Below, in pieces: positions 1 to 64,000 of a DNA stretch of 64,000 bases (its first letter is position 1; each line of letters starts with the position of its first letter). The position numbers and the translations under genes were made by a program. Source of the stretch: Actinoplanes sp. NBC_00393 (lineage in GTDB: Bacteria; Actinomycetota; Actinomycetes; Mycobacteriales; Micromonosporaceae). Under the pieces are notes generated by a model. That model did no database searches. It was not told the origin of the DNA and saw only the letters and a program-made list of their open reading frames with translations. The stretch covers positions 5,360,501-5,424,500 of the forward strand of contig NZ_CP107942.1 of NCBI RefSeq assembly GCF_036053395.1, written 5' to 3'.

Positions 1-318
1 GGACACCAGCAGGGCCAGGACCAGGATGAACTGGGCCAGGCCGAGGGTGGCGATCATGCCGATCACCCGCGGCCGGCGGTAGAGGCGGCGGACCACGACC
101 ATCTCGATGAGCGCGGAGAGCCCGCCGGCCACCGCGATGGCGATCGGGAACGCCAGCCAGTACGACATGCCGGTGGCGAGACGCGCCAGCACCGCCGCGC
201 CGAAGACACCGACCGCGCCGTGCGCGAAGTTGACGAACCGGCTGGACCGGTAGACCAGCACCAGGCCGATGGCGAGCAGCCCGTACGTGAGTCCGGTGAA
301 GAACCCGACCGCGATCAT
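1..318 (-). CDS. Branched-chain-type ABC transporter permease (LivH-like), partial
   Basis: This is the N-terminal 106 residues of an inner-membrane permease; the rest lies beyond the window edge. The segment around residues 10-42, with GLLAIGLVLVYR followed by SSRFVNFAHGAVG, is the typical first membrane segment and loop of LivH permeases, which form the channel of branched-chain amino acid/amide importers. The ATG (316-318) overlaps the TGA of the upstream ATPase gene, so the two are translationally coupled. Family assignment is firm; the substrate is not known. The operon context suggests a non-standard substrate captured at the cell surface. Confidence 0.85.
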   Translation of the reverse strand, partial: MIAVGFFTGLTYGLLAIGLVLVYRSSRFVNFAHGAVGVFGAAVLARLATGMSYWLAFPIAIAVAGGLSALIEMVVVRRLYRRPRVIGMIATLGLAQFILVLALLVS

Positions 319-1046
319 TCGGCGTGCCCTCCCAGGACCAGGCGGCGCGCGAGATCCGGGTCGGACCGCAGCCGGCCCGGGGTGTGCTCGGCGATGATCG
401 TGCCGTGCTCCATGAACAACAGCCGGTCGGCGACCGACATGGCGACGTTCACCGACTGCTCGATGAGCAGGGTGGCGACGCCGGCCGTGGCGAGCCGGCG
501 GACCAGTTCGAGCAGGCCGCCGACCACGACCGGGGCGAGGCCGAGCGAGAACTCGTCGACCAGCAGCACGCTGGGCCGCTGGATCAGGGTCTTGGCCAGC
601 ACCAGCATCTGCCGTTCGCCGCCGGAGAGGGTGGCGGCGGGCTGGTCGGCGCGGGCGGCGAGGCGCGGGAACACCGCGAGGGCGCCGTCGACGGCGGTGG
701 CGGTCTTCTCGTCGTGGCGGGGCACCGGGTACGCGTGCATGCGCAGGTTGTCGCGAACCGTGAGGGAGCCGAACGCCTGCTGCCCGATGACCGTGGACAT
801 GCCGAGCCGGGCCCGTTTGGCGCCGGGCACACTCGTGATGTCGCGCCCGAGCAGGGTGACCGTCCCGGCGGTGGGCCGGCTGAGCCCGGAGATCATCCGG
901 ACCAGGGTGGACTTGCCGACGCCGTTCGGCCCGCAGAGCGCCACCGTCTCGCCGCTGTGCACGGCCAGGTCGACGCCGAACAGCACCTGGATCGGCCCGT
1001 ACCCACCGGACAGGCCGCTGACCTCGAGGATCCGCTCACTCGCCAA
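315..1046 (-). CDS. ABC transporter ATP-binding protein (LivF-like)
   Basis: A cytoplasmic ATPase of 243 residues that would power the branched-chain-type importer. Walker A (GPNGVGKS) is at residues 39-46. The LSGGERQ signature, the LLVDEFSLGLAP Walker B region and the IEQSV switch region follow in the order typical of LivF. The start is TTG, lying 11 nt inside the preceding binding-protein gene; no ATG is available nearby. Only LivF, not LivG, is in the window, so a second ATPase may lie beyond the permease gene. LivF rather than LivG is inferred from the compact length and the SLGLAP motif. Confidence 0.88.
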   Translation of the reverse strand: MASERILEVSGLSGGYGPIQVLFGVDLAVHSGETVALCGPNGVGKSTLVRMISGLSRPTAGTVTLLGRDITSVPGAKRARLGMSTVIGQQAFGSLTVRDNLRMHAYPVPRHDEKTATAVDGALAVFPRLAARADQPAATLSGGERQMLVLAKTLIQRPSVLLVDEFSLGLAPVVVGGLLELVRRLATAGVATLLIEQSVNVAMSVADRLLFMEHGTIIAEHTPGRLRSDPDLARRLVLGGHAE

Positions 1047-2358
1047 GGGGAGTCACCGGCCCCTCGTACGCGAAACACGAGCACCCGGTGTCGTACTTGA
1101 TCACCCGGTATCCGCTGCCGGCCGCGTACCGATCCTCGCCGAGCTCCCCGCCGAAACCGGTCGCCGTGGCGAAGGACGTGCCCAGCGCCTGGGCCGCGGC
1201 GCCCCACGTGGCCGCGTTCAGATTCGGCCCGAGATCAGCCGCCGCGGCCTGCAGCAGCAGCCCGGCATCGCAGTAGGTGAACGCGACCCGGGCGTTCTCC
1301 CGCTGCTTGAAGGTGATCCCGGCGTCCGCGTAGATCTTCTGGCACTTCTTCTCGGCGTCGGTGTCCGGGAAGGCGAGCCGGCTGTCCGGCACGTCGTACC
1401 CCGGCGCGAAGCCGATCCCGACCATGCCCTCGAGCGCGGAAGGCGGGATCGTCCCCGGGTTGGCCACCATGAACGACGGGCTGTCGAAGGTGGAGATGCC
1501 GTACCGCGCGGTGTAGCTCTGTGCCGCCGCGCTGGTCATGAAGAACGGCGCGATCCGGGCTCCGCCGAGGAAGAACACCCGGTCGATCTCCCTGCCGCGG
1601 AAGCTGACCGCGGCCTGGGTGAGCCCGGTGTTGAGGGTGCCCAGGTCGGTGGTGTCAATCCACGCGACCGTGCCCTCGACGCCGAGCACGGCGAGCGCCG
1701 GCGCGACGATGTCGTCGTAGACGGCCCGGTTCGCCGGGCTGTCCGCCGCGACCAGGCCGGCCCGGTCCCGGTCGGTGAAGAACTTCTGCCGGTCCAGGAC
1801 CGCGAGGAACGACGAGGCGAACGCGTCGTACTCGGGGAACGATCCGGTCCAGAGGTACGGCGCCAGCTCGGTGAAGGTGGCCCGCGAGTTGGCGATCAGG
1901 GTGGCGTCCAGCATCAGGGTCTGCCGCTGGGCGTAACAGGGCCGGGCGTTGGACTGCAGCTGCCCGGTCAGGACCACCGCGAACGCCTGGTCGTCCTGGG
2001 TGATCTGGCTGCACAGCGTGGTCTCCGCGGCCGGCGAGTCGTTGCTCGCCTCGTACTCCCGGTAGACCGCCTCCAGCTTGCGCCCGGCGATCCCACCGTT
2101 CGCGTTGAGGTACGCCGCCAGCGCCTTGACCTGCTCGGCAGGCTTGCCGACGTCGGCGTTCTGGAAGCCGGTCATCGACGCCGTCTTCGTCAGGTCGGTG
2201 CCGATGAACACCACCTTCACCGCGTCGCCGGTGACCCCCGGCCCGGCGCCGGACGTCCCGGCCTGGGTGCCGCCCGCGCCGGGCATCAGCACGCCACAAC
2301 TGGTGTACGCCAGCACCACGACGAGCAGCAGGGCTCCGAGCCGCAGCGGCGCCTTCAT
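1036..2358 (-). CDS. ABC transporter substrate-binding protein, branched-chain/amide type
   Basis: A secreted 440-residue binding protein. Residues 1-21 form a signal sequence ending in YTSC; Cys21 could be lipidated, although the lipobox is weak (Tyr at -3). The mature part has the periplasmic-binding type I layout, for example a VVFIGTDLTK strand and a NGGIAGRKLEAVYREYEASND segment that resembles the NAxGGIxGRK signature of LivJ/amide-binding proteins. The ATG overlaps the stop of the Ig-like membrane gene (ATGA), and the gene overlaps the ATPase by 11 nt. It presumably delivers ligand to the LivH/LivF pair. An even number of cysteines (for example CSCF near the C-terminus) suggests disulfides. 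The ligand is unknown. Confidence 0.86.
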   Translation of the reverse strand: MKAPLRLGALLLVVVLAYTSCGVLMPGAGGTQAGTSGAGPGVTGDAVKVVFIGTDLTKTASMTGFQNADVGKPAEQVKALAAYLNANGGIAGRKLEAVYREYEASNDSPAAETTLCSQITQDDQAFAVVLTGQLQSNARPCYAQRQTLMLDATLIANSRATFTELAPYLWTGSFPEYDAFASSFLAVLDRQKFFTDRDRAGLVAADSPANRAVYDDIVAPALAVLGVEGTVAWIDTTDLGTLNTGLTQAAVSFRGREIDRVFFLGGARIAPFFMTSAAAQSYTARYGISTFDSPSFMVANPGTIPPSALEGMVGIGFAPGYDVPDSRLAFPDTDAEKKCQKIYADAGITFKQRENARVAFTYCDAGLLLQAAAADLGPNLNAATWGAAAQALGTSFATATGFGGELGEDRYAAGSGYRVIKYDTGCSCFAYEGPVTPLGE

Positions 2359-3437
2359 GATTTCTCCTCGAACAGCGACAGGTTCTTGGGGTAGCGCCGG
2401 GCCAGCACGTGGGTGAGAGCGGCGAGGTCGAGCACCGAGTCGCCGCCCGCGCTGTCCGGATCGCCGAGCAGGTCGCGCAGCGAGTCGAGGCTGAGCTGGG
2501 CGCCGGCCATCCGCCGCAGCCGACCGGCGCCGGGCGCGTCGTCGAAGACCAGGAACGCGCCGAGGCTGCCGAGGCGGACCACGGACGGCAGCATCGCCTG
2601 GGACGGGTCGGCGTAGGCCAGGGCCCGGCGCCGGGTGAGCCGGCGCAGCACGCCCCAGACGATCAACAGCACGCCGGCCAGGTTGATCAGAAGAAGACCC
2701 CAGGGGTACGCCCGATGCCCGATCCGCACGACCGCGAGCCCACTGACGTCGGCGCTGATCACGTACTCGCCGAACGCCGCCAGGGGAATGTCGACCGGGA
2801 CGGTGAAGGTGCGGCTCTGCCCGGGGCTGAGGTTCGCGACCCGCTCCTGATGGAACACGTTGTCGTTGCCGCCACCGCCGAGCCGGACCTGGACCGTGGC
2901 GTCGACCAACTGCGACGTGGACGGGTTGCGGACCGTGTAGGTGAGCGTCAACCGGTCCGGCGCGCCGAACCAGGCGGCCGCGGTGCCGCCGGTGAGCCGG
3001 GCCTCCTGGACGATCAGGTCGCGGGCCGGAGCGGTGCCCTTCGGCAGGGCGGCGGTGGCGTGGCCGGTGAGGGTGAGCGGGAGGTTGACCTTCTGGGTGG
3101 CGTCGCCGAGGACCGCGGCGACCTGCACGACGCAGGGGCACGGCTTGGGTGGGTCGCCGATCTGCAGGTCGACGATGAAGGTGCCGTCCGGGCGTACCGG
3201 GGTGGCCAGCGCGGCCCGGGTGTCGCAGGCGGCCGAGCCGGTCGTGCCGCCCTCGCCGCAGGTGACGAACTGGAGCAGTTGCCCGGCCGTCCAGCCCTCG
3301 CCGGTGACCCGGACGGTCTCGCCCGGCTTGGCGGTGTTCTTCGACAGCCGCGCCCCCAGCCCGGCGGCCCCGGCGCTGACCCCGGTGGTGACCAGCATCA
3401 GCACGATCACCGAGGCCAGCGTGGCGAGCCTTCTCAT
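2355..3437 (-). CDS. Secreted Ig-like domain protein with C-terminal membrane anchor
   Basis: A 360-residue protein beginning MRRLATLAS with a signal peptide to about residue 25. Next comes an Ig-like module (PGETVRVTGEGWTAG...), similar to the IPT/neocarzinostatin-type fold, containing paired cysteines and a PPKPCPCVVQV segment. A second beta-rich domain (TLTYTVRNPS...) follows, then one transmembrane helix (WGLLLINLAGVLLIVWGVL) and a basic cytoplasmic tail of roughly 100 residues. Both ends overlap the neighbouring genes by ATGA. The domain calls come from pattern only. Its position between the DUF916 protein and the binding protein suggests it tethers the surface assembly to the membrane next to the transporter; this is inference. 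Confidence 0.7.
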   Translation of the reverse strand: MRRLATLASVIVLMLVTTGVSAGAAGLGARLSKNTAKPGETVRVTGEGWTAGQLLQFVTCGEGGTTGSAACDTRAALATPVRPDGTFIVDLQIGDPPKPCPCVVQVAAVLGDATQKVNLPLTLTGHATAALPKGTAPARDLIVQEARLTGGTAAAWFGAPDRLTLTYTVRNPSTSQLVDATVQVRLGGGGNDNVFHQERVANLSPGQSRTFTVPVDIPLAAFGEYVISADVSGLAVVRIGHRAYPWGLLLINLAGVLLIVWGVLRRLTRRRALAYADPSQAMLPSVVRLGSLGAFLVFDDAPGAGRLRRMAGAQLSLDSLRDLLGDPDSAGGDSVLDLAALTHVLARRYPKNLSLFEEKS

Positions 3438-4408
3438 CCGTTCGCCACCAGCCCCCGCGGCCGGGCCTCGCGGCTGCGGATCCGGCGCCGCACGGACCAC
3501 CAGATCGCGGCGATCAGGGCGGCGAGCACGGCCACGCCGGTCCAGGAGATCACCACGGCCCGGTCCGAGCGCCGGGCGTAGACGCCGCCGTCGGCGGTCA
3601 CGGTGACCGCGGTGGTGACGATGTCGAAGGGCCAGATGCCCTCGGCGGTCATGGCGAACGCGCCCCTGGCGCCGGGGACCATGTCGGCCGACGGGGTCGA
3701 GCCGCTGACCTTGACGGCGTGCCCGAACAGGCCGGTCACCTTGACCTGGGCGGCCGGGATGAGGTGCACGTTGCCGATGTTGGCGACCTGGTACTCCAGG
3801 TTGCCGCGGGCCGCGACGGGCAGCAGCGGCGAGGTGATGTCCATGTCGAGTTCCGGTACGCCGAGCCCGGGCACGACCGTCCCGGCGACGCGCAGGTAGA
3901 CCCGGGCGGCCACGGCGCGCTGAATGCGTACGGTCGCGCCGTTCGCCTCGGTCACCGCGCCGGGTTCCGACTCCAGGGCGACGATGCCGCCGACGTGGTC
4001 ACCGGGGGTGGCGTTCTCCGGCACGGTGATGGTGAACGGGATGTCCGCGCTGGTGCCGCCGGGCACGGTCACCTTCTTCACCTGCGACGTCACCCAATTG
4101 CCGAGGCCGGACTGCTCCTCGTCGAGGGTGCGCAGGGCGAAACCGCCGTCGCGGACGGTGTTGTACGCGTCCGCGCCGTAGACGGTGAACGACCGCGAGC
4201 TCCTACTCAGGTTGGACACCCGGACCGACTCCTTGATCGTCTGTCCGGCGCTCGCGTCGAGGAAGAAGTAGACCCGCGGGGTCGGGCCGGGGTTCCTGGC
4301 CGGGGTGGGGACGACCGACCACTCGCCGTTACCGGTCGCGGCGGCCGGTGCGGCGGGCAGCAGCGCACCCACCAGAGCGAGGGCTGCGGCGATGATTCTG
4401 TTCCGCAT
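3434..4408 (-). CDS. DUF916 / WxL-interacting-type surface protein
   Basis: A 324-residue protein with a signal peptide (residues 1-26, ending APAAAT) and a DUF916-like domain. The stretch VYFFLDASAGQTIKESVRVSNLS, the later VTVPGGTSADIPFTITVPENATPGDH and the GGIVALES element are characteristic of the WxL-interacting/peptidoglycan-binding family. A second Ig-like region follows, then one membrane helix (about 290-312) and a basic tail. In Firmicutes such proteins are encoded beside WxL proteins and bind peptidoglycan. Here the neighbour at 4462-6102 has a WxL-like C-terminus, so the pairing is preserved. A hairpin separates the two genes; downstream coupling is by ATGA. Confidence 0.78.
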   Translation of the reverse strand: MRNRIIAAALALVGALLPAAPAAATGNGEWSVVPTPARNPGPTPRVYFFLDASAGQTIKESVRVSNLSRSSRSFTVYGADAYNTVRDGGFALRTLDEEQSGLGNWVTSQVKKVTVPGGTSADIPFTITVPENATPGDHVGGIVALESEPGAVTEANGATVRIQRAVAARVYLRVAGTVVPGLGVPELDMDITSPLLPVAARGNLEYQVANIGNVHLIPAAQVKVTGLFGHAVKVSGSTPSADMVPGARGAFAMTAEGIWPFDIVTTAVTVTADGGVYARRSDRAVVISWTGVAVLAALIAAIWWSVRRRIRSREARPRGLVANG

Positions 4409-4427
4409 GACAGTCCTTCCCCGCCGA

Positions 4428-4455
4428 GGTGGGGGCGGTGGCGGCCGCCCCCACC
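4428..4455 (-). terminator. Intercistronic GC hairpin (possible attenuator)
   Basis: An 11-bp perfect stem (GGTGGGGGCGG at 4428-4438 pairing with CCGCCCCCACC at 4445-4455) with a 6-nt loop lies in the gap between the WxL gene and the DUF916 gene. There is no T-run. In a minus-strand operon it could reduce read-through or stabilise the abundant 5' WxL message. Confidence 0.5.
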
Positions 4456-4461
4456 CGGGGC

Positions 4462-6102
4462 TCAGCTCAGGGTGATGGTGAGCGTTGCCGTGTAGGTGCC
4501 GGCGAACTGGTTCGCGGGCACGGCCAGGGCCAGTTCGGCCGAGGCGTCGAAGGATCCGCCGGTGCCGTCGGTCTCGGCCGGCGCCGAACAGAGGGTCGCC
4601 TGGTTCACCTTGGCGTCGGCCGCGCCGGGCGCCGCCGCGACGGCGTTGGTCGCGCCGGCGTGGGCGGTGCAGGCGGGTTTCCAGGTGAGGGCGTCCCTGC
4701 CGATCGTGCCGATCGGCACACCGGTGAAGTCGGTGACCGCCGCCGTGAGGCTCCACCCGTAGGTGCCGCCGCGCAGGTCGGTCACGTTGATCGCCGGAAG
4801 GGCGCCGGTCGCGGTCTGCGCGCTGGTGCTGACCGAGACGCCGTCGAACGCGATGTTGCTGGAGCCGGTGCCCCGCGACATCGCCAGCGCGCCGGCGTTG
4901 ACCGTCTGGGTCAACTCGTACGCCAGGTCGCACTTGCCGGCCGCCGGAGCGGTGCAACTGTCGGCGGAGGCGGTCCAGTTCGCGGTGGCGAACAGGGCGC
5001 CGGCCGACGCTCCGATGTAGGCGGTGGTGGTGTCGTTCACCGTGAAGGTCGCGGTGAACCCGCCGGTCGCCGACGCGGTCGCGGTGACGACCGGGTCGGA
5101 GGTGGCGGGCGGCGGCGGTGCGCCGGTGAGCGCTTTGAAACCGCCGACCGTGACGGTGCTCCCCGGGTTCCAGTCGGTGCCGGTGACGGTGACCGCCGTG
5201 CCGGCGCCACCGCCGCCCGGGCTGATGCTCACCTTCGGGGCGCCGAGGATCGTGACGGGTACGGACACCGAGTTGCTGCCGTCACTGACGACCACGGTGC
5301 GGCTGCCGGTCGTGGCGCCAGCCGGCACCGCGATCGACCCGGTCCCGGCGCCACTCGCGTCGGTGCTGGTCCCGGTGCCGCTGCCCTCTGCCGTACCGCC
5401 ACCGGAGCTGTCCCGCAGCGAGGCCGTGAGAGCGGCGTTCGCGGCGAGTCCGGTGACCGAGTAGTTGATGGTGTCACCGGCGCGGGCCGCGGTGGTGCCG
5501 GTCTGCCCGGTGATCGAGCTGATCGTCGCGCCGCCGTTGAACACGGTGACCGCCTGCACGATCGTGGTGTCCTCGGGCGCCGCCTTGTGGTCCCGGTCGC
5601 CTGCGTTCGAGCAGTACGTCGACGCCGTGGCGTTGGCGAACTTGACCTGCTTGACGGTGAGCGTAAGCGCCCCCGCCGAGCCGGCCGTGAACGTGCCGGT
5701 GGCGGTGAACCCGCCGAGCTTGGCCTGCGCCGCGACAGCGCCGGACGGGTAGTTGGGCTGGTTGAGGGTGACGGTGCCGGTCTGCGAGCCGGTGACTCCG
5801 ACCGTCACGGCCACCGGCACGGAACCTGCGGTGAGCGGGACCGGGCCGTTGGTGGATCCGTCCGCGACGGTGAAGGAGACGGTCACGACCTGACCCGGTT
5901 GCGGCGAGGCCGGGCTCTGGGTCAGGGTGAACGTGTCCGCCCACGTGGTCGGGGACGATCCGGCGCCGGTGTCGCTGAAGTAGATCCGGCACCCGAGGGA
6001 ATTGGCGGTGGGCCCGTAGGCGGCGGCCGGCGCCTGAACGGCGACCACCGCGGCCAAGGCGACTGCCGCCCCGGCCAGGGCTCTTCGTGGAATGCGTTTC
6101 AT
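4462..6102 (-). CDS. WxL-domain-like secreted surface protein
   Basis: A 546-residue secreted protein with a signal peptide of about 28 residues (cleavage near APAAAYG). The body consists of Thr/Ser/Gly-rich beta-sandwich modules: residues about 50-150, an Ig/big-like stretch near 190-285 and a TIG-like module near 290-320. The C-terminal 150 residues resemble a WxL domain: a first motif GWSLTA with Trp450, a second Trp474 in LTWKPAC, and a strand-rich end (GTYTATLTITLS). WxL domains attach non-covalently to the cell wall. It is the first gene of the operon that continues into a DUF916 protein and an ABC importer, so it may capture ligand or scaffold at the wall. The WxL call rests on motif placement and gene context. 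Confidence 0.68.
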   Translation of the reverse strand: MKRIPRRALAGAAVALAAVVAVQAPAAAYGPTANSLGCRIYFSDTGAGSSPTTWADTFTLTQSPASPQPGQVVTVSFTVADGSTNGPVPLTAGSVPVAVTVGVTGSQTGTVTLNQPNYPSGAVAAQAKLGGFTATGTFTAGSAGALTLTVKQVKFANATASTYCSNAGDRDHKAAPEDTTIVQAVTVFNGGATISSITGQTGTTAARAGDTINYSVTGLAANAALTASLRDSSGGGTAEGSGTGTSTDASGAGTGSIAVPAGATTGSRTVVVSDGSNSVSVPVTILGAPKVSISPGGGGAGTAVTVTGTDWNPGSTVTVGGFKALTGAPPPPATSDPVVTATASATGGFTATFTVNDTTTAYIGASAGALFATANWTASADSCTAPAAGKCDLAYELTQTVNAGALAMSRGTGSSNIAFDGVSVSTSAQTATGALPAINVTDLRGGTYGWSLTAAVTDFTGVPIGTIGRDALTWKPACTAHAGATNAVAAAPGAADAKVNQATLCSAPAETDGTGGSFDASAELALAVPANQFAGTYTATLTITLS

Positions 6103-6194
6103 GGTTGGTGCCGCGTCCCCTCTCTGGCGATGGGTGCACGTCAGCCGTCACCGGCGTCGGTGCTCTTGCGCGCGGTACACATCCGGTTCGCCTG

Positions 6195-6224
6195 CTGTTT
6201 CGCTAGAGGAAACAGCGTTTTCCT
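6195..6224. promoter_or_regulatory. Operator site A (GAAAC-N3-GTTTt) upstream of the WxL operon
   Basis: About 93-122 nt before the WxL gene start lie two overlapping inverted repeats. CTGTTTC (6195-6201) and GAAACAG (6209-6215) are perfect arms 7 nt apart. GAAAC-AGC-GTTTT (6209-6221) is a one-mismatch copy of the GAAAC-N3-GTTTC palindrome found perfectly at 17.5, 18.5 and 25.4 kb. A repressor of the shared regulon probably binds here. Confidence 0.6.
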
Positions 6225-6295
6225 TTTGTGTGGGATCAATAAATCCAGCTCACGAGGGCGGTGTCAACCCTCCAAAGAGTCTTATCTCGCTGTGC

Positions 6296-6308
6296 GATAC
6301 AGCGTTTC
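6296..6308. promoter_or_regulatory. Operator site B (GAtAC-N3-GTTTC)
   Basis: GATAC-AGC-GTTTC has one mismatch to the shared palindrome. It lies about 195 nt upstream of the WxL gene and just beyond the stop of the MmgE/PrpD gene, in the gap separating the catabolic operon from the WxL/ABC operon. A further GGAAACAGCG half-site occurs at 6327-6336 in the MmgE/PrpD coding end. Confidence 0.5.
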
Positions 6309-6319
6309 CATAGTTGGGA

Positions 6320-7699
6320 TCAGGATGGAAACAGCGCGGAAACCGGGCCGCCGGAACCCAGGTCGCCCACCGCGCGGGCGAGCGCGGCCACGGCCCCGGC
6401 CGGCAGCGCGCGGCCGGCGTTCCCGGTGAACTTCTCGGTCACCTCGGCCAGGCTCAGGGGATGGCCCGGGCCGCCGCGCGAGCTCGTGACGCGATGCTGC
6501 AGCACTGACCCGGTACGCGTACGCACGCGCAGCACCCCGGCGAAGGCGCGCGGGAACGCCGCGGAGGCCACCGGATCCGCGCGGACCTCAATGCGGGCCG
6601 CCAGGTCCAGCCGGCGCGGGTCCAGCGCGGCGAAATCGTCCAGGCCGACGCCGAGACCGCCACCGCCGGTCAGCGCGACCGCCACGGTGTACGGCCCGGA
6701 GAACTTGGCGTGATAGCCACTGCGCGGCCGGGCCTTCTCGGCGGCCGGTTCGGCGATGGTACGCAGCACCGGCTCGGCCACCCCGAGTTCGGCGCTCACC
6801 ACGTCATCGGGATCGAGGCCGGCCGCACGCAGGGCGAGGGCACAATCGATCCCGGCGTGGGTGAAATGGTTCGACGGGTACGGCTTGAACACCGTCCGCA
6901 GCAGCTCCCACTCCTCGCCGAGCCGGTCGGTCACGGCCGTCGGGTCGAAACGCCCGGTGTGCGCGGTGAAGAACCCGAACCGTCCCTCCAGGACAGTCGG
7001 CGGCCCGGTCAGCCCTTCGGCGGCCAGCGTCGCGGCGACGACGCCGCCGTGCGCGGCCCAGCCGCAGTGCGCCCGTTTCACCGAGCCGCCGGTGCGGTTC
7101 GCCTCCAGCACGCCGGCGCCCATCGACGCGGCGATCCCGATGGCGTCGGCGATCCGGCCGGCGTCCAGCTCGTAGAGCCGGGCCACCGCGACCGCGGCGC
7201 CGATCGTGCCGCAGATCGAGGTGGCGTGCTGGCCCCGCTCGAAATACAGGTTGGCGCCGGTGTCCGGATCACAGCCGGCCATGCCGAGCCGGTTGGTGAC
7301 CTCGATGCCGGCGGCGATCGCGGCGATCAGGTCGCCGGGCGCGCCGGCCTCGGCCGCGGCGAGCGCGGCGGGCACCACGGAGGCGCTCGGGTGCAGCACG
7401 GACGGCAGGTGGGTGTCGTCGTAGTCGAGCGAGTGCGCGAGGACGCCGTTGACGAACGCCGCGGACGGCGCCGGGAGCCGGTCGCGGAAGCCGAGCACGC
7501 TCGATTCGGGCACGCCGGCCCAGCGGCGCATCACCCGGAGTGCCGCGGGCGCCGCATCAGCGTTCTTTTCGGCGTACGCGGCCAGCGCGTTCCCCACTAC
7601 GTCGAGGATCCGGGTCGGCACGTCAGCCCGGACGGCGGCCGGCGGATCCACCTTCGCCGCGAACTCCCCGAGCACCTGCGCCAGCGGCCCTGCCGTCAC
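6320..7699 (-). CDS. MmgE/PrpD family protein
   Basis: A 459-residue cytoplasmic protein of the MmgE/PrpD superfamily, which includes 2-methylcitrate dehydratase, cis-aconitate decarboxylase and iminodisuccinate epimerase. The family hallmarks are clear: FVNGVLAHSLDYDDTH, HPSASVVPAALA, GIEVTNRLG, the HATSICGTIGAAVA block and KPYPSNHFTHAGIDCAL. The GTG start at 7699 overlaps the TGA of the cyclase gene (GTGA), giving tight coupling. Length matches the family. The exact reaction cannot be read from sequence. It is the last gene of the operon CoA-transferase, cyclase, MmgE/PrpD, so dehydration, hydration or epimerisation of a dicarboxylate-type intermediate is likely. Confidence 0.85.
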   Translation of the reverse strand: MTAGPLAQVLGEFAAKVDPPAAVRADVPTRILDVVGNALAAYAEKNADAAPAALRVMRRWAGVPESSVLGFRDRLPAPSAAFVNGVLAHSLDYDDTHLPSVLHPSASVVPAALAAAEAGAPGDLIAAIAAGIEVTNRLGMAGCDPDTGANLYFERGQHATSICGTIGAAVAVARLYELDAGRIADAIGIAASMGAGVLEANRTGGSVKRAHCGWAAHGGVVAATLAAEGLTGPPTVLEGRFGFFTAHTGRFDPTAVTDRLGEEWELLRTVFKPYPSNHFTHAGIDCALALRAAGLDPDDVVSAELGVAEPVLRTIAEPAAEKARPRSGYHAKFSGPYTVAVALTGGGGLGVGLDDFAALDPRRLDLAARIEVRADPVASAAFPRAFAGVLRVRTRTGSVLQHRVTSSRGGPGHPLSLAEVTEKFTGNAGRALPAGAVAALARAVGDLGSGGPVSALFPS

Positions 7700-8463
7700 T
7701 GCACCACCGCCAGCGGGCGGACCGGGGAGCCCGTGGCGCCGACCAGCTTCAGCGGCGCCAGGATGAACTGGAACTCGGTGACACCGGCGTCGGCCAGCTC
7801 GCTGAGCAGCATGGTCTCCACGATGTTGATCCCGGCCTCGACCAGCAGGATCCGGTGCACAGGCAAGCTCGCGTGTCCCGCCCCGGGGGCAATCCGTTCG
7901 TAGGCGATGGACTCGCCACCGGTGACCGCGACGCCGTGCTCGACCAGCCACCTGGCCGCGTCTTCGCCGACGCCGGGTACGCCGTCGCGCGTACCGATGA
8001 AAAGCGTGCCCTCCTGGAAGCGCCGTGACCAGCCGGTGCCCACCAGGACCGCGTCGCCCGGATTGATCGGAAGGTCGCCGGCGGCGGCCTGGAGGTCGGC
8101 GGCGGTCACCTCATAGCCGGGCGGCAGCACCTCGACCCCGTGCAGGGCCGCCACGTCGAGGAACACGCCACGCCCGACGAACGGCGGGAACTCGTCGATG
8201 CCCAGCCGGGCGAAACCGGCGTCGGACTGCACGTCGGCGGCGACGATCCCGCCGTGCAGCAGGCCGTCCTGGGAGACGTGCGCGAGGGCGTCGACGTGCG
8301 TGCCGACGTGCGTGCCGGTGACCAGGATGTCGTTGGCCGCCGAGCCACCGCCGGCGCGCACCATGTCGCCGTGCCGGCGGACCAGGGCATGCGTGTACGC
8401 CGGGTGGTTCGGCGACTGCGGCATGCCCCGGCGCATGGGCTGCGCCAGATCGAAAACCTTCAT
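7696..8463 (-). CDS. Cyclase family metal-dependent hydrolase (kynurenine-formamidase-like fold)
   Basis: A 255-residue member of the putative cyclase family (PF04199), which includes kynurenine formamidase and isatin hydrolase and hydrolyses amide bonds with a divalent metal. The metal-binding motif is visible as GTHVGTHVDALAH; the GDAVLVGTGWSRR strand and the TGGESIAYERIAPG region are also typical. The ATG overlaps the stop of the CoA-transferase and its own stop overlaps the GTG of the MmgE/PrpD gene. In this operon it could open a lactam or imide ring or hydrolyse an N-acyl intermediate. Confidence 0.85.
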   Translation of the reverse strand: MKVFDLAQPMRRGMPQSPNHPAYTHALVRRHGDMVRAGGGSAANDILVTGTHVGTHVDALAHVSQDGLLHGGIVAADVQSDAGFARLGIDEFPPFVGRGVFLDVAALHGVEVLPPGYEVTAADLQAAAGDLPINPGDAVLVGTGWSRRFQEGTLFIGTRDGVPGVGEDAARWLVEHGVAVTGGESIAYERIAPGAGHASLPVHRILLVEAGINIVETMLLSELADAGVTEFQFILAPLKLVGATGSPVRPLAVVQ

Positions 8464-9641
8464 ATGGCTCCCTCGGCCCTCAGCGCGGCCCGCTCGTCGG
8501 CGTCGTAACCGAGGTCGGCGAGCACGTCGTCGGTGTCCGCACCGTGCGGCCGGCCGGTCCACCGGATCCGGCCGGGTGTGCGCGACATGCGGTACAGCGG
8601 GCCGGGCATGCGCACCGGCCCGAGCGTGGGGTCGTGCGCGGTGGTGACCGAGTCGCGCGCGGTGAACTGCGGATCGGCGAAGACGTCCGCGATGTCGTAG
8701 ACCGGGGCGATCGCCGCCTGCGCCTGTTCGAACGCGGCGGTCACCGTGGCCAGGTCGCGTTTGCCGATCCAGTCGCCGACCGCGTCGTCGAGCAGGTCGG
8801 CGTGCTCGGCCCGGCCGGCGCCGGTCGCGAACCACGGCTCGTCGATCAATTCGGGACGGCCGACCAGGTGCATCACGCGCTCGGCGATAGCTTGGGCGCT
8901 GGTCGAGATCGCCACCCAGCGGCCGTCGGCGGTCCGGTAGGTGTTGCGCGGCGCGTTGTTGACCGACCGGTTGCCGGTGCGGCGCTGCACCACGCCGAGC
9001 TGGTCGTAGACCATCGCCTGCATGCCGAGAACGGTCAGCATCGGCTCGACGATGGCCAGGTCGATCACCTGGCCGGGTTGCTGGTGGACGTCCCGGTGGT
9101 AGAGGGCAGTCATGATCGCCTGGGCGGTGGTCAGGGCGGCGATGCCGTCGGCCAGGCCGAACGGCGGCAGCGTGGGCGGGCCGTCGGGTTCGCCGGTGAT
9201 CGCTGCGAAGCCGCTCATCGCCTCGGCCAGGGTGCCGAATCCGGGGCGATGCGAGTACGGACCGGTCTGGCCGTAGGTGGTCACCCGGGCGATGATCAAT
9301 TCTGGTCTCAGCGTCTCCGGCGCCAGCCCCCAGCGCTCCAGCGTTCCCGGCCGGAAGTTCTCGATCAGGACATCCGCCTCGTCGAGCATCTTCCGCAGGA
9401 TCTCCGCGCCTTTCGGCCGGCTCAGGTCGAGCGTGACCGTGCGCTTGTTGCGGCCGAGCATGGTCCACCACAGCGGAACGCCGTCCTTGGCCGGCCCGTG
9501 ACCGCGCGCCGGATCGCCCTTGGCCGGGTGCTCGATCTTGATGACCTCGGCCCCGTAGTCGCCGAGGATCGTCGCGGCCAGGGGTCCGGCGAACAGGGTG
9601 GACGCGTCGACGACACGGACACCCGCGAGAGGGCTGGGCAT
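8460..9641 (-). CDS. Class III (CaiB/BaiF) CoA-transferase
   Basis: A 393-residue family III CoA-transferase that moves CoA between carboxylic acids. The N-terminal motif LAGPLAATILGDYGAEVIKIE, then GDPARG, RNKRTVTLDL, IENFRPGTLERWGL and TYGQTGPY, are all standard. The likely catalytic aspartate is Asp165 in GLADG. The start is the ATG at 9641; the next in-frame upstream sequence is not family-like. It is the first gene of a minus-strand operon facing the divergent amidohydrolase, with a degenerate shared operator in the 74-bp gap. A paralogue is at 18579-19865. Confidence 0.88.
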   Translation of the reverse strand: MPSPLAGVRVVDASTLFAGPLAATILGDYGAEVIKIEHPAKGDPARGHGPAKDGVPLWWTMLGRNKRTVTLDLSRPKGAEILRKMLDEADVLIENFRPGTLERWGLAPETLRPELIIARVTTYGQTGPYSHRPGFGTLAEAMSGFAAITGEPDGPPTLPPFGLADGIAALTTAQAIMTALYHRDVHQQPGQVIDLAIVEPMLTVLGMQAMVYDQLGVVQRRTGNRSVNNAPRNTYRTADGRWVAISTSAQAIAERVMHLVGRPELIDEPWFATGAGRAEHADLLDDAVGDWIGKRDLATVTAAFEQAQAAIAPVYDIADVFADPQFTARDSVTTAHDPTLGPVRMPGPLYRMSRTPGRIRWTGRPHGADTDDVLADLGYDADERAALRAEGAI

Positions 9642-9672
9642 GACCCACCCTAACCGCTCTGTTCCGTTAAGG

Positions 9673-9685
9673 GAAACCTCGTTAC
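9673..9685. promoter_or_regulatory. Degenerate operator site C (GAAAC-N3-GTTaC)
   Basis: GAAAC-CTC-GTTAC lies in the 74-bp divergent gap between the CoA-transferase (start 9641) and the amidohydrolase (start 9716). It has one mismatch to the perfect sites. A second half-site CGAAACAGC is at 9692-9700. It could control both directions. Confidence 0.5.
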
Positions 9686-9715
9686 TGTGTGCGAAACAGC
9701 TATGGAGGTCGCCGG

Positions 9716-11149
9716 ATGAGTCGCTATGAACTGCTGGTCCGCGGAGGCACCCTCGTCGTGCCGTATCTCGGAACGATCCGGGCCGACCTGGCCACCCGCA
9801 ACGGCAAGGTCGCCGCGATCGCCGACGAGATCGACCCCTCGGAAGCTTCCACCGTTCTCGACGCCACCGGCAAGCTCGTCTTCCCCGGCGCCGTCGACGC
9901 CCACTTCCACCTGGGCATCTACCGCCCACTGTCGGTCGACGCCGCCGAGGAGACCCGGTCCTCGCTGGTCGGCGGGGCGACGACGGTGCTCTCCTACTTC
10001 CGCACCGGCCAGCACTACCTGAACAAGACCGGGCCGTACGCGACGATCTTCCCGGAGGTCCTCTCCGCGGTGGCCGGCAACGCGTGGACCGACTACGGCT
10101 TCCACCTCGCGCCGATGGACACCGCCCAGGTCCACGAGATCCCGGATCTGGTCGGCGAGGCCGGGGTCAGCTCGTTCAAGTACTACATGTTCTACAAGGG
10201 CTTCAATCTGTCGGCCGACTCGCGCGACGCCAAGGCGTTCACGATGAGCGACGAGTACGACCTCGGCCACCTCTACCAGCTCATGGAAGCGGTGGCCGCG
10301 GCGAACCAGTCAACCGACCGCCGGGTCTCCCTCTCCCTGCACTGCGAGCAGGCCGAACTCATGCGGCTCTTCATCGACCGGGTACGCGCCGCCGGCGACC
10401 CGCAGACCCTGAAGGCGTACTCGGACGCCCGCCCGCCACTGACCGAACGGGTCGCCATCGGCGAGGCCACCACCCTGGCCCGCGCCACCAACTGCGCCGT
10501 CAACCTGCTGCACCTCTCCTCCGGCGAAGCCCTGGCCGCCGCCCGCGAAGCCCGCGCCGCGATGCCCGGCGTCGACATGCGCTTCGAGGTCACCCTGCAC
10601 CACCTGTGCCTGAACCACGACGAACTCGACGCGCAGGGCGGCCTGGGCGCCAAGGTCAACCCGCCGATCCGCAGCCACGCCGACACCGAGGCCCTGTGGG
10701 CCAGCGTCCTGGACGGCACCGTCGGCTGGGTCGCCTCCGACCACGCCTGCTGCCTGGAGTCGGAAAAGGGCGACGAGTTGTGGCCGGCCCTGCCCGGCTT
10801 CGGCGGCACCGCGCTGCTCTACCCGATCCTGCTGAGCGAGGGCATGCACAAACGCGGCCTGTCCCCCACCCGCGTGGCCGAGCTGGTCTCCGCCAACCCG
10901 GCCCGCGCCTACGGCCTCGACGGCCGCAAGGGCAACCTGCTCGTCGGCTACGACGCCGACCTGGCCGTCATCGACCCCGACCTGGAACAGGAGGTCACCA
11001 CCGACCTGCTGCTCTCCGGCCAGGACCACTGCCCGTTCGAGGGCCGCAAGGTCCGGGGCTGGCCGGTAGCCACCATCCTGAGAGGCCAGATCACCTACCA
11101 GAACGGCGCCGTGACAGGCCCCCCACGAGGCACCTTCGTCGCCCGCTGA
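9716..11149 (+). CDS. Dihydropyrimidinase/hydantoinase-like amidohydrolase
   Basis: A 477-residue cyclic-amidohydrolase of the dihydropyrimidinase/allantoinase group that opens cyclic amides or imides. The binuclear metal site can be placed: HxH at His63 and His65 (DAHFHLG), a carboxylated lysine at Lys155 (SSFKYYM), His209 (SLHCEQ), His266 (NLLHLSS) and Asp342 (SDHACC). The ATG at 9716 follows a good ribosome binding site (TGGAGG, 7-12 nt upstream). It is transcribed alone and divergently from the CoA-transferase operon. Combined with the cyclase and the isochorismatase-fold hydrolase it suggests stepwise hydrolysis of a cyclic amide. The true substrate is unknown. Confidence 0.86.
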   Translation: MSRYELLVRGGTLVVPYLGTIRADLATRNGKVAAIADEIDPSEASTVLDATGKLVFPGAVDAHFHLGIYRPLSVDAAEETRSSLVGGATTVLSYFRTGQHYLNKTGPYATIFPEVLSAVAGNAWTDYGFHLAPMDTAQVHEIPDLVGEAGVSSFKYYMFYKGFNLSADSRDAKAFTMSDEYDLGHLYQLMEAVAAANQSTDRRVSLSLHCEQAELMRLFIDRVRAAGDPQTLKAYSDARPPLTERVAIGEATTLARATNCAVNLLHLSSGEALAAAREARAAMPGVDMRFEVTLHHLCLNHDELDAQGGLGAKVNPPIRSHADTEALWASVLDGTVGWVASDHACCLESEKGDELWPALPGFGGTALLYPILLSEGMHKRGLSPTRVAELVSANPARAYGLDGRKGNLLVGYDADLAVIDPDLEQEVTTDLLLSGQDHCPFEGRKVRGWPVATILRGQITYQNGAVTGPPRGTFVAR

Positions 11150-11162
11150 GCGATGGCCGCGT

Positions 11163-11459
11163 TCAGGGACGCGGCTCTCTCAACGCCTGGCGTCCCTGCT
11201 CGGCCAGATCCGTACGCTCCTCGTCGGTCAGACGTTCCCATCGCTGCCGGAACCGGCGTACGCCGTCGTCGAGCCCGGCAGCGAAAGCCTGGCTGTCGTA
11301 GACGTCCCGCAGGCTCTTGTGACCGCTCAGCACTTCATCGACCAGGCGTTTGAAGTCTTCGTTGTCGCTGCGGTCCTGGAGAACTCGCAGCGCTTGCCGG
11401 AGGTGATCAGACAGCGCGACATCGCCGCGAGCCACGTCGAGATTTTCCGGTTCGGTCAC
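11163..11459 (-). CDS. Small helical protein of a type VII secretion substrate cluster
   Basis: A 98-residue acidic/basic helical protein (TEPENLDVARGD... QRWERLTDEERTDLAEQGRQALREPRP) with no signal peptide or recognised family. The GTG at 11459 has GGAG 7 nt upstream and begins one base after the preceding stop; an alternative ATG at 11480 would overlap the preceding gene by 20 nt and lacks an obvious ribosome site. It is the last gene of a three-gene set with an EspC-like and a WXG-like protein. It may be a secretion partner or chaperone. Confidence 0.6.
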   Translation of the reverse strand: MTEPENLDVARGDVALSDHLRQALRVLQDRSDNEDFKRLVDEVLSGHKSLRDVYDSQAFAAGLDDGVRRFRQRWERLTDEERTDLAEQGRQALREPRP

Positions 11460-11460
11460 A

Positions 11461-12180
11461 TCAGACTCCGGGATGGTCATAGGCGCCGGCGGGCAGCGGC
11501 TGCATCTCCAGGCCCTGCAGGGCACCGAGGTATCCGGCACAGATTCCGGTGAACGCCTGCACCGCGGCCCAGGCCGCATCGTGGGCGTCAAGGATCAGGT
11601 ACCAGAGTTTGACGACCTGAAGGATCTGCGCGGCCGTGACCGACCCGCCCACCAGCGAACCGACGCCGGTCCAGGAGACCGCCGCGGTCGCGGCAGCACT
11701 GACACCCACGACGATCAGCGCATCCAACAGGTCCTGGCACAGGCTCTGCAGCGCCTGCGCCATCTCCTGCATCCCGGCGGCGAGGGTACGGAACTGGCCG
11801 GCCACGTTCTGCAGCGCGTCGACCTGCGCACTCAGGGACTGGGCGAGGCCGGCGAAGTAGACATCCGCGCGTGCGGCCGCGTTCCCGTCCCAGGCCGCCG
11901 GGATCAGAGTGCCGGCGCCCTCGGCGATGACCTCCGAGTAGCGCGTGTTGAAATCGGCCAGTTTGCTGAGCGCGTCGCTGGCTTCCGCGGCGGCATTCCA
12001 GTCACCCGCCACCTGTTGCGCCACGTATTCCCAGGGATTGAATCCCCAGATCAGGTCGATGAGTTCGCCGAGCCAATACGACGTGCTGATGTACTGCTTC
12101 GCCCCGAGGATGTTGTTCACAAGATCAGGGATCGGGGCCTCGGCAACCGGTGGTGTCAGGGCTTCGGCGGGGGCGGTCAT
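11461..12180 (-). CDS. WXG100-like protein with C-terminal membrane-like helices
   Basis: A 239-residue protein. Residues about 50-150 (PWEYVAQQVAGDWNAAAEASDALSKLAD ... AAWDGNAAARADVYFAGLAQSLS ... VAGQFRTLAAGMQEMAQALQ) form a long helical hairpin with Trp-Asp/Trp-x-Gly turns, as in WXG100/PPE-type ESX substrates. Hydrophobic helices near 155-175 and 180-205 follow. The ATG overlaps the stop of the EspC-like gene (ATGA). No toxin domain is seen. It probably dimerises with the 109-residue partner for export by a type VII system encoded elsewhere. Confidence 0.68.
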   Translation of the reverse strand: MTAPAEALTPPVAEAPIPDLVNNILGAKQYISTSYWLGELIDLIWGFNPWEYVAQQVAGDWNAAAEASDALSKLADFNTRYSEVIAEGAGTLIPAAWDGNAAARADVYFAGLAQSLSAQVDALQNVAGQFRTLAAGMQEMAQALQSLCQDLLDALIVVGVSAAATAAVSWTGVGSLVGGSVTAAQILQVVKLWYLILDAHDAAWAAVQAFTGICAGYLGALQGLEMQPLPAGAYDHPGV

Positions 12181-12506
12181 ATCGGCGCCCTCCCTCCGCC
12201 GGCGGGCCGATAAGTGGAGTCGATCTCCTGTGCCGCAGTTTCGTCGGTGTCGCGATAGGTGTTCGCGGCGTTCGCCAATTCTGTTGCGGAAATATCGACG
12301 ATCATGGCGAGGTGCCGATAATTGGCGGCAAGCGCATCCCGCACGCTTTCAGCGACCCCGACGACGTGCGCAAACATCCCCGTTGACCGATCATTAACGG
12401 TCAGCGCATCGTTGACATAGCTGACGGCTTGGTCCGCATCGTTGATCAATTCGTCGCAACGGCTGCCGAATGCTCTGATTGCTACATCGTCTGCCCGGAA
12501 AACCAC
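12177..12506 (-). CDS. EspC-like type VII secretion-associated protein
   Basis: A 109-residue protein of the EspC/DUF2580 type. It is all-helical, and the C-terminal region carries YRDTD, which fits the YxxxD/E export signal of ESX substrates (NAANTYRDTDETAAQEI). The GTG start at 12506 follows a strong AGGAGG ribosome site. It heads a three-gene minus-strand operon. No ESX core genes (EccC, EccD, MycP) are present nearby, so export would depend on a system elsewhere in the genome. Confidence 0.7.
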   Translation of the reverse strand: MVFRADDVAIRAFGSRCDELINDADQAVSYVNDALTVNDRSTGMFAHVVGVAESVRDALAANYRHLAMIVDISATELANAANTYRDTDETAAQEIDSTYRPAGGGRAPI

Positions 12507-12587
12507 GCTTTCACCTCCTCCGATGACTGGATACGCTGTCCACTCGAATTTGGTTCGACGACTCGGGCGCTATCCCAGGAGGTTCCG

Positions 12588-13112
12588 GTGTCGATGGCCG
12601 AGATGATCGAGATTCCGGCGGAGACATTGACTGCTGGGCGACCCTTGCCCGGCGTGTGTGCCAAACATGGGCTTCCGGCAACCCGGCGCGTGGATTTCGT
12701 GGTCAAGTCTCGGCCGGATCTGGGGTCGCCCGGGCGCCTCGCGATTCCGGGATACACCGCGGTGAATCGTGCCGAGGAGTACCTGAAGAAGGTCACCTTC
12801 GTGGAGGTGCGCGGCTGGCCGCTCTGCCCGCGCTGCGTCCGGCGGCGGAACGGCGGCCGGGTCGCGGCCGCCGTTCTCCTCTTCGGAGGTGTCGCCGCGA
12901 TGATCCTCTCGGTGGTCGTGACGCTGACCGTCGCCCGCGGGGAGCGGGCCTGGAGTATTCCGTTCCTCGCCGGTTTCGCCGCGGTGCTCCTGTCGCCGTG
13001 GCCGTTCAGCTGGGCCGGTCTCCCCAAGGTCACCCAGACGCAGGCCAACCCGGACGGCAGCGCCGTCCTCGTCGACCATCCGCACGGCGAGTTCCGGCGG
13101 CAGCTCCGGTGA
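12588..13112 (+). CDS. Hypothetical membrane protein with cysteine pairs
   Basis: A 174-residue protein of unknown function. The N-terminal cytoplasmic part carries CAKHG and later CPRCVRR, a possible metal-binding pair, followed by two transmembrane helices (about 95-118 and 122-145) and a soluble tail. The GTG at 12588 is preferred because AGGAGG lies 5 nt upstream; the ATG at 12594 would be 11 nt away. The gene diverges from the EspC-like operon. The stop codon lies inside the left arm of a strong terminator hairpin. Confidence 0.6.
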   Translation: MSMAEMIEIPAETLTAGRPLPGVCAKHGLPATRRVDFVVKSRPDLGSPGRLAIPGYTAVNRAEEYLKKVTFVEVRGWPLCPRCVRRRNGGRVAAAVLLFGGVAAMILSVVVTLTVARGERAWSIPFLAGFAAVLLSPWPFSWAGLPKVTQTQANPDGSAVLVDHPHGEFRRQLR

Positions 13113-13136
13113 TGGGCCCGGAGCCCATCACCGGAG
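13104..13136. terminator. Bidirectional terminator hairpin
   Basis: A perfect 14-bp stem (CTCCGGTGATGGGC, 13104-13117, with GCCCATCACCGGAG, 13123-13136) and a 5-nt loop between convergent genes. The stop codon of the upstream plus-strand gene (13110-13112) is inside the left arm. Confidence 0.8.
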
Positions 13137-13143
13137 ATTGAAC

Positions 13144-15129
13144 TCAGCCGACGGGGACGGAGCGGACGGCCTCGTCCTCGGTGGCCATGGCTTCCTGGCG
13201 GGCGGGCTCCTCGCGCAGGATCGCGGCGTTCAGCCAGGTGTCCGGGATGGCGAAAGCGTCGACCAGGGTGCGCATGTGGGGGCGGAGCTCACGGAGCAGG
13301 TCGTTGACGACTGCGGTGACGGCCTTGGAGCGGGCGGGGGTGAGGCGGCCGTGTTCCATCAGCCAGCCCTTGTCGGCTTCGATGACGCTCAGGGCGTACA
13401 GGTCGCAGACCTTGGAGAGCAGCGCCTGCGCTGCGGGGTCCGTGGTGCGGTCGATGCCGGCCACGAAGGCTTCCAGGGTGATCCGGTCGACGTGGGCGGC
13501 GGCGACCGACAGCACGTGGTCCTGGACGTCGTTGAAGATCTCGAAGGGGCGGTCCTTCTTGGTGGCCGCACCCTTGCGCAGGCGGCGGATCGCGCCGTCT
13601 AGGAGGTGCTTCTCGCGGTCCTCGAAGACGGTCAGGTGCCAGCCGCGGTCGGTGACCGCGACCTCCTCGTCACGGCCGGGGGCGGCGCTGACCAGGCGCT
13701 GGATCAGGGAGCGGGCGGCGGTGCGCTCGAGGACCATCTCGCGGACCTGCTCGGCGACGAACGTGGCGCGGCCCCAGCCGTCCAGCGAGCCGAACGCGTC
13801 GCGGTATCCGGTGAGCAGGCCCTTCGCGACCAGCTGGAGCAGGACGGTGTTGTCGCCTTCGAAGGTGGTGAAGACGTCGGTGTCCGCCTTCAGCCCGGGC
13901 AGCCGGTTCTCGGCGAGGTAGCCGGCGCCACCGCAGGCTTCGCGGCACATCTGGATGGTCCGGGTGGCGTGCCAGGTCTGCGCCGCCTTCAGACCGGCCG
14001 CGCGGGACTCCAGCTCGCGCTGGCGGTGCTCGTCGACAGACGAATCACCAGCGGAACCGCCCTGCACCTCGGCCAGGGTGGCGACGAGCTCCTCCTGGGC
14101 GAAGACATATGCGTACGACGTGGCCAGCGCCGGCAGCAGCTTGCGCTGATGGGCGAGGTAGTCGTTGAGGACGACCTCACGGTCGTCGCCGGGCCGGGTG
14201 AACTGGCGGCGGCTGTCGCCGTAGCGGACCGCGATGGCCAGCGCGCTGCGGGTGGCCGCCGAGGCGGACGCGCCGACGGTGACCCGGCCGCGGACCAGGG
14301 TGCCGAGCATGGTGAAGAAGCGGCGCGTGTCGTTCTCGATCGGGCTGGAGTACGCGCCGTCCGGGGCGACCTGGCCGTACCGGTCGAGCAGCATCTCCCG
14401 CGGGACCGTCACATGGTCGAACGAGATCCGCCCGTTGTCGACGCCGAGCAGGCCGGCCTTGGCGCCCGCGTCGCCGAGGGTGACACCGGGCATCGGGTTG
14501 CCCTCGTCGTCCCGGATCGGCACCAGCCAGGCGTGTACGCCGTACCGCCGGCCACCGGTGATGAGCTGGGCGAAGACGACCGCCATCCGCCCGTCCCGGG
14601 CCGCGTTGCCGATGTAGTCCTTGCGCGCGGCCTCGTGCGGCGTGTGCAGGTCGAACGTGCCGGTGGACGGGTCGTACGTGCACGTGGTGCGCAGCTGCTG
14701 CACGTCGGAGCCGTGCCCGGTCTCGGTCATCGCGAAGCAGCCCATCAGGTCCGCCGAGATGATGTCCCGCAGGTACGCCTCGTGGTGCTTGGCGGTGCCC
14801 AGGGCGACCACCGCGCCGCCGAACAGGCCCCACTGCACCCCGGCCTTGACCATCAGCGACAGGTCGACCTGGGCGAGCATCTCGGCTGCCACGGCCGAGC
14901 CGCCCGGGTCGCCGGAGCCGCCGTACTCGACCGGGAAGGCCGAGGCGACCCCGACGTCCGTGGGGAGCTCGCGGATCAGCCGGCTGATCCGCTCCCGTGC
15001 CTGGTCACCGGTCTCGCCGGGGACGGTGACGAACTCAGGGCCCAGCTCGTCGCGCACCGCCCGGCGGATGTGCGCCCACCGGCCGTCGAGCACTTCCTGC
15101 AGGCGGGCCGGGTCAACTTCGCGGATCAT
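13144..15129 (-). CDS. Acyl-CoA oxidase/dehydrogenase family protein
   Basis: A 661-residue flavoprotein of the long acyl-CoA oxidase-like family. It catalyses the first oxidation step of beta-oxidation. The N-terminal helical domain is followed by the flavin-binding strand GCFAMTETGHGSDVQQLRT. The mid-C-terminal part has the CREACGGAGYL motif and TTFEGDNTVLLQ, whose Glu is the expected catalytic base. The extra C-terminal domain of about 200 residues fits the ACOX-like architecture rather than the roughly 380-residue dehydrogenases. A TTAC...GTAA palindrome lies about 10 nt upstream. GGAGG is very close to the ATG (1-2 nt), so initiation may be unusual. It is a single-gene unit. Confidence 0.88.
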   Translation of the reverse strand: MIREVDPARLQEVLDGRWAHIRRAVRDELGPEFVTVPGETGDQARERISRLIRELPTDVGVASAFPVEYGGSGDPGGSAVAAEMLAQVDLSLMVKAGVQWGLFGGAVVALGTAKHHEAYLRDIISADLMGCFAMTETGHGSDVQQLRTTCTYDPSTGTFDLHTPHEAARKDYIGNAARDGRMAVVFAQLITGGRRYGVHAWLVPIRDDEGNPMPGVTLGDAGAKAGLLGVDNGRISFDHVTVPREMLLDRYGQVAPDGAYSSPIENDTRRFFTMLGTLVRGRVTVGASASAATRSALAIAVRYGDSRRQFTRPGDDREVVLNDYLAHQRKLLPALATSYAYVFAQEELVATLAEVQGGSAGDSSVDEHRQRELESRAAGLKAAQTWHATRTIQMCREACGGAGYLAENRLPGLKADTDVFTTFEGDNTVLLQLVAKGLLTGYRDAFGSLDGWGRATFVAEQVREMVLERTAARSLIQRLVSAAPGRDEEVAVTDRGWHLTVFEDREKHLLDGAIRRLRKGAATKKDRPFEIFNDVQDHVLSVAAAHVDRITLEAFVAGIDRTTDPAAQALLSKVCDLYALSVIEADKGWLMEHGRLTPARSKAVTAVVNDLLRELRPHMRTLVDAFAIPDTWLNAAILREEPARQEAMATEDEAVRSVPVG

Positions 15130-15138
15130 GCCTCCATA

Positions 15139-15152
15139 TTACCCACGAGTAA
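15139..15152. promoter_or_regulatory. Possible TetR-type operator before the acyl-CoA oxidase gene
   Basis: TTACCCACGAGTAA is an imperfect palindrome with TTAC/GTAA ends, 10-23 nt upstream of the acyl-CoA oxidase start. Palindromes of this kind precede TetR-controlled fatty-acid genes in actinobacteria. The assignment is by resemblance only. Confidence 0.4.
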
Positions 15153-15175
15153 CCTGGCCCGAACCCGGAAATGCG

Positions 15176-16009
15176 TCACATGCCGTCGCCGGACCACTCG
15201 CCCCGCGACCGCGACCGCACCGGCAGCGTCGAGATGACCGGCGCGTGCTCGTGGGAGTAGTTCTCCGGGTGGCCGCCCCACTTGACCCACTCCTGGGTCG
15301 TGTACCAGTTGGTCAGCTCACCGTCGGAGCGGATGATCCAGTCGATGTCGGTCTCGGCGATGAAGTGGCCGTGCTTCACCCCGGCCGGCCGGAAGCAGTA
15401 CGTGCCCTCGTCGATGTCGCCGAAGTTGTACGCCATCTTCCCGCCGAGCGTGTAGAACTCCTCGTAGCAGGGGTGATGCGCGAGCCGGTGGTCGGTCCAG
15501 CCCTTCTTCGCCCGGATCAGCCGGGTGTAGAAGCCGGTCTTCGGATCCCGGTGCAGCAGCTTGATGTAGAGCGGGGTGAGCGGCCCGACCGACGGCGCCT
15601 CGGTCCACTCCATCTGGTTGGCGTCCACGACGGTGACGTCGCCGAGGGGGCCCGAGGTCTGCGGATCGAAGCCGCAGTCGCCGTACTCCCGCCAGTGCAG
15701 GACGCGCGAACCTTCGCGAATCTTGATCCAGTCCATCGCCTGGCCCTGCGGCACCTGGATGTAGCCGCCGGCGCCGATCTCCTGCCCGCCGTACAGCAGG
15801 GAGCCCTCGACCACGTAGAACTCGGTGTCGGCGTGCACGACGCCGGGGCCGCGGCCCCAGTCCGCGGTGGCGTGCAGGGAGAGCGACGACGAGCCGTCCT
15901 CCTCGTCGGTCGACAGGCGGCGCTCCAGGATCCTGCCTTCGCCGTACGGCAGTTCGCCGGTGTGGAAGATGTAGTCGTTCTCGTGGATCAGCTCCACATG
16001 TGCCCTCAC
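15176..16009 (-). CDS. Double-cupin domain protein
   Basis: A 277-residue bicupin. The first cupin includes the VVHADTEFYVVEGSLLYGG segment and a glycine turn (IGAGGYIQVPQGQAMDW). The second includes HHPCYEEFYTLGGKMAYNFGDIDEGTYCFRPAGVKHGHF, with metal-type His/Glu residues in the second copy. The GTG at 16009 overlaps the stop of the upstream acyl-CoA ligase gene (GTGA), so the two are coupled. Such proteins are often dioxygenases, isomerases or small-molecule sensors; the reaction here cannot be assigned. It belongs to the ligase operon under operator D. Confidence 0.75.
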   Translation of the reverse strand: MRAHVELIHENDYIFHTGELPYGEGRILERRLSTDEEDGSSSLSLHATADWGRGPGVVHADTEFYVVEGSLLYGGQEIGAGGYIQVPQGQAMDWIKIREGSRVLHWREYGDCGFDPQTSGPLGDVTVVDANQMEWTEAPSVGPLTPLYIKLLHRDPKTGFYTRLIRAKKGWTDHRLAHHPCYEEFYTLGGKMAYNFGDIDEGTYCFRPAGVKHGHFIAETDIDWIIRSDGELTNWYTTQEWVKWGGHPENYSHEHAPVISTLPVRSRSRGEWSGDGM

Positions 16010-17478
16010 TGCGTACTCCTCAGCTCGCGTTTCAGGATCTTGCCGGCGGCGTTGCGGGGCAGCGCCGGAACGGCCCGGTACTGCTTGGGGATCTTGAAAC
16101 CGGCCAGCCGATCGCGTAGATACGCCTCGAGTACGTCGGGCACCACCGGCCCTGGGCTGACCAGATAGGCGACCACGCGTTCGCCCCAACGGTCGTCGGG
16201 TTCACCGACCACCGCACACTCGGTCACGGACGGATGCGCGAGGAGGACCTCCTCGACGTCGCGCGGGTAGACGTTCACCCCGCCCGTGATGATCACGTCT
16301 TTCACCCGGTCGACGATCGAGATGAACCCCTCCTCGTCGCGGACCACGATGTCGCCCGAGGTGAGGAAGCCGTCGTCGGTGGTGCAGGCGGCGGTCGCCG
16401 CCGGGTTCTCGTGGTAGCCGTTCATCAGGTACGGCGACCGGCTGTACAACTCGCCCGGCTCTCCCGGCCCGACTTCGCGGCCGGCGGAATCCACGATCCG
16501 GACCTGGGTGCCGAACCACGGATGGCCGACGGTCCCGGCCTTGCGGCGGGCGTCCGGCGGGCGCAGGTTGGTGACCACGCCGGCCTCGGTGGAGCCGTAC
16601 AGCTCGTGCACGCCGACGCCGGGGAACGCCTCGAAGACCCACTCCTTGAGCACCTTGGGCAGGGCGGCGGCGTTGAAGTACAACGTGTCCAGAAGCGGCA
16701 GATCGGGAATTTCCGAAAAGTGCTGGCGGATGAGCTGCGCGTGCGTCGGCACCAGGAACACCGACTGTGCCCCGTCCCGAGCGAGCAGGTCGATCAAGGC
16801 ATCGGGCTGGAACGAGCGCAGCATGCTCACGGTCGCCCCGCAGTGCACGGCCGCGTAGGCGAAGGCGAAACCGGCGCCGTGGTACATCGGCGCGACCGCG
16901 ACGGTCCGCCGCCCGGGACCGATGCCCCACTCCAGCGCGGTGGCATAAAAGGTCAACGACCGGGAGCGATGGGAGATCAGTACGCCCTTCGGGTCCCCGG
17001 TCGTGCCGGCCGTGTAAGCGATGCAGAACGGATCCCGCTCGTCCACCGGGATCCACGGGTCCACCGCCCGCGCGTCGTCGAGGAACTTCTCGTACTCCGG
17101 CCCGATCCGGATCACGCGCACCGCGAAGTCGGCAGACCCGTCCGTGATCAGCACGCGGGCCCCGGAGTGGCCGAGGATGAACTCCACCTCCGGCGCGGTG
17201 AGCCGCGGGTTGACCGGGACCAACACGAGCCCGGCCTTGGCGATCCCGGCCGCGATCTCCGGATATTCCAGGCGGTTGCCGCTGAGCAGCGCCACCCGGT
17301 CACCGGTCGTCAGGCCGAGCGACAGCAGCGCACAGGCGACCCGCGACGACCGCTCGTCCAGCGCCGCGTAGGTCAGGGCGCGGTCACCGTCGCGCACCGC
17401 GATCGCGTCCGGGGTGGCCCGGCCGAACTCCCGCACTCCGCCAGCGATCGTCAGATCCGCACCACCCGGCCGCAACAT
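16006..17478 (-). CDS. AMP-dependent acyl-CoA synthetase/ligase
   Basis: A 490-residue ANL-family enzyme that activates a carboxylic acid with ATP and then CoA. Motifs: P-loop YTAGTTGDPKGV at about 155-166, LYGSTEAG, DGFLTSGDIV, and the C-terminal GKILKREL with the adenylation lysine. The ATG at 17478 is chosen because the in-frame sequence upstream is the 23-bp operator palindrome, which would encode a meaningless leader. The cupin gene follows with a GTGA overlap. The ligase and the HMG-CoA lyase upstream are both minus-strand, with the operator between them. The acid substrate is unknown. Confidence 0.86.
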   Translation of the reverse strand: MLRPGGADLTIAGGVREFGRATPDAIAVRDGDRALTYAALDERSSRVACALLSLGLTTGDRVALLSGNRLEYPEIAAGIAKAGLVLVPVNPRLTAPEVEFILGHSGARVLITDGSADFAVRVIRIGPEYEKFLDDARAVDPWIPVDERDPFCIAYTAGTTGDPKGVLISHRSRSLTFYATALEWGIGPGRRTVAVAPMYHGAGFAFAYAAVHCGATVSMLRSFQPDALIDLLARDGAQSVFLVPTHAQLIRQHFSEIPDLPLLDTLYFNAAALPKVLKEWVFEAFPGVGVHELYGSTEAGVVTNLRPPDARRKAGTVGHPWFGTQVRIVDSAGREVGPGEPGELYSRSPYLMNGYHENPAATAACTTDDGFLTSGDIVVRDEEGFISIVDRVKDVIITGGVNVYPRDVEEVLLAHPSVTECAVVGEPDDRWGERVVAYLVSPGPVVPDVLEAYLRDRLAGFKIPKQYRAVPALPRNAAGKILKRELRSTQ

Positions 17479-17482
17479 GCTG

Positions 17483-17505
17483 GAATGGAAACACCGTTTC
17501 CATTC
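17483..17505. promoter_or_regulatory. Perfect operator site D (23-bp palindrome)
   Basis: GAATGGAAAC-ACC-GTTTCCATTC has two perfect 10-bp arms around a 3-nt centre, 5-27 nt upstream of the acyl-CoA ligase start. It contains the core GAAAC-N3-GTTTC. The TGGAAA/TTTCCA ends resemble operators of IclR-family regulators; that family assignment is inference. No candidate regulator gene lies beside it. Confidence 0.8.
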
Positions 17506-17553
17506 AAGGCGCAAGAGCGCGTGTCAAATTCGGCTGCCCTGCACGCCCGGATC

Positions 17554-18531
17554 TCACCCAGCCGCGGAGCCAGCCGCGGGGCCGGCCGAGAAGCCAGCCG
17601 CGGAGCCGGCCGCGAAGCCAGCCGCGGAGCCGGCCGCGGAGCCGGCCGCGGCAGGAAAGTCACCGGCCCTTCCCAACTGCGCGGGCACAGTTGAGAGCCC
17701 GAGCTCCCCACCGATCCAGACCCCTGCCGAAGCCGCCGCCGCCACATCCACACCGGTCTTGAGACGCGACCGGTTGAGCAGATAGGCCAGATCCTCGGTG
17801 GCGATGTTCCCGGTGGCCGCCGGCGCGAACGGGCACCCGCCGATCCCGCCCAGCGAAGCATCGAGCGCGCTGAACCCGGAGGCGACGGCGGCGATCGCGT
17901 TGGCGTACCCGGTATTGCGGGTGTTGTGGAAGTGGGCGCGCAGCGGCGTGCCCGGCGCGACGGACCGCACCGCGTCCGCCAGCTCGTTCACCTGCATCGG
18001 AACGCCCACGCCGATGGTGTCGGCGAGGCAGATCTCGTTCACCGGCCCGGCATCGGCCACCAACGACCGGATCCGCGCCACCGGCACCTCGCCGGTGAAC
18101 GGACAACCGAAGGCCGCCGCGACCGTCAGAGTCACGAAAAAACCGGCATCGTGGGCGCGGGTGGCTACGACTCGGAAGGCGTCGAGCGAAGCAGCAGTGG
18201 ACATCCCTTGGTTACGCCGGGAAAACTCGTCACTGGCCACCACCACAAAGTTGATCTCGTCAGGACGAGCCGACGCCAGAGCACGATCCAGCCCACGACC
18301 ATTGAGGACCAGCGCGATATACCGGACGCCCGGCACTCGCGGCACCAGTCGCAGCACCTCCTCCGAGGAGGCCATCTGCGGCACCCGATCCGGCCGGGCG
18401 AAGGCGGCCACCTCGATCCGCCGCAGCCCGGCAGCGATGGCCCGCTCGACATAGGCGACCTTCACCGCCGCCGGCAGGGCCCGCTTCTCGTTCTGCAGCC
18501 CGTCCCGGGGCCCGACCTCGACGATCTCCAC
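17554..18531 (-). CDS. Hydroxymethylglutaryl-CoA lyase family protein with repetitive tail
   Basis: A 325-residue TIM-barrel lyase. The N-terminus EVGPRDGLQNEK carries the metal/substrate residues, RAHFHNTRNTGYAN supplies the His pair, and GGCPFAPAATGNIATED is the signature cysteine loop. It would cleave HMG-CoA or a similar 3-hydroxy-3-methyl acyl-CoA to acetyl-CoA and a keto acid. The GTG at 18531 has AGGAGG 5 nt upstream. The last 30 or so residues are an Ala/Gly/Ser repeat with no family counterpart. It is divergent from the CoA-transferase at 18579 and shares operator E. Confidence 0.86.
   Translation of the reverse strand: MEIVEVGPRDGLQNEKRALPAAVKVAYVERAIAAGLRRIEVAAFARPDRVPQMASSEEVLRLVPRVPGVRYIALVLNGRGLDRALASARPDEINFVVVASDEFSRRNQGMSTAASLDAFRVVATRAHDAGFFVTLTVAAAFGCPFTGEVPVARIRSLVADAGPVNEICLADTIGVGVPMQVNELADAVRSVAPGTPLRAHFHNTRNTGYANAIAAVASGFSALDASLGGIGGCPFAPAATGNIATEDLAYLLNRSRLKTGVDVAAAASAGVWIGGELGLSTVPAQLGRAGDFPAAAGSAAGSAAGFAAGSAAGFSAGPAAGSAAG
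17567..17656 (-). repeat. Tandem 12/24-bp GC repeat in the lyase 3' end
   Basis: Near-identical GAGCCGGCCGCG/AAGCCAGCCGCG units alternate and encode AAGS, AAGF and similar blocks at the end of the HMG-CoA lyase. The array stays in frame and appears to have lengthened the protein. Confidence 0.7.
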
Positions 18532-18543
18532 CTGTTCCTCCTA

Positions 18544-18560
18544 GCGAAACACCGTTTCGC
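18544..18560. promoter_or_regulatory. Perfect operator site E (17-bp palindrome)
   Basis: GCGAAAC-ACC-GTTTCGC lies in the 47-bp divergent gap between the HMG-CoA lyase (start 18531) and the CoA-transferase (start 18579). The spacer ACC is identical to site D. One repressor dimer here could shut off both directions. Confidence 0.78.
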
Positions 18561-18578
18561 AAGGATAGGCTGCCAGAC

Positions 18579-19865
18579 GTGACCGCACCAATGAACCTTT
18601 TTCAACCTGGCGATGGGCCAGAGAACTCGAGGCCGCTGACCGGTGCCGGGCCGCATGGCCCTGGCCACGTTGAAAAAGGTCCACTGGCAGACATTCGCGT
18701 CCTGGAAACCGGAACCCTGCTCGCCGGCCCGTTCTGCGGGCAGCTCCTCGGCGACTTTGGGGCCGAGGTGATCAAGCTGGAGGATCCCGGCAAGGGCGAT
18801 CCGATGCGCCAGTGGGGCCGCGAGAAGCCGCACGGCCAGTCGCTGTGGTGGCCGGTGGTGGCCCGCAACAAGAAGTCGGTCACCTGCAACCTGCGCACCG
18901 CCGAGGGCCAGGACCTGATCCGCCGCCTGGTCGAGCACGCCGACGTGCTGCTGGAGAACTTCCGGCCCGGCACCCTGGAGCGCTGGGGCCTCTCCTACGA
19001 CGAGCTGGCGACGATCAACCCGAGGCTGATCCTGGTCCGGGTCACCGGCTACGGCCAGACCGGGCCCTATGCGCCTCGTGCCGGCTTCGGCTCGATCGGC
19101 GAGGCGATGGGTGGCCTGCGCTACGTGACCGGCGAGGCCGACCGGGCGCCGTCGCGGTCCGGCATCTCGATCGGCGATTCGCTCGCCGCGACGTACGCCG
19201 CCTTCGGCACCCTGGCCGCCCTGCACGCCCGCGAGCGCACCGGCCGCGGTCAGGTCGTCGACTCGGCGATCTACGAGGCGGTGCTCGCCATGATGGAGTC
19301 GCTGATCCCGGAGTGGGGTGTGGCGGGTTACCGGCGCGAGCGCACCGGCCCGATCCTGCCGAACGTGGCGCCCAGCAACGTCTACCCCACCGCCGACGGC
19401 TCCGACGTGCTGATCGCCGCCAACCAGGACACCGTCTTCCGCCGCCTCGCCGACGTGATGGACCGCCCCGACCTGCCCGCCGACCCGCGCTACGCGACGC
19501 ACGGCGCCCGCGGCGAGCACCAGACCGAGCTCGACGAGATCATCGCCGCCTGGACCAAGACCGTGCCGTCGGCGAAGCTCCTGTCCCTGCTGCACGACGC
19601 CGGTGTGCCGGCCGGCGGCATCTACACCGCCGAGGACATCATCGCCGACCCGCACGTCCAGGCCCGGGAGGCGGTGATCACCGTGGAGCATCCCGAGCTG
19701 GGCCCGGTCCCGATGCAGAACGTGGCGCCGCGCCTGTCCGCCACCCCCGGCGAGGTGAAGTGGGCCGGGCCGGCGCTCGGCTCGCACAACGACGAGGTCT
19801 ACCAGGGGCTGCTCGGCCTCTCCGGCGACGACCTGACGCGGCTGCGGGAGCGAGGCGTCATCTGA
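18579..19865 (+). CDS. Class III (CaiB/BaiF) CoA-transferase
   Basis: A 428-residue family III CoA-transferase related to the copy at 8460-9641. LLAGPFCGQLLGDFGAEVIKLED (residues about 47-69), GDPMRQWG, ENFRPGTLERWGL and TGYGQTGPY are present; the likely catalytic residue is Asp200 (SIGDS). About 35 residues precede the family core and are not conserved-looking; they contain an inverted repeat at DNA level. The GTG at 18579 or ATG at 18591 are the only usable starts. The stop overlaps the ATG of the isochorismatase-fold gene (TGATG). Operator E lies directly upstream. Confidence 0.86.
   Translation: MTAPMNLFQPGDGPENSRPLTGAGPHGPGHVEKGPLADIRVLETGTLLAGPFCGQLLGDFGAEVIKLEDPGKGDPMRQWGREKPHGQSLWWPVVARNKKSVTCNLRTAEGQDLIRRLVEHADVLLENFRPGTLERWGLSYDELATINPRLILVRVTGYGQTGPYAPRAGFGSIGEAMGGLRYVTGEADRAPSRSGISIGDSLAATYAAFGTLAALHARERTGRGQVVDSAIYEAVLAMMESLIPEWGVAGYRRERTGPILPNVAPSNVYPTADGSDVLIAANQDTVFRRLADVMDRPDLPADPRYATHGARGEHQTELDEIIAAWTKTVPSAKLLSLLHDAGVPAGGIYTAEDIIADPHVQAREAVITVEHPELGPVPMQNVAPRLSATPGEVKWAGPALGSHNDEVYQGLLGLSGDDLTRLRERGVI
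18596..18679. repeat. Inverted repeat in the CoA-transferase 5' coding region
   Basis: CCTTTTTCAAC (18596-18606) and GTTGAAAAAGG (18669-18679) are perfect 11-bp arms, extending to about 20 bp with two mismatches, separated by 62 nt. They bracket the non-family N-terminal extension of the CoA-transferase. Confidence 0.65.
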
Positions 19866-20593
19866 TGACCGGCCCGACCATCGAACCGGGCCGGCTGGCC
19901 GCCGATTACGCGACGGCCGGCTTCTCGCACCGGCTCGGTTGGGGCGACCGGCCCGCGGTGCTGCTCGTCGACCCCGCTCTCGCGTACACCGACCCGGATT
20001 CGCCGCTGTTTCTGCGTACCGGTCAGGCTGCAGCCGAAGCCATGAACCAGCTTGCCGTGACCGCCCGCGCGAGCAACATCCCGGTCCTCTGGACCGCCGT
20101 CCGCTTCGCGGACGAATCCTGTGCGGAGGCGCCGCTGTTCGCCGCCAAGGTCCCCGCCCTGAAACTCTTCGCCGCCGGCAATCCGCTCGGCGGCTTCGCG
20201 CCGCCGCTGCAGCCGGCGCCCGGCGAGCTCGTGGTGACCAAGCACTACGCCAGCGCCTTCGCCGGCACGTCGCTCGCCGCCTGGCTAACCGCGCACTCGA
20301 TCGACACCCTGGTCATCGGCGGTTTCTCCACCAGCGGCTGCGTTCGCGCCTCCGCGCTGGACGCGCTCCAGCACGGCTTCCGCCCGATCGTGGTCCGCGA
20401 CGCCTGCGCCGATCGCGACGCCGGCCCGCACGAGGCCAATCTCTTCGATCTCAACGCGAAATACGCCGATGTGGTCCCGCTGGGCGATTCGCTAACGCAC
20501 CTTCAGAGGTACGCGCGACGAAAAGTCCCCGCTCTCCCCGGGCGATCAGGCACGGGGAGACGCCCCAGCGCCACCGCCGGGAAACGGCAGTGA
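19865..20593 (+). CDS. Isochorismatase-fold amidohydrolase (N-carbamoylsarcosine/maleamate amidase-like)
   Basis: A 242-residue cysteine hydrolase. The catalytic triad is visible as Asp36 (LLVDP), Lys126 (VTKHYASAF) and Cys159 (TSGCVRAS); the spacing is close to N-carbamoylsarcosine amidohydrolase. It likely hydrolyses a carbamoyl or simple amide and releases ammonia. The start overlaps the CoA-transferase stop by one base. The C-terminal 20 residues are basic and low-complexity, and the 3' end overlaps the convergent M20 peptidase gene by 48 bp, so that tail is probably unstructured. Confidence 0.83.
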   Translation: MTGPTIEPGRLAADYATAGFSHRLGWGDRPAVLLVDPALAYTDPDSPLFLRTGQAAAEAMNQLAVTARASNIPVLWTAVRFADESCAEAPLFAAKVPALKLFAAGNPLGGFAPPLQPAPGELVVTKHYASAFAGTSLAAWLTAHSIDTLVIGGFSTSGCVRASALDALQHGFRPIVVRDACADRDAGPHEANLFDLNAKYADVVPLGDSLTHLQRYARRKVPALPGRSGTGRRPSATAGKRQ

Positions 20594-21895
20594 CTCCAGC
20601 AACGACCGGTACCAGTCGACGCCCTTGAGGAACGCGTCGACCCGCAGATGCTCGTCGTAGCTGTGGATCGCCTCACGCTGCTTCTTCGTCATCGCGAACG
20701 GGGTGAACCGGTAGACCCGGCGGCAGATCGCGGTGAAGTGGCGGGCGTCGGTGGCGGCCATCATCACGTACGGCGCGGTGACCGCCTCCGGGAAGTGTTT
20801 CGCCGTGGTGGCTTCGAGCAGGTCGAACGCGTCGTCGATCGGCGAGGCCGGGGACGGCTCACCGGCGTCGAGGATCCGGATCCGCACCTGGTCGTCGGCG
20901 ATCACTTTCCGGACGTGCGCCACCACGCTCTCCACGGTGTCGCCGATCATGATCCGGATGTTGACGCCCGCGGTGGCGCTGGCGGCCACCACGTTCAGCG
21001 ACGGCGACCCGGTCAGCGTGGTCACCGCGAACGTGCTGCGGACCATCGCCGCCGACTCCGGCCCGGCGGCCAGCAGCAGCCGGGTCAGCAACGGCCGGAA
21101 CCGCGCCGCGGTCATCAGCGCGGAGCGCATCGGCTGCTTGGCGAGCGGCGCGGCCCGGCGGAAGAGTTCGACGGTGGCCTGCGGGATCGACGCCCGCATC
21201 GCCGACCGGTCGAGGCGGGTGATCGCGCGGGCCAGCCGTGCGGTCGGCCCCAGCTTCGCCGGTGTCGACGCGTGCCCGCCCCGGCCCTCCACCCGCAGCT
21301 CGAGCGAGGTGATGCCCTTCTCGGTGACGCCGATGACCGCGATCGGCTCGGTCACCCCCGGAAACGCGTCGTACGCGACCGCGCCGCCCTCGTCCAGCAC
21401 GAACCACGGCTCCACACCGCGGTCGCGCAGGTGGGCCACCGCGAGCGGCGCCGCGTCCCCGGCGACCTCCTCGTTGCAGCCGAACGACAGCCACACGTCC
21501 TGCGCCGGCCGGAACCCGCCGGCCAGCAGGTCCTCGACCGCCAGGCAGATCGCCACCAGGCTGGACTTGTCGTCCAGCGTGCCGCGACCCCAGATCACCC
21601 CGCCCTCGACCACCGCCCCGAACGGCGGATGCGTCCACTCGCCGCCCTCGACCGGCACCACGTCGATGTGTGCCATCAGCACCACCGGGCGTTCCGCCGA
21701 CTCCCCCGGCCAGCGGAACAGCAGGCCGTAGTCGCCGATCCGGGTCAGCTCCAGGTGCGCGTGCAGCAGCGGGAAGTGCTCGCGCAGCGCCGCGTGGAAC
21801 GCCTCGAACGCCGCATGGTCCCAGTCGTCCGGATTCCGTGTGGAGACCGTGGGGATGCGCAGCAGCGCCTGCAACGTGGAGACCGCGGTCGACAT
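20546..21895 (-). CDS. M20 family metallopeptidase
   Basis: A 449-residue zinc exopeptidase or amidohydrolase of the M20 family (carboxypeptidase/PM20D1-like). The metal ligands are recognisable: MAHIDVVP, GRGTLDDK and GCNEEVAG (catalytic and metal Glu), ending with a His in AIHSYDEHL. The dimerisation domain, about residues 195-300, contains GRGGHAS. There is no signal peptide. It is convergent with the isochorismatase-fold gene and divergent from the DUF2203 gene. Confidence 0.88.
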   Translation of the reverse strand: MSTAVSTLQALLRIPTVSTRNPDDWDHAAFEAFHAALREHFPLLHAHLELTRIGDYGLLFRWPGESAERPVVLMAHIDVVPVEGGEWTHPPFGAVVEGGVIWGRGTLDDKSSLVAICLAVEDLLAGGFRPAQDVWLSFGCNEEVAGDAAPLAVAHLRDRGVEPWFVLDEGGAVAYDAFPGVTEPIAVIGVTEKGITSLELRVEGRGGHASTPAKLGPTARLARAITRLDRSAMRASIPQATVELFRRAAPLAKQPMRSALMTAARFRPLLTRLLLAAGPESAAMVRSTFAVTTLTGSPSLNVVAASATAGVNIRIMIGDTVESVVAHVRKVIADDQVRIRILDAGEPSPASPIDDAFDLLEATTAKHFPEAVTAPYVMMAATDARHFTAICRRVYRFTPFAMTKKQREAIHSYDEHLRVDAFLKGVDWYRSLLESLPFPGGGAGASPRA

Positions 21896-21930
21896 GATCC
21901 CACCCTAGGTACGGATGACAGACTGCACGC

Positions 21931-22311
21931 ATGGGGTTGTTCACGCCGGCCGAGGCGCGCGCGGAGTTGACCCGGCTGCGGCCGGTCCTCGACGAGATCG
22001 TCACCGTCCGCGCCGACATGGTCGAGCTCTCCGCCGCGCTGACCCCCGGTGGCCCGCCCACCGATCTGGGCGGGCTGCCCGAACGGAAGGCGGCCGAGGC
22101 CCGGCTCAACGAGCTGATGACGACGGTGCAGGAGACCGGCGCCGAGCTCAAGGGGGTGGCGCCGCTGCTCGTCGACTTCCCGGCCGAGCTGGACGGCGTA
22201 CCGGTGCTGCTCTGCTGGCTGGAAGGTGACCCGGACCTGGCCTGGTACCACCGCGCTGATCTCGGTTTCGCCGGCCGCCGCCGGCTGTCCGGCGGCACCG
22301 GGCCGGAATGA
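21931..22311 (+). CDS. DUF2203 family protein
   Basis: A 126-residue protein matching the DUF2203 pattern: an N-terminal helical EAR..L..L.P.L hairpin and a C-terminal PLLVDFPAELDGVPVLLCWLEGDPDLAWYHRADLGFAGRR segment. The function of the family is unknown. It overlaps the MFS gene start by ATGA, so the two are co-expressed. Confidence 0.83.
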   Translation: MGLFTPAEARAELTRLRPVLDEIVTVRADMVELSAALTPGGPPTDLGGLPERKAAEARLNELMTTVQETGAELKGVAPLLVDFPAELDGVPVLLCWLEGDPDLAWYHRADLGFAGRRRLSGGTGPE

Positions 22312-23516
22312 CGGAACCCGGCGGCGGCCTGACCCTGCGCCAGATCGGCCTGAGCGTCTACCTGCCGTCCGGCGTCTACTCGACGGGGATCGGCGCCGTG
22401 GCGCCGGTGGTGGTGCTCTCGGCGACCGGCCTGGGCGCCTCCCTGGCGACCGCGGCCCTGGTCGCGGCGATGGTCGGGCTGGGCCAGATCGCCGGTTCGC
22501 TGCCGGCCGGCGTGCTGATCGCCCGGATCGGTGAGCAGCGCACCATGGTCGCCGCGACCGCCCTGGCCCTGCCCGCGCTCTGCGCCTGCATGCTGGCGCC
22601 GAACGTGCTGCTGCTCGGCGCGGCGGTGGCGCTGCTCGGGGTGGCCGGCGCGGCCTGGATCGTGGCCCGGCACGCGTACCTGGCCGAGGCGGTCCGCCCG
22701 TCGCTGCGGGCCCGGGCGATGTCCACGCTCGGCGGCGTGGCCCGGATCGGCACGTTCATCGGGCCGTTCCTCGGGGCGGCAGCCATGCACTTCGCCGGGC
22801 TGAAGGGCGCGTACCTGGTCGCCATCACCGGCGTCGGCACCGCGACCGTGCTGCTCGCCCTGCTGCCGCCGGTGCCGCACGACCGGCCGGTCGTCGCCGG
22901 TCAAGCCCGGGCCGGACTGTGGACCGTCATCCACGACAACCGCCGTACGCTGCGCACCCTCGGCCTCGGCATCACGCTGGTCGGAGCGATGCGCGCCTCC
23001 CGGCAGACCATCGTGCCGCTGTGGGGCGCCTCGCTGGACCTGGACCCGGCCACCATCGGCCTGATCTACGGCTGCTCCGGCGCGGTCGACATGCTGCTCT
23101 TCTACCCGGCCGGCCGGCTGATGGACCGGCACGGCCGGCGCTGGGCGGCGGTGCCGGCGATGGCCCTTCTCGGACTGGCCACCGCCCTGTTGCCGCTCGC
23201 CACCAGCGCCCCGGGCCTGGCCGCCGCGGCGATGCTGATGGGTCTCGGCAACGGGCTGAGCGCCGGGCTCGTCCTCACCATCGGCGCCGACGTCTCCCCC
23301 GCCGAGGGCCGCGCCCAGTTCCTCGGCGCCTGGCGGCTCTGCGCCGACGTCGGCAACGGCGGCGGCCCCCTCGTGATCGGCGCCGTCACCGCCGCCGTCT
23401 CGCTGACCGCCGCGGCCCTGACCGTCGGCGCCGCGGGCCTGCTCGCCGCCACCCTGCTGTACCGCTGGATCCCTGCGCACGCCGCTCATCCGGCGCAGAC
23501 AGCACCGCGGAACTGA
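22308..23516 (+). CDS. Major facilitator superfamily transporter
   Basis: A 402-residue integral membrane protein with about 12 hydrophobic helices in two halves, split by a loop near 190-205. The loop after helix 2 has GVLIARIGEQRT, an MFS motif-A-like sequence, and the equivalent second-half loop is GRLMDRHGRRW. It is probably a drug or metabolite exporter. The gene is coupled to the DUF2203 gene by ATGA. Its last 40 or so bases are duplicated downstream. Confidence 0.83.
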   Translation: MTEPGGGLTLRQIGLSVYLPSGVYSTGIGAVAPVVVLSATGLGASLATAALVAAMVGLGQIAGSLPAGVLIARIGEQRTMVAATALALPALCACMLAPNVLLLGAAVALLGVAGAAWIVARHAYLAEAVRPSLRARAMSTLGGVARIGTFIGPFLGAAAMHFAGLKGAYLVAITGVGTATVLLALLPPVPHDRPVVAGQARAGLWTVIHDNRRTLRTLGLGITLVGAMRASRQTIVPLWGASLDLDPATIGLIYGCSGAVDMLLFYPAGRLMDRHGRRWAAVPAMALLGLATALLPLATSAPGLAAAAMLMGLGNGLSAGLVLTIGADVSPAEGRAQFLGAWRLCADVGNGGGPLVIGAVTAAVSLTAAALTVGAAGLLAATLLYRWIPAHAAHPAQTAPRN

Positions 23517-23571
23517 CTGGGTCCCTGCGCACGCGCTCATCCGGCGCCGGCAGCACCGCGGAACTGACCGG
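23470..23571 (+). repeat. Tandem duplication (about 51 bp) of the MFS gene 3' end
   Basis: The segment beginning TCCCTGCGCACGC and ending CACCGCGGAACTGAC occurs twice in a row (about 23470-23520 and 23522-23571), differing by a few bases and a one-base length change. The first copy contains the MFS stop codon. Confidence 0.75.
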
Positions 23572-23636
23572 CCGGCCCTCGACCCGGCCACCGCGTGCCG
23601 CCACAATCGACAGCGGTGCCGACCAGTGGAGGCCCG

Positions 23637-24365
23637 ATGAATCAACCATCTCAGCGCCCCGGCCACCGTCCCGGCGACGAGCCGGACAGCGATCCGTTGG
23701 CCGCCGGCCGAATGCTGGGGCGACGCCGCCGCGTCACCACGAGGGCGGAGCCGCCGCCCGAGCGCGAGCCGCTCGGCCCGGGCGGCCCGCTGCGCCCGGA
23801 GCGGGCGGAAGTCCTGCTGGGCGGCGGCCATCTCGTCGATCCACCGGACCGGCCGGCGCCGCGTTTCCCGCAGAGCCGGGTGCCCTGGGTCGTCGCGCAG
23901 ATCCGCGACGCGCTCGACGACTGGCGGATCGGCCCCGGAAGCACGGTGATCACCGGGGCGGCCCGCGGGGCGGACATCCTGATCGCCGAGGAGGCCTACG
24001 CCCGGGGCGCGGCGCTGCGGCTCTGTCTGGCCCAGCCGCCGGAGGAGTTCGAGCGCGACTCGGTGCACCTGCCCGGCACCGACTGGACCGCCCGGTTCCG
24101 CCGGCTGCTGCGGCAGGCGCTGCGGGTGGAGGTGCTGTCCGACGGCCCGGAGCACCAGTCGCGGGCCAACGCGTGGATGGTCGAGCTGGCGACGGCACTG
24201 AGCCCGGAGCCGTACGCGATCGTGGTCTGGGACGGCCGGCCCGGTGACGGCCCGGGCGGGACCGCGGACCTGATGGACCGTCTCGGCTACCCGGCCGGGG
24301 ATCCCCGGCTGCGGGTCATCGACCCGACCCCGGATCGATCGACGGCGCCGCCCGCCCCACGATGA
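23637..24365 (+). CDS. SLOG-domain (DprA/LOG-like Rossmann) protein
   Basis: A 242-residue soluble protein. After a 70-residue basic, disordered-looking N-terminus, residues 80-225 look like a SLOG Rossmann fold: VITGAARGADILIAEEAYARGAALRLCLAQPPEEFERDSV gives the GxxxGAD nucleotide-binding loop, and SRANAWMVELATAL...IVVWDGRPGDGPGGTADLM the second conserved region. SLOG domains sense or process nucleotides and NAD derivatives, often in stress and immunity loci. The start at 23637 has GGAGG 7 nt upstream. It stands alone, with no toxin or effector partner adjacent. Confidence 0.68.
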   Translation: MNQPSQRPGHRPGDEPDSDPLAAGRMLGRRRRVTTRAEPPPEREPLGPGGPLRPERAEVLLGGGHLVDPPDRPAPRFPQSRVPWVVAQIRDALDDWRIGPGSTVITGAARGADILIAEEAYARGAALRLCLAQPPEEFERDSVHLPGTDWTARFRRLLRQALRVEVLSDGPEHQSRANAWMVELATALSPEPYAIVVWDGRPGDGPGGTADLMDRLGYPAGDPRLRVIDPTPDRSTAPPAPR

Positions 24366-24375
24366 CGAGGCGGGC
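24350..24375. terminator. Weak hairpin between convergent genes
   Basis: GCCCGCC (24350-24356) can pair with GGCGGGC (24369-24375) across a 12-nt loop that contains the SLOG gene stop codon. It lies between convergent genes. Confidence 0.4.
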
Positions 24376-24387
24376 AGCGCCCGGCGC

Positions 24388-25359
24388 TCAGTTGCCGCTG
24401 AGCGTCTGGATCGTTCCGCCGGTGAGTAGCCCCTGGTAGTAGCTGCCGCCCGGGTAGTACGTGGCAGTGGTCGTGCCGGCCACCGCGTCCGACGCCCAGG
24501 CCACCGCAAGCGTCTGCAGCGCGGTCACGTTCTTGGCCTGGGAGGCGCCGCCGGTCAGCGTGCAGAGCGCGTCAGTGCTGGCCCCTTCCGCGTCGCAGTG
24601 GCTGCCGCTGGTGAGCCGGACGCCGAGGAACGGCCGGTCGAGCTGGTCGACCAGTTCGACGGTGCCGCTGGCGTTGCTGTTCGACAGGTACGGCGGCGAG
24701 GAGACGGTGTAGATCGGGAGGCCGGTGTTCGCCAGCCCGGACAGCCCGGTGGCCATGTTGGAGCCGGCCGGCGACTTGACCGGGTCGAGCAGCTGCAGGT
24801 ATTTCAGGGCCGCGAACGCGCTGGGGTGCGTGGTGCGCAGCCGGTTGGCGATGTAGGTGACGGCTTCCCCGCCGGCCGAGTGCCCGGCCAGCACGTACCT
24901 GGTGGGCAGGGTGCTGCCGGACCGGCCGGCCGCGGTGGCCGCCGCCGCGTAACTGCGGGCGAGGGCGCTGGTCGGGGTGGTCGCCTGCCCGAGCCAGGCG
25001 GCCACGCTGTTCAGGAAGGCGGTGTTGTTGCCGGTGTTGTTGACCGTGCACCCGTAGAGGTTGATCGACGGCAGGGCCGGCGCGAAGACCAGGAAGCCCG
25101 CGGCCTGATACCTGCGGGCCAGATCGGCCATGTTGCTGTTCGAGCGGGAGAAGCCGTGCTGCAGGAAGACCAGCGCTTTCGGGCTGGTGGTGGCCGGGAA
25201 GTACCAGTCGGCGTCCTGCTTGTAGGTGGAGATCCAGCAGGGGACCGAGATCTCCCCGTCGACTTCGACGGCGGCGGCCTGCGCCGCGCTCGGCGTGGCG
25301 AACAGGACGGTTGCGGACAGCAGCAGGGCCGCGAGGATGCGGCGCGGGGACAGGGACAC
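24388..25359 (-). CDS. Secreted alpha/beta hydrolase
   Basis: A 323-residue serine hydrolase with a signal peptide (residues 1-29, ending AAQAAA). The oxyanion region LQHGFSRSNSN and the nucleophile elbow GHSAGGEA (Ser) are clear, and a His in SGSHCDAEG is a plausible triad member. Cysteines suggest extracellular disulfides. The fold resembles secreted lipase/chlorophyllase-like esterases. The GTG at 25359 follows GGAGG. Operator F is centred 40 nt upstream of the start, so this gene seems to belong to the catabolic regulon. Confidence 0.8.
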   Translation of the reverse strand: MSLSPRRILAALLLSATVLFATPSAAQAAAVEVDGEISVPCWISTYKQDADWYFPATTSPKALVFLQHGFSRSNSNMADLARRYQAAGFLVFAPALPSINLYGCTVNNTGNNTAFLNSVAAWLGQATTPTSALARSYAAAATAAGRSGSTLPTRYVLAGHSAGGEAVTYIANRLRTTHPSAFAALKYLQLLDPVKSPAGSNMATGLSGLANTGLPIYTVSSPPYLSNSNASGTVELVDQLDRPFLGVRLTSGSHCDAEGASTDALCTLTGGASQAKNVTALQTLAVAWASDAVAGTTTATYYPGGSYYQGLLTGGTIQTLSGN

Positions 25360-25392
25360 GGGCCCTCCAGGGGGTCAGCCGTAACACTCTCC

Positions 25393-25405
25393 GAAACAGT
25401 GTTTC
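25393..25405. promoter_or_regulatory. Perfect operator site F (13-bp palindrome)
   Basis: GAAAC-AGT-GTTTC, an exact match to the shared GAAAC-N3-GTTTC core, 34-46 nt upstream of the secreted hydrolase start. The flanks do not extend the palindrome. Confidence 0.72.
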
Positions 25406-25445
25406 CATTAGCGTGTATCAATCGGCCTCTGTCAAGCGCACGGAA

Positions 25446-25473
25446 AAGCCCGGCGCCACCGGGCACCGGGCTT
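25446..25473 (-). terminator. Terminator-like hairpin downstream of the small membrane gene
   Basis: AAGCCCGG (25446-25453) pairs with CCGGGCTT (25466-25473) over a 12-nt loop, just beyond the stop of the minus-strand gene ending at 25491. Confidence 0.6.
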
Positions 25474-25490
25474 CCACGAGCGGACAGACG

Positions 25491-25754
25491 TCAGTCCTCG
25501 CGCCAGGGCACCACGAGCGGGTGCCGCTCCTCGTCACGTGCGGCGATGCCGGCCATCGACCGCAGATATTGACGCTGAGTGATGTCGCCGTCCATCAGCT
25601 GCGTGCAGAGCACGCCCTCGAGGCTCTGCGGGCCGAAGAGCGCTTCCGGGATGGCCAGCGGCTCCGCCTCGGCCCGAGCGTCCGCCCGTACCCCGCGCAC
25701 CGCGAGCACGCAGGCGGCAGCCAGGACCAGGATGAGCAGGGACAGGATCAGCAT
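25491..25754 (-). CDS. Small single-pass membrane protein
   Basis: An 87-residue hypothetical protein: one transmembrane helix (LILSLLILVLAAACVLAV) and a soluble C-terminal domain with LEGVLCTQLMDGDITQRQYLRSMAGIAARDEERHP. The latter resembles a SHOCT-like short motif that ends many actinobacterial membrane proteins; this is a weak resemblance. The ATG at 25754 has AAGG 8 nt upstream; an in-frame TTG at 25775 would add MTDKAVA but has no ribosome site. It is transcribed alone. Confidence 0.5.
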   Translation of the reverse strand: MLILSLLILVLAAACVLAVRGVRADARAEAEPLAIPEALFGPQSLEGVLCTQLMDGDITQRQYLRSMAGIAARDEERHPLVVPWRED

Positions 25755-25868
25755 TGCCACCGCCTTGTCGGTCAACGCGGGGCTGGATGCCCCACCTGAC
25801 AGAGAGAACGGATTACCGGGCGTGTCGGTTCGACGCTCTGCGTCACTGTCCGCTACTAAATTCCGGAA

Positions 25869-27467
25869 CTAGCCCAGACCGACCACCGCCACCATGAGCG
25901 GCAGCAGCACCAGGATCAGGATCGCGCCGAGCACGTCGAAGGAGATCCCGGAGCGGATCATCGTGGTGATCGGCACGACGCCGGAGCCGTAGACGATGGC
26001 GTTCTGCGGGGTGGAGACCGGCAGCATGAAGCCGAACGAGGCGGCGAAGGTCGCGGCGAGCGCCGGCACCAGCGGGTTCACCCCGGCCGCCACCGCGATC
26101 GGGATGATGATCGGCACCACCACGGCGGCGGAGGCGGTGTTGCTGGTGGTCTCCGAGACGATGATCGCCAGGACGACGGCGAACGCGGTGATCGCGAACA
26201 TGCTGGACAGGCCGAGCGCCTCAGCGCTGGAGGTGCCGATGGTCTCGGCCAGCCCGGTGTCGGCGAGCAGCGAGCCGAAGATGATGCCGGTGCCGAAGAG
26301 CAGGATGGTGCCCCAGTCGATGCGGGCCGCGTCGCTCCAGTTCAGCGTGAACTCGCGCTCGCGCCACGAGGTGGGCAGCAGGAAGAGCAGCGCGGCGCCG
26401 AGCACCGCCACGATTCCCTCGTTGAGCCGCTCCGAGACGGTGTCGTAGACGGCCGAGTCGGTGCCCCAGCCCACGGCCACGATGCCGGGCACGATCCAGA
26501 GCGTCACCGTGGTGGCGAAGGCGATCAGCGTGTTGCGTTCGGCGACCGAGAACTTTCCGAGCTTCGCGCGCTCGGCGGCCACATACTCCTCGACTCCCTC
26601 GATCCGGCGGATCTCGGGCTTGTTCAGCAGAAGCAGCACCAGGGCCAGCACGGCGAACATGGCGAGGCAGATCGGCGCCGCCATGGCCATCCACGCGGCG
26701 AACGAGATCTTCTCCCCGGTCGCCTCCTCGATCAGCCCCCGGCCGATCAGGTTCGGCGGGCTGCCCACCGGGGTGAGCAGGCCACCGACGCTTGCGCCGT
26801 ACGCCAGCATCAACAGCAGCGCCGCGCCCACCCGCAGCCGCGTCGGATCGAAATCGGCCTGGACCAGGCCGCGGTCCTGCATCATCTTCGCGATCACCGC
26901 GAGGATGCCGAGCGCGGTGGGCAGCAGCATCGCCACCGTCGCGGTGTTCGACACGAAAGCCGAGAGCAGAGCGGTGATCACCCCGAAGGCGATGATCACC
27001 CGGACCGTGGAGCGGCCGACGCCGGGCAGCGAGAGCATCCGGAACGCGAACCGCCGGGCCAGGCCGTGCTTGAGCATCGCCTGGGCCAGGATGAACGCGC
27101 CGATGAAGGTGAAGACGGTGGACGAGCCGAACGGCTCCAGCACGTCCGATGCGGGCGCCACCCCGAAGACCACGATGCAGCCCACACCGATCAGGCCGCC
27201 GATCGGGATCGGCACCGCCTCGGTCACCCAGAGCACGATCACGCCGAGCAGGACCGCGGAGAGCACCTGCTGGCTGGGCCGCAGGTCGAGCGGCAGCGCG
27301 AGGAAGATCAGGGTCACGACCGGGGCGAGAAAGAGCCCGACGGTACGGCGCCCGCGCTCGAATCGTTCCTCGCGCGGCGAGAGCCGTTGCTCGCCGAGAC
27401 TCCGGTAGGTTCCGCCGCCCAGCAGGCGACGTTCGACATCAGTGCGGGCGCCCTCGGTTGTGGACAT
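25869..27467 (-). CDS. DASS-family (SLC13/CitT-like) dicarboxylate transporter
   Basis: A 532-residue membrane protein with about 11-12 helices after a 45-residue basic cytoplasmic N-terminus. The two SNT motifs that bind Na+ and carboxylate are present: SAFVSNTATVAM in the first half and VSETTSNTASAAV in the second. GSPPNLIGRG and PVSTPQNAIVYGSG are the paired re-entrant loops. It imports di- or tricarboxylates with sodium. It is a single-gene unit facing away from the cslA locus. Confidence 0.88.
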   Translation of the reverse strand: MSTTEGARTDVERRLLGGGTYRSLGEQRLSPREERFERGRRTVGLFLAPVVTLIFLALPLDLRPSQQVLSAVLLGVIVLWVTEAVPIPIGGLIGVGCIVVFGVAPASDVLEPFGSSTVFTFIGAFILAQAMLKHGLARRFAFRMLSLPGVGRSTVRVIIAFGVITALLSAFVSNTATVAMLLPTALGILAVIAKMMQDRGLVQADFDPTRLRVGAALLLMLAYGASVGGLLTPVGSPPNLIGRGLIEEATGEKISFAAWMAMAAPICLAMFAVLALVLLLLNKPEIRRIEGVEEYVAAERAKLGKFSVAERNTLIAFATTVTLWIVPGIVAVGWGTDSAVYDTVSERLNEGIVAVLGAALLFLLPTSWREREFTLNWSDAARIDWGTILLFGTGIIFGSLLADTGLAETIGTSSAEALGLSSMFAITAFAVVLAIIVSETTSNTASAAVVVPIIIPIAVAAGVNPLVPALAATFAASFGFMLPVSTPQNAIVYGSGVVPITTMIRSGISFDVLGAILILVLLPLMVAVVGLG

Positions 27468-27823
27468 CTCCGACCTCCCTCTGTGACCCCCCTCACTTAT
27501 CCAATCTCGAGTCCGCCGACACGACCGGGTACCGCTATGTACGAATTTTGGAGAACATAGCTATTGTTCCACTGTGCCCGATAAGCGAGTTAGTTACACT
27601 GCGCGGCCATTGTCATGCAATGAGTGAGGTAGATGACGGAAAGTAACCTCGCGATACTCCAGCCATTCGTGACCTTGACCACGCAAGATCACATAATCGA
27701 TCGCCAATACCTACTCTGACGTGCTGTCTTAGCGAGAGCAGAGCGACGCCAGGCATCACCGGCAACAGAGTGATGACGACCGTCCAAATTACTTAGAGCG
27801 ACAGACCGTCGCGGGGGAGTCCG
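27468..27823. promoter_or_regulatory. AT-richer leader region upstream of cslA
   Basis: A 356-bp non-coding gap between divergent genes, clearly less GC-rich than its surroundings. It holds an inverted repeat CTATGT (27535-27540) / ACATAG (27555-27560) and a long leader before the cslA ATG, which is preceded by a GGGGGAG ribosome site. No riboswitch class could be recognised. Confidence 0.45.
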
Positions 27824-29560
27824 ATGACAGGCCAGCAACCGGGCAGCCATCACTACGACTACATCGGTTTCAGCCGCATCGCCGGCCCGGCCGAACCCGT
27901 ACCGGACGGCAAGTACCGGGTCCGGCTCCGCCCGCTCTCCCGCCGCCGGCCCGTGCGGTCCGTGCTCATCGCGCTCTTCGCGTTCGCCTTCGAGGCGACC
28001 TTCTTCGGCTGGCTGCTCTCCTCGATCGAGCTGCCGGACCGCCGGATGCACGCGGTGCTGTTCGCGGCCACCGTGTTCATGATCGGGGCGACCGCCCTGA
28101 TCGAACTGTTCCGCCTGGTCAACGTCGTGACGCTCTGCCTGGCCACGCTCTGGGCCCGGGACCCGGTGCCGGTGATGCCGCAGCAGCGGCTGCGCGTCGC
28201 CTTCCTCACCACGATCGTTCCCGGCAAGGAGCCGATCGAGATGGTGGAGAAGACGCTGCGGGCGGCCCGCAAGGTCCGGCACGGCGGCCGGTACGACGTG
28301 TGGCTGCTCGACGAGGGCAACGACCCGGACGTCAAGGCCATGTGCGCGCGGCTCGGCGTGAACCACTTCAGCCGCAAGGGCGTCGAGAAGTACAACACCG
28401 AGGCCGGGGCCTTCAAGACGAAGACCAAGCACGGCAACTACAACGCCTGGGTGGACAAGCACGGCACCGGCTACGACGTGTTCGTCTCGGTCGACCCGGA
28501 CCACGTGCCGATGCCGAACTTCTGCGAACGGCTGCTCGGCTACTTCCGCGATCCGGACGTGGCCTTCGTGATCGGCCCGCAGATCTACGGCAACTACGAC
28601 AACGTGGTCACCCGCTGGGCCGAGTCGCAGCAGTACCTGTTCCACTCGCTGCTGCAGCGGGCCGGCAACCGGCTGGGCATCCCGATGCTGGTCGGCACCA
28701 ACAACGCGGTACGCATCGCCGCGCTCAAGGCGATCGGCGGCCTGCAGGACTCGATCACCGAGGACATGGCCACCAGCCTGGCCGTGCACGGCACCCGCAA
28801 CAAGGCCACCACCCGCCGCTGGAAGTCGGTCTACACCCCGGACGTGCTCGCCGTCGGTGAGGGCCCGTCCTCGTGGACCGACTACTTCAGCCAGCAGCAC
28901 CGCTGGTCGCGCGGCACCGACGAGGTGGTGGTGGCCAACTTCGCGCGTACCGTGCGGCGGCTCGGCTTCCGGCGCAGCGTGCAGTACGCGCTGCTGATGG
29001 CCTACTACCCGCTCACCGCGATCTCCTGGCTGCTCGGCGCGGCGACCGCGGTCTGCCACATCGTGCTCGGCGCCAAGGGTGTGCAGGTGCCGCAGGAGGT
29101 GTGGCTGATGCTCTACGTCGACGCCGCGCTCTTCCAGGTCGGCCTCTACCTCTGGAACCGGCGGCACAACGTGAGCCCGCACGAGGACGCCGGCTCGTCC
29201 GGTCTGACCGGCATGCTGCTGTCCACCCTGTGCGCCCCGATCTATGTCACCTCGTTCCTGCAGGCGGTGCTGCGCCGCCGGGCCGGGTTCGTGGTGACGC
29301 CGAAGGGGGACTCGGCCAGCCCGGACTCCCTGCTCACCTTCCGTACCCATCTGCGCTGGGCCGGCTTCTTCGCCGCGCTGCTGGTCGTGGCCGTGTTCAC
29401 CGGGCACGCGTACGGCTTCATGTGGCTGTGGCCGGCGCTCAACCTGACCCTCTGCCTGATCCCGCCGGCGATCTGGGCACTGCAGTCGCTCACCCGCAAG
29501 CCGGAGCAGCCGGCCGAGACCCGTGCCGCCGCTGAAGAACCCGTGGAGACCTACGCATGA
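27824..29560 (+). CDS. cslA: Cellulose synthase-like family 2 glycosyltransferase
   Basis: A 578-residue processive beta-glycosyltransferase in the membrane. Two N-terminal helices (about 46-65 and 78-100) precede the GT2 domain. Catalytic features: Asp163 (LLDEGND), Asp224/Asp226 (VDPDH), Asp314 (TED) and QQHRW at 357-361. Four or more C-terminal helices follow. It matches the CslA of streptomycetes, which makes a beta-glucan at growing hyphal tips. The gene overlaps glxA by ATGA, and a GH6 glucanase lies just downstream, the same locus content as in Streptomyces. Confidence 0.9.
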   Translation: MTGQQPGSHHYDYIGFSRIAGPAEPVPDGKYRVRLRPLSRRRPVRSVLIALFAFAFEATFFGWLLSSIELPDRRMHAVLFAATVFMIGATALIELFRLVNVVTLCLATLWARDPVPVMPQQRLRVAFLTTIVPGKEPIEMVEKTLRAARKVRHGGRYDVWLLDEGNDPDVKAMCARLGVNHFSRKGVEKYNTEAGAFKTKTKHGNYNAWVDKHGTGYDVFVSVDPDHVPMPNFCERLLGYFRDPDVAFVIGPQIYGNYDNVVTRWAESQQYLFHSLLQRAGNRLGIPMLVGTNNAVRIAALKAIGGLQDSITEDMATSLAVHGTRNKATTRRWKSVYTPDVLAVGEGPSSWTDYFSQQHRWSRGTDEVVVANFARTVRRLGFRRSVQYALLMAYYPLTAISWLLGAATAVCHIVLGAKGVQVPQEVWLMLYVDAALFQVGLYLWNRRHNVSPHEDAGSSGLTGMLLSTLCAPIYVTSFLQAVLRRRAGFVVTPKGDSASPDSLLTFRTHLRWAGFFAALLVVAVFTGHAYGFMWLWPALNLTLCLIPPAIWALQSLTRKPEQPAETRAAAEEPVETYA

Positions 29561-31506
29561 CCCGCCGCAAACCCAGCCTGGCCCGCCGGCTGCTCACCGC
29601 GATCGTGGCGCTGATCGCCGCTGCCGCCGTCGTGGTGGTGAACCGCCCGATGGTCGTTTTCGCCGCCGACCAGTACCACGACTTCACCATCAACCGGCAG
29701 ACCTACAAGGAGGAGTTCGGCCACTGGTCGATGCTGCCGGTGCCGGCCGACTTCAAAGTCAACGCGATCCACGCCGCCCTGCTGAACACCGGCAAGGTGC
29801 TGATCATCGCGGGGTCCGGCAACAACCGGGACAACTTCGAGGCCGGCACGTTCCAGACCGTGCTGTGGGACCCGGCCACCGACAAGTTCTCGCTGGTGCC
29901 GACGCCGACCGACCTGTTCTGCGCCGGGCACACCTTCCTGCAGAACGGCAACCTGCTCGTCGCCGGCGGCACCAAGTCGTACGAGGTGCTCGAGGCCGAC
30001 ATCAAGCACGCGGCCGGCGTCATGAAGATCAAGAACGAGTCACCGGACCACGGCGCGCGCACCTTCCCGAAGGGCACCGTGCTCACCTCGGCCGACGGGC
30101 GCAAGTACGCCACCCGCGCCGACCTCACCGTCCCGGCCGCGAGCAAGATGCAGCACGGGGCGCACACCATGGTGCACGCCGGTGAGGCCGAGGTCTGGGT
30201 GGACGCGGTCGAGGAGGGCGACGCCCCGGTCGTCAAGCAGCCGGCCCAGTACTCGATCGCCGGCCTGACCGGCCTGGACGCCCGCAACCTCTACGGCGTG
30301 GCCGAGAAGATCACCCGCGAGAAGCAGGAGTACGGCGGCGACAAGACCTCGTACGAGTTCGACCCGCGAACCGAGCGCTACGTGCGCACCGGCGACATGG
30401 TCGAGCACCGCTGGTACCCGACGCTGGCGCCGCTGCCGAACGGCGACATCCTGGCCGTCTCCGGTCTGGACGAGTTCGGCCGGATGCTGCCCGGCCGCAA
30501 CGAGACCTACCGCACCGCGGAGAAGCGCTGGGTCGCCGCGCCGAACCTGACCCGGGTCTTCCCGACCTACCCCGCGCTGTTCGAAACCAAGGACGACCGG
30601 CTGTTCTTCTCCGGCTCGAACGCGGGATACGGCTCGGACACCGAGGGCCGCACCCCGGGCCTGTGGAACACGCGCACCAACAAGTTCCAGAACGTGCCCG
30701 GCCTGAAGGACCCGGCGATGACCGAGACCAGCGCCTCCGTGCTGCTGCCGCCGGCGCAGGAGCAGAAGGTGATGATCCTCGGCGGTGGCGCGGTCGGTGA
30801 CTCGCCGGTCTCCACGGCCCGCACCGCGATCGTCGACCTCGACGTGCCGAAACCGGCCTACCAGCCGGGCCCGGACCTGCCGAACCCCACCCGATACCTG
30901 AACACCGTGGTGCTGCCCGACGACACCGTGTTCACCAGTCACGGCTCGTCCGGCTACCGGGGTGGGCCGTACCAGGGCGCCAAACGCAGCGACCTGCTGG
31001 CCGCGCAGATCTACGACCCGGGCAGCAACGAGTTCCGTACCGCGGCGGCGCCGACCGTGGGCCGCAACTATCACTCGGAGGCCCTGCTGCTGCCGGACGG
31101 ACGGGTGGTCACCATGGGCAGCGACCCGATCTACGCCCGCAACGGCCGCGACCCGGGCACGTTCGAGCAGCGGATCGAGATCTACAGCCCGCCGTACCTG
31201 TTCCAGAAGAACGCGCGGCCGCAGGTCACGGCCGGACCGGCGATGCTGAAGCGCGGTGGCACGTACACCTTCACCACGCCCGACGCGGGCCGGATCCGGG
31301 CCGCCCGGCTGGTCCGTCCCAGCGCGGTCACCCACGGCACCGACGTCGACCAGCGTTCGGTGGCGCTGACCGCGGCGGCGATCCCGGGCGGGATCACCGT
31401 CACCGTGCCGAAGGAGCGCGGCCTGGTGCCGGCCGGCTGGTACATGCTGTTCGTGACCGACGACGCGGGCGTGCCGTCGCAGGCCCGCTGGGTCCAGGTC
31501 TCCTAG
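29557..31506 (+). CDS. glxA: GlxA-like copper radical oxidase
   Basis: A 649-residue membrane-anchored or secreted oxidase of the galactose-oxidase family. An N-terminal hydrophobic helix (residues 12-36) is followed by a seven-bladed kelch propeller and the C-terminal DUF1929 Ig domain. By alignment with galactose oxidase, Cys122 (LFCAGHTF) and Tyr287 (HRWYPT) would form the thioether cofactor; Tyr505-His506 (NYHSEALLLPDGR) and His593 (VTHGTDVDQR) are the remaining copper ligands. It oxidises glycan alcohols and needs copper. Coupled to cslA by ATGA, it presumably modifies the CslA glucan. Confidence 0.9.
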   Translation: MTRRKPSLARRLLTAIVALIAAAAVVVVNRPMVVFAADQYHDFTINRQTYKEEFGHWSMLPVPADFKVNAIHAALLNTGKVLIIAGSGNNRDNFEAGTFQTVLWDPATDKFSLVPTPTDLFCAGHTFLQNGNLLVAGGTKSYEVLEADIKHAAGVMKIKNESPDHGARTFPKGTVLTSADGRKYATRADLTVPAASKMQHGAHTMVHAGEAEVWVDAVEEGDAPVVKQPAQYSIAGLTGLDARNLYGVAEKITREKQEYGGDKTSYEFDPRTERYVRTGDMVEHRWYPTLAPLPNGDILAVSGLDEFGRMLPGRNETYRTAEKRWVAAPNLTRVFPTYPALFETKDDRLFFSGSNAGYGSDTEGRTPGLWNTRTNKFQNVPGLKDPAMTETSASVLLPPAQEQKVMILGGGAVGDSPVSTARTAIVDLDVPKPAYQPGPDLPNPTRYLNTVVLPDDTVFTSHGSSGYRGGPYQGAKRSDLLAAQIYDPGSNEFRTAAAPTVGRNYHSEALLLPDGRVVTMGSDPIYARNGRDPGTFEQRIEIYSPPYLFQKNARPQVTAGPAMLKRGGTYTFTTPDAGRIRAARLVRPSAVTHGTDVDQRSVALTAAAIPGGITVTVPKERGLVPAGWYMLFVTDDAGVPSQARWVQVS

Positions 31507-31512
31507 CCGCGA

Positions 31513-32526
31513 TCAGTTGGTGGCCAGGTCGAGTGCGTACTCTGGCCACCACTGACCGGCCGCCGGCGCGCCCTTGCCGCAGGCGCCGTCCGACTCCCCC
31601 GGCCGCTTGATCCAGAGGAACGCGTCGACCAGCGGGTGCCCGGTCTCGGTGGTCGGCTCCTGGCCGAGAGCCCGGCCGGGCGGGTTGCACCAGTGCTTGT
31701 CGTCGGATCCGATCTTGGCGGGGCCGTTCCCGTTGCGGCTCGTGTCGATCACGAAGTGCGCGCCGTCGAGACGTTTCGAGATCTGCTCGCCGTACGCGAT
31801 GTTGGCCTCGGTGGTCTCGAAGTTCGCCACGTTGAGGCTGAAGCCGTCGGCCTGCTCCACTCCGGACTTACGCAGGGCGTCAGCGACCCGGGCGGCGTCG
31901 CGGACCCAGCTCGGGTTGCCGCCGTCCAGGTAGACCCGGACCCCCGGATCCTGCTTGAACTCGCTGACGGCGGCCTTGAGCAGCTCGTACCGCTCGATGG
32001 CGGAAGGACCGGTCACGCAGCCCTTGAGCACGTGCGTCATCGCGTCCGGCTCGAGCACCACGATCGCGTCGGAGCCGTGCACCGCGCCGGCCAGCCCGGT
32101 GATGAACGACCGGTACGCCGCGGCGTTCGGAGCGCCGCCCTCCGAGTGGCCACCACAGTCCCGGTTCGGCACGTGGTAGGCGACCAGCACCGGGGTACGC
32201 CCGGCCGCCGTCGCCGCGGCGACCAGCGCGCGGGCCCGCTCGGCGTAGCCAGGGTTGGCGTCGGCGAACCACACCGCCGCCGGCGAGGTCGCGATCTTGC
32301 GGATCGCCACGGCGTCCGCGGCACGTCCCGCGGCCTGCCACTCGGTGACCTGGTTCATCGCCGCGCCGGTCGGCTCCACGTAGAACGGCCCGGCGCCGAC
32401 CACCTCGGGGACGCTGGGCGCGACCGAGGAGGGCGTGACCGGGTCAGGGGTGTCACTGTCGCCCGAGCAGCCGGCAGCGCCGAACGCCACCAGGCCGCTG
32501 ATCAGGACCGCGGGAAGACTCTTCAT
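31513..32526 (-). CDS. GH6 family lipoprotein endoglucanase (CslZ-like)
   Basis: A 337-residue glycoside hydrolase family 6 enzyme with a lipoprotein signal (AFGAAGC, Cys at residue 19 or so). Family motifs: PVLVAYHVPNRDCGGHSEGG, VVLEPDAMTH (with the acid Asp), YLDGGNPSW, DTSRNGNGP, WCNPPGRALG and DAFLWIKRPGESDG. It cleaves beta-1,4-glucan. It is convergent with cslA-glxA, 6 bp apart, and matches the cslZ gene of that locus. The ATG at 32526 is chosen because the lipobox then lies at normal distance; no strong ribosome site is seen. Confidence 0.88.
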   Translation of the reverse strand: MKSLPAVLISGLVAFGAAGCSGDSDTPDPVTPSSVAPSVPEVVGAGPFYVEPTGAAMNQVTEWQAAGRAADAVAIRKIATSPAAVWFADANPGYAERARALVAAATAAGRTPVLVAYHVPNRDCGGHSEGGAPNAAAYRSFITGLAGAVHGSDAIVVLEPDAMTHVLKGCVTGPSAIERYELLKAAVSEFKQDPGVRVYLDGGNPSWVRDAARVADALRKSGVEQADGFSLNVANFETTEANIAYGEQISKRLDGAHFVIDTSRNGNGPAKIGSDDKHWCNPPGRALGQEPTTETGHPLVDAFLWIKRPGESDGACGKGAPAAGQWWPEYALDLATN

Positions 32527-32566
32527 CGACCGCAACGCTACTTGATCAGGATTTATCACTACATGC

Positions 32567-33304
32567 TCAGCGGACCGAAAGTGCGACCCTCACCGCCTCC
32601 TCCCGGGTGGCGAAGCCCTCCAGCCGATAGGTGACCGGCTGCGGCGTCTCCCAGATCAGCGTCGGCCCGGCCAGCCGCGCCGTCTCGTCGCGTTTGACCC
32701 CGTCCGTTCCGATGTAGGTCAACGGATGCGGCTCCGGCAGCCAGAGCGCCGCGTGACTCGTGCCGGCGAGTTCCGGCACCCATTCGGTGTTCGGCGTCAT
32801 CTTTATGAAGATCGGATCCAGTCCACCGGAGAACTGGTCGAATCGGACAGTTCCCCCACGGTAGATCAGGGTCACCACGCGCGGCCTCCCCTGCGCGTCC
32901 GGGTCGGCCAGCAGCACCTCCTCGGGCGGGCCCAGCAACTCGGGGGCCAGCACCGGGAAACCGGCTGCCCGCTCGGCCTCCACCAGATCCGCGGTGCGCG
33001 TCGACGGGAGCGGACTCGGGGTGGCCGGGAGAGCACCGGCTGGGAGCTCACGGCGTACCTCGATTCCGGCCACCCGCAGCAGGTCGCTGACCACCTCGAC
33101 CACCGCGGCGCGAGCCGGCGCGACCAGCGTGACGGTCGCGATCAGAGCGGCCGCCGCGGCCGCCAGAAAGAGCCGCAGGCGAGGCCGGCGTGCCGGCTGA
33201 GCAAGGCGAGCACGCACCGCACTCCGTTGATCAACCGCTTCCGGTACGGCCAGAGCGCGCCCGAGACTGCGCAGCTCATCGATCAGTTCGTCGTGTTCAG
33301 GCAC
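32567..33304 (-). CDS. Membrane-anchored partner (probable anti-sigma factor) of the ECF sigma
   Basis: A 245-residue protein: a cytoplasmic N-terminus (MPEHDELIDELRSLGRAL...), one transmembrane helix (about 43-65) and an extracellular DUF4367-like domain. It overlaps the sigma gene by 8 nt through a GTG start, the usual layout for a sigma and its membrane regulator. No zinc-binding HxxxCxxC motif is visible, so it is not a ZAS-type anti-sigma factor. The role as anti-sigma is inferred from gene order and topology. Confidence 0.68.
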   Translation of the reverse strand: MPEHDELIDELRSLGRALAVPEAVDQRSAVRARLAQPARRPRLRLFLAAAAAALIATVTLVAPARAAVVEVVSDLLRVAGIEVRRELPAGALPATPSPLPSTRTADLVEAERAAGFPVLAPELLGPPEEVLLADPDAQGRPRVVTLIYRGGTVRFDQFSGGLDPIFIKMTPNTEWVPELAGTSHAALWLPEPHPLTYIGTDGVKRDETARLAGPTLIWETPQPVTYRLEGFATREEAVRVALSVR

Positions 33305-33872
33305 CGGGCACCTCCCCCACCGGCATCCGGTCGCGCAGCCGGGCCAGCGCCCGCGCGGTACGCGACTTCACCGTCCCCTTCGGCAGTCCCAGCGTCATCG
33401 CGGTCTCCGCCTCCGACAGGTCCATGAGATAGCGGCAGACCAGCACCTCCCGGTCCCGGGTGTCGAGCGCCCGCAACTGCTCGACCAGGAACCGGCGCCG
33501 CTCGGTCGCCTCCGCCGACTCGGCCGGATCGGGTTCCAGCGGCATCGGGTCTTCACGCACCGCGGCCCGCATCAGCAGCCCGGTCCGGCGGGTGCGCGAC
33601 CGGATCAGGTTGCGGGTCTCGTTCGCGACGATCGCCAGCAGCCACGCCTTGAAACCGGCGTCACCCCGGTACCGCCCCAACTGGCGGTACGCCTTCACGA
33701 ACGCCTCCTGCACCACGTCGTCGGCGTCGGCGCCGGCCCCGAGCAGCGCGGCCGCCCGGTGTGCGGGCGCGGTGAAGCGGACGACCAGCACCTCGTAGGC
33801 GTCCAGGTCGCCCCCGCGGGCCCTCGCCACAGCGGTCGCCTCGTCTATTTCGATGGCCGCCCCCTTCACCAC
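33297..33872 (-). CDS. ECF-type RNA polymerase sigma factor
   Basis: A 191-residue extracytoplasmic-function sigma factor. Region 2 is at about 22-95, with ADADDVVQEAFVKAYRQLGRYRG and FKAWLLAIVANETRNLIRS. Region 4 is at about 130-180, with LVEQLRALDTRDREVLVCRYLMDLSEAETAMTLGLPKGTVKSRTARALARLR. The GTG at 33872 or the next GTG three bases on could initiate. A perfect 40-bp palindrome lies 8 nt upstream. It is operonic with its membrane partner. Confidence 0.88.
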   Translation of the reverse strand: MVKGAAIEIDEATAVARARGGDLDAYEVLVVRFTAPAHRAAALLGAGADADDVVQEAFVKAYRQLGRYRGDAGFKAWLLAIVANETRNLIRSRTRRTGLLMRAAVREDPMPLEPDPAESAEATERRRFLVEQLRALDTRDREVLVCRYLMDLSEAETAMTLGLPKGTVKSRTARALARLRDRMPVGEVPGA

Positions 33873-33880
33873 ACCCTAGA

Positions 33881-33920
33881 GACACCGCTCGGCGGGAACC
33901 GGTTCCCGCCGAGCGGTGTC
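33881..33920. repeat. Perfect 40-bp palindrome between divergent genes
   Basis: Two 20-bp arms with no spacer (GACACCGCTCGGC... at 33881-33900 and its exact reverse complement at 33901-33920). They occupy nearly the whole 56-bp gap between the sigma gene (start 33872, minus) and the lipoprotein gene (start 33929, plus). It could be a symmetric operator, or a hairpin in either transcript. It leaves no room for a normal ribosome site before the lipoprotein ATG. Confidence 0.85.
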
Positions 33921-33928
33921 ACCAGAAC

Positions 33929-35140
33929 ATGACGACCCGGCGCACCTTCCTTGTCCTCGCGGGTTCCGGCCTGGCGCTCACCGCGGCCGGCTGCCGCGAA
34001 CCCGCCGCCGCTGCCGCCGCTCTCACCGACGTGGTCCTCGCCGACAGCACGCGCGGCCTGCTGCGGCTCTCCCCCACCGGCGAGCAGGTCCTGGGCACGA
34101 GCGCGGTGGCCGGGTTCGACGGCGCGCACCTGTACGCCCGGCAGGACGCGAACCTGGTCCAGCTCGATCCGGCGACCGGGGCAACCACCCGCAGCAGGCC
34201 GATCGGGGACGGGTGGCTGCCCCGGGCCGTCTCCCTCGACGGCCGGGCGTGCGCACTGGGCCGAACGCCGGCCACCGACCGGCCGGCGGCGCGCGCCCGG
34301 ACCCCACTGCTGGTCACCGGCCCGGCCGGCGACCGCGAGTACGACCTGCCCGGCGTCATCGAACCGGACGCCTTCACCAGCGACGGCCAGGGCCTGTTCG
34401 TCCTCGACTGGCTGCCCGCCACCGCGCCCGACCACTACCGGGTACGCCTGCTCGACCTGACGTCCGGCGAGGTGCAGCCGCTGCTCACCCGCAACAAGGT
34501 CCCGGTCCCGGCCGGCGCCGAGGAGGAGATGCGCGGCGACGGCCGCCAGGCGATCCTCTCCGCCGACCGGCAGATGCTGTTCACCCTCTACACCCACCAG
34601 CCCGGCCACCAGCACACCCGCGACCTGCTTTCCGGCCGCCCCGGCAACGCGCACGCCTTCGTCCACGTCCTGCACCTGACCGAACGCTGGGCGTACTGCC
34701 TGGACCTGCCCCACCCCTTCGGCGAGGGCCCGATCGCCGGGCACGCCCTGGCCGCCACCCGCGACCACTTGGCGGTCGCCGACCTTCATTCCGGCAAGCT
34801 GGCCTACGCCACACCGTCCACCCTGTCGATCGACCGCGTCATCGAGGTGCCCGCGGCCCCCGGCGCCACCGCCGTGCTGACCCTGACCCCCGACGGCCGC
34901 ACGCTGGTGGGCGCCCACGACCGCATCACCGTCCTGAACACCAGCACCAACGCCCAGCTGGCCTCGTGGACCGTGCCGGCCCCACTGAAGGGCCTGGCGT
35001 TGAGCCCTGACGGCACCCGCCTCTACGCCGGCACCGAACGCCGCCTCCTCCACCTCGACGCCGCCTCCGGCACCGCCCAGGGCGAAACCGAGGTGATCGG
35101 CCTGACCACAGTCCGCCAAACCCTCCCCACCCACGGCTGA
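33929..35140 (+). CDS. Beta-propeller-like lipoprotein
   Basis: A 403-residue exported protein. The N-terminus has a Tat-like RRTFL and a lipobox LTAAGC (Cys22). The rest consists of repeating four-stranded sheets such as GEQVLGTSAVAGFDGAHLYAR, AVLTLTPDGRTLVGAHDRITVLNT and GLALSPDGTRLYAGTERRLLHLDA, typical of WD40/YVTN-like propellers. No catalytic residues are evident. It diverges from the ECF sigma operon and may be a target or a sensor in that system. Confidence 0.7.
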   Translation: MTTRRTFLVLAGSGLALTAAGCREPAAAAAALTDVVLADSTRGLLRLSPTGEQVLGTSAVAGFDGAHLYARQDANLVQLDPATGATTRSRPIGDGWLPRAVSLDGRACALGRTPATDRPAARARTPLLVTGPAGDREYDLPGVIEPDAFTSDGQGLFVLDWLPATAPDHYRVRLLDLTSGEVQPLLTRNKVPVPAGAEEEMRGDGRQAILSADRQMLFTLYTHQPGHQHTRDLLSGRPGNAHAFVHVLHLTERWAYCLDLPHPFGEGPIAGHALAATRDHLAVADLHSGKLAYATPSTLSIDRVIEVPAAPGATAVLTLTPDGRTLVGAHDRITVLNTSTNAQLASWTVPAPLKGLALSPDGTRLYAGTERRLLHLDAASGTAQGETEVIGLTTVRQTLPTHG

Positions 35141-35241
35141 GCCGTCCCCAGCAGGCATTCGGTCCGCACACCCCGCGCCACCGACGGCTTCCCCTCACCC
35201 AGCCCCCGCTCGCCCCACCCGGCCGCCGCTCAGGCAGGTAA

Positions 35242-36980
35242 GGGCTCGTCGATTTTTAACTCGCTGTTTTGATCAAGGCGGGTGCGGTGAATCCGGCGGC
35301 GCGGGTGTGAGCGGCGAGGTCGGTGTGGTTGGTGAGGCGGATGTTGCTGGGTTCGATGGGGTGCTGGATTTGGGTGAGCAGGGTGCGGGTGTTGCGGATG
35401 GCGACGTTGATGGTGGTGCCGGCGACGCCGAACAGATCGGCGATGACCTTGCGGGGCAGTTGGTAGCGGTCGTGGAGCAAGGTGGCCAGTAGTTGGTGGC
35501 TGAGGGTGACGCGGATCTTGCGGCCGCCGCCGCGGGGCCGGGCGTGGCCGCGCAGGTTGTGCAGGAACGCTTCGTGTTGGGCTTGATGGGGAACGGTGAG
35601 CCGGCTGATCAGGTCGTTCCATGCGCTGTCGGGCATGCCGGTGATGGCCGGGTGCACCAGCGCGGCCAGGTGATGCAGCGGTGGTAGGGCTGTCGCGGGT
35701 TCGCCGGCGGGTGTGGCCGGGTCGGGGCGCAGGGTGTAGTTCCAGTCGCCGTGCCAGTCGTGACGGTCGATGGCCAGGGTGCTCATCTGCTCGTCGGTGA
35801 TGACGACGCCGGTCGGGTAGTGGCCGGTGTCGAGTTCGGCGTGCACGCGCAGCCCGCTGCTGGTGGTGGTCGCGGCGATCGTGTGGACGATGGTCTCGTG
35901 GCTGGTCAGGGGTCGTGCCCGCCAGTTCATCGAGATGTGGGCGAACAAGCGATGCTCGATACGGTTCCATTTACTGGTGCCGGGCGGGAAGTGGCAGACG
36001 GTGATCGGTAGCCCGATTTCGGCGGCGAGAGCGGCCAGATCCGTTTTCCAGGCGCGAGTGCGGTAGCCGTTGGATCCGCCGGCGTCCGCGGTGATCAAGA
36101 GCCGTCCGGCGTTCGGGTAGCGGTCACGGCCGTAGCCGTCCCACCAGCGGCGCAGAGTGGCGACGGCGAACGCGGCGGTGTTGTGGTCGGTGCCGACGGC
36201 GACCCAGCCGGTGTCGGCGGCCAAGTCGTAGACCCCGTAGGGGATCACCTGTCCCAGCTGCGGATCGGCGAAGTCGTGGGTGCGGACTACGGCCGGCTCA
36301 CCGGCAGGCCGCCACTCGCGGCCCTTGTTCGCGAACGCGCCGACGAGTTCCTTCTTCTTCGTATCGACGCTGACGACCGGGTCACCGCTGGACAGATAAT
36401 CCTTGACCTGCTCGTTGATGTAGCCGAACTGGGCGTCGCGGTCGGGATGGCGTCTGCCTTCCAGAGTCTTGGCATTGCCCTGAAGGCTGAATCCCTCACC
36501 GTGCAGCAGAGCAGCGATCGTGTCCGGCCCGGCCTTATGACCCCGCCCGGCCAGTTCCTGCGCAAGGTGGCGCAACGACTTCGTCGTCCATCGCAGCGGC
36601 GACATCGGGTCCCCCCGCTCGTCCGGCTCGACCAGCCCCAACAACGCCGGCATCAGAGCGGGATCATGTTCGGTCACCGGCTTCCGGCCGCCACCGGCAC
36701 GGCGGACCCGGCCCAGCGGCGCCACCCCGGCCTCCAACTCATCGACGCCCGCAGCCACCGTGCCCTCCCGGACCCCGGCAGCTCGCGCTACCGCCCGGAT
36801 CCCGCCATGCCCCAGCACCCGAGCCTCAGCACCCAGCAGCAACCGGCGTTGCCGCTCATCCAGATGCGGCAAGATCACCTCAAACTTCGCTGCCAGCCTG
36901 CCCCGTTCCTCCTCCGATACCGCCATAACAGATCAACGCATCGAAATCCGCCAAGCAACGGCTTGTTCTTCGACGAGCCC
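35242..36980 (-). mobile_element. ISAzo13-family insertion sequence
   Basis: A complete element of 1739 bp. The 11-bp terminal inverted repeats GGGCTCGTCGA are at 35242-35252 and 36970-36980. It is flanked by 3-bp direct repeats TAA (35239-35241 and 36981-36983). It carries one intact transposase. Removing the element and one TAA copy restores a 63-bp tandem repeat in exact register, which confirms both the ends and the target duplication. Confidence 0.9.
35256..36926 (-). CDS. ISAzo13-family transposase
   Basis: A 556-residue intact transposase. Conserved ISAzo13 blocks are present: GGGRKPVTEHDP, DPMSPLRWTTKSLRHLA, HPDRDAQFGYIN, VVSVDTKKKELVGAFANKGREW (first catalytic Asp), LLITADAGGSNGYR (second Asp) and FPPGTSKWNRIEHRLFAHISMNWR (Glu). 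A C-terminal part of about 140 residues includes a helix-turn-helix-like region (LPRKVIADLFGVAGTTINVAIRNTR). There are no frameshifts. The gene ends 14 bp inside the left end. Confidence 0.92.
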   Translation of the reverse strand: MAVSEEERGRLAAKFEVILPHLDERQRRLLLGAEARVLGHGGIRAVARAAGVREGTVAAGVDELEAGVAPLGRVRRAGGGRKPVTEHDPALMPALLGLVEPDERGDPMSPLRWTTKSLRHLAQELAGRGHKAGPDTIAALLHGEGFSLQGNAKTLEGRRHPDRDAQFGYINEQVKDYLSSGDPVVSVDTKKKELVGAFANKGREWRPAGEPAVVRTHDFADPQLGQVIPYGVYDLAADTGWVAVGTDHNTAAFAVATLRRWWDGYGRDRYPNAGRLLITADAGGSNGYRTRAWKTDLAALAAEIGLPITVCHFPPGTSKWNRIEHRLFAHISMNWRARPLTSHETIVHTIAATTTSSGLRVHAELDTGHYPTGVVITDEQMSTLAIDRHDWHGDWNYTLRPDPATPAGEPATALPPLHHLAALVHPAITGMPDSAWNDLISRLTVPHQAQHEAFLHNLRGHARPRGGGRKIRVTLSHQLLATLLHDRYQLPRKVIADLFGVAGTTINVAIRNTRTLLTQIQHPIEPSNIRLTNHTDLAAHTRAAGFTAPALIKTAS

Positions 36981-37117
36981 TAATCGGGTCGCGATAACGT
37001 GCACCACCGGCGGCTCGCCCCGGCCGGCCGCCGCCCAGACACGGAATGACCGCCCGAATACCTGCGCCACCGGCGGCCCGCCCCAACCGGCCGCCGCCCA
37101 GACACGGAATGACTGCC
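36981..37117 (+). repeat. 63-bp tandem repeats at the right flank of the IS
   Basis: Two units (37003-37065 and 37066-37117, the latter incomplete) are nearly identical, with a CACCGGCGG...GGCCGCCGCCCAGACACGGAATGAC core. A third unit is split by the IS: its left part is 35208-35241, and the distance 35208 to 37013 minus the IS and one TAA is exactly 63. In one plus-strand frame the units read like TCxTGGxxxPAAAQTRND, the same pattern as the 46.5-kb array. The rest of this gap, 37118-37359, shows nothing recognisable. Confidence 0.8.
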
Positions 37118-37359
37118 TCGGAGTGAATCGGTGGCTGCGGCGGCCGATCGGTGGTGACGGCGCCGGCGGCCTGCCGGGACCGCCCGGCCGGGCGTTGATC
37201 ATCTCGACCGCGCAAGCAAGCCTGATGGTCAGCCGGACAACTCGGCTGGCTGCCAGGGCTGTTTCGGTGGGCGGGAAACGACCCGCAGGGCCAGCCGGTT
37301 GTTCGGCGGGGCTGCGTTGGGGTGAGAGGTGGCCTACCGGGAGAGCGATCTGCCGGCTG

Positions 37360-37965
37360 CTAGGGGGTGCGGCGGAGGGTGTCGAGGAGGAACCACTCGT
37401 CCTCGTGGTGGATCAGTGGGGCCAGGGCGGGGTGGGCGGCCAGCGTGGCGTGGACGTTGAAGCCGTCGTAGTTGCCCGGGTTCTCGCGGTCGCGGAAGTG
37501 CAGGCTGACCAGGTCGCCGCCGGGTTCGAGGCGGTTGACCAGGCCGTCCAGGACGGCTTGGAGGTCGGCGGCGGAGAGGTAGTACAGGAGGTCGCCGATG
37601 ACGATCAGGTCGAAGGTGCCGTCGGGGAGGTCGGCGGGGAGGAGGGCGCGCTCCACGCGTACGTTTGGAAGGTCTGCGGTGTTATGTCGGGCCTGCTGGA
37701 CCGCCTCCTCGACGCTGTCCACGGCCAGGATCTCGTCGCAGCGTGGCGCGAGCTGCCGGGTGAACAGGCCGATCGAGGCGCCCGGCTCGTAGCAGCGGCG
37801 GTAGCGTTCGCGTGGCAGGCTGGCCAGGGTGACCGCGTATTTGCGCTGGTTGTGCCACTTGGTCGCGACGTCCCACGGATCGTCCTTCGCCATGTAGAGC
37901 CCGGCGAAGTAGTCCAGGGAGACGGTGGCCTCCGGTGGTGCGGCGTCGCCCTCTGCACGTGTCAC
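37360..37965 (-). CDS. NodS-like SAM-dependent methyltransferase
   Basis: A 201-residue class I methyltransferase. The N-terminal YFAGLYMAKDDPWDVATKW, then KYAVTLASLPRERYRRCYEPGASIGLFTRQLAPRCDEILAVD, match the NodS family; EPGASIG is motif I and AVD the acidic strand end that binds SAM. FDLIVIGDLLYYL is motif II. Many homologues lie in lipid or glycan modification loci; the substrate here is unknown. The GTG at 37965 is the only good start. No operon partners. Confidence 0.8.
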   Translation of the reverse strand: MTRAEGDAAPPEATVSLDYFAGLYMAKDDPWDVATKWHNQRKYAVTLASLPRERYRRCYEPGASIGLFTRQLAPRCDEILAVDSVEEAVQQARHNTADLPNVRVERALLPADLPDGTFDLIVIGDLLYYLSAADLQAVLDGLVNRLEPGGDLVSLHFRDRENPGNYDGFNVHATLAAHPALAPLIHHEDEWFLLDTLRRTP

Positions 37966-38010
37966 GCCGGAATTGTGCCGAACGCGGGAACGACGCCGTC
38001 AGCCGGGTGG

Positions 38011-39045
38011 TCAGCGAGCCACCACCGTCAACGTCCCGACGCCCTCCTCCGCGTTGAGGTCGATGCCTCCGGCGCCGCGGCCGGTGGAGACTTCGGCATC
38101 GCGGCCGGTGGAGACCTCGGCGTCGCGGCGCAGCCCGTTCCGCCGGTCGCCGTAGAGGATCACCCGGCCGGCGCCGCGCCGGAACACCGCCCGCACCGGA
38201 ACCTTTCCCTCGGTGCTGATCCGCCACTGGTTGACGCCGCCGGACAGCACGATCGGCAGGGCGGCGTCGCGGGCGGGCAGGGCGAGGTTCAGCCGGGCCA
38301 TGCCGCCGAGCAGGTCGATCCGGTCGACGGTGCCGCGGGTCAGGTCGAGGGTGGCGGTCCGGAAGCCGCCGCGGGTCCGTACCGCCCAGTCGACCTCCTC
38401 GCTGAGCAGGACGTCGATCCGGCCGGTGCCCTTCTCGCCGGTGGGTTCGATGCCGACCCGCAGGGTGTCGCCGTCCAGCGACGTACGCGGGCGCACCCCA
38501 CTGTCCCGCGGCGTGGTCACCCGGAACCAGCCGTTGTCGACCGCTCCGATCGTCACGGTGAGCTCGGTGGTGTTGTCGGCGAACTCGAAGGTGGCGGCGT
38601 CCGGCACGGGCACCGTCGACGGAGGTGGGGTGCCGATCGAGACCGGCGGGTTGACCGGCGCCGCCGCGGCTGGCGCCGGTGACGCGACCGGGCCGGCGAA
38701 AACGGGTTGCCGCGGCTCGTCGGACGCGGGCCGGAAGACGGCCCAGGCCGCGACGGCGCCGACCGCCAGGAGGGCGGCGAGGATCACTGCCCGCTTCGCG
38801 GTGGACCGGTGCGGGCGTACGCCCGACGGGATCTCCACCGTGACCCGCTCGGCCGCGCCGGGCGGGCTCGCACCGGCCATCACGTGCCAGGCCGGCCCGG
38901 TCCGGGTGGCGTCGACGCCCGGCAGTTCGTAGTGGTCGGCCGGCGGCCCCAGACTTTGCGGAGCATCCGGCCAATAGTCCGAAATATTCGGCAAATCGGG
39001 CGGGTTGGGTGGGGTTGATTCCTCGGCTACGGCTGGACTGTCCAC
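38011..39045 (-). CDS. Hypothetical membrane-anchored beta-rich protein
   Basis: A 344-residue protein with a 80-residue Pro-rich cytoplasmic N-terminus, one transmembrane helix (about 86-107), a Pro/Ala linker and a beta-helix-like extracellular domain (TLDLTRGTVDRIDLLGGMARLNLALP). The C-terminus has a 24-bp in-frame duplication giving RDAEVSTG twice. No catalytic motif is recognised. It diverges from the AbfB protein, which has the same topology, so the two may form a pair. Confidence 0.62.
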   Translation of the reverse strand: MDSPAVAEESTPPNPPDLPNISDYWPDAPQSLGPPADHYELPGVDATRTGPAWHVMAGASPPGAAERVTVEIPSGVRPHRSTAKRAVILAALLAVGAVAAWAVFRPASDEPRQPVFAGPVASPAPAAAAPVNPPVSIGTPPPSTVPVPDAATFEFADNTTELTVTIGAVDNGWFRVTTPRDSGVRPRTSLDGDTLRVGIEPTGEKGTGRIDVLLSEEVDWAVRTRGGFRTATLDLTRGTVDRIDLLGGMARLNLALPARDAALPIVLSGGVNQWRISTEGKVPVRAVFRRGAGRVILYGDRRNGLRRDAEVSTGRDAEVSTGRGAGGIDLNAEEGVGTLTVVAR

Positions 39046-39103
39046 GCGCGCTCCTCGATGCGGGGTGGTTCCGCAACGAGATACGGACCAGAGGTCCGAT
39101 CGG

Positions 39104-39129
39104 TTCGACTGGGAGCGATCCCAATCGAA
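39104..39129. promoter_or_regulatory. Hairpin in the divergent promoter region
   Basis: TTCGACTGGGA (39104-39114) and TCCCAATCGAA (39119-39129) pair with one mismatch over a 4-nt loop. A smaller GGACC-AGA-GGTCC repeat lies just before it. The 171-bp divergent gap is AT-richer than its surroundings. Confidence 0.5.
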
Positions 39130-39216
39130 TTATTTCAGCGCTGACTCTTGCCCTGGGACACCGATCCCGGTAGATCATTATCGGAACATTAAGTGAGTCT
39201 GCAGAGAGCGAATTTG

Positions 39217-40131
39217 ATGCCGGACGACGATACCCAGGACGGCCTCCGGGTAGGGGGCTGGGTTCCGCCGTATTCACCGGACGATTCCGCACCAGGACCA
39301 CGCGTCCGCCCCGGTGGGCGGCCGCCCCTCCCCCGCGGCACGCAACGCCGCGCGCTCGGCCCCGGCCCCGCCGGTACGCCGCAGTCCCGTGGCCGCCTCG
39401 TGCTGGCCGCCGCCGTGGCGCTGGCGTGCGCGACCACCGCCGTGGTCGCTTTCGGACTCGGTGACGACGACGCGCCGGCACCGGTGGCCGCCCGGACGGA
39501 GTTCCCCAAGCCGGTGCTGCCGAACTTCCCGCTCGAGCCGGGCGAGACGATCTCCCTGCTGCCGAACCCGAACGGGTCGAGCACGACGAAGCAGGCAGTG
39601 CCGACGACACCGGCCGCCACCACCGCGCCGCGCAGCCCGTCCCGGAAGCCGAATCCGGCCAAGCCACCGGCGAGCAAACCCGCGAAGCCGGCGCCGCCGC
39701 GGCTCGTCACCGGTGCCACGATCGGCCTGGAGGCGGCCGACCGGCCCGGCTCGCGGGTGCGCCACCGCAACTACCTGGGCCGGCTGGACCCGGTCACCGC
39801 CGGCAGCAGCGATCTGGACCGGGCCGACTCGCGCTTCACCGTGCGCGCCGGGCGGGCAAATGCGAACTGCTATTCCTTGGAATCAGTAAACTTTCCCGGA
39901 TATTATCTGCGCCACCGCAACTTTGAAATCCGGCTCGACCGATCCGACCGTTCCGAACTGTTCGATCTGGACGCCACATTCTGCACTGTGGTAATTCGGC
40001 AGAACACCGCCCTGGCCCTGCGGTCGGTCAATTATCCGGACCGGCACGTGGTCGCCGACCGCGATCGGCTGGTGCTCCGCGAGAGCACCGGGGAGCGGGC
40101 GACCGGGTTCGTCCCGCGGTCGCCGCTGTGA
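39217..40131 (+). CDS. Membrane-anchored AbfB (arabinose-binding) domain protein
   Basis: A 304-residue protein with a disordered cytoplasmic N-terminus, one transmembrane helix (about 62-80), a Pro/Ala/Lys linker and a C-terminal AbfB beta-trefoil of about 145 residues. Trefoil repeats are visible as SRVRHRNYLGRLDPV, NFPGYYLRHRNFEIRLD and NYPDRHVVADRDRLVLR. AbfB domains bind arabinofuranosyl side chains, but no catalytic domain is attached. The ATG at 39217 is preferred, with AGAGAG 8-9 nt upstream; a GTG at 39193 is an alternative. Confidence 0.75.
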   Translation: MPDDDTQDGLRVGGWVPPYSPDDSAPGPRVRPGGRPPLPRGTQRRALGPGPAGTPQSRGRLVLAAAVALACATTAVVAFGLGDDDAPAPVAARTEFPKPVLPNFPLEPGETISLLPNPNGSSTTKQAVPTTPAATTAPRSPSRKPNPAKPPASKPAKPAPPRLVTGATIGLEAADRPGSRVRHRNYLGRLDPVTAGSSDLDRADSRFTVRAGRANANCYSLESVNFPGYYLRHRNFEIRLDRSDRSELFDLDATFCTVVIRQNTALALRSVNYPDRHVVADRDRLVLRESTGERATGFVPRSPL

Positions 40132-40132
40132 C

Positions 40133-40170
40133 GTGGTGGCCCGGCCTGGGCCCTCCGGCCGGGCCACCAC
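40133..40170. terminator. Bidirectional terminator hairpin
   Basis: A perfect 14-bp stem (GTGGTGGCCCGGCC, 40133-40146, with GGCCGGGCCACCAC, 40157-40170) with a 10-nt loop, between convergent genes. Confidence 0.8.
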
Positions 40171-40173
40171 CCC

Positions 40174-42162
40174 TCAGTCCCGGCGGATGATCACGACAGC
40201 GCGCGGCTCGAGCGTGTCCGGCGCGCCGGGCAAGCCACCGAGATCGACCGGCAGATCGGTCCGGTTGATCAGGAACCAGTGATCACCGCGGACCGCCAGT
40301 TCGACCGGGCCGCGCAGGCCGGGCGGCAGCTCACTGCCCACCCCGGTGGGCCCGAGCAGGGCGGGCAGCAGCGTGGTCAGTCCGTCCGCACCGAGCCGGG
40401 TGGAGACGTACGCCGCCGACCCCTCACCGGCCACCCGGCGCGTGACCGCCGCGCGTTCCGCCTGCTCCCCGGTCTTGTACCGGGAGACGATCTCGGTGTC
40501 GCCGGCGACGTCGATCCGGTCGGTCCAGATCGTGCCCGTGGTGCCGTTGTCCAGTTCCACGCTCTCGCCGTCGAGCAACGGCGCGAACTCCTCGATCCGG
40601 ATGCCGAGCAGGTCCCGCAGCGCCCCCGGGTAGCCGCCGAGCCACACGTGGTCGTTCTCGTCGACGATCCCGGAGAAGTACGTGGTGATCAGGTGCCCGC
40701 CGTCCGCCACGTACGCCCGCAGCCGCTCGGCCAGCGCGGCCGGCACGACGTGCAGGACCGGCGCGATCAGCACCCGGTAGCTCTCCAGCGGCCCACCGGT
40801 CGGCACCACATCAGCGCGGATTCCGTGGTTGAGCAGCGCGGTGTACCAGTCGAGGGCTTCCTGCCGGTAGCGCAGCCGGTCGGTGGGGTGCGAGTCGTGT
40901 TCGGACACCCACCACGACTCCCAGTCGAACACGATGCCGACCTCGGCCCGCCGCCGCGAGGAGCCGGCCACCGGGGCCAGTTCCCGCAGTCGCGTACCCA
41001 GGTCGGTGACCGCCCGGAAGACCGCGCTTTCGGTCCCGGCGTGCGGCAGCATCGCCGAGTGGTACTTCTCCGCGCCGGCCTTGGACTGCCGCCATTGGAA
41101 GAAGCAGACCGCGTCCGCGCCGTGCGCCACGTGCGTGAGCGAGTCCCGGGCCAGCTCACCCGGCTTCTTCGGCAGGTTGACCGGCTGCCAGTTGACCGCG
41201 CTGGTCGAGTGTTCCATCAGGAACCACGGCCGGCCGCCGGCGATGTTACCGGTCAGGTTGGCCGAGAAGGACAGCTCGTCGCGGGCCTGCGGTCCGGGCA
41301 CCACGTAGTGGTCGTTCGAGACGAAGTCGACCTCGGCCGCCCAGTCCGCGTAGTTCATCGGGTTCTGCAGGCCCATCACCATGAAGTTGGTGGTGACCGG
41401 CACGTCCGGGGTCAACTCGCGCAGCACCGCCCGTTCGGCGCGCAGGTGGTCCTTGAGCGCGTCCGAGGAGAACCGCCGGAAGTCGAGCTGCTGGGTGGGG
41501 TTCGGGTGCGAGGCGGCGATCCGCGGCGGCACGATCTCGTCGAAGGTGTCGTAGCGCTGCGACCAGAAGGCGGTGCCCCAGGCGTCGTTCAGAGCGGCGA
41601 TGGTGCCGTACCGGGCCTGCAGCCAGTCGCGGAAGGCGAGCGCGGCGTCGTCGGAGAAGTCGTAGACGTTGTGGCAGCCCAGTTCGTTGTTGACGTGCCA
41701 GGCGACCAGGGCCGGGTGCTCGGCGTACCGGGTGGCCAGCGTCCGGACTAGGTCCAGCGCGTACCGGCGGAAGACCGGTGAGGTGGGCCGCCAGTGCTGC
41801 CGGGCGCCCGGCCAGACGGTGTTGCCCTCCCGGTTCACCGGCAGGATCTCCGGGTGTTTCGTGGTCAGCCACGGCGGCGGGGAGGCGGTGGCGGTGGCCA
41901 GGTCGACGGCGATGCCGTTGGCGTGCAGCAGGTCCATCACCTCGTCCAGCCAGGCGAAGTCGTACTCGCCGTCGCGCGGCTGGATCCGGGCCCAGGAGAA
42001 GATGGCGAGGGAGACGATCGTGACGCCGGCGGCACGCATCGCGCGTACGTCCTCGTCCCAGACCTCGCGCGGCCACTGCTCGGGGTTGTAGTCGGCGCCG
42101 AACTCCAGACGCGCCGCCCCGGCGCGGCGAAGCCAGCGCCGGGGCTCGTTGCTCGATGTCAT
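40174..42162 (-). CDS. GH42 beta-galactosidase
   Basis: A 662-residue family 42 glycosidase. The N-terminal TIM barrel starts FGADYNPEQWPREVW; the acid/base Glu is in WHVNNELGCH and the nucleophile Glu in WFLMEHSTSAVNW. A trimerisation domain (GIVFDWESWWVSEHDSHPTDRLRYRQEALDWYTALLNHGI) and a beta-domain follow. There is no signal peptide, so it acts on imported galacto-oligosaccharides. It is the last gene of the LacI-controlled ABC importer operon, with an ATGA overlap to the binding-protein gene. Confidence 0.9.
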   Translation of the reverse strand: MTSSNEPRRWLRRAGAARLEFGADYNPEQWPREVWDEDVRAMRAAGVTIVSLAIFSWARIQPRDGEYDFAWLDEVMDLLHANGIAVDLATATASPPPWLTTKHPEILPVNREGNTVWPGARQHWRPTSPVFRRYALDLVRTLATRYAEHPALVAWHVNNELGCHNVYDFSDDAALAFRDWLQARYGTIAALNDAWGTAFWSQRYDTFDEIVPPRIAASHPNPTQQLDFRRFSSDALKDHLRAERAVLRELTPDVPVTTNFMVMGLQNPMNYADWAAEVDFVSNDHYVVPGPQARDELSFSANLTGNIAGGRPWFLMEHSTSAVNWQPVNLPKKPGELARDSLTHVAHGADAVCFFQWRQSKAGAEKYHSAMLPHAGTESAVFRAVTDLGTRLRELAPVAGSSRRRAEVGIVFDWESWWVSEHDSHPTDRLRYRQEALDWYTALLNHGIRADVVPTGGPLESYRVLIAPVLHVVPAALAERLRAYVADGGHLITTYFSGIVDENDHVWLGGYPGALRDLLGIRIEEFAPLLDGESVELDNGTTGTIWTDRIDVAGDTEIVSRYKTGEQAERAAVTRRVAGEGSAAYVSTRLGADGLTTLLPALLGPTGVGSELPPGLRGPVELAVRGDHWFLINRTDLPVDLGGLPGAPDTLEPRAVVIIRRD

Positions 42163-43502
42163 TTAACCGTGAAGCCCTGCTCCTGGCCGTACTTGATGGA
42201 CGCATCCTGCCAGGACTTCAGCCCGTCCTGCAGGGTTCCCTGCCCGATGTACGCCTTGCCGACGGTGTCGCCGTAAATGCTGTTGGCGTAGACCTGGAAG
42301 GGCAGGTACGACCAGCCGGGGACGACCTGCCCGGCGGACGCGGCGAGAACCTCGTTGACCTTCTGGCCGCCGAAGTACGGGAACTCCTTGCCCAGGAACT
42401 CCGGCGAGCCCAGCTCCTTGGTGGTGGCCGGGAAGGCGCCGTTCGCGGACCGGCTGGCCGCGCCCTCGTCGACCGTCGCGTACTTGAGGAACCCGTACGC
42501 GAGGTTCTTGTTGGCGGCCTTCTCCGGGATCGCGATCGAGCTGCCGCCGTTCTCCGACGTGGCCTTGCCACCGGCGTCCCACTGCGGCATCGGGGCGACC
42601 CGCCACTTGCCGTTGCCGGCCTTCACACCGGACTCCAGGTTGGCCGGCATCCAGGCGCCGATCACCAGGGAGGCGATGGTGCCGTCGGCGAGGCCCTGGT
42701 ACCAGCCGTCACTCCAGCCGGGCACCGGGTTGAGCAGCTTCTTGTCGATCAGCGGCTGCCACAGGCCGGTCCACTTCTGGGCGCCCGGGTCGGCGAAGTT
42801 GACGCCGACGTTCGTACCGTCCACGGTGTAGGGCTTGCCCCCGGCCTGCCAGATCATGCTGGTGGTGAAGCCGGCGTCGCCGCTGTCGCTGGTGATGTAG
42901 ACCTTCGGGTCGGCCGCGTGCAGCTTCTCGGCGGCGGCCGCGTACTCCTCCCAGGTGGCCGGCACCGCGACGCCGTGCTTGTCGAAGACCTCCTTGTTGT
43001 AGAACAGGGCCATCGGCCCGGAGTCCATCGGCAGGCCGTAGATGGCCTCCCCGGCGTGCACCGAGTTCCAGGTGCCCGGGGTGAACGTGCCGTCCAGGCC
43101 GGCCGCGCCGAACGTGTTCAGATCGGTGACGTTCTTGGCCAGGGCGAACTGGGGCAGCGCGTAGTACTCGATCTGGGCCACGTCCGGGACGCCGGTGCCG
43201 GCTGTGATCGCGTTCTGCAGAGCGGTGTACGCGTCGTTGCCGGTGCCCGAGTTGACCAGGTCGACCTTCACTTTCGGATACTTCTTCTGGAAGTCGGCGA
43301 CGACCTGCTTGAGGGTCGGCTCCCAGGCCCAGACGGTGATCGTGCCGCCGGCCTCCAGCGCGGCCTGCACGTCCGCGTCGGAGACCGTGGTGGTGGCCGC
43401 TTTCTGGTCGGTGGGATCGTCGGAGTCGCCGCCGCAGCCGGCAGCCAGGAGGGTTATCGACAGGGCGGCGCCGAGGAGCGCGCGCCGGCGGGTGATCATC
43501 AT
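42159..43502 (-). CDS. Carbohydrate ABC transporter substrate-binding lipoprotein
   Basis: A 447-residue family 1 extracellular binding protein. The signal sequence MMITRRRALLGAALS ends in the lipobox LLAAGC. Typical blocks: ITVWAWEPTLKQVVADFQKKYPKVKVDLVNSG, GVPDVAQIEYYALPQF, YGLPMDSGPMALFYNKEVF and ATWEEYAAAAEKLHAADPKVY. The ATG at 43502 has AAGGGA upstream. It would bind a galactose-containing oligosaccharide, judging by the neighbouring GH42 enzyme. Confidence 0.88.
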   Translation of the reverse strand: MMITRRRALLGAALSITLLAAGCGGDSDDPTDQKAATTTVSDADVQAALEAGGTITVWAWEPTLKQVVADFQKKYPKVKVDLVNSGTGNDAYTALQNAITAGTGVPDVAQIEYYALPQFALAKNVTDLNTFGAAGLDGTFTPGTWNSVHAGEAIYGLPMDSGPMALFYNKEVFDKHGVAVPATWEEYAAAAEKLHAADPKVYITSDSGDAGFTTSMIWQAGGKPYTVDGTNVGVNFADPGAQKWTGLWQPLIDKKLLNPVPGWSDGWYQGLADGTIASLVIGAWMPANLESGVKAGNGKWRVAPMPQWDAGGKATSENGGSSIAIPEKAANKNLAYGFLKYATVDEGAASRSANGAFPATTKELGSPEFLGKEFPYFGGQKVNEVLAASAGQVVPGWSYLPFQVYANSIYGDTVGKAYIGQGTLQDGLKSWQDASIKYGQEQGFTVK

Positions 43503-43522
43503 GGCGCTTCCCTTCAAGGTTT

Positions 43523-44401
43523 TCACTGCTTGACGCTTCCCGCGGCCAGACCGGACTGCCAGTAACGCTGCAGCAGCAGGAAGGCCGCGATGAGCGGGAC
43601 GATGGTGAGCAGCGATCCGGTGATGACGAGGTTGTAGACGACGTCACCGCCGACCGTGCTGGCCTGCTCGGCCCACGAATAGAGGCCCAGGGTCAGCGGA
43701 TAGAGGTTGGGATCCTTCAGCATGATCAGCGGCAGGAAGAAGTTGTTCCAGGTGGCCACGGTGTTGAACAGCAGGACCGTGACGAAGCCGGGCGCGAGCA
43801 GCGGCAACGCCAGCGAGAAGAAGATCTTGAATTCGCCCGCGCCGTCCACCCGGGCGGACTCCAGGATCTCGTCGGGCACCGCCTCCGCGGAGTACGTCCA
43901 CATCAGGTAGAGGCCGAACGGGGACACCAGCGCGGGGATGATGATCGCCCACGGGGTGTCGGTGAGGCCCATCTTGGCGAACATGAGGAAGGTCGGCACG
44001 GCCAGTGCGGTGGGCGGCACCGCGACACCGCCGAGAACCACAGCGAAGACCGCCTTCCGGCCGCGGAAGGCGAATTTCGCCAGCCCGTACCCGGCCAGGG
44101 CGGCCAGCAGGGTCGCCCCGCCGGCGCCGACCACCACGTAGAGAAGCGTGTTCAGCAGCCAGCGGGCGAAGATGCCGTCCTGGTAGGCGAAGGTGTCGGC
44201 GACATTGCCGAAGAACGCGAAGTCACCGGAGAACCAGAGCCCGAACGAGCTGAACAACCCCTCCTGGGTCTTGGTCGAGCTGATCAGCAGCCACCCCAGC
44301 GGGAGCAGGCTGTAGATCAGCGCCAGCGCGGTGATCAGGGTGAGCGTGACGCTGCGCCTGCGCTTCTTCGCCGCCGGGCGGACGGTCAGCACCGAGCTCA
44401 T
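43523..44401 (-). CDS. Carbohydrate ABC transporter permease (MalG-like)
   Basis: A 292-residue inner-membrane permease with six helices. The EAA loop is seen as PDEILESARVDGAGEFKIFFSLALPLLAPG, which contacts the ATPase. The start ATG overlaps the stop of the first permease (ATGA). No ATPase is encoded in the cluster, so it probably uses a shared MsiK-type ATPase, as in many actinomycetes. Confidence 0.88.
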   Translation of the reverse strand: MSSVLTVRPAAKKRRRSVTLTLITALALIYSLLPLGWLLISSTKTQEGLFSSFGLWFSGDFAFFGNVADTFAYQDGIFARWLLNTLLYVVVGAGGATLLAALAGYGLAKFAFRGRKAVFAVVLGGVAVPPTALAVPTFLMFAKMGLTDTPWAIIIPALVSPFGLYLMWTYSAEAVPDEILESARVDGAGEFKIFFSLALPLLAPGFVTVLLFNTVATWNNFFLPLIMLKDPNLYPLTLGLYSWAEQASTVGGDVVYNLVITGSLLTIVPLIAAFLLLQRYWQSGLAAGSVKQ

Positions 44402-45267
44402 CGCTGCTCTCCCCGCATGCCACGACGCTGGAAGAGGTACGCGACCAGCATGGTCACCACCCCCATCAACAGCGCGACGGTCGCCGAGTAGTTGACCTGC
44501 TGCCCGGCGAAGGACAACTGGTAGGCGTAGATGTTCGGGGTGAAGTAGGTGGTGATCGAGTTCGGCGCCAGGGTGTCCAGGATCTGCGGCTCGTTGAAGA
44601 GCTGGAAACTGCCGATGATCGAGAAGATGGTGGCGACGACCAGCGGGCCCCGCAGCGCCGGCAGCTTGATCGCCCGGATGATCCGGTACTGGCCGGCGCC
44701 GTCGATGGCCGCCGCCTCGTAGAGCGCGGCGTCCACCACGCGCAGCCCGGAGTACAGGATGATCATGTTGTACCCGACGAACTCCCAGGTCACGATGTTG
44801 CCGATGGCGGCGAGGATCAGGTCGGGCGAGAGCGGGTCGGGGATCGCCCACCCGAACGACTCGTTGAGGTTGCCGACCAGGCCGATCCGGGAGCCGTACA
44901 TGAAGCCCCACATCAGGGTGGCGACCACGGCGGGCACCGCGTAGGGCAGGAAGACGGAGATCCGGAAGAAGCCCGCGCCGTAGAGCCGGCCGCTGTCGAT
45001 GGCCAGCGCGATGAGCAGCGCCAGGAACAGCATGATCGGCACCTGGACGATCAGGAACAATCCGACCCGGGTCACCGCGTCCCAGAACTGCGGATCGCTC
45101 AGCGCCTTGGTGTAGTTGTCCAGGCCGACGAAGCTGGTGCCGCCGACCAGTTGGGTGCGGAACACGCTGAGGTACGCCGAGTAGCCGATCGGCGCGAGGA
45201 AGACCAGCGCGAACACCGCGAGGAACGGCCCGGTGAAGCCCCAGCCGATCCAGGAACGCCGAGTCAA
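44398..45267 (-). CDS. Carbohydrate ABC transporter permease (MalF-like)
   Basis: A 289-residue permease with six helices, and the EAA loop DAALYEAAAIDGAGQYRIIRAIKLPALRG. It is the first gene of the minus-strand operon permease, permease, binding protein, GH42. The start is TTG at 45267 with GGAGGGGG about 9 nt upstream; no ATG or GTG fits the helix boundary better. Two LacI-type operators lie just upstream. Confidence 0.86.
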   Translation of the reverse strand: MTRRSWIGWGFTGPFLAVFALVFLAPIGYSAYLSVFRTQLVGGTSFVGLDNYTKALSDPQFWDAVTRVGLFLIVQVPIMLFLALLIALAIDSGRLYGAGFFRISVFLPYAVPAVVATLMWGFMYGSRIGLVGNLNESFGWAIPDPLSPDLILAAIGNIVTWEFVGYNMIILYSGLRVVDAALYEAAAIDGAGQYRIIRAIKLPALRGPLVVATIFSIIGSFQLFNEPQILDTLAPNSITTYFTPNIYAYQLSFAGQQVNYSATVALLMGVVTMLVAYLFQRRGMRGEQR

Positions 45268-45287
45268 AACGCCGCCCCCTCCTCGAT

Positions 45288-45299
45288 GTTTACGTTAAC
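45288..45299. promoter_or_regulatory. LacI-type operator 1
   Basis: GTTTACGTTAAC, an 11-of-12 palindrome, 21 nt upstream of the MalF-like permease start. It probably binds the divergent LacI-family protein. Confidence 0.7.
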
Positions 45300-45321
45300 A
45301 ATTTCGGCCGCGTAACACGAT

Positions 45322-45333
45322 GTTTACGTAAAC
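45322..45333. promoter_or_regulatory. LacI-type operator 2
   Basis: GTTTACGTAAAC is a perfect 12-bp palindrome with the central CG typical of LacI operators, directly before the repressor start. With operator 1 (centres 34 bp apart) it would repress both the importer operon and the repressor gene itself. Confidence 0.75.
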
Positions 45334-45335
45334 GT

Positions 45336-46436
45336 GTGTGCCGTATAGTGGCACGCGTCACCAAAGCGGTCAAGGAGTCGGGTATCGAAACTCAGCGTCT
45401 CCGCGCCGGCTCGGACGTCCCGGGCGGGCGCCGCAAACAGCGCGTGTCCATGGCCGACGTGGCCCGGCTCGCCGGGGTGTCCTCGCAGACCGTCTCCCGC
45501 GTCGCCAACGGTCAGCCCGGTGTCGTCGAGTCCACCCGCGAGCAGGTCCAGGCCGCCATGCGCGAGCTCGGCTACCGGCCCAACAGCGCGGCCCGCTCGC
45601 TGCGCTACGGCCGCTTCAACACCATCGGCGTGATCCTTTTCGGCCTCTCCTCCACCGGCAACAGCCGGACCGTCGAGGCCATAGCCACCCACGCCGCCGC
45701 CGAGGGGTACGCGATAACGCTCATCCCGGTCGGCATGCCCACCCAGGACAACGTGCTCGGCGCGTTCACGAGAATGGGCGAGCTCGCCGTCGACGGGGTC
45801 ATCGTGATCATCGAGGTGCATCTGCTGGACGCGACGGCGGTGGCCCTGCCGCCCGGTGTGCACGCGGTCGTCGTCGACTCCGACGCCGGTGACCGCTACC
45901 CGGTCGTCGACACCGACCAGGCCGACGGGGCGCGGCAGGCGGTCCGGCACCTGCTGGAGCTCGGGCATCGTACGGTGTGGCACCTGGCCGGGCCGGCCGA
46001 GTCCTTCGCCGCCGAACGCCGGGCCGGGGCCTGGCGGGCGGCGCTGGAGGAGGCGGGCCGTCCGGTGCCGCCGGTCGAGCGCGGCGACTGGTCGGCCGAC
46101 TCCGGCTACCACGCCGGCCTGCGGCTGGCCGGGGATCCGTCCTGCACGGCGATCTTCGCGGCAAACGATCAGATGGCGCTCGGGGTGCTGCGGGCCCTGC
46201 ATGAGCGGGGGCGGCGAGTGCCGGAGGAGGTCAGCGTGGTCGGCTTCGACGACATCGCGGACGCCGGGTCGTACCTTCCTCCGCTCACCACCGTCCACCA
46301 GGACTTCGCCGAGGTCGGGCGCCGCTGCGTGCGGTCCCTGCTGGACCAGATCCACGACGGCCCGGCCGCCCCCGGCACCGACCTGGTCCCGACCCGCCTG
46401 ACCGTCCGCGGCAGCACCGCCCCCGCCCCACACTGA
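45336..46436 (+). CDS. LacI family transcriptional repressor
   Basis: A repressor of 366 residues as drawn. The helix-turn-helix is VSMADVARLAGVSSQTVSRVANGQPGVVESTREQV, with hinge LGYRPNSAARSLRYGR. The C-terminal sugar-binding domain includes TAIFAANDQMALGVLRALHERGRRVPEEVSVVGFDD. About 36 residues before the helix-turn-helix are unusual for the family, so the true start may be the GTG at 45348 (possibly leaderless) or 45444. It is divergent from the GH42/ABC operon, with operators in the 68-bp gap. Confidence 0.86.
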   Translation: MCRIVARVTKAVKESGIETQRLRAGSDVPGGRRKQRVSMADVARLAGVSSQTVSRVANGQPGVVESTREQVQAAMRELGYRPNSAARSLRYGRFNTIGVILFGLSSTGNSRTVEAIATHAAAEGYAITLIPVGMPTQDNVLGAFTRMGELAVDGVIVIIEVHLLDATAVALPPGVHAVVVDSDAGDRYPVVDTDQADGARQAVRHLLELGHRTVWHLAGPAESFAAERRAGAWRAALEEAGRPVPPVERGDWSADSGYHAGLRLAGDPSCTAIFAANDQMALGVLRALHERGRRVPEEVSVVGFDDIADAGSYLPPLTTVHQDFAEVGRRCVRSLLDQIHDGPAAPGTDLVPTRLTVRGSTAPAPH

Positions 46437-46462
46437 CCCCGCACCCACCGCACCACGCCGTC

Positions 46463-46847
46463 ACCAGCCGCCGCCCAGGCACCCCGCAACCCACCTTGAC
46501 GGGCGGCTCGCGCTGACCAGCCGCCACCCAGGCGCCCTACAACCGCGCCATAACCAGCCTGATGGCCGGCCCGCGCTCACCAGCCGCCGCCCAAGCACCC
46601 AACGGCAGGGGCTTTACCTGCCTGACGGGCGGCTCACACCCACCAGCCGCCACCCAGACGCCCTACAACCACGCCATAACCAGCCTGACGGGCGGCCCGC
46701 GCTCACCAGCCGCCACCCAGACGCCCAACAACAGGGGCATTACCTGCCTGACGGGCGGCTCACACCCACGAGCCGCCACCCAGACGCCCTACAACCACGC
46801 CATAAGCAGCCGGACGGGCGGCTCGCGCTGACCAGCCGCCGCTGGGG
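46463..46847 (+). repeat. Higher-order 63-bp tandem repeat array
   Basis: Units starting ACCAGCCGCC at 46516, 46579, 46642, 46705, 46768 and 46831 (plus a shorter one at 46463) have an exact 63-bp period. Two types alternate, A (46516, 46642, 46768, with CCCTACAACCACGCCATAA) and B (46579, 46705, with CAACAACAGGGGCATTACC), giving a 126-bp super-unit. One plus frame is open (46562-46831) and reads as 21-residue units. The rest of the gap to 47008 holds nothing recognisable except the ribosome site of the next gene. Confidence 0.85.
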
Positions 46848-47008
46848 CACTTTACGGTCCGGGGGCGTTCGTTGGGATGGAGATCCCTGGGCAGCGGTGA
46901 TCAGGCTGGGAACGCCGGGCTGGGCGGCTTGAGCGTCCACGACCTCGCGCAGGGTTGACCCGGCGGGGGAGGCTGTCAGGGATGGCTTCGACACGGAGGG
47001 TGATCTCC

Positions 47009-47530
47009 ATGGCTCGCAAATCCCACAGCAGCAGCAGTGACATCCTGGAACAGGCCCGGACCGCCACCGACAGCGCCGCGGTGGGCCGGGTCTTCGGCAC
47101 CCCGGTGGAGAAGGACGGCGTCCTGATCCTGCCGGTGGCGGTGATCAGCGGAGGTGGCGGAGGCGGCTCGGGCAGTGGCAGCGGTGCCCTCGGTATCAAT
47201 GCCCGCAGCAGGGGCGCCCTCGGTGACAAGACCCGCACCAAGCCGGCCGACGACTCCTTCGGCACCGGCGCCACCGGATCCGAGCCGGCAGGCGAGACCG
47301 GCTCCGCGCCCGAGGGCCAGACCGGCTCCGAACCGGAAGGCGAAGGCTCCGGCGGCGGCTTCGGCTTCTCCGCCCGCCCGGCCGGCGTCTATGTACTGAA
47401 GGGCGGCCAGGTCTACTGGCAGCCCGCCGTCGACGTCAACAAGATCGTCCTGGGCGGCCAGATCGCCCTGGTCGCCGCCCTGCTGGTGGTCCGCTCGGTC
47501 CTGAAGCGCCGCAGCCGCCGACGCCGCTGA
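47009..47530 (+). CDS. GerW/YtfJ-like protein with C-terminal membrane segment
   Basis: A 173-residue protein. Residues 10-65 (ATDSAAVGRVFGTPVEKDGVLILPVAVISGGGGGGSGSG) match the spore YtfJ/GerW fold. A Gly/Ser/Glu-rich insertion with TGSEPxGE/Q repeats follows, then GVYVLKGGQVYWQPAVDVNKIVLGGQIALVAALLVV, with a C-terminal membrane helix and an Arg-rich end. Relatives occur widely in actinomycetes; the function is uncertain. The ATG at 47009 has GGAGG upstream. Confidence 0.75.
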   Translation: MARKSHSSSSDILEQARTATDSAAVGRVFGTPVEKDGVLILPVAVISGGGGGGSGSGSGALGINARSRGALGDKTRTKPADDSFGTGATGSEPAGETGSAPEGQTGSEPEGEGSGGGFGFSARPAGVYVLKGGQVYWQPAVDVNKIVLGGQIALVAALLVVRSVLKRRSRRRR

Positions 47531-47562
47531 CCGACCGGCCCCGCTAACCGACCGGCGCCGCT

Positions 47563-47676
47563 GACCGGACCCGGCGGCGCTAACCGGACCCGGCGGCGCT
47601 AACCGGACCCGGCGGCGCTCACCGGACCCGGCGGCGCTAACCGGACCCGGCGGCGCTCACCGGACCCGGCGGCGCT
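47563..47676. repeat. 19-bp minisatellite (six units)
   Basis: Six consecutive 19-bp units of the form NACCGGACCCGGCGGCGCT, differing mainly at the first base (G, A, A, C, A, C), plus a partial seventh. It lies between convergent genes. Confidence 0.85.
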
Positions 47677-47688
47677 GGCCGGACCGGA

Positions 47689-48414
47689 TCACTCCGCCGG
47701 GCTGAGCACCAGCCCGGCGGCCGGCATGTCGGCGCCGGGCCGCAGGCTGCGCAGTTCGACACCGGCACCCTCGACATGCAGCGTCGCCTCGCCGTAGCTG
47801 ATGCGGTGTCCAGCCGCGACGAGGGCGTCGCCGATCGCGCGCAGCGGGGTCCGCTCGCGCGGCTGCAGGTTGACGCCGTCGAGGAGCACCTCGTCGGCGC
47901 GGCTCACGAGGATCCGCCGCACCTGTCCGTCCGGGCCGTACCGGACGGACAGGCCCTCGGCGTAGAAGCTGTCCTCGTCCGCGAGGATCGACCCCGGCGG
48001 GATCTCGAAGCTATTGCCGCCACCCATCCGCCGACGGACCTCGGCCCGGCTCTCGCCGAACCGCACCGCGCCCAGGCCGTCCCCGGTGACCCGGTAGCGG
48101 GTGACCGGATCGGCCACGGCCAGCTCACCCGGGGGCAATGCGACCAGGGCGCCGAACGTATACCGGCGATCGATCAGGGTGACCGCCTCCACCGAGTCAC
48201 CCGGCGCGTACAGGGCCACCTCTCCCCCAGCGAAGCTCCAACCCGCATCATCGGCCACCAGCTCCACACCGGCGGCCCGCAGCGCCGCCACCACCTCATC
48301 GACCGGGCCGGCCAGCTCGACACCGCGATACCGCAGGCCCTCCGGATCGGGTATCTCCATCAGGTAGAGGCCGTGCTCCCGGGAGCATTTGAGCATCAGC
48401 ATGTCGCCGAACAT
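47689..48414 (-). CDS. Hypothetical protein, probably 5'-defective or with a non-standard start
   Basis: A 241-residue protein of unknown function with two related modules: GLGAVRFGESRAEVRRRMGGGNSFEIP recurs in degenerate form upstream. The first ATG is 48414, but the same frame stays open and protein-like up to a stop at 48561-48559 (GAGPLRFGAARSRLHAELGAADPF...), without any ATG, GTG or TTG. GTG codons at 48557 and 48545 are in another frame. So the real gene seems to start upstream and to carry a frameshift, or to use a rare start codon. It lies downstream of the ABC-2 gene. Confidence 0.6.
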   Translation of the reverse strand: MFGDMLMLKCSREHGLYLMEIPDPEGLRYRGVELAGPVDEVVAALRAAGVELVADDAGWSFAGGEVALYAPGDSVEAVTLIDRRYTFGALVALPPGELAVADPVTRYRVTGDGLGAVRFGESRAEVRRRMGGGNSFEIPPGSILADEDSFYAEGLSVRYGPDGQVRRILVSRADEVLLDGVNLQPRERTPLRAIGDALVAAGHRISYGEATLHVEGAGVELRSLRPGADMPAAGLVLSPAE

Positions 48415-48567
48415 GTCGGTCAGATGGTCCGACCCCGCGCCGCGGCGGAACGGATCGGCCGCGCCCAGCTCGGCGTGCAGCCGGCTGCGAGCGGCGCCGA
48501 ACCGCAGCGGGCCGGCTCCGACGCCGGGAACGATCTCCCAGTCACGCGTCGGCGCACCCTACCGGGC

Positions 48568-49242
48568 TCACGGCTCCGGGTAGCGGGCCACCCGCAGCCG
48601 CCGGGCGAAGACCGCCAGGGTGATCCCGGTGCAGAGCAGCCAGATCAGGGCCGCATGGCCGAGGCCGCGCCACACCATGTCGATCGGGCCGCCGTCGATG
48701 GCGTACGTGCCGATCTCGCGGGCCGCCCAGAACGGCATGAACTTGGCGACCAGGCCGGCCGGGTCGGCCAGCATCTGCACCGCGCAGACGCTGAGCAGCG
48801 CCAGCGCGCCCTCCAGTTCGCGGGGCAGCAGCGCGCCGACCAGGCTGCCGAACGGTGCCGCCACCAGTGTGGTGACCAGCATCATCAGGGCGGCCGCCCA
48901 CGGGTGCAGGATGTCCTGGTCGAGCGCGGCGAGGGCGAAGTAGCCGAGGGCGAGGACCGTGCCGGCGCCGGTCATGGCGATCAGCCGGCCGCCGATGATG
49001 CCGGCCACTGACGCCCCGGAGAGCCGCAGCCGCGGGTCGACGCCGCGGGCCGCGTTCACCACGAACAGGGTGAGCGTGGAGACCGCCCAGCCGATGCCGA
49101 GCGCCAGCATCCGGGTGGACTGGCCGGCCAGGTCGCGGCGGACCAGGTAGAACCAGAGCGGCAGGGAGATCAGCAGGAGCAGCGCGGTCCAGCGGCGGCT
49201 CATCTCCCGGGCCGACAGCCCGGCCACCACGAGTGCGGTCAT
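48568..49242 (-). CDS. ABC-2-like membrane protein
   Basis: A 224-residue integral membrane protein with five or six helices and no recognised enzymatic motif, in an ABC exporter operon: its ATG overlaps the stop of the ATPase gene (ATGA). It would form the membrane part of the exporter. The order PadR, ATPase, permease is a common self-regulated drug/lipid exporter layout. Confidence 0.72.
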   Translation of the reverse strand: MTALVVAGLSAREMSRRWTALLLLISLPLWFYLVRRDLAGQSTRMLALGIGWAVSTLTLFVVNAARGVDPRLRLSGASVAGIIGGRLIAMTGAGTVLALGYFALAALDQDILHPWAAALMMLVTTLVAAPFGSLVGALLPRELEGALALLSVCAVQMLADPAGLVAKFMPFWAAREIGTYAIDGGPIDMVWRGLGHAALIWLLCTGITLAVFARRLRVARYPEP

Positions 49243-50057
49243 CGGTTTCCTCCCACCGCGCCCAGATCGAGCACGTGATCGACGTTCTGCAGTTCGTGCA
49301 GCAGGTGGGTGACTACCACGACCGCCCGGCCGGCCTCCCGCCAGGCCTGGACCTGCTGCCAGAAATCCAGGTACGACCCCTGGTCGAAGCCCTGGTACGG
49401 CTCGTCGAGCAGGAGCAGGTCGGGCCCGTGCAGCTCGCCGAGCACCAGGTTGAGCTTCTGCCGGGTGCCGCCGGAGAGCTGCTGGACGGGCTGGCCGGCG
49501 GTCGGGCGCCAGGCGAGGCGGGCGGCCAGATGCGTACCGGTGGAGCGGGCCTTGCGCGGCACCATCCCGGCGGCCGCGCCGAACAGGGTGAAATGTTCCT
49601 CGGCGGTCAGCCAGCCGGCGGTGCCGCCGTCCTGCGGCACGAAGCCGACCCGCTGGGTCCGGTGCACGGTGCCCGTGTCCGGGCGGATCAGCCCGGCGCA
49701 GATGCGCAGCAGGGTCGATTTGCCGCAGCCGTTGGCGCCGACGATCGCGGCCACCTCGCCGCCGCGCACGGTCAGATCAACACCGGAGAACACGGTACGC
49801 CTCCGAAAGCGCTTGCCCACCCCGGTCAACCGCAGCATGACCGGGCCCGCCGCGTACCGAACGGCAGCCTGAGCCGGCTCCTGGAGCTCGGTGACCAGGT
49901 GCCGCGCGTACAGATGGGCGGGGCCGAAGAGCTGGGCCGGGTCGCAGGCGTGCTCACCGGCCTGCTCGGCGCTCTCGGCGCTGAGCCGGCGGGCCCGCTC
50001 GGGCTGGAGACCGAGCCGGACCAGTTCCTCTTCGAAACGCACGGGCCAGTCGCTCAT
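49239..50057 (-). CDS. ABC ATPase with an N-terminal helical (HAAS-like) extension
   Basis: A 272-residue ATPase. The first 75 residues (MSDWPVRFEEELVRLGLQPE... DPAQLFGPAHLYARHLVTEL) resemble HAAS/DUF1700-type helical domains that usually accompany PadR regulators as separate membrane proteins; here they are fused to the ATPase. The ATPase core starts at about 78: Walker A GANGCGKS, Q-loop VPQDGG, signature QLSGGTRQK, Walker B LLLLDEPYQGFD and the switch His in VVTHLLHEL. It is coupled by ATGA to PadR and to the permease. Confidence 0.82.
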   Translation of the reverse strand: MSDWPVRFEEELVRLGLQPERARRLSAESAEQAGEHACDPAQLFGPAHLYARHLVTELQEPAQAAVRYAAGPVMLRLTGVGKRFRRRTVFSGVDLTVRGGEVAAIVGANGCGKSTLLRICAGLIRPDTGTVHRTQRVGFVPQDGGTAGWLTAEEHFTLFGAAAGMVPRKARSTGTHLAARLAWRPTAGQPVQQLSGGTRQKLNLVLGELHGPDLLLLDEPYQGFDQGSYLDFWQQVQAWREAGRAVVVVTHLLHELQNVDHVLDLGAVGGNR

Positions 50058-50392
50058 CGCGTGCGCTCCGTCGCCGATGAGCCGACCAGGGAGTCGACGC
50101 CGTCCCGGAACCGGCGCCACTCGTCAGTGTGGGCAGCGAGCAGGTCGAGGCCGGTGGGGGTGATCGCGTAGTACTTGCGGCGCGGGCCGGCGTCCGACGG
50201 CGCCCAGCTCGGCTCGGCGAGGCCCTGCTGTTCCAGCCGCAGCAGGGCCGGGTAGAGCGTGCCGCCGGGGACGTCGGCGACGCCGGCCGCGGCGAGGCGC
50301 TGTGCCAGCCCGTACCCGTAATCGGGCTGGTCGCGCAGCATGGCCAGCAGGCAGAGGTCGAGGAATCCGTGCAGCCACGGCCGTGGAGTCAT
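50054..50392 (-). CDS. PadR family transcriptional regulator
   Basis: A 112-residue winged-helix repressor: HGFLDLCLLAMLRDQPDYGYGLAQRLAAAGV, then VPGGTLYPALLRLEQQGLAEPSW and RKYYAITPTGLDLL, the classical PadR pattern. It heads the ABC operon with an ATGA overlap. An inverted repeat directly upstream of its ATG is the likely autoregulatory operator. Confidence 0.88.
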   Translation of the reverse strand: MTPRPWLHGFLDLCLLAMLRDQPDYGYGLAQRLAAAGVADVPGGTLYPALLRLEQQGLAEPSWAPSDAGPRRKYYAITPTGLDLLAAHTDEWRRFRDGVDSLVGSSATERTR

Positions 50393-50425
50393 GTAGGCAG
50401 ACTAACTGCATACCAGTCCGCCTAC
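50393..50425. promoter_or_regulatory. Probable PadR operator
   Basis: GTAGGC-A-GACT (50393-50403) and AGTC-C-GCCTAC (50415-50425) are inverted, with an 11-nt spacer, immediately upstream of the padR start codon. The AGTATGCAG-like spacer is the likely promoter element region. Confidence 0.6.
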
Positions 50426-50473
50426 CTAGCGGGGTCTACCCTGAAGATCTCTGAGAAATAGTTCGGAGTCCCA

Positions 50474-51028
50474 GTGCACAAACCACGACCGGGCCGCATC
50501 GAAGAGAGCGTGACCTTCGAGCAATTCGCGGTGGCCCGCCTCCCGAGCCTGCTGCGGTACGCGGTCGTCCTCACCGGCGACCGCGACCTGGCGCAGGACG
50601 TCGTGCAGGAGGTGCTGGCCCGAACCCAGGTCAAGTGGAAGCGGATCAGCGACGCCGACTCACCGGAGGCGTACGTGCGGCGGATGGTGCTCAACGAGTA
50701 CCTCTCCTGGCGGCGCAGCTGGGCGGCGCGCAACGTGCACGCCGCCGGCGAGAAACTGGTCGAGATCGACGACGCCCGGGGCGGGGTCCGTGACCACGCC
50801 GACGGGGTGGTCGAGGCCGACGCTCTGTGGCACCGTCTGGCTCTGCTGGGCCGGCGGCAACGGGCGGTCCTGGTGCTGCGCTACTACGAGCAGCTGGAGG
50901 ACGACGCGATCGCCGACCTGCTCGGGTGCAGCCCGGCCACGGTTCGCAGCCACGCATCGAAGGCACTGAAGACACTCCGGCTCACCTCCGAGCGGGAGCA
51001 GCGGGAATACGCCGAGGAGAGGTCGTGA
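50474..51028 (+). CDS. SigE-family RNA polymerase sigma factor
   Basis: A 184-residue ECF-like sigma of the SigE family common in actinomycetes. Region 2: FEQFAVARLPSLLRYAVVLTGDRDLAQDVVQEVLARTQVKWKRI. Region 4: LALLGRRQRAVLVLRYYEQLEDDAIADLLGCSPATVRSHASKALKTLR. GTG at 50474 has GGAG 5-6 nt upstream; a GTG at 50510 is an alternative. It overlaps the next gene by GTGA, forming an operon with the repeat protein and the amidoligase. Confidence 0.86.
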   Translation: MHKPRPGRIEESVTFEQFAVARLPSLLRYAVVLTGDRDLAQDVVQEVLARTQVKWKRISDADSPEAYVRRMVLNEYLSWRRSWAARNVHAAGEKLVEIDDARGGVRDHADGVVEADALWHRLALLGRRQRAVLVLRYYEQLEDDAIADLLGCSPATVRSHASKALKTLRLTSEREQREYAEERS

Positions 51029-51852
51029 CCGAGCACCGAGACCGGCTGCGCGAAGCCTTCGAGACACACGAGAACCAGACTCCCGATCCGGCAATGGTCT
51101 TCGCCCGGGTCGAGGAGCTGGCGCGCAAGCACAAGTGGCGCCGTCGCGGCGTCCAGGCGGCCGGTGGAGCAGTGCTCAGCGCCGGCCTGATCGCCGGCGT
51201 GGCGAACCTGCCCGCCATCCTTCCGTCCGGACCGGCCGCGACCGTACCTGTCGCGGTGCTGCCGGCCGCCGCCGCGCCGTCGGCCACGCCCACCACCCCG
51301 CCGACCGACAAGGAGCTCCGGGAGCGCTGGGACGCCTATTTCGGCGCGGGGTACAACTACACGAGCGCGCTGGAGCTGGCGCGCCTGTGGAACATGAACC
51401 CCGATGAGACCGGGCTGGTCAAGGCGGAGGCCGGGCGCCGGCTGCTGGCCGGGGAGACCCTGCCGATCCGGCCGCTGCCGGAGGCCCCGGTCTCCGAGGA
51501 GCCGGCCGACCCGGCGGCGAGCAAGCAGCTCGACGCCTTCTTCAACGCCGGCTACACCTGGGACGAAGCGGTCGAGCTGGCGAAGCTGTGGAAGCTGGAC
51601 GACCCCTCGGACGCCAAGTACGAGGCCGGCAAGCGGCTTCTGGACGGCAAGAAGCTGCCGGTCAAGCCGGACCCGAAGAACGTCGCCGAGGCCAAGAAGA
51701 TGGAGAAGGCGAACGCCTTCTGGGACGCCGGGTACGACTACGAGGACGCCGAGAAGCTGGCGAAGCTCTGGAAGCTGGACGACACGTACGACGCCAAGAT
51801 CATGGCGGGTGCCAAGATCCTGGCCGGCGAAACCCTGCCGATCCAGCCGTGA
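51025..51852 (+). CDS. Membrane protein with three 48-residue repeats, sigma-operon partner
   Basis: A 275-residue protein. The N-terminus (TEHRDRLREAFETHENQTPDPAMVFARVEELARKHKWRRRG) is typical of cytoplasmic parts of SigE-operon anti-sigma-like proteins. One transmembrane helix (about 46-66) follows, then three outside repeats of about 48 residues: (W)DAYFGAGYNYTSALELARLW...LLAGETLPIRP, LDAFFNAGYTWDEAVELAKLWKLDD...GKKLPVKP and AFWDAGYDYEDAEKLAKLWKLDD...GETLPIQP. The repeats are rich in Lys, Asp and Glu. It overlaps both neighbours by GTGA. The function is inferred as membrane regulator. Confidence 0.7.
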   Translation: MTEHRDRLREAFETHENQTPDPAMVFARVEELARKHKWRRRGVQAAGGAVLSAGLIAGVANLPAILPSGPAATVPVAVLPAAAAPSATPTTPPTDKELRERWDAYFGAGYNYTSALELARLWNMNPDETGLVKAEAGRRLLAGETLPIRPLPEAPVSEEPADPAASKQLDAFFNAGYTWDEAVELAKLWKLDDPSDAKYEAGKRLLDGKKLPVKPDPKNVAEAKKMEKANAFWDAGYDYEDAEKLAKLWKLDDTYDAKIMAGAKILAGETLPIQP

Positions 51853-52916
51853 CCGCCCGCCTGCGCCGGCGTATCGGCTTCGAGATCGAGCTGATGGCGC
51901 CACCCGGCGTCAGCCGGCGCACGCTCGCGTTCGACCTGGCCGGACGGTGCGGGGGCACCGTCCGGCCGGTCTGGCACCACGACAGCGAACCGTCCCTGGT
52001 CCCGGGCCTGGGACGGTTCCTGCATCTCACCCAGGGCTTCGAGGTACGCCGACCCGGCGGCGAACTGCTCTGCACGCTGGTCGACGACGTCACCCTGCTC
52101 GCCGGCCTCACCCCGAGCGCCCCCGCGGTGCCGGGCTGGTTCCGGATCCTGACCGACGACCGGCGGCTGCTGCGCCTGCTCGCCGCCCAGTGCAACCCGG
52201 GCGGCAGCCTGGCCAAGGTCCTCGACCCGGTCGCCGCCCTGTGGGGGACCGAGGTCCAGCAGCACGGCCCGGTGTACCGGCTGGACGACGTGGCCGGGGC
52301 GACCATCGCTCTCGCGGCGCCGCTCGCCGGGGAACGGGAACGGCCCTGCGAGGTGATCACCCCACCGCTCGCGGCGAATCACCAGGAGGCGCTCGCCGAG
52401 CTGCTCGAACCGGCGCGGGAGCTGGGCTTCACCGTGCCCCGCGAGGCCGCCGTGCACCTGCACCTGGACGGTGGGCCGTTCCGCCGGCCCGAGGCGCTGG
52501 CGAACCTGGTGCGGCTCTTCGCGTACTGGCGGCAGCCGCTGCGCGCGCTGCTGGCCACGAATCCGGCCTGCCGTCGCCTGGCGCCGCTGCCCGAGCCGCT
52601 GGTCGCGGCCGTGGCGGGCAACCCGACCACCGAGGAGCTGCGCGGGGCGGCGAAGGCGGGCGGGCTGACGAAGTTCTTCGACGTCAACCTGACCCAGGTG
52701 CTGACCGACACCCCGCCGGTCCGGGACACCGTGGAGATCCGGATCCTGCCGGGCGGGATCGACGCCGGCGAGATCGTCGACCGGGCCGCGCTGGCCGAGC
52801 TGCTGCTGGACCGCTGCCTCGAGCCGGAGCCGGTGCCGGCCGCGCCGGACGACCCGGCGGCCGCCTCGGCAGCCCTGCTCGAGCTCGCCGCCGAGGCGCT
52901 GGCGCTACGGGACTAG
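51849..52916 (+). CDS. Putative amidoligase (COOH-NH2 ligase fold)
   Basis: A 355-residue soluble protein resembling the amidoligase family (PF12224). The N-terminus RRRIGFEIELMAP matches its GxEiE motif, EVITPPL the E-x-pP-L motif, and AVHLHLDGGP the HvH motif; a W-x-H-D-S element (VWHHDSEPS) lies between. Such enzymes are ATP-dependent peptide or side-chain ligases related to glutamine synthetase. GTG at 51849 overlaps the repeat-protein stop, so it is made together with the sigma factor and the repeat protein. The 3' end overlaps the convergent dehydrogenase by 12 bp. Confidence 0.7.
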   Translation: MTARLRRRIGFEIELMAPPGVSRRTLAFDLAGRCGGTVRPVWHHDSEPSLVPGLGRFLHLTQGFEVRRPGGELLCTLVDDVTLLAGLTPSAPAVPGWFRILTDDRRLLRLLAAQCNPGGSLAKVLDPVAALWGTEVQQHGPVYRLDDVAGATIALAAPLAGERERPCEVITPPLAANHQEALAELLEPARELGFTVPREAAVHLHLDGGPFRRPEALANLVRLFAYWRQPLRALLATNPACRRLAPLPEPLVAAVAGNPTTEELRGAAKAGGLTKFFDVNLTQVLTDTPPVRDTVEIRILPGGIDAGEIVDRAALAELLLDRCLEPEPVPAAPDDPAAASAALLELAAEALALRD

Positions 52917-53666
52917 ATCGTCCAGCCAGTCGCGGCTCGCTTGCGCGATCCGCGCGGGGACCCCCAGGTCACCGAGGAGTTCCGCAGCCGCGGCCATTTC
53001 TTCCCGGCGGCGTACGGCGTGCTTGTGCGACCCGCCCCAGAGGCGGTCGAGCGTGGCGGCGTTGCTGCGGATCAGCTCGTCGCGGATGTTGCCGCGCAGC
53101 CACTCCTCCAGACCGGCCGCCTTCGCCGCCGTCAGGGCCTCCACGACGGCGGCGGCCATCCCCTTGTAGAAGACGCTGCGCAGCAGTTTGCGGGTGGCGG
53201 CCGCACCGATCGGCCCGTCCAGCACCTCGACGCTCGCGCCGAAGCCGCGCAGGACACCGGCCAGCTCCCCGGCGGCGGGACCGCTCATGGTCATCGGGGT
53301 GTGCAGGCCGCGGCCGGGAACCGGGGACATCAGGGCCACGTCGACGACGCGTACCGCGCCTTCGCCGAGCGTACCGAGACTCTCTTTGAGCCCTGGGGTG
53401 GCCGTGTTGAGATCGGCCCAGATGGTGCCCGGCCGCAAGGCCGGCAGTGAGTCGCGCAGCGCCTCGGCGGCGTCGGCCGCGCTGTTGACGCTGAGCACTA
53501 TGGAGGCGCCGCGGCAGGCCTCGGCGTCACTCGCCGTGTTGCGGACACCGGGCGGCGCCGCGACCCTGGGGTCGTAGGCCTGCACGGTCGCGCCGGCCTC
53601 GGCCAGGTCGGTGGCGATCAGGCTGCCGGCCTCGCCCAGGCCGAGCACGGCGATGACGACGGTCAT
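52905..53666 (-). CDS. 6-phosphogluconate/beta-hydroxyacid dehydrogenase-like NAD(P) oxidoreductase
   Basis: A 253-residue dehydrogenase. The N-terminal Rossmann motif GLGEAG lies at residues 7-12, with TVQAYDPR, and SVNSAADA follows. The C-terminal domain contains GPIGAAATRKLLRSVFYKG, where Lys is the catalytic position, and DUF1932-type helices. It is divergent from galB across a GntR-type operator, so it may reduce or oxidise an intermediate of the aromatic pathway. ATG at 53666 has GAGGAGG upstream. Confidence 0.8.
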   Translation of the reverse strand: MTVVIAVLGLGEAGSLIATDLAEAGATVQAYDPRVAAPPGVRNTASDAEACRGASIVLSVNSAADAAEALRDSLPALRPGTIWADLNTATPGLKESLGTLGEGAVRVVDVALMSPVPGRGLHTPMTMSGPAAGELAGVLRGFGASVEVLDGPIGAAATRKLLRSVFYKGMAAAVVEALTAAKAAGLEEWLRGNIRDELIRSNAATLDRLWGGSHKHAVRRREEMAAAAELLGDLGVPARIAQASRDWLDDLVP

Positions 53667-53700
53667 GGCGCCTCCTCCCCATGCCGCCACAGGGCGACAG

Positions 53701-53758
53701 GATTGTCAACAATTGTTTGGCCTACCAGGATGGCCTAGGCTACCAATTGTTGACAATC
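53701..53758. promoter_or_regulatory. GntR-type operator pair (15-bp inverted repeat)
   Basis: GATTGTCAACAATTG (53701-53715) and its exact reverse complement CAATTGTTGACAATC (53744-53758) lie in the gap between the dehydrogenase (minus) and galB (plus). Each arm holds TTGTCAACAA, a FadR/FCD-type GntR half-symmetric site. The regulator at 57185-57841 is the obvious candidate. Confidence 0.75.
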
Positions 53759-53785
53759 TCGCAGGCATTCTGAGGGGACGGCGTG

Positions 53786-54511
53786 ATGACCGATTCGACC
53801 CTGGTGCTGACCGCTCACCCCGGCGACTTCGTCTGGCGGGCCGGCGGCGCGATCGCCCTGGCCGCCGCCCGCGGGCAGCGCGTGGTGATCGGCTGCATGA
53901 GCTTCGGTGAGCGCGGCGAGTCGGCCTCGCTGTGGCGCAAGGGCTACACGCTCGACGAGGTGAAGGCGCACCGGCGGAAGGAGGCCGAGCAGGCCGCCGC
54001 GGTGCTCGGCGCCGAGATCCGGTTCTTCGACGCCGACGACTACCCGCTGGTCGAGACGCCGGAGCTGTTGCAGGGCCTGATCGATCTGTACCGGGAGGTG
54101 CAGCCGACGGTGGTGCTGACCCATGCGGCCGCCGACCCGTACAACGGGGACCATCCGTTCGCGCACGCCATCGCGCTGAAGTCGCGGATCCTGGCGCAGG
54201 CGCCGGGCGTCGAGGGGCCGGGCGAGGTGATCGGCGCGCCGCCGGTCTTCTGCTTCGAGCCGCACCAGCCGGAGCAGTGCGGCTTCCTGCCGAACGTGCT
54301 GCTCGACATCACCGAGGTCTGGGAGCGCAAGGTCGAGGCGATGCGGATCCTCGCCGCGCAGAAGCATCTGCACAAGTACTACACCGAGCTGGGCAGCCGT
54401 CGCGGTCTGCAGGCGGCCCGCAACTCCGGGCCGAACCTGGGACTGCCCAACGAGACGTACGCCGAGGCGTTCATGCGGCTCTACCCGCAGGTCACCAAGG
54501 AGCTGTCGTGA
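53786..54511 (+). CDS. galB: 4-oxalomesaconate hydratase-like PIG-L/LmbE family protein
   Basis: A 241-residue PIG-L-fold hydrolase/hydratase. TAHPGDFVWRAGGAIALA at residues 9-26 is the metal-binding motif; the variant AHPxDFVWRAGG resembles GalB, the 4-oxalomesaconate hydratase of gallate degradation, rather than the usual AHPDDE deacetylases. THAAADPYNGDHPFAHAIAL holds the second metal His cluster. It is followed by galC- and galD-like genes with GTGA and ATGA overlaps, which strongly supports the pathway. ATG at 53786 has GAGGGG 8 nt upstream; GTG at 53783 is an alternative. Confidence 0.78.
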   Translation: MTDSTLVLTAHPGDFVWRAGGAIALAAARGQRVVIGCMSFGERGESASLWRKGYTLDEVKAHRRKEAEQAAAVLGAEIRFFDADDYPLVETPELLQGLIDLYREVQPTVVLTHAAADPYNGDHPFAHAIALKSRILAQAPGVEGPGEVIGAPPVFCFEPHQPEQCGFLPNVLLDITEVWERKVEAMRILAAQKHLHKYYTELGSRRGLQAARNSGPNLGLPNETYAEAFMRLYPQVTKELS

Positions 54512-55194
54512 GCCGCCACGTGATCGTCCGGACCTCGAAACGGGTGCCGGAGCAGGTGCTGAAGGGCCTGGCCGAGGCGGGCGCCTCAACGGTCCACGAG
54601 GCCGACGGGCGGCGCGGCGCCGTCTCCCCCGACCTGCGGCCGATCCAGGCCGGCGCCCGGATCGCCGGCTCGGCGGTGACCGTCTCCTGCCACCCGGGCG
54701 ACAACCTGATGATCCACGCGGCGGTCGAGCAGGTCCGGCCCGGCGACGTCGTGGTGATCACGACGACCTCGCCGTCGACCGACGGCATGCTCGGTGATCT
54801 GCTCGCCACCTCGCTGCGGGCCCGGGGCGCGATCGGCGTGATCCTGGACGCCGGGGTTCGCGACGTGGCCGAACTGCGCGCGATGGGCTTCCCGGTGTGG
54901 TCACGGGCGGTCAGCACGCAGGGGACGGTCAAGGCCAGCCCCGGGTCGGTGAACGTGCCGATCGTGGCCGGTGGCCAGGTGATCCACCCGGGCGACGCGA
55001 TCGTCGCGGACGACGACGGGGTCGTGGTGGTGCCGCACGCCCGGGTTGCGGAGGTGCTGGAGGCGGCGCGGGCGCGGACCGCCAACGAGGACGCCAAGCG
55101 GCAGCGGCTCGCCGCGGGCGAGCTGGGCCTGGACATGTACCGGTTACGGCCGCTGCTCGAGGAGCTGGGCGTGGTCTACGTGGACGAGTCATGA
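54508..55194 (+). CDS. galC: 4-carboxy-4-hydroxy-2-oxoadipate aldolase-like RraA family protein
   Basis: A 228-residue RraA/HMG-aldolase-fold protein. STVHEADGRRG, GDNLMIHAAVEQVRPGDVVVI, LGDLLATSLRARGAIGVILDAGVRDVAELRAMGFPVWSR and VNVPIVAGGQVIHPGDAIVADDDGVVVVP match class II pyruvate aldolases; Asp in DAGVRD would bind Mg2+. It would cleave 4-carboxy-4-hydroxy-2-oxoadipate to pyruvate and oxaloacetate. The GTG start overlaps galB; AAGGAG lies upstream. Confidence 0.8.
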   Translation: MSRHVIVRTSKRVPEQVLKGLAEAGASTVHEADGRRGAVSPDLRPIQAGARIAGSAVTVSCHPGDNLMIHAAVEQVRPGDVVVITTTSPSTDGMLGDLLATSLRARGAIGVILDAGVRDVAELRAMGFPVWSRAVSTQGTVKASPGSVNVPIVAGGQVIHPGDAIVADDDGVVVVPHARVAEVLEAARARTANEDAKRQRLAAGELGLDMYRLRPLLEELGVVYVDES

Positions 55195-56246
55195 GCGTTC
55201 CCGTGATGATCCTGCGCGGCGGGACCTCGAAGGGCGCCTACTTCCTCCGCGAGGACCTGCCGGCCGCTCCGGAGGAACGGGATGAACTACTCCTGTCGAT
55301 CATGGGCTCGCCGGATCCGCGGCAGATCGACGGCATCGGCGGCGGCCACCCGCTGACCAGCAAGGTCGCCGTGGTGAACCGCTCGGCGGACCCGGAGGCC
55401 GACGTCGACTACCTGTTCCTGCAGGTTCAGGTCGACCAGCCGCGGGTCAGCGCGGAGCAGCCGTGCGGCAACATCCTGGCCGGGGTCGGGCCCTTCGCGA
55501 TCGAGCGCGGCCTGGTGGCCGCGTCCGGCGACACCACCGCAGCGGTACGGGTCCGCATGCTCAACACCGGCGCCCTGGCAGTAGTCACCGTGCCGGTCCA
55601 TGACGGGCGGCCGGTCTACACCGGCGACACCGCGCTCAGCGGCGTCCCCGGCACCGCCGCCCGGATCGAGGTCGAGTTCCGGGACACGGCCGGCTCGGTC
55701 GCCGCCGGGCTGCTGCCGACCGGGCGGGTCCTCGACGACCTGGACGGCGTGCCCGCCACCCTGATCGACAACGGGATGCCGGTCGTCCTGCTCACGGCCA
55801 CGTCACTCGGCGTCACCGGTTACGAGACGCCGGCCGAACTCGAGGCGGACGGGCGGCTGCGGCGGCGGGTCGAGGAGCTGCGCCTGGCCGCGGGCAAGCT
55901 CATGGGGCTCGGGGAAGTGAGCGCGACGACCGTACCGAAGATGTGCCTGATCGCGGCGCCCGCCCAGGGTGGCTCGCTGTGCACGCGGATGTTCATCCCG
56001 CATCGCGTGCATTCCTCGATCGGCGTGCTCGCGGCGGTGACCGTCGGCACCGCGGTGGCGATGCCCGGCAGCGTCGCGCACCGCGAGACCACCGGGACGA
56101 TCCGGGTGGAGCACCCCACCGGCTTCACCGACGTGGTCATCGACCTCGACGCCGGCCGCTCGGCGATCGTCAGCACCGCCCGCCTGCTCCTGGACGGGCG
56201 GGTCCATCCCCGCCTCACTGTGGAAGGGGCCATCACGCATGGCTGA
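55191..56246 (+). CDS. galD: 4-oxalomesaconate tautomerase-like PrpF family isomerase
   Basis: A 351-residue protein of the PrpF/DapF-like fold. The start MSVPVMILRGGTSKGAYFLREDLP is the PrpF signature; QPCGNIL carries the conserved Cys, and MFIPHRVHSSIGVLAAVT is also family-typical. GalD interconverts keto and enol 4-oxalomesaconate. The alternative is methylaconitate isomerase (PrpF proper), but no acnD or methylcitrate genes are nearby and the galB/galC neighbours favour GalD. It overlaps galC by ATGA. Confidence 0.78.
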   Translation: MSVPVMILRGGTSKGAYFLREDLPAAPEERDELLLSIMGSPDPRQIDGIGGGHPLTSKVAVVNRSADPEADVDYLFLQVQVDQPRVSAEQPCGNILAGVGPFAIERGLVAASGDTTAAVRVRMLNTGALAVVTVPVHDGRPVYTGDTALSGVPGTAARIEVEFRDTAGSVAAGLLPTGRVLDDLDGVPATLIDNGMPVVLLTATSLGVTGYETPAELEADGRLRRRVEELRLAAGKLMGLGEVSATTVPKMCLIAAPAQGGSLCTRMFIPHRVHSSIGVLAAVTVGTAVAMPGSVAHRETTGTIRVEHPTGFTDVVIDLDAGRSAIVSTARLLLDGRVHPRLTVEGAITHG

Positions 56247-57180
56247 GAAGATCCGTGACATCGCGCATGTCTCCGCGGTGGAGCTGCTGACGCCGGTCCT
56301 CGACGACACGGTCCGCTTCTTCACCGACCAGATGGCGATGGAGGTCGTCGAGCGCCGGGGGAACAGCGCCTACCTGCACGCCTGGGACGACTACGAAAGC
56401 TTCACCGTGAAGGTCACCGGCGGCGGCACGTCCGGCATCGGCCGCACTTGGCTGCGGGCGCGCAGCCCGGAGGCCCTCGAACGCCGGGTGCGCGACATCT
56501 CTTCCGCCGGTCTCGGCGAAGGCTGGAGCAAGGAGGAGCCGGGGTACGGTCCGGTCTTCCACTTCACCGACCCGGATGGGCACCCGTTCGGCATCTACTA
56601 CGAGACCCAGCGTTATCTTGCTTCGGACGCCACCCGCCCGTCGCTGAAGAACCAGGCCTCCCGTTTTCCCGGTCGTGGCGCCAATGTGCGGCGGCTCGAC
56701 CACGTCAATTTCCTCGCCCGTGATGTGCCGTCCGACTTCGTCCCGGCCGTCTTGACCGGGCGGGCCAGCGAGCAGATCGTGCTGGACAGCGGCGTGACGG
56801 CCGCAGTTTGGTTTACCTTTTCGGACAAATCATATGATGTCGTTTACACCCGCGACTGGACCGGTTCTTCCGGCCGCCTGCATCACGTCGCTTTCGCAAC
56901 CGACACCCGCGAGGACATCCTGCGCGCCGCCGACGTCTTCCTCGAGGCCGGCGTGCACATCGAGACCGGGCCGCACAAGCACGCCATCCAGCAGACATTC
57001 TTCCTGTACGTCTGGGAGCCCGGCGGCAACCGCATCGAGCTCTGCAACGCGGGCGCCCGGCTCCTGCTCGCCCCGGACCACGAGGTGGTGACGTGGACCG
57101 AGGCGGAGCGGGCGAAGGGCCAGGCCTGGGGTCTGAAGACGATCGAGTCCTTCCACACCCACGGCACCCCGCCGGTCTGA
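56239..57180 (+). CDS. Type I extradiol ring-cleavage dioxygenase (VOC fold)
   Basis: A 313-residue two-domain VOC protein of the catechol 2,3-dioxygenase class. The iron ligands are placed at His155 (RRLDHVNF), His215 or His216 (RLHHVAF) and Glu267 (NRIELCN). His248 and Tyr257 of the second shell are also in place. The site that normally holds the acid/base His (around 199-200, KSYDVVYT) has Tyr. It overlaps galD by 8 nt, so it is the likely upstream enzyme that makes the GalBCD substrate. It may use an unusual catechol. Confidence 0.8.
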   Translation: MAEKIRDIAHVSAVELLTPVLDDTVRFFTDQMAMEVVERRGNSAYLHAWDDYESFTVKVTGGGTSGIGRTWLRARSPEALERRVRDISSAGLGEGWSKEEPGYGPVFHFTDPDGHPFGIYYETQRYLASDATRPSLKNQASRFPGRGANVRRLDHVNFLARDVPSDFVPAVLTGRASEQIVLDSGVTAAVWFTFSDKSYDVVYTRDWTGSSGRLHHVAFATDTREDILRAADVFLEAGVHIETGPHKHAIQQTFFLYVWEPGGNRIELCNAGARLLLAPDHEVVTWTEAERAKGQAWGLKTIESFHTHGTPPV

Positions 57181-57184
57181 CCTC

Positions 57185-57841
57185 TCAGTGCAGGCCGGGG
57201 GCGTCCTCCAGGGACCGCAGCACCTCGATGACGCTGGCGATGTGATCGCGCATCGCCGCCTCGGCCTCCTTCGGATCCCGCTCCCGGATGGCCGCGATGA
57301 TCCGGTCGTGCTGCGGCAGCGAGACCATCGGACGGCCCGGCAGCAGCGACAACATGAACTGGTGCCGGGCCAGCTGCGCGCGCAGTGTGCCGATCAGCCG
57401 GTCCGCGGTGGCGTGCCCCGCGATCCGCCGGATCAGGGCGTGCAGCTGCTGGTTGAGATCGCTGTAGCGGCGGAACTCGCCGGCCTCGACGGCCCGCCGC
57501 ATCAGCAGACCGATCTCGTCGAGCTCGCTGGCCTCCTCGTCGGTGACCCGGGTCGCGGCCTGCGCCGCCACCAGGCCCTCCAGGACCATCCGCACCTGCG
57601 TGATCTCGATCGTCTCGGCCAGCGAGATCTTGCGGACCTGGGCGCCCCGGTTCCGCTGGATCTCCACCAGGCCCTCGCCGGAGAGGTCCTGCAAGGCCAG
57701 CCGGATGTTGAACCGGCTCACCCCGAACCGCTCGATCAGCTGAGCCTCGACGAGGCGCTCCCCCGGTGTGTACTCACCGGCGAGGATCGCCGTGCGCAGC
57801 GCGTCGCGCGCGGCGGCCTTGCCGTTGTTCTCCGCAGCCAT
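57185..57841 (-). CDS. GntR family (FCD) transcriptional regulator
   Basis: A 218-residue regulator: winged helix DALRTAILAGEYTPGERLVEAQLIERFGVSRFNIRLALQDLSGEGLVEIQRNRGAQVRKI, then a helical FCD effector domain (YSDLNQQLHALIRRIAGHATADRLI and the His/Asp metal positions QHDRIIAAIRERD, DHIASVIEVL). It is convergent with the dioxygenase and lies downstream of the alpha/beta hydrolase on the same strand. It probably represses galBCD via the 53.7-kb site. Confidence 0.87.
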   Translation of the reverse strand: MAAENNGKAAARDALRTAILAGEYTPGERLVEAQLIERFGVSRFNIRLALQDLSGEGLVEIQRNRGAQVRKISLAETIEITQVRMVLEGLVAAQAATRVTDEEASELDEIGLLMRRAVEAGEFRRYSDLNQQLHALIRRIAGHATADRLIGTLRAQLARHQFMLSLLPGRPMVSLPQHDRIIAAIRERDPKEAEAAMRDHIASVIEVLRSLEDAPGLH

Positions 57842-57889
57842 CTACGTCCCGTCGCCCCTGGTGCTGATCGCGGTACGATACCGCGCACC

Positions 57890-58654
57890 TCACCCGTTCA
57901 AGAACGAGATCAGCTCCGGGATGAAGGTCGCTTCCCGGACCGCTCCGAGATGATCTCCGTCGATCACCCGCAGCTGCGCGCCGGCGATCGCCTTCGCGAG
58001 CACCTCGGGCCGCCCGGCCAGCACGTCGTCACGGCCGGCCAGCACCAGCGTCGGCGCGGTGATCGAGTCCAGCGGGATCGGCTCGGCGTGCATCCGCTGC
58101 GCCTGCGCGCCCAGAGCGGCCCGGTCCCCGCCGACCGCGTCGATGAACGCCCGGAACCCGGCGGCGTTCGGGTCGGTGATCGTGGCCGGGTCCTCGGCGT
58201 CCAGGGCCTCCCGCAGCGGCCCCGGGCCGATCACCCGGGTGTCGACGCCGCCGAGCTCGACGACCGCGGCGCCGACCCCGCCGACCACCAGCCGGCGGAT
58301 GCGGCTCTCCCTGGTCGCGGTGATCAGCGCGACGATGGCGCCCATCGAGTAGCCGACCAGGTCGACCGTCTCCACGTCGAGCAGGTCGAGCAGCGTGGAC
58401 ACGTCCTCCGACATCCGTACCTCGCCGTAGAAGGCGGGGTCGTGCGGCTTGCCGGACTGCCCGTGCCCGCGGGCGTCGATCGCGATCACCCGGCGGCCGG
58501 CCTCGTTCAGCGCGTCCACGACGCCGGTCAGCACCCAGTTGGTGGTCCCGTTCGCGATGAACCCGTGGTGCAGCAGGACCGGCGGCTGATCGGACTTCCC
58601 GGCCCAGCTCTGGTAGAAGATCTCGACGCCGTCGGTGGCCTGGAACGTGGGCAT
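57890..58654 (-). CDS. Alpha/beta hydrolase
   Basis: A 254-residue serine hydrolase. Oxyanion region LLHHGFIANGTTNW, nucleophile elbow GYSMGA, acid Asp in AGRDDVLAGRP and His in DGDHLGAV. Its size and cap resemble the meta-cleavage-product and dienelactone-type hydrolases, which would fit an aromatic pathway, but a general esterase is equally possible. It is 48 bp upstream of the GntR gene and probably co-transcribed with it. ATG at 58654 has AGAGGA upstream. Confidence 0.8.
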   Translation of the reverse strand: MPTFQATDGVEIFYQSWAGKSDQPPVLLHHGFIANGTTNWVLTGVVDALNEAGRRVIAIDARGHGQSGKPHDPAFYGEVRMSEDVSTLLDLLDVETVDLVGYSMGAIVALITATRESRIRRLVVGGVGAAVVELGGVDTRVIGPGPLREALDAEDPATITDPNAAGFRAFIDAVGGDRAALGAQAQRMHAEPIPLDSITAPTLVLAGRDDVLAGRPEVLAKAIAGAQLRVIDGDHLGAVREATFIPELISFLNG

Positions 58655-58759
58655 GGGCGGTCCTCTCTCGGTCGGTGCGGCGTGAAGCCTAGCCGTGAGA
58701 TCGGCGGACACGGATCGGCTAGATCGCCGGTGTCACGCCGGGGCCGCGATCGCGATAGA

Positions 58760-58778
58760 TTGCTGTTAGCTTCCAATC
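58760..58778. promoter_or_regulatory. LysR-type T-N11-A box
   Basis: ATTG-N11-CAAT (58760-58763 and 58775-58778) in the divergent gap between the hydrolase (minus) and the LysR gene (plus), the typical LysR target. It is 26 nt upstream of the LysR start. Confidence 0.5.
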
Positions 58779-58803
58779 ACTGTCGTAGGGGGATGGACGG
58801 GCT

Positions 58804-59760
58804 GTGACCCCCACTCAGTTACGCGCCTACTCCGCTGTCGTCCGGCTCGGGTCGGTCAAACAGGCCGCGGCCCACCTGGAGGTCTCCGAGTCGGCGGTGT
58901 CGCTGCACATCGGGCAGCTGCGCCGGGAGCTGGGCGACCAGCTGTTCTCGCGTACCTCGGGCGGGCTCACCTTCACCCCGGGCGGGCTGCGCCTGGCCAG
59001 CCGGGCCACCGAGATGCTCGGCCTGCAGGACATCACGGTCCTGGAGGTCAGCTCCGCGGGCCAGGGCCGGCGGCTGCTGCGGGTCGGCGCGTCCAGCCTG
59101 TTCGCCGAGCACGCCGCCCCCGGCCTCATCGAGTTGTTCGCCAACCGGGCCGCCGACCTGGATCTGGAGCTCAGCGTCCGCAATCCGGGATCGTTCCGTG
59201 AGCTGCTGATCGACCGGCACATCGACATCGCGATCGGCCCGCCCCCACCGGCGCCGGACACCGCGGTGGTGTGCCGCCCGGTCATGTACTACCGGGTCGT
59301 GACGGTCGCCGCCCCGGACCATCCGCTCGCCGGGACCCAGCCCACCGCGCGCCAGCTGCGGGAACAGACCTGGCTGCTCGGCCCGTCGGCGGCGGCGGAC
59401 AGCGGGGCCATCCGCACGCTGGTGCGGCGTCTGGGCATCCCGGATGACCGCCAGCAGATCTTCCAGAGCCACGCCGCCGCGGTCGAGGAGGCCAAACGCG
59501 GCCGCGGCGTGGCGGCCGCGCTGTCCTTCACGGTGGCGCCGGAGGTGCGGAAAGGCCATCTGGTGCAGTTCTGCGGGCCGAACGCGAGCCTGGAGGAGGT
59601 CTGGCATTCGCTCACCCTCGCGGAGCCGGCCACCCCGTCGGCGGCAGCCGAGCTGGCTCGCTTCGCGTCTACGCCGCGCGCCATCCAGGCCATGATGCGC
59701 GGCACCGGCATCAATGTGGCCCGCTTCCGCCCTTCGGTCCACGTCACCCTCTGGAGCTGA
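58804..59760 (+). CDS. LysR family transcriptional regulator
   Basis: A 318-residue regulator. Helix-turn-helix: TPTQLRAYSAVVRLGSVKQAAAHLEVSESAVSLHIGQLRRELGDQLFSRTSGGLTFTPGG. The effector domain (about 90-300) has the ANRAADLDLELSVRNPGSFRELLIDRHIDIAIGPPPP core, as in CbbR-like members. The GTG start is directly after a GGGATGG stretch. It overlaps the convergent CoxE-like gene by 17 bp. It may control the divergent hydrolase. Confidence 0.86.
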   Translation: MTPTQLRAYSAVVRLGSVKQAAAHLEVSESAVSLHIGQLRRELGDQLFSRTSGGLTFTPGGLRLASRATEMLGLQDITVLEVSSAGQGRRLLRVGASSLFAEHAAPGLIELFANRAADLDLELSVRNPGSFRELLIDRHIDIAIGPPPPAPDTAVVCRPVMYYRVVTVAAPDHPLAGTQPTARQLREQTWLLGPSAAADSGAIRTLVRRLGIPDDRQQIFQSHAAAVEEAKRGRGVAAALSFTVAPEVRKGHLVQFCGPNASLEEVWHSLTLAEPATPSAAAELARFASTPRAIQAMMRGTGINVARFRPSVHVTLWS

Positions 59761-61042
59761 CGCCGGGGCCGTAGCGCTGCCGCGCGGGCGGTGCGGTCAG
59801 CGCCGTCAGGCGGGTGGCGGCCTCGGCCAGGTCGCTGAAGGTGGCGGCGGGCAGCAGGTGGTCACAGAAAGGCAGGGCGGCGGCCATGCCACCGGCGCGC
59901 GGGACGAAGCCGGGTGCGCCGGCCCGGGGATTCAACCACAGGATTCGGTACGCACGACGCCGCAACCGGGCCATCGCGGCAGCCATCGCCTCCGGTGGAT
60001 CGCTGTCCCAGCCGTCCGAGGCGACGATCACGATGCCGCCGCGCACAGCGTTCCCGTGGTACGAGTCGAGCAGCGCCCCGATGTTCCCGGCGATCCGGGT
60101 GCCGCCGAACCGGTCGGTCACCGCGGCGCCGGCCTGCTCGATCGCCTCCCGTACCGAGGTGTGCCGCAACGCCGGGGTGAGCCGGGTCAGCCGGGTCGCG
60201 AAGGCGAACACCTCCGCGTCGGCGACCAGCGTGAACGCGCGCATCAGATGCAGATAGGCGGTGGCCTGCGCGCGCATCGACTCGCTCACGTCGCAGAGCA
60301 GAACGACCCGGCGGGGACGGCGTACCGGTCGTTCCCGGACCACCGACACGGCCTCCCACCCGGTACGCCGGGCCCGCGCGATGGTCGGCCGCAGCGCGAC
60401 CCGACGGCCGGCCGGATCGGCGGCGTGCCGTCGGCTGCGGCGCAGCGGCCAGCGGGTGAGCGCGGTTCGCAGGGCGTCGCCGAGCGCCTCGGTCTGACCC
60501 GGGTCGAGGTCCTCGAACGGCTGCTCGGCCAGGGCCGCGAGAGCGCTGGGCCGCAGCTCCGGCACCCGCAGACCGGAATCGTCGCCGGTCTCGTCGGCGG
60601 ACACCGCGGGCGGCAGCGTGGCCCAGGGCAGCCCGCCGCCGGACACCGTCTCGTCCCCACCGGCCGGCACGGTGACGTGCGTGCCGTCGTCACGCCGGGG
60701 CGGGGTTCCCGACGAGTGGTTCAGCGGCAGCGGGGCCGCATCGTCGAAGACCGCCGCGAAAACCCGGTCGAAAACGGCGAGGTCGGCGTGCCGCCGGACC
60801 AGGGCGACCCGCGCGGTCCAGTAGAGGGATCCGCGCGCGAGCGGCGGACTGATCTCCAGGGCCCGGACCAGGTCGTCGGTCTCGGTGATCCCGGCGGCCA
60901 GCCCGGCCCGGCGCAGCCGCGCCACGAACGCCACAGCGAACGCGGCCCGGTCGATCCCCCGCAACAGCACCGGCCCGGACGACAGCTCCGGCCCGGGTCC
61001 GGACCCGGCGGCCGGCGGCGGGGTGGGGTCGGCGGTGGGCAA
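59744..61042 (-). CDS. coxE: CoxE-like VWA domain protein
   Basis: A 432-residue protein of the CoxE family needed for maturation of aerobic CO dehydrogenase and similar molybdenum hydroxylases. The VWA domain begins VVLLCDVSESMRAQATAYLHLMRA, with the MIDAS DxSxS motif; IVIVASDGWDSDPP holds the later MIDAS aspartate. It works with a MoxR-type ATPase (CoxD, encoded two genes upstream). TTG at 61042 is the longest start; GTG or CTG about 23 codons inside are alternatives because no ribosome site is evident. Confidence 0.82.
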   Translation of the reverse strand: MPTADPTPPPAAGSGPGPELSSGPVLLRGIDRAAFAVAFVARLRRAGLAAGITETDDLVRALEISPPLARGSLYWTARVALVRRHADLAVFDRVFAAVFDDAAPLPLNHSSGTPPRRDDGTHVTVPAGGDETVSGGGLPWATLPPAVSADETGDDSGLRVPELRPSALAALAEQPFEDLDPGQTEALGDALRTALTRWPLRRSRRHAADPAGRRVALRPTIARARRTGWEAVSVVRERPVRRPRRVVLLCDVSESMRAQATAYLHLMRAFTLVADAEVFAFATRLTRLTPALRHTSVREAIEQAGAAVTDRFGGTRIAGNIGALLDSYHGNAVRGGIVIVASDGWDSDPPEAMAAAMARLRRRAYRILWLNPRAGAPGFVPRAGGMAAALPFCDHLLPAATFSDLAEAATRLTALTAPPARQRYGPGVSSRG

Positions 61043-61053
61043 CGGTGGGTCCG

Positions 61054-62031
61054 TCAGGGGCGGGTGACGGCCCAGACGATGACGGCTGCGGCCACGGCGA
61101 CGCCGACGACCACCGGGACGACGCGCTTGTAGATGGACTTGCCGGCGACGTCGAGGAGGTCGAGAGGCTCGGGCTCCTCCGACTCGATCTTGCGCTCGAC
61201 CGGGGCGGCGCCGGTGGCGGCCGGGGTGCGGGCTTCGACGGCGGCCGGGCTGTCGGCGGCCTCGATCAGGTTGGCGGAGGGGACGTTGAGCGGGGCGATC
61301 GGGTCGGGCGTGCCCTCGGCGGTCTCGAGGCGGCCCGCGGCCGGTTCCACGACGCCGGCAGAAGGGTCGGGCACGACCGCCTCGGTCGCGGAAGTCTCCA
61401 CATCGGGGGTGCCCGGCGCGACCGCGCCCAGCGAGACCGCGGAGTCCGGTGCGGTCGCGACGGCCGCCGCCGATGCGGTGCCTTCCGACGCGGCCCCGGC
61501 TCCATCAGCCACCGGGCCGGCGTCGGCCGAGGAAGGAGCAGGCGCAGCGGAGGCGGGCGCGGCGGCTGCAGCGGAAGCGGAGGGTTCCGCGGCCAGTTTG
61601 GCCTCCAGGTTGGCTACGAACTGGGCCAGCAGCTTGCCCGACACCTCCTTGATCATGCCGCTGCCGAACTGGGCCAGCTTGCCGCTGATCTTCAGGTCGG
61701 TGTCCACGCTGACCTTCGTGCTGTCCGCACCGGACGGGGTCAGCACCGCCGTGACCAGCGCCGAAGCGTTGCCCGCGGACCGCGCGTCGCGGCCCTTCGC
61801 ATCGATCACCGCTCGGTACGCCGCGTCGTCCTTCGAGGTGAACCGCGCGGTCCCGGTGAAGTCGGAGATCACCGGGCCGACCTTCACCTTGACCTTGCCC
61901 TGGTAGACCTCGCCCTCGACGCCGGTCAGCTGGGCGCCGGGCATGCACGGGGCGATGCCTTCCAGGTCGGTCAGCACCTGCCAGGCCCGGTCGATCGGGG
62001 TGTGCACGGTGAACTCGTTGGTGATCTTCAT
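61054..62031 (-). CDS. coxG: CoxG-like SRPBCC protein with long linker and membrane anchor
   Basis: A 325-residue protein. Residues 1-145 are the CoxG/polyketide-cyclase-like fold: MKITNEFTVHTPIDRAWQVLTDLEGIAPCMPGAQLTG and VKVKVGPVISDFTGTARF are standard, and DTDLKISGKLAQFGSGMIKEVSGKLLAQFV is the terminal helix. An Ala/Pro/Ser-rich linker of about 135 residues and a C-terminal transmembrane helix with a basic flank follow; CoxG is known to recruit CO dehydrogenase to the membrane. It overlaps coxD by ATGA. Confidence 0.84.
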   Translation of the reverse strand: MKITNEFTVHTPIDRAWQVLTDLEGIAPCMPGAQLTGVEGEVYQGKVKVKVGPVISDFTGTARFTSKDDAAYRAVIDAKGRDARSAGNASALVTAVLTPSGADSTKVSVDTDLKISGKLAQFGSGMIKEVSGKLLAQFVANLEAKLAAEPSASAAAAAPASAAPAPSSADAGPVADGAGAASEGTASAAAVATAPDSAVSLGAVAPGTPDVETSATEAVVPDPSAGVVEPAAGRLETAEGTPDPIAPLNVPSANLIEAADSPAAVEARTPAATGAAPVERKIESEEPEPLDLLDVAGKSIYKRVVPVVVGVAVAAAVIVWAVTRP

Positions 62032-62891
62032 GCGCGGGTCTCCTGGGATACGGCCTCGGCGACCAGGATCCGGTCGTCGGGGGTCTTGGCGATGGTGCCG
62101 ATGGTGCGCAGGACGTCGGCGTCGGCGAGTTCGGAGACGCCGAGCGCGGCCAGGGCGGACACCCAGTCGATGGTTTCGGCCAGGCCGGGCGCCTTGTCGA
62201 GGTCGAGGCGGCGGACCTTGCCGATGAACTCGGTGGTGGACCGGATCAGCGGCACCGCGGCGCCGGGGACCGAGCGGCGCACGATGGCGGCGGCCCGTGC
62301 CGGGGCCGGGAACTCGATCCAGTGGTAGAGGCAGCGGCGGCGCAGCGCGTCGTGCAGGTCGCGGCTGCGGTTGGAGGTGAGCACGACGATCGGCGGGCGG
62401 GTGGCGGCGAACGTGCCGAGCTCGGGGACGGTGATCGCGGCCTCGCCGAGGAACTCGAAGAGCAGCGCCTCGAACTCGTCGTCGGCCCGGTCGATCTCGT
62501 CGATCAGCAGCACCGGCGGGGTCGGGCCGCTGTGGCGTACCGCCCGCAGGATCGGCCGTTCCTGCAGGAAGTCGGTGGTGAACAGGTCGGCGTCGTCGAG
62601 TGACACCCCGCGGGCCTCGGCGAGCCGGATGTGCAGGAGCTGACGCTGGTAGTTCCACTCGTAGAGGGCTTCGCCGGCGGTCAGGCCCTCGTAACACTGC
62701 AGGCGGATGAACGGCGTGTCCAGCGCCTGGGCGAGGGCCTTGGCCGCGGCGGTCTTGCCGACGCCCGGCTCGCCCTCCAGCAGCAGCGGCTTGCCCAGGC
62801 GCAGGGCCAGGAAGACGGCCATGGCGAGGCCGTCGTCGACCAGGTAGTCGACGGCGTCCAGGCGTTCGATGACCTCGTCAGGATTGTTCAT
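62028..62891 (-). CDS. coxD: CoxD-like MoxR-family AAA ATPase
   Basis: A 287-residue AAA+ ATPase. Walker A GEPGVGKT at 40-47, Walker B VLLIDEIDRAD at about 127-137, and the sensor I region VLTSNRSRDLHDALRRRCLYHWIEFP. In CO dehydrogenase clusters CoxD acts with CoxE as a chaperone/insertase for the active site. It overlaps the MobA-like gene by 14 bp and coxG by 4 bp. Confidence 0.88.
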   Translation of the reverse strand: MNNPDEVIERLDAVDYLVDDGLAMAVFLALRLGKPLLLEGEPGVGKTAAAKALAQALDTPFIRLQCYEGLTAGEALYEWNYQRQLLHIRLAEARGVSLDDADLFTTDFLQERPILRAVRHSGPTPPVLLIDEIDRADDEFEALLFEFLGEAAITVPELGTFAATRPPIVVLTSNRSRDLHDALRRRCLYHWIEFPAPARAAAIVRRSVPGAAVPLIRSTTEFIGKVRRLDLDKAPGLAETIDWVSALAALGVSELADADVLRTIGTIAKTPDDRILVAEAVSQETRA

Positions 62892-63459
62892 TCGCCAGCA
62901 GCCGCTCGTAGTCTTCTCGGGTGTCCACGTCGATCGGCACGGTACCGTCGGCGTCGATCTCGGTCACCGGGTACATGCCCGCATGCAGCAGCTTCCAGAC
63001 CGCTTTGTCGCCGTGCAGGTACGCCAGTTCGCCGAAGACGTCACGGTGGAACAGGAACGGGTGCCCGAGGCCGTCGGTGTAGCGGCAGACCCCGAGCGGG
63101 GTCGGCACCCGGGCGAGACGGTGCACATCGGACGGCCGCACGCCGGGCTGGTCGCCGAGGAGCAGGACGAGCCGGTCCGAGGCGGCGGAGACCGAGGAGA
63201 CCGCCGCGCTGATCGACGATCCGCATCCGGTGGAGAACGCCGGGTTCTCGATCGCGCGTACCCCGGAAAGGTCCACCTCGGCGCGGATCGCCGCCGCCGA
63301 ACCGCCCAGGGTGACCAGCAGTTCGGCGAAGCCGCAGGCGCGGGCCATGTCCAGGGTGGCGTCGAGCAGCGTGCGGCCACGGAACGGCAGCAGCTGCTTG
63401 GCCTCGCCGAACCGGCGCGAGCCGCCGGCCGCCAGCACCAGACCGGTCACGCGGCGCAT
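62878..63459 (-). CDS. MobA/MocA-like nucleotidyltransferase
   Basis: A 193-residue nucleotidyltransferase. LVLAAGGSRRFGEAKQLLPFRGRTLLDATL is the nucleotide-binding motif of MobA/MocA proteins, and LLLLGDQPGVRPSDV the catalytic Asp strand. Such enzymes finish the molybdopterin cytosine dinucleotide cofactor and are common in cox-like clusters. A general NTP-transferase is possible. It is coupled to coxD and lies 3 nt after the XdhC gene. Confidence 0.82.
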   Translation of the reverse strand: MRRVTGLVLAAGGSRRFGEAKQLLPFRGRTLLDATLDMARACGFAELLVTLGGSAAAIRAEVDLSGVRAIENPAFSTGCGSSISAAVSSVSAASDRLVLLLGDQPGVRPSDVHRLARVPTPLGVCRYTDGLGHPFLFHRDVFGELAYLHGDKAVWKLLHAGMYPVTEIDADGTVPIDVDTREDYERLLANEQS

Positions 63460-63462
63460 CGG

Positions 63463-64000
63463 CTAGGCCGCCGTGTATTTCTTCAGGCAGCCGGGGCAGC
63501 AGAACCAGTAGTCCTGGCCGTCCACCACACCGTGCGGGGTGTCCGGCCCGATCACCACGGTCATCCCGCAGACCGGGTCGATCGCGGTGCCGGCTGTGCG
63601 GTTGCCGGCCGGCGACGGTTCGAAGGGGGCCGGCCCGACGGGCAGCGTCGGGCCGGCCACGAATTCGGGTCCGGCGTGCGCGAAGGCCGCGGCCTCGGCG
63701 TGCGGCGCGGCCTTGTGCAGCGGCGCCGGCTCGGCGGATCCGGCGGCGAGGCCGCCGACCCGCACTTCCCGGACGATTTCGGCGAGCACGGAGAGAGCGA
63801 TCTCCTGCGGGGTACGCGCACCGATGTCGATTCCCGCGTGCGGACGAACCCGGGCCCGCTCGCCGTCGGTCAGTTCCATGGCGTCGAGCAGCACCGCCGA
63901 CCGCCGGTGGCTGGCGACCAGCGCGATCAGGGCGACTCCGGCGTCCAGGGCGGCCCGGATGACGCGTTCCTCGTCACGGCCCAGCCCGGCCACGACCACA
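63463..64000 (-). CDS. XdhC/CoxI family protein fused to a YHS domain, partial
   Basis: The C-terminal 178 or so residues of a protein whose start lies beyond the window. Residues at the visible left (VVAGLGRDEERVIRAALDAGVALIALVASHRRSAVLLDAM ... HAGIDIGARTPQEIALSVLAEIV) are the Rossmann domain of XdhC/CoxF/CoxI, which handles the molybdenum cofactor. After an Ala/Pro-rich linker the last 50 residues form a YHS domain: AIDPVCGMTV and QDYWFCCPGCLKKY, with four cysteines that may bind metal. The fusion is unusual but seen in some cox clusters. Confidence 0.82.
   Translation of the reverse strand, partial: VVVAGLGRDEERVIRAALDAGVALIALVASHRRSAVLLDAMELTDGERARVRPHAGIDIGARTPQEIALSVLAEIVREVRVGGLAAGSAEPAPLHKAAPHAEAAAFAHAGPEFVAGPTLPVGPAPFEPSPAGNRTAGTAIDPVCGMTVVIGPDTPHGVVDGQDYWFCCPGCLKKYTAA

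Follow-up and report, generated by a model that had tools for sequence, protein, structure and literature searches.

Analysis of a predicted IclR regulon with multi-box operators and its likely role in tetrapyrrole breakdown in Actinoplanes sp. NBC_00393

Results

The genes and operators of the window, the whole stretch of 64,000 nucleotides analysed here, are collected in Table 1. Genes were called using a custom codon-model script trained on this genome, and the same model was applied to all relatives. The WxL operon runs on left of the window with a permease/ATPase gene followed by that of a neocarzinostatin-family protein; the WxL Pfam match of its first protein is 22 bits, under the cut-off of 25. 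The amidohydrolase is a candidate cyclic imidase, and the best 25 of its 30 NCBIfam family matches are all below the cut-offs. The alpha/beta hydrolase showed a signal-peptide-like N-terminus by eye; the chlorophyllase model PF07224 matched it at E 2.2e-4 and 20.5 bits, below the cut-off of 26, and a PDB sequence search found no match.

Table 1: Genes and operators of the locus (window positions unless marked contig)
Feature	Position	Strand	Remarks
LivF-type ATPase	315-1046	-	WxL operon; Pfam
Substrate-binding protein	1036-2358	-	WxL operon; Pfam
Protein without assigned family	2355-3410	-	WxL operon
WxLIP	3434-4408	-	WxL operon; Pfam
WxL-domain surface protein	4462..6102	-	First gene of transporter operon; Pfam; start moved to upstream ATG
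Operator GTTTC-N7-GAAAC-N3-GTTTT	6197..6221	-	Three-box; before WxL/substrate-binding/ABC operon
Operator GATAC-N3-GTTTC	6296..6308	-	Second operator of WxL operon
MmgE/PrpD	6320-7699	-	Operon 6320..9641; Pfam
Cyclase-family hydrolase	7696-8463	-	Operon 6320..9641; Pfam
CoA-transferase III	8460-9641	-	Operon 6320..9641; Pfam
Operator GTTCC-N7-GAAAC-N3-GTTAC-N7-GAAAC	9661..9697	.	Four-box; between divergent CoA-transferase and amidohydrolase genes
Amidohydrolase, allantoinase/dihydropyrimidinase type	9716..11149	+	Pfam
Acyl-CoA oxidase	13144-15129	-	Operon 13144..17436; Pfam
Cupin/DUF4437	15176-15997	-	Operon 13144..17436; Pfam
Acyl-CoA ligase	16006-17436	-	Operon 13144..17436; Pfam
Operator GAATGGAAACACCGTTTCCATTC	17483..17505	-	Extended palindrome; before acyl-CoA ligase/cupin/acyl-CoA oxidase
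HMG-CoA-lyase-family gene	17554..18531	-	Pfam; NCBIfam NF004283 above cut-off
Operator GTTCC-N7-GAAAC-N3-GTTTC	18534..18558	-	Three-box; third box toward HMG-CoA-lyase-like gene
CoA-transferase III and isochorismatase-family hydrolase	18768..20593	+	Pfam
Alpha/beta hydrolase, weakly chlorophyllase-like	24388..25359	-	GHSAG nucleophile motif
Operator GAAAC-N3-GTTTC with weak third box GTAAC	25381..25405	-	Before secreted alpha/beta hydrolase
IclR-family gene, 266 aa	5338063-5338863 (contig)	-	21.6 kb left of window

The occurrence of the motif GAAAC-N3-GTTTC was analysed. The window holds exact copies at 17488-17500, 18546-18558 and 25393-25405 and one-mismatch copies at 6209-6221, 6296-6308 and 9673-9685. 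The initial annotation had listed six sites, of which five coordinates were reproduced and 17489-17501 was found to lie one base too far right; the 23-bp (17483-17505) and 17-bp (18544-18560) palindromes it described are real, and independent gene calls placed all six sites between genes. Its assignment of sites to operons needed a correction, as the sites at 6209 and 6296 belong to the WxL/ABC operon alone. The 6296 position lies past the stop codon of the PrpD gene, which ends there, and its service to PrpD was rejected; the CoA-transferase/cyclase/PrpD operon begins at the 9661-9697 site. The six matches at up to one mismatch compare with 0.47 expected, and none of 100 shuffles reached six. 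Across 131 kb around the locus all eight such matches are intergenic.

The 11.43-Mb genome contains seven exact places against one for the backwards control; four of the seven cluster within 37 kb at the studied locus, six are intergenic and the seventh overlaps the opening codons of a called gene. At up to one mismatch 82 places were found versus 17 in the control, and for GAAACRNYGTTTC 29 versus 5. Of these 29, nineteen are one-mismatch places that lie away from the cluster; 17 of the 19 are coding, so that one-mismatch sites elsewhere are mostly noise; a large genome-wide regulon built on such sites was rejected on this ground, and so was the coding place 5269479 as a regulon site. To the left, the regulon sites extend some 23 kb beyond the window (5337331, 5338990-5339026 and 5348805 in contig coordinates), and at least one distant gene is also included, that of an MFS transporter at 3.88 Mb (3880577).

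Some further sites were noted in the genome. Two exact sites were not counted as members: 2225760, the one that runs into a called gene, and 946009, preceding an NAD-epimerase gene. A one-mismatch three-box site at 10762046 lies 12 bp before a 226-aa gene without Pfam match, a candidate member, and 1132922 is an intergenic one-mismatch site.

The expectation that the sites would be kept before orthologous genes was borne out in Actinoplanes, Micromonospora, Hamadaea, Nocardia and Acidimicrobiia. In 38 relatives' loci just 54,329 of 784,205 bp lie outside called genes, yet 79 exact motif copies fall there or at a gene edge and 3 fall entirely within a gene. When all 1024 five-base N3 palindromes are ordered by this outside-or-edge count, the motif heads the list and the next reaches 9. 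Frequent occurrence inside genes and a lack of conservation in related strains, which the initial annotation had named as refuting outcomes, were not observed in the loci covered, and the proposal of one shared operator and one regulon of IclR type is supported. Ten of 12 relatives' genomes retain the GAAAC-N3-GTTTT part of the 6197..6221 operator, and the 6296..6308 site has at most one mismatch in 12 of 12 (GATAC in 10, GGAAC in 2; inside a called gene in 3). The GAAAC-N3-GTTAC core of the 9661..9697 operator is present in all 12 genomes; the 13-bp core of 17483..17505, with its invariant ACC centre, and the core of 18534..18558 are exact in all 12. The latter operator sits in the gap common to the HMG-CoA-lyase-like and CoA-transferase/isochorismatase genes. 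Among the 30 of 39 listed HMGL matches that had loci and were scored, the site stands before 14 of the 16 orthologues with 69% identity or more, the window's own gene among them, and before none of the 14 more distant HMGL genes. The 25381..25405 operator is kept in both relatives that reach past the gene start (three more end inside the gene), and 20 of 23 Nocardia loci carry an operator before the hydrolase orthologue. One relative (G329) has HMGL with the site but gave no RCCR match; another (G352) has RCCR without CaiB1.

The box layout of the operators lay beyond the initial annotation, as did the regulator gene, the sites to the left and the tetrapyrrole theme. Most operators carry a third box 7 bp away, giving GAAAC-N3-GTTTC-N7-GAAAC, and four boxes occur in the divergent promoter of the IclR gene itself and in the CoA-transferase/imidase gap. 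Because related genomes do not count as independent samples, a flank-non-redundant count was used for the layout. With one mismatch allowed, a third box at gap 7 was found in 93 of 108 cases, gap 14 being also somewhat prominent (22/108); of the 110 sites in divergent gaps that have a single third box, 36 have it toward the farther start. A third box is missing from the acyl-CoA ligase operator. The operators are positioned shortly before the start codons of target operons, some near-palindromic sites being counted in both directions in the site-to-start distances.

The IclR-type regulator surmised in the initial annotation was found outside the window as a linked, presumably autoregulated gene, with a GAAAC-N3-GTTTC-type site in its own promoter. 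Both of its domains are above cut-off (N-terminal HTH_IclR PF09339, E 6e-13; C-terminal IclR_C PF01614, E 1.7e-45). None of the named NCBIfam IclR models (BhcR, PcaR/PcaU/PobR, KdgR, IclR, AllR) is above its curated cut-off. KdgR, BhcR and PcaR/PobR match nearly the whole protein (E 5e-37, 2e-55 and 1e-42) with scores far under the cut-offs, at 127.5/275, 187.7/350 and 146.1/284.75 bits; the KdgR box is of the same GAAAC...GTTTC type as the operator here. Only 19 of the 51 loci in the three main groups show an IclR orthologue, in part because the loci end at 10 kb. A single IclR regulon is predicted with strong confidence, the shared operator being very probably read by this one regulator, and the IclR protein probably acts by repression.

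The tetrapyrrole-related proteins were analysed by profile and fold. Coordinates were located for 49 of 53 matches of the 229-aa protein, 52 of 52 of the 306-aa protein, 61 of 77 of RCCR and 38 of 38 of Amdase, and alignments A1, A2, A3 and A4 hold 45, 44, 24 and 10 sequences, own included. The RCCR homologue matches PF06405 at E 3e-18 and 66.4 bits (cut-off 24.9) and Arabidopsis RCCR at profile E 2.3e-21. The 229-aa protein shows the FDBR/RCCR fold of the ferredoxin-dependent bilin reductase superfamily, whose top-listed solved members are bilin reductases and coproporphyrinogen oxidases. The Rieske oxygenase passes the Rieske and VanA_C cut-offs and has the Rieske and 2-His-1-Asp motifs. A PaO domain (PF08417), which lies at the C-terminus of PAO, was not listed for it at E up to 10, a range in which HMMER filters drop most matches above about 0.1; by its domains the enzyme is VanA-type, not PAO-type. 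The Staygreen Mg-dechelatase PF12638 was found in none of 16 cluster-bearing genomes, in a search without a positive-control match. The 306-aa family had no match in the PDB sequence search, and by fold it is DUF3598/BFA1-like (best Foldseek match with E 1.3e-9, TM 0.63/0.71, rmsd 5.8).

Discussion

An IclR regulon for tetrapyrrole breakdown is probable as a whole account, built on the operator, its conservation, the linked IclR gene and the family and fold assignments; binding, repression, inducer, substrate and the order of steps are what we infer from these. The local IclR repressor would bind the three-box operators before the target operons. On binding an inducer, which is probably a substrate or an intermediate of the pathway, IclR would leave the DNA, and about a dozen transcription units would be switched on together. 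The regulon would provide surface capture and Liv-type uptake, and the Rieske oxygenase, the RCCR homologue and the second bilin-reductase-fold enzyme would act on the tetrapyrrole. Monooxygenases, aldehyde dehydrogenases, the imidase-like amidohydrolase and a nitrilase-family amidase may follow, and the PrpD, methylisocitrate-lyase, CitE and HMG-CoA-lyase family enzymes with CoA-transferases may convert pyrrole-derived maleimides to central metabolites. That the regulon serves tetrapyrrole catabolism is rather likely; chlorophyll in particular stands at an even chance as the substrate. Points that weigh against the account are the VanA-type Rieske enzyme, the undetected Mg-dechelatase, the replaced Glu in the RCCR homologues, the acyl-CoA ligase operator with its two boxes, the secondary prominence of gap 14, the third boxes toward the farther start, the gene content of G329 and G352, the 19 of 51 loci with an IclR orthologue, and the gammaproteobacterial RCCR loci.

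The same IclR regulon could instead serve a bilin that derives from haem or is linear from the outset (bilirubin, biliverdin, plant phyllobilins), where the Rieske enzyme would hydroxylate or demethylate and open no macrocycle. This is held unlikely, though it is the strongest alternative: no haem oxygenase was found among the Pfam-scanned regulon genes, the bilin reductase model gave the first reductase only 21.6 bits against 66.4 for RCCR in Pfam, and the regulon includes chlorophyllase-like and other esterases.

More doubtful still is a regulon for an unrelated compound, such as a plant secondary metabolite or polyketide, with RCCR-type proteins recruited to another reduction. The CaiB, PrpD, ALDH, ACAD and cupin families are generic enough to suit it. 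Glu154 and Asp291 are taken here as the catalytic residues of plant RCCR, for which a literature search gave no confirmation. By our own alignment reading, Ala stands in place of the Glu in the RCCR homologue, which fits this alternative, and the Asp-equivalent is invariant (D234 in 24 sequences). Lone RCCR homologues also occur in 19 gammaproteobacterial loci, none with the Rieske or 229-aa gene. Against it, 50 of the 51 RCCR loci in the three main groups (loci picked by RCCR) have both superfamily reductases together with the Rieske gene, mostly in one operon.

That a different regulator reads the site, be it of the GntR or TetR type or one of the other IclR-type genes among the 18, is very improbable. 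One Nocardia cluster has two TetR genes nearby, but the linked IclR gene carries the site in its promoter and is the sole gene between CaiB1 and NitAmid in three tabulated loci (L079, L080, L086). Its recognition helix is common to its orthologues and absent from the 17 other IclR proteins of the genome, and the three-box layout is documented for IclR proteins in the relevant parts of PMC8222616. Sites arising by chance or as a repeat, a reading suited to the coding noise elsewhere, are statistically refuted, as conservation of the boxes extends over families and classes, with centre and spacer varying.

The sections of PMC8222616 on three-box operators report them for PcaU and predict them for 32 orthologous groups of IclR regulators. 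One box pair here, and the core GAAACAGTGTTTC, fits group 2 of that work (TGRAACA-N1-2-TGTTYCA), and in box and spacing the other pair agrees with its group 1 subtype, GTTYC-N7-GRAAC. The boxes alternate in direction with pairs fitting both groups, except at 17483-17505 and weakly at 25381-25405. Like the three-box operators in those sections, the sites lie close to the start codon; regulon content differs from the systems treated there, and those parts describe no four-box version as in the divergent promoters here.

The plant PAO/RCCR phyllobilin pathway, in the portion of PMC8219035 consulted, likewise has a Rieske oxygenase gene near an RCC-reductase-family gene and esterases. The present set differs in its VanA-type Rieske, the lack of a detected Staygreen, the second FDBR-fold enzyme and enzymes that could carry products to central metabolism. 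The pre-PcyA bilin clusters, as covered in parts of PMC10151467, also place FDBR-superfamily enzymes in non-photosynthetic bacteria; those clusters have haem oxygenase, V4R and globin genes, whereas Rieske, RCCR and catabolic genes are found here.

Conclusion

Chlorophyll is made and degraded at 10^12 kg a year, according to a section of PMC7318184. Searches of the open-licence literature yielded no bacterial genes taking its linear products to central metabolites and no papers on bacterial RCCR operons. The gene set looks like an apparently undescribed pathway for the breakdown of chlorophyll-like pigments. Tentatively, at slightly less than even chance, heterotrophs among Actinomycetes and Acidimicrobiia may mineralise chlorophyll by plant-like Rieske/RCCR macrocycle opening and reduction; the second bilin-reductase-fold enzyme and a lipocalin-like carrier would handle the linear product, and the rings would pass as maleimides through imidase/amidase to PrpD, lyase and CoA-ester steps, under one IclR with three- and four-box operators. 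As the regulator, the operator and a short gene list occur in cultured genera (Actinoplanes, Micromonospora, Nocardia), the question is directly testable. The locus also offers a clean, widely conserved example of IclR operators with three and four boxes, which should aid work on the dimerisation of IclR proteins on DNA.

Occurrence and conservation of the operator motif

The occurrence of GAAAC-N3-GTTTC in the window was analysed and found to be real and far above chance, with six matches at one mismatch or fewer against 0.47 expected and none of 100 shuffles as high. The whole genome (one contig, 11,433,213 bp, in which the window occupies 5360501-5424500) holds seven exact matches, compared to one for the backwards control, and four of the seven lie within 5348805-5385905. 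In the 131 kb around the window, all eight matches with at most one mismatch were intergenic (span 5339002-5385905), two-mismatch matches added three intergenic sites to the cluster, and the other 11 two-mismatch matches comprised ten coding and one intergenic. Since 17 of the 19 one-mismatch matches with R-N-Y centres outside the cluster were coding, the weak matches elsewhere in the genome are mostly noise.

The sites were compared in 20-kb stretches of 12 same-genus genomes. The acyl-CoA ligase and HMG-CoA-lyase-family (HMGL)/CoA-transferase sites were exact in all 12, the CoA-transferase/imidase site was present in all 12 with the same mismatch each time, and the two WxL sites (6209 and 6296) were kept in 10 and 12 respectively. 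Exact sites in these stretches were intergenic in 26 cases and coding in none; one-mismatch sites were intergenic in 31 and coding in 6 by our own gene calls. With the own gene included, HMGL orthologues at 69% identity or more carried the exact site in 14/16, and genes of 43-58% identity in 0/14 (30 of the 39 listed matches had loci). For CoA-transferase orthologues, again with the own gene, the site was found in 13/14, the sole one lacking it being a 60% relative. The end of the HMGL reading frame is a repetitive GC-rich stretch of AGCCGCGGAGCC-type repeats, and a TGA stop falls within the matched region in several relatives.

Loci around the red chlorophyll catabolite reductase family (RCCR) gene numbered 74, of which 51 fell in three main groups; site counts cover these 51, and no conserved site was found in the remaining 4 mixed-origin and 19 gammaproteobacterial loci. 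The exact site preceded the amidase-RCCR operon in all 37 Actinoplanes/Hamadaea/Micromonospora/Nocardia loci having that operon, and a one-mismatch site preceded RCCR in 12/13 Acidimicrobiia-group loci. A site also stood before IclR in 16/18 loci and before the chlorophyllase-like gene in 20/23 Nocardia loci. No site preceded the operon-internal Rieske, 229-aa, 306-aa and SDR genes in the three groups, and the reversed-motif control gave zero in all rows. In the gammaproteobacterial loci L098-L109 and L111-L116 the RCCR homologue (27-40% identity) stands alone, with neither a Rieske nor a 229-aa gene nearby. Neocarzinostatin-family proteins accompany the cluster in 5/12 Actinoplanes-group and 15/26 Nocardia loci by the stricter count.

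The initial annotation had proposed one regulon with a shared operator, and this holds, with a regulon larger than described and a sharper operator.

Coordinates of sites and genes
Feature	Position	Locus	Remark
Four boxes, CoA-transferase/imidase promoter	window 9661-9697		divergent
HMGL repeat stretch	window 17554-17660
IclR gene	contig 5338063-5338863 (-)		divergent from flavin-reductase operon
Sites in IclR/flavin-reductase gap	contig 5338947; 5339002		two mismatches; one mismatch
Neocarzinostatin-family protein	G000:C1:5357316-5358005
MFS/OATP-like transporter gene	contig 3880577		1.48 Mb away
Three-box site	G000:C1:10762046-10762070	L136:2989	one mismatch; 12 bp 5' of 226-aa gene; 5.4 Mb from cluster
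Exact site	G000:C1:2225760	L037:6761	~59 bp upstream of molybdopterin oxidoreductase operon (Fer2/Fer2_2, MoCoBD genes); overlaps first codons of called divergent gene
Exact site	G000:C1:946009	L036:6010	~18 bp upstream of NAD-epimerase-like gene; same-strand next gene upstream is P450
Hydantoinase B (outgroup)	L080:522-2180	L080	adjoins PrpD

Third and fourth boxes

The flanks of conserved sites were scanned for a further box at gaps 1 to 24, and the one sharp result was an alternating-direction box exactly 7 bp from the core, so the operator is longer than first annotated. This box was exact at 67/108 exact sites, where no other gap gave more than 1, and at 42/61 one-mismatch sites, where none gave more than 3. 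Allowing one mismatch, the counts rose to 93 and 45, the next-best gaps giving 22 (gap 14) and 8 (gap 18) respectively. Among 101 flank-non-redundant sites (from 198) it was found at 55 exactly and at 86 with one mismatch allowed, other gaps up to 20 giving at most 2 and 8; in the Acidimicrobiia group, including one Rhodospirillaceae MAG, it was present at 28/29 sites. Four boxes stand in two divergent promoters, that of IclR/flavin reductase and that of CoA-transferase/imidase. Three-box sites are predicted for 32 IclR groups in PMC8222616, where one box pair fits TGRAACA-N1-2-TGTTYCA and the second pair follows a group 1 consensus, for example GTTYCRY-W3-RYGRAAC.

The third box lay on the gene side in 22/26 single-target gaps with just one such box and toward the nearer start in 74/110 divergent gaps. 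It ended 2-40 nt 5' of the next start codon in 136/236 oriented three-box sites, a position that would suit repression. Both 6209 and 9673 are accompanied by a good third box, which may account for the degenerate half of some window sites. The three-box form (at most one mismatch in 15) occurs at seven places in the genome, five in the cluster, one before the transporter gene (3.88 Mb) and one at 10.76 Mb.

Probable regulator gene

The initial guess of an IclR-type regulator is in accordance with an IclR gene of known type having the site in its own promoter gap. Its protein, one of 18 IclR_C matches in the genome, has both Pfam IclR domains and scored under the cut-off of every NCBIfam model matched. 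Acidimicrobiia-group MAGs carry a compact version of the cluster, with the IclR orthologue between the CoA-transferase and amidase genes and an operator in the gap. The recognition helix [TS]KA[AV]VHR was present in the own protein and in all 19 orthologue matches covering the helix, down to 49% identity (a further match, L087, does not extend to it), and absent from the 17 other IclR proteins of the genome.

Distant sites and co-occurrence

The site before the transporter gene was kept in 9/9 genomes (5 exact, 4 one-mismatch). Among 60 genomes, RCCR was found in 14, and a CoA-transferase orthologue (at least 81%) in 13, all RCCR-positive (Fisher 3e-12); G352 is RCCR-positive without it. The transporter gene occurred in nine, all RCCR-positive, and the HMGL orthologue carried the operator in 13/13 RCCR-positive versus 1/3 RCCR-negative genomes. 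The 226-aa gene at 10.76 Mb has no Pfam match and by eye is hydrophobic and membrane-type.

Proposed pathway

The pathway chemistry is proposed at every step from gene families and co-conservation. IclR, bound at operators near the start codon, would block transcription until an inducer frees them. The uptake system would import a tetrapyrrole, esterases would trim it, and the Rieske enzyme and reductases would open and reduce it, like plant PAO and RCCR (PMC8219035). Flavin monooxygenases and aldehyde dehydrogenases may cut the opened product, and the imidase-like enzyme and amidase may open maleimides, which like hematinic acid are known to arise by oxidation of chlorophyll (PMC7318184). The resulting dialkylmaleate-type acids would pass through PrpD, lyases and CoA esters. 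In the outgroup locus L080, hydantoinase B stands where L079 and L086 have the imidase, possibly a non-orthologous replacement; this is consistent with a role in ring opening.

Both reductases share a fold superfamily whose known functions are bilin reduction and coproporphyrinogen oxidation (PMC10151467). Of the proposed substrate identity, a tetrapyrrole is therefore the most secure element and chlorophyll itself a less secure one. A bacterial pathway of such kind was not found described in the open-licence literature searched. The interest lies in what the genes would encode, a candidate route for chlorophyll-type pigments in bacteria.
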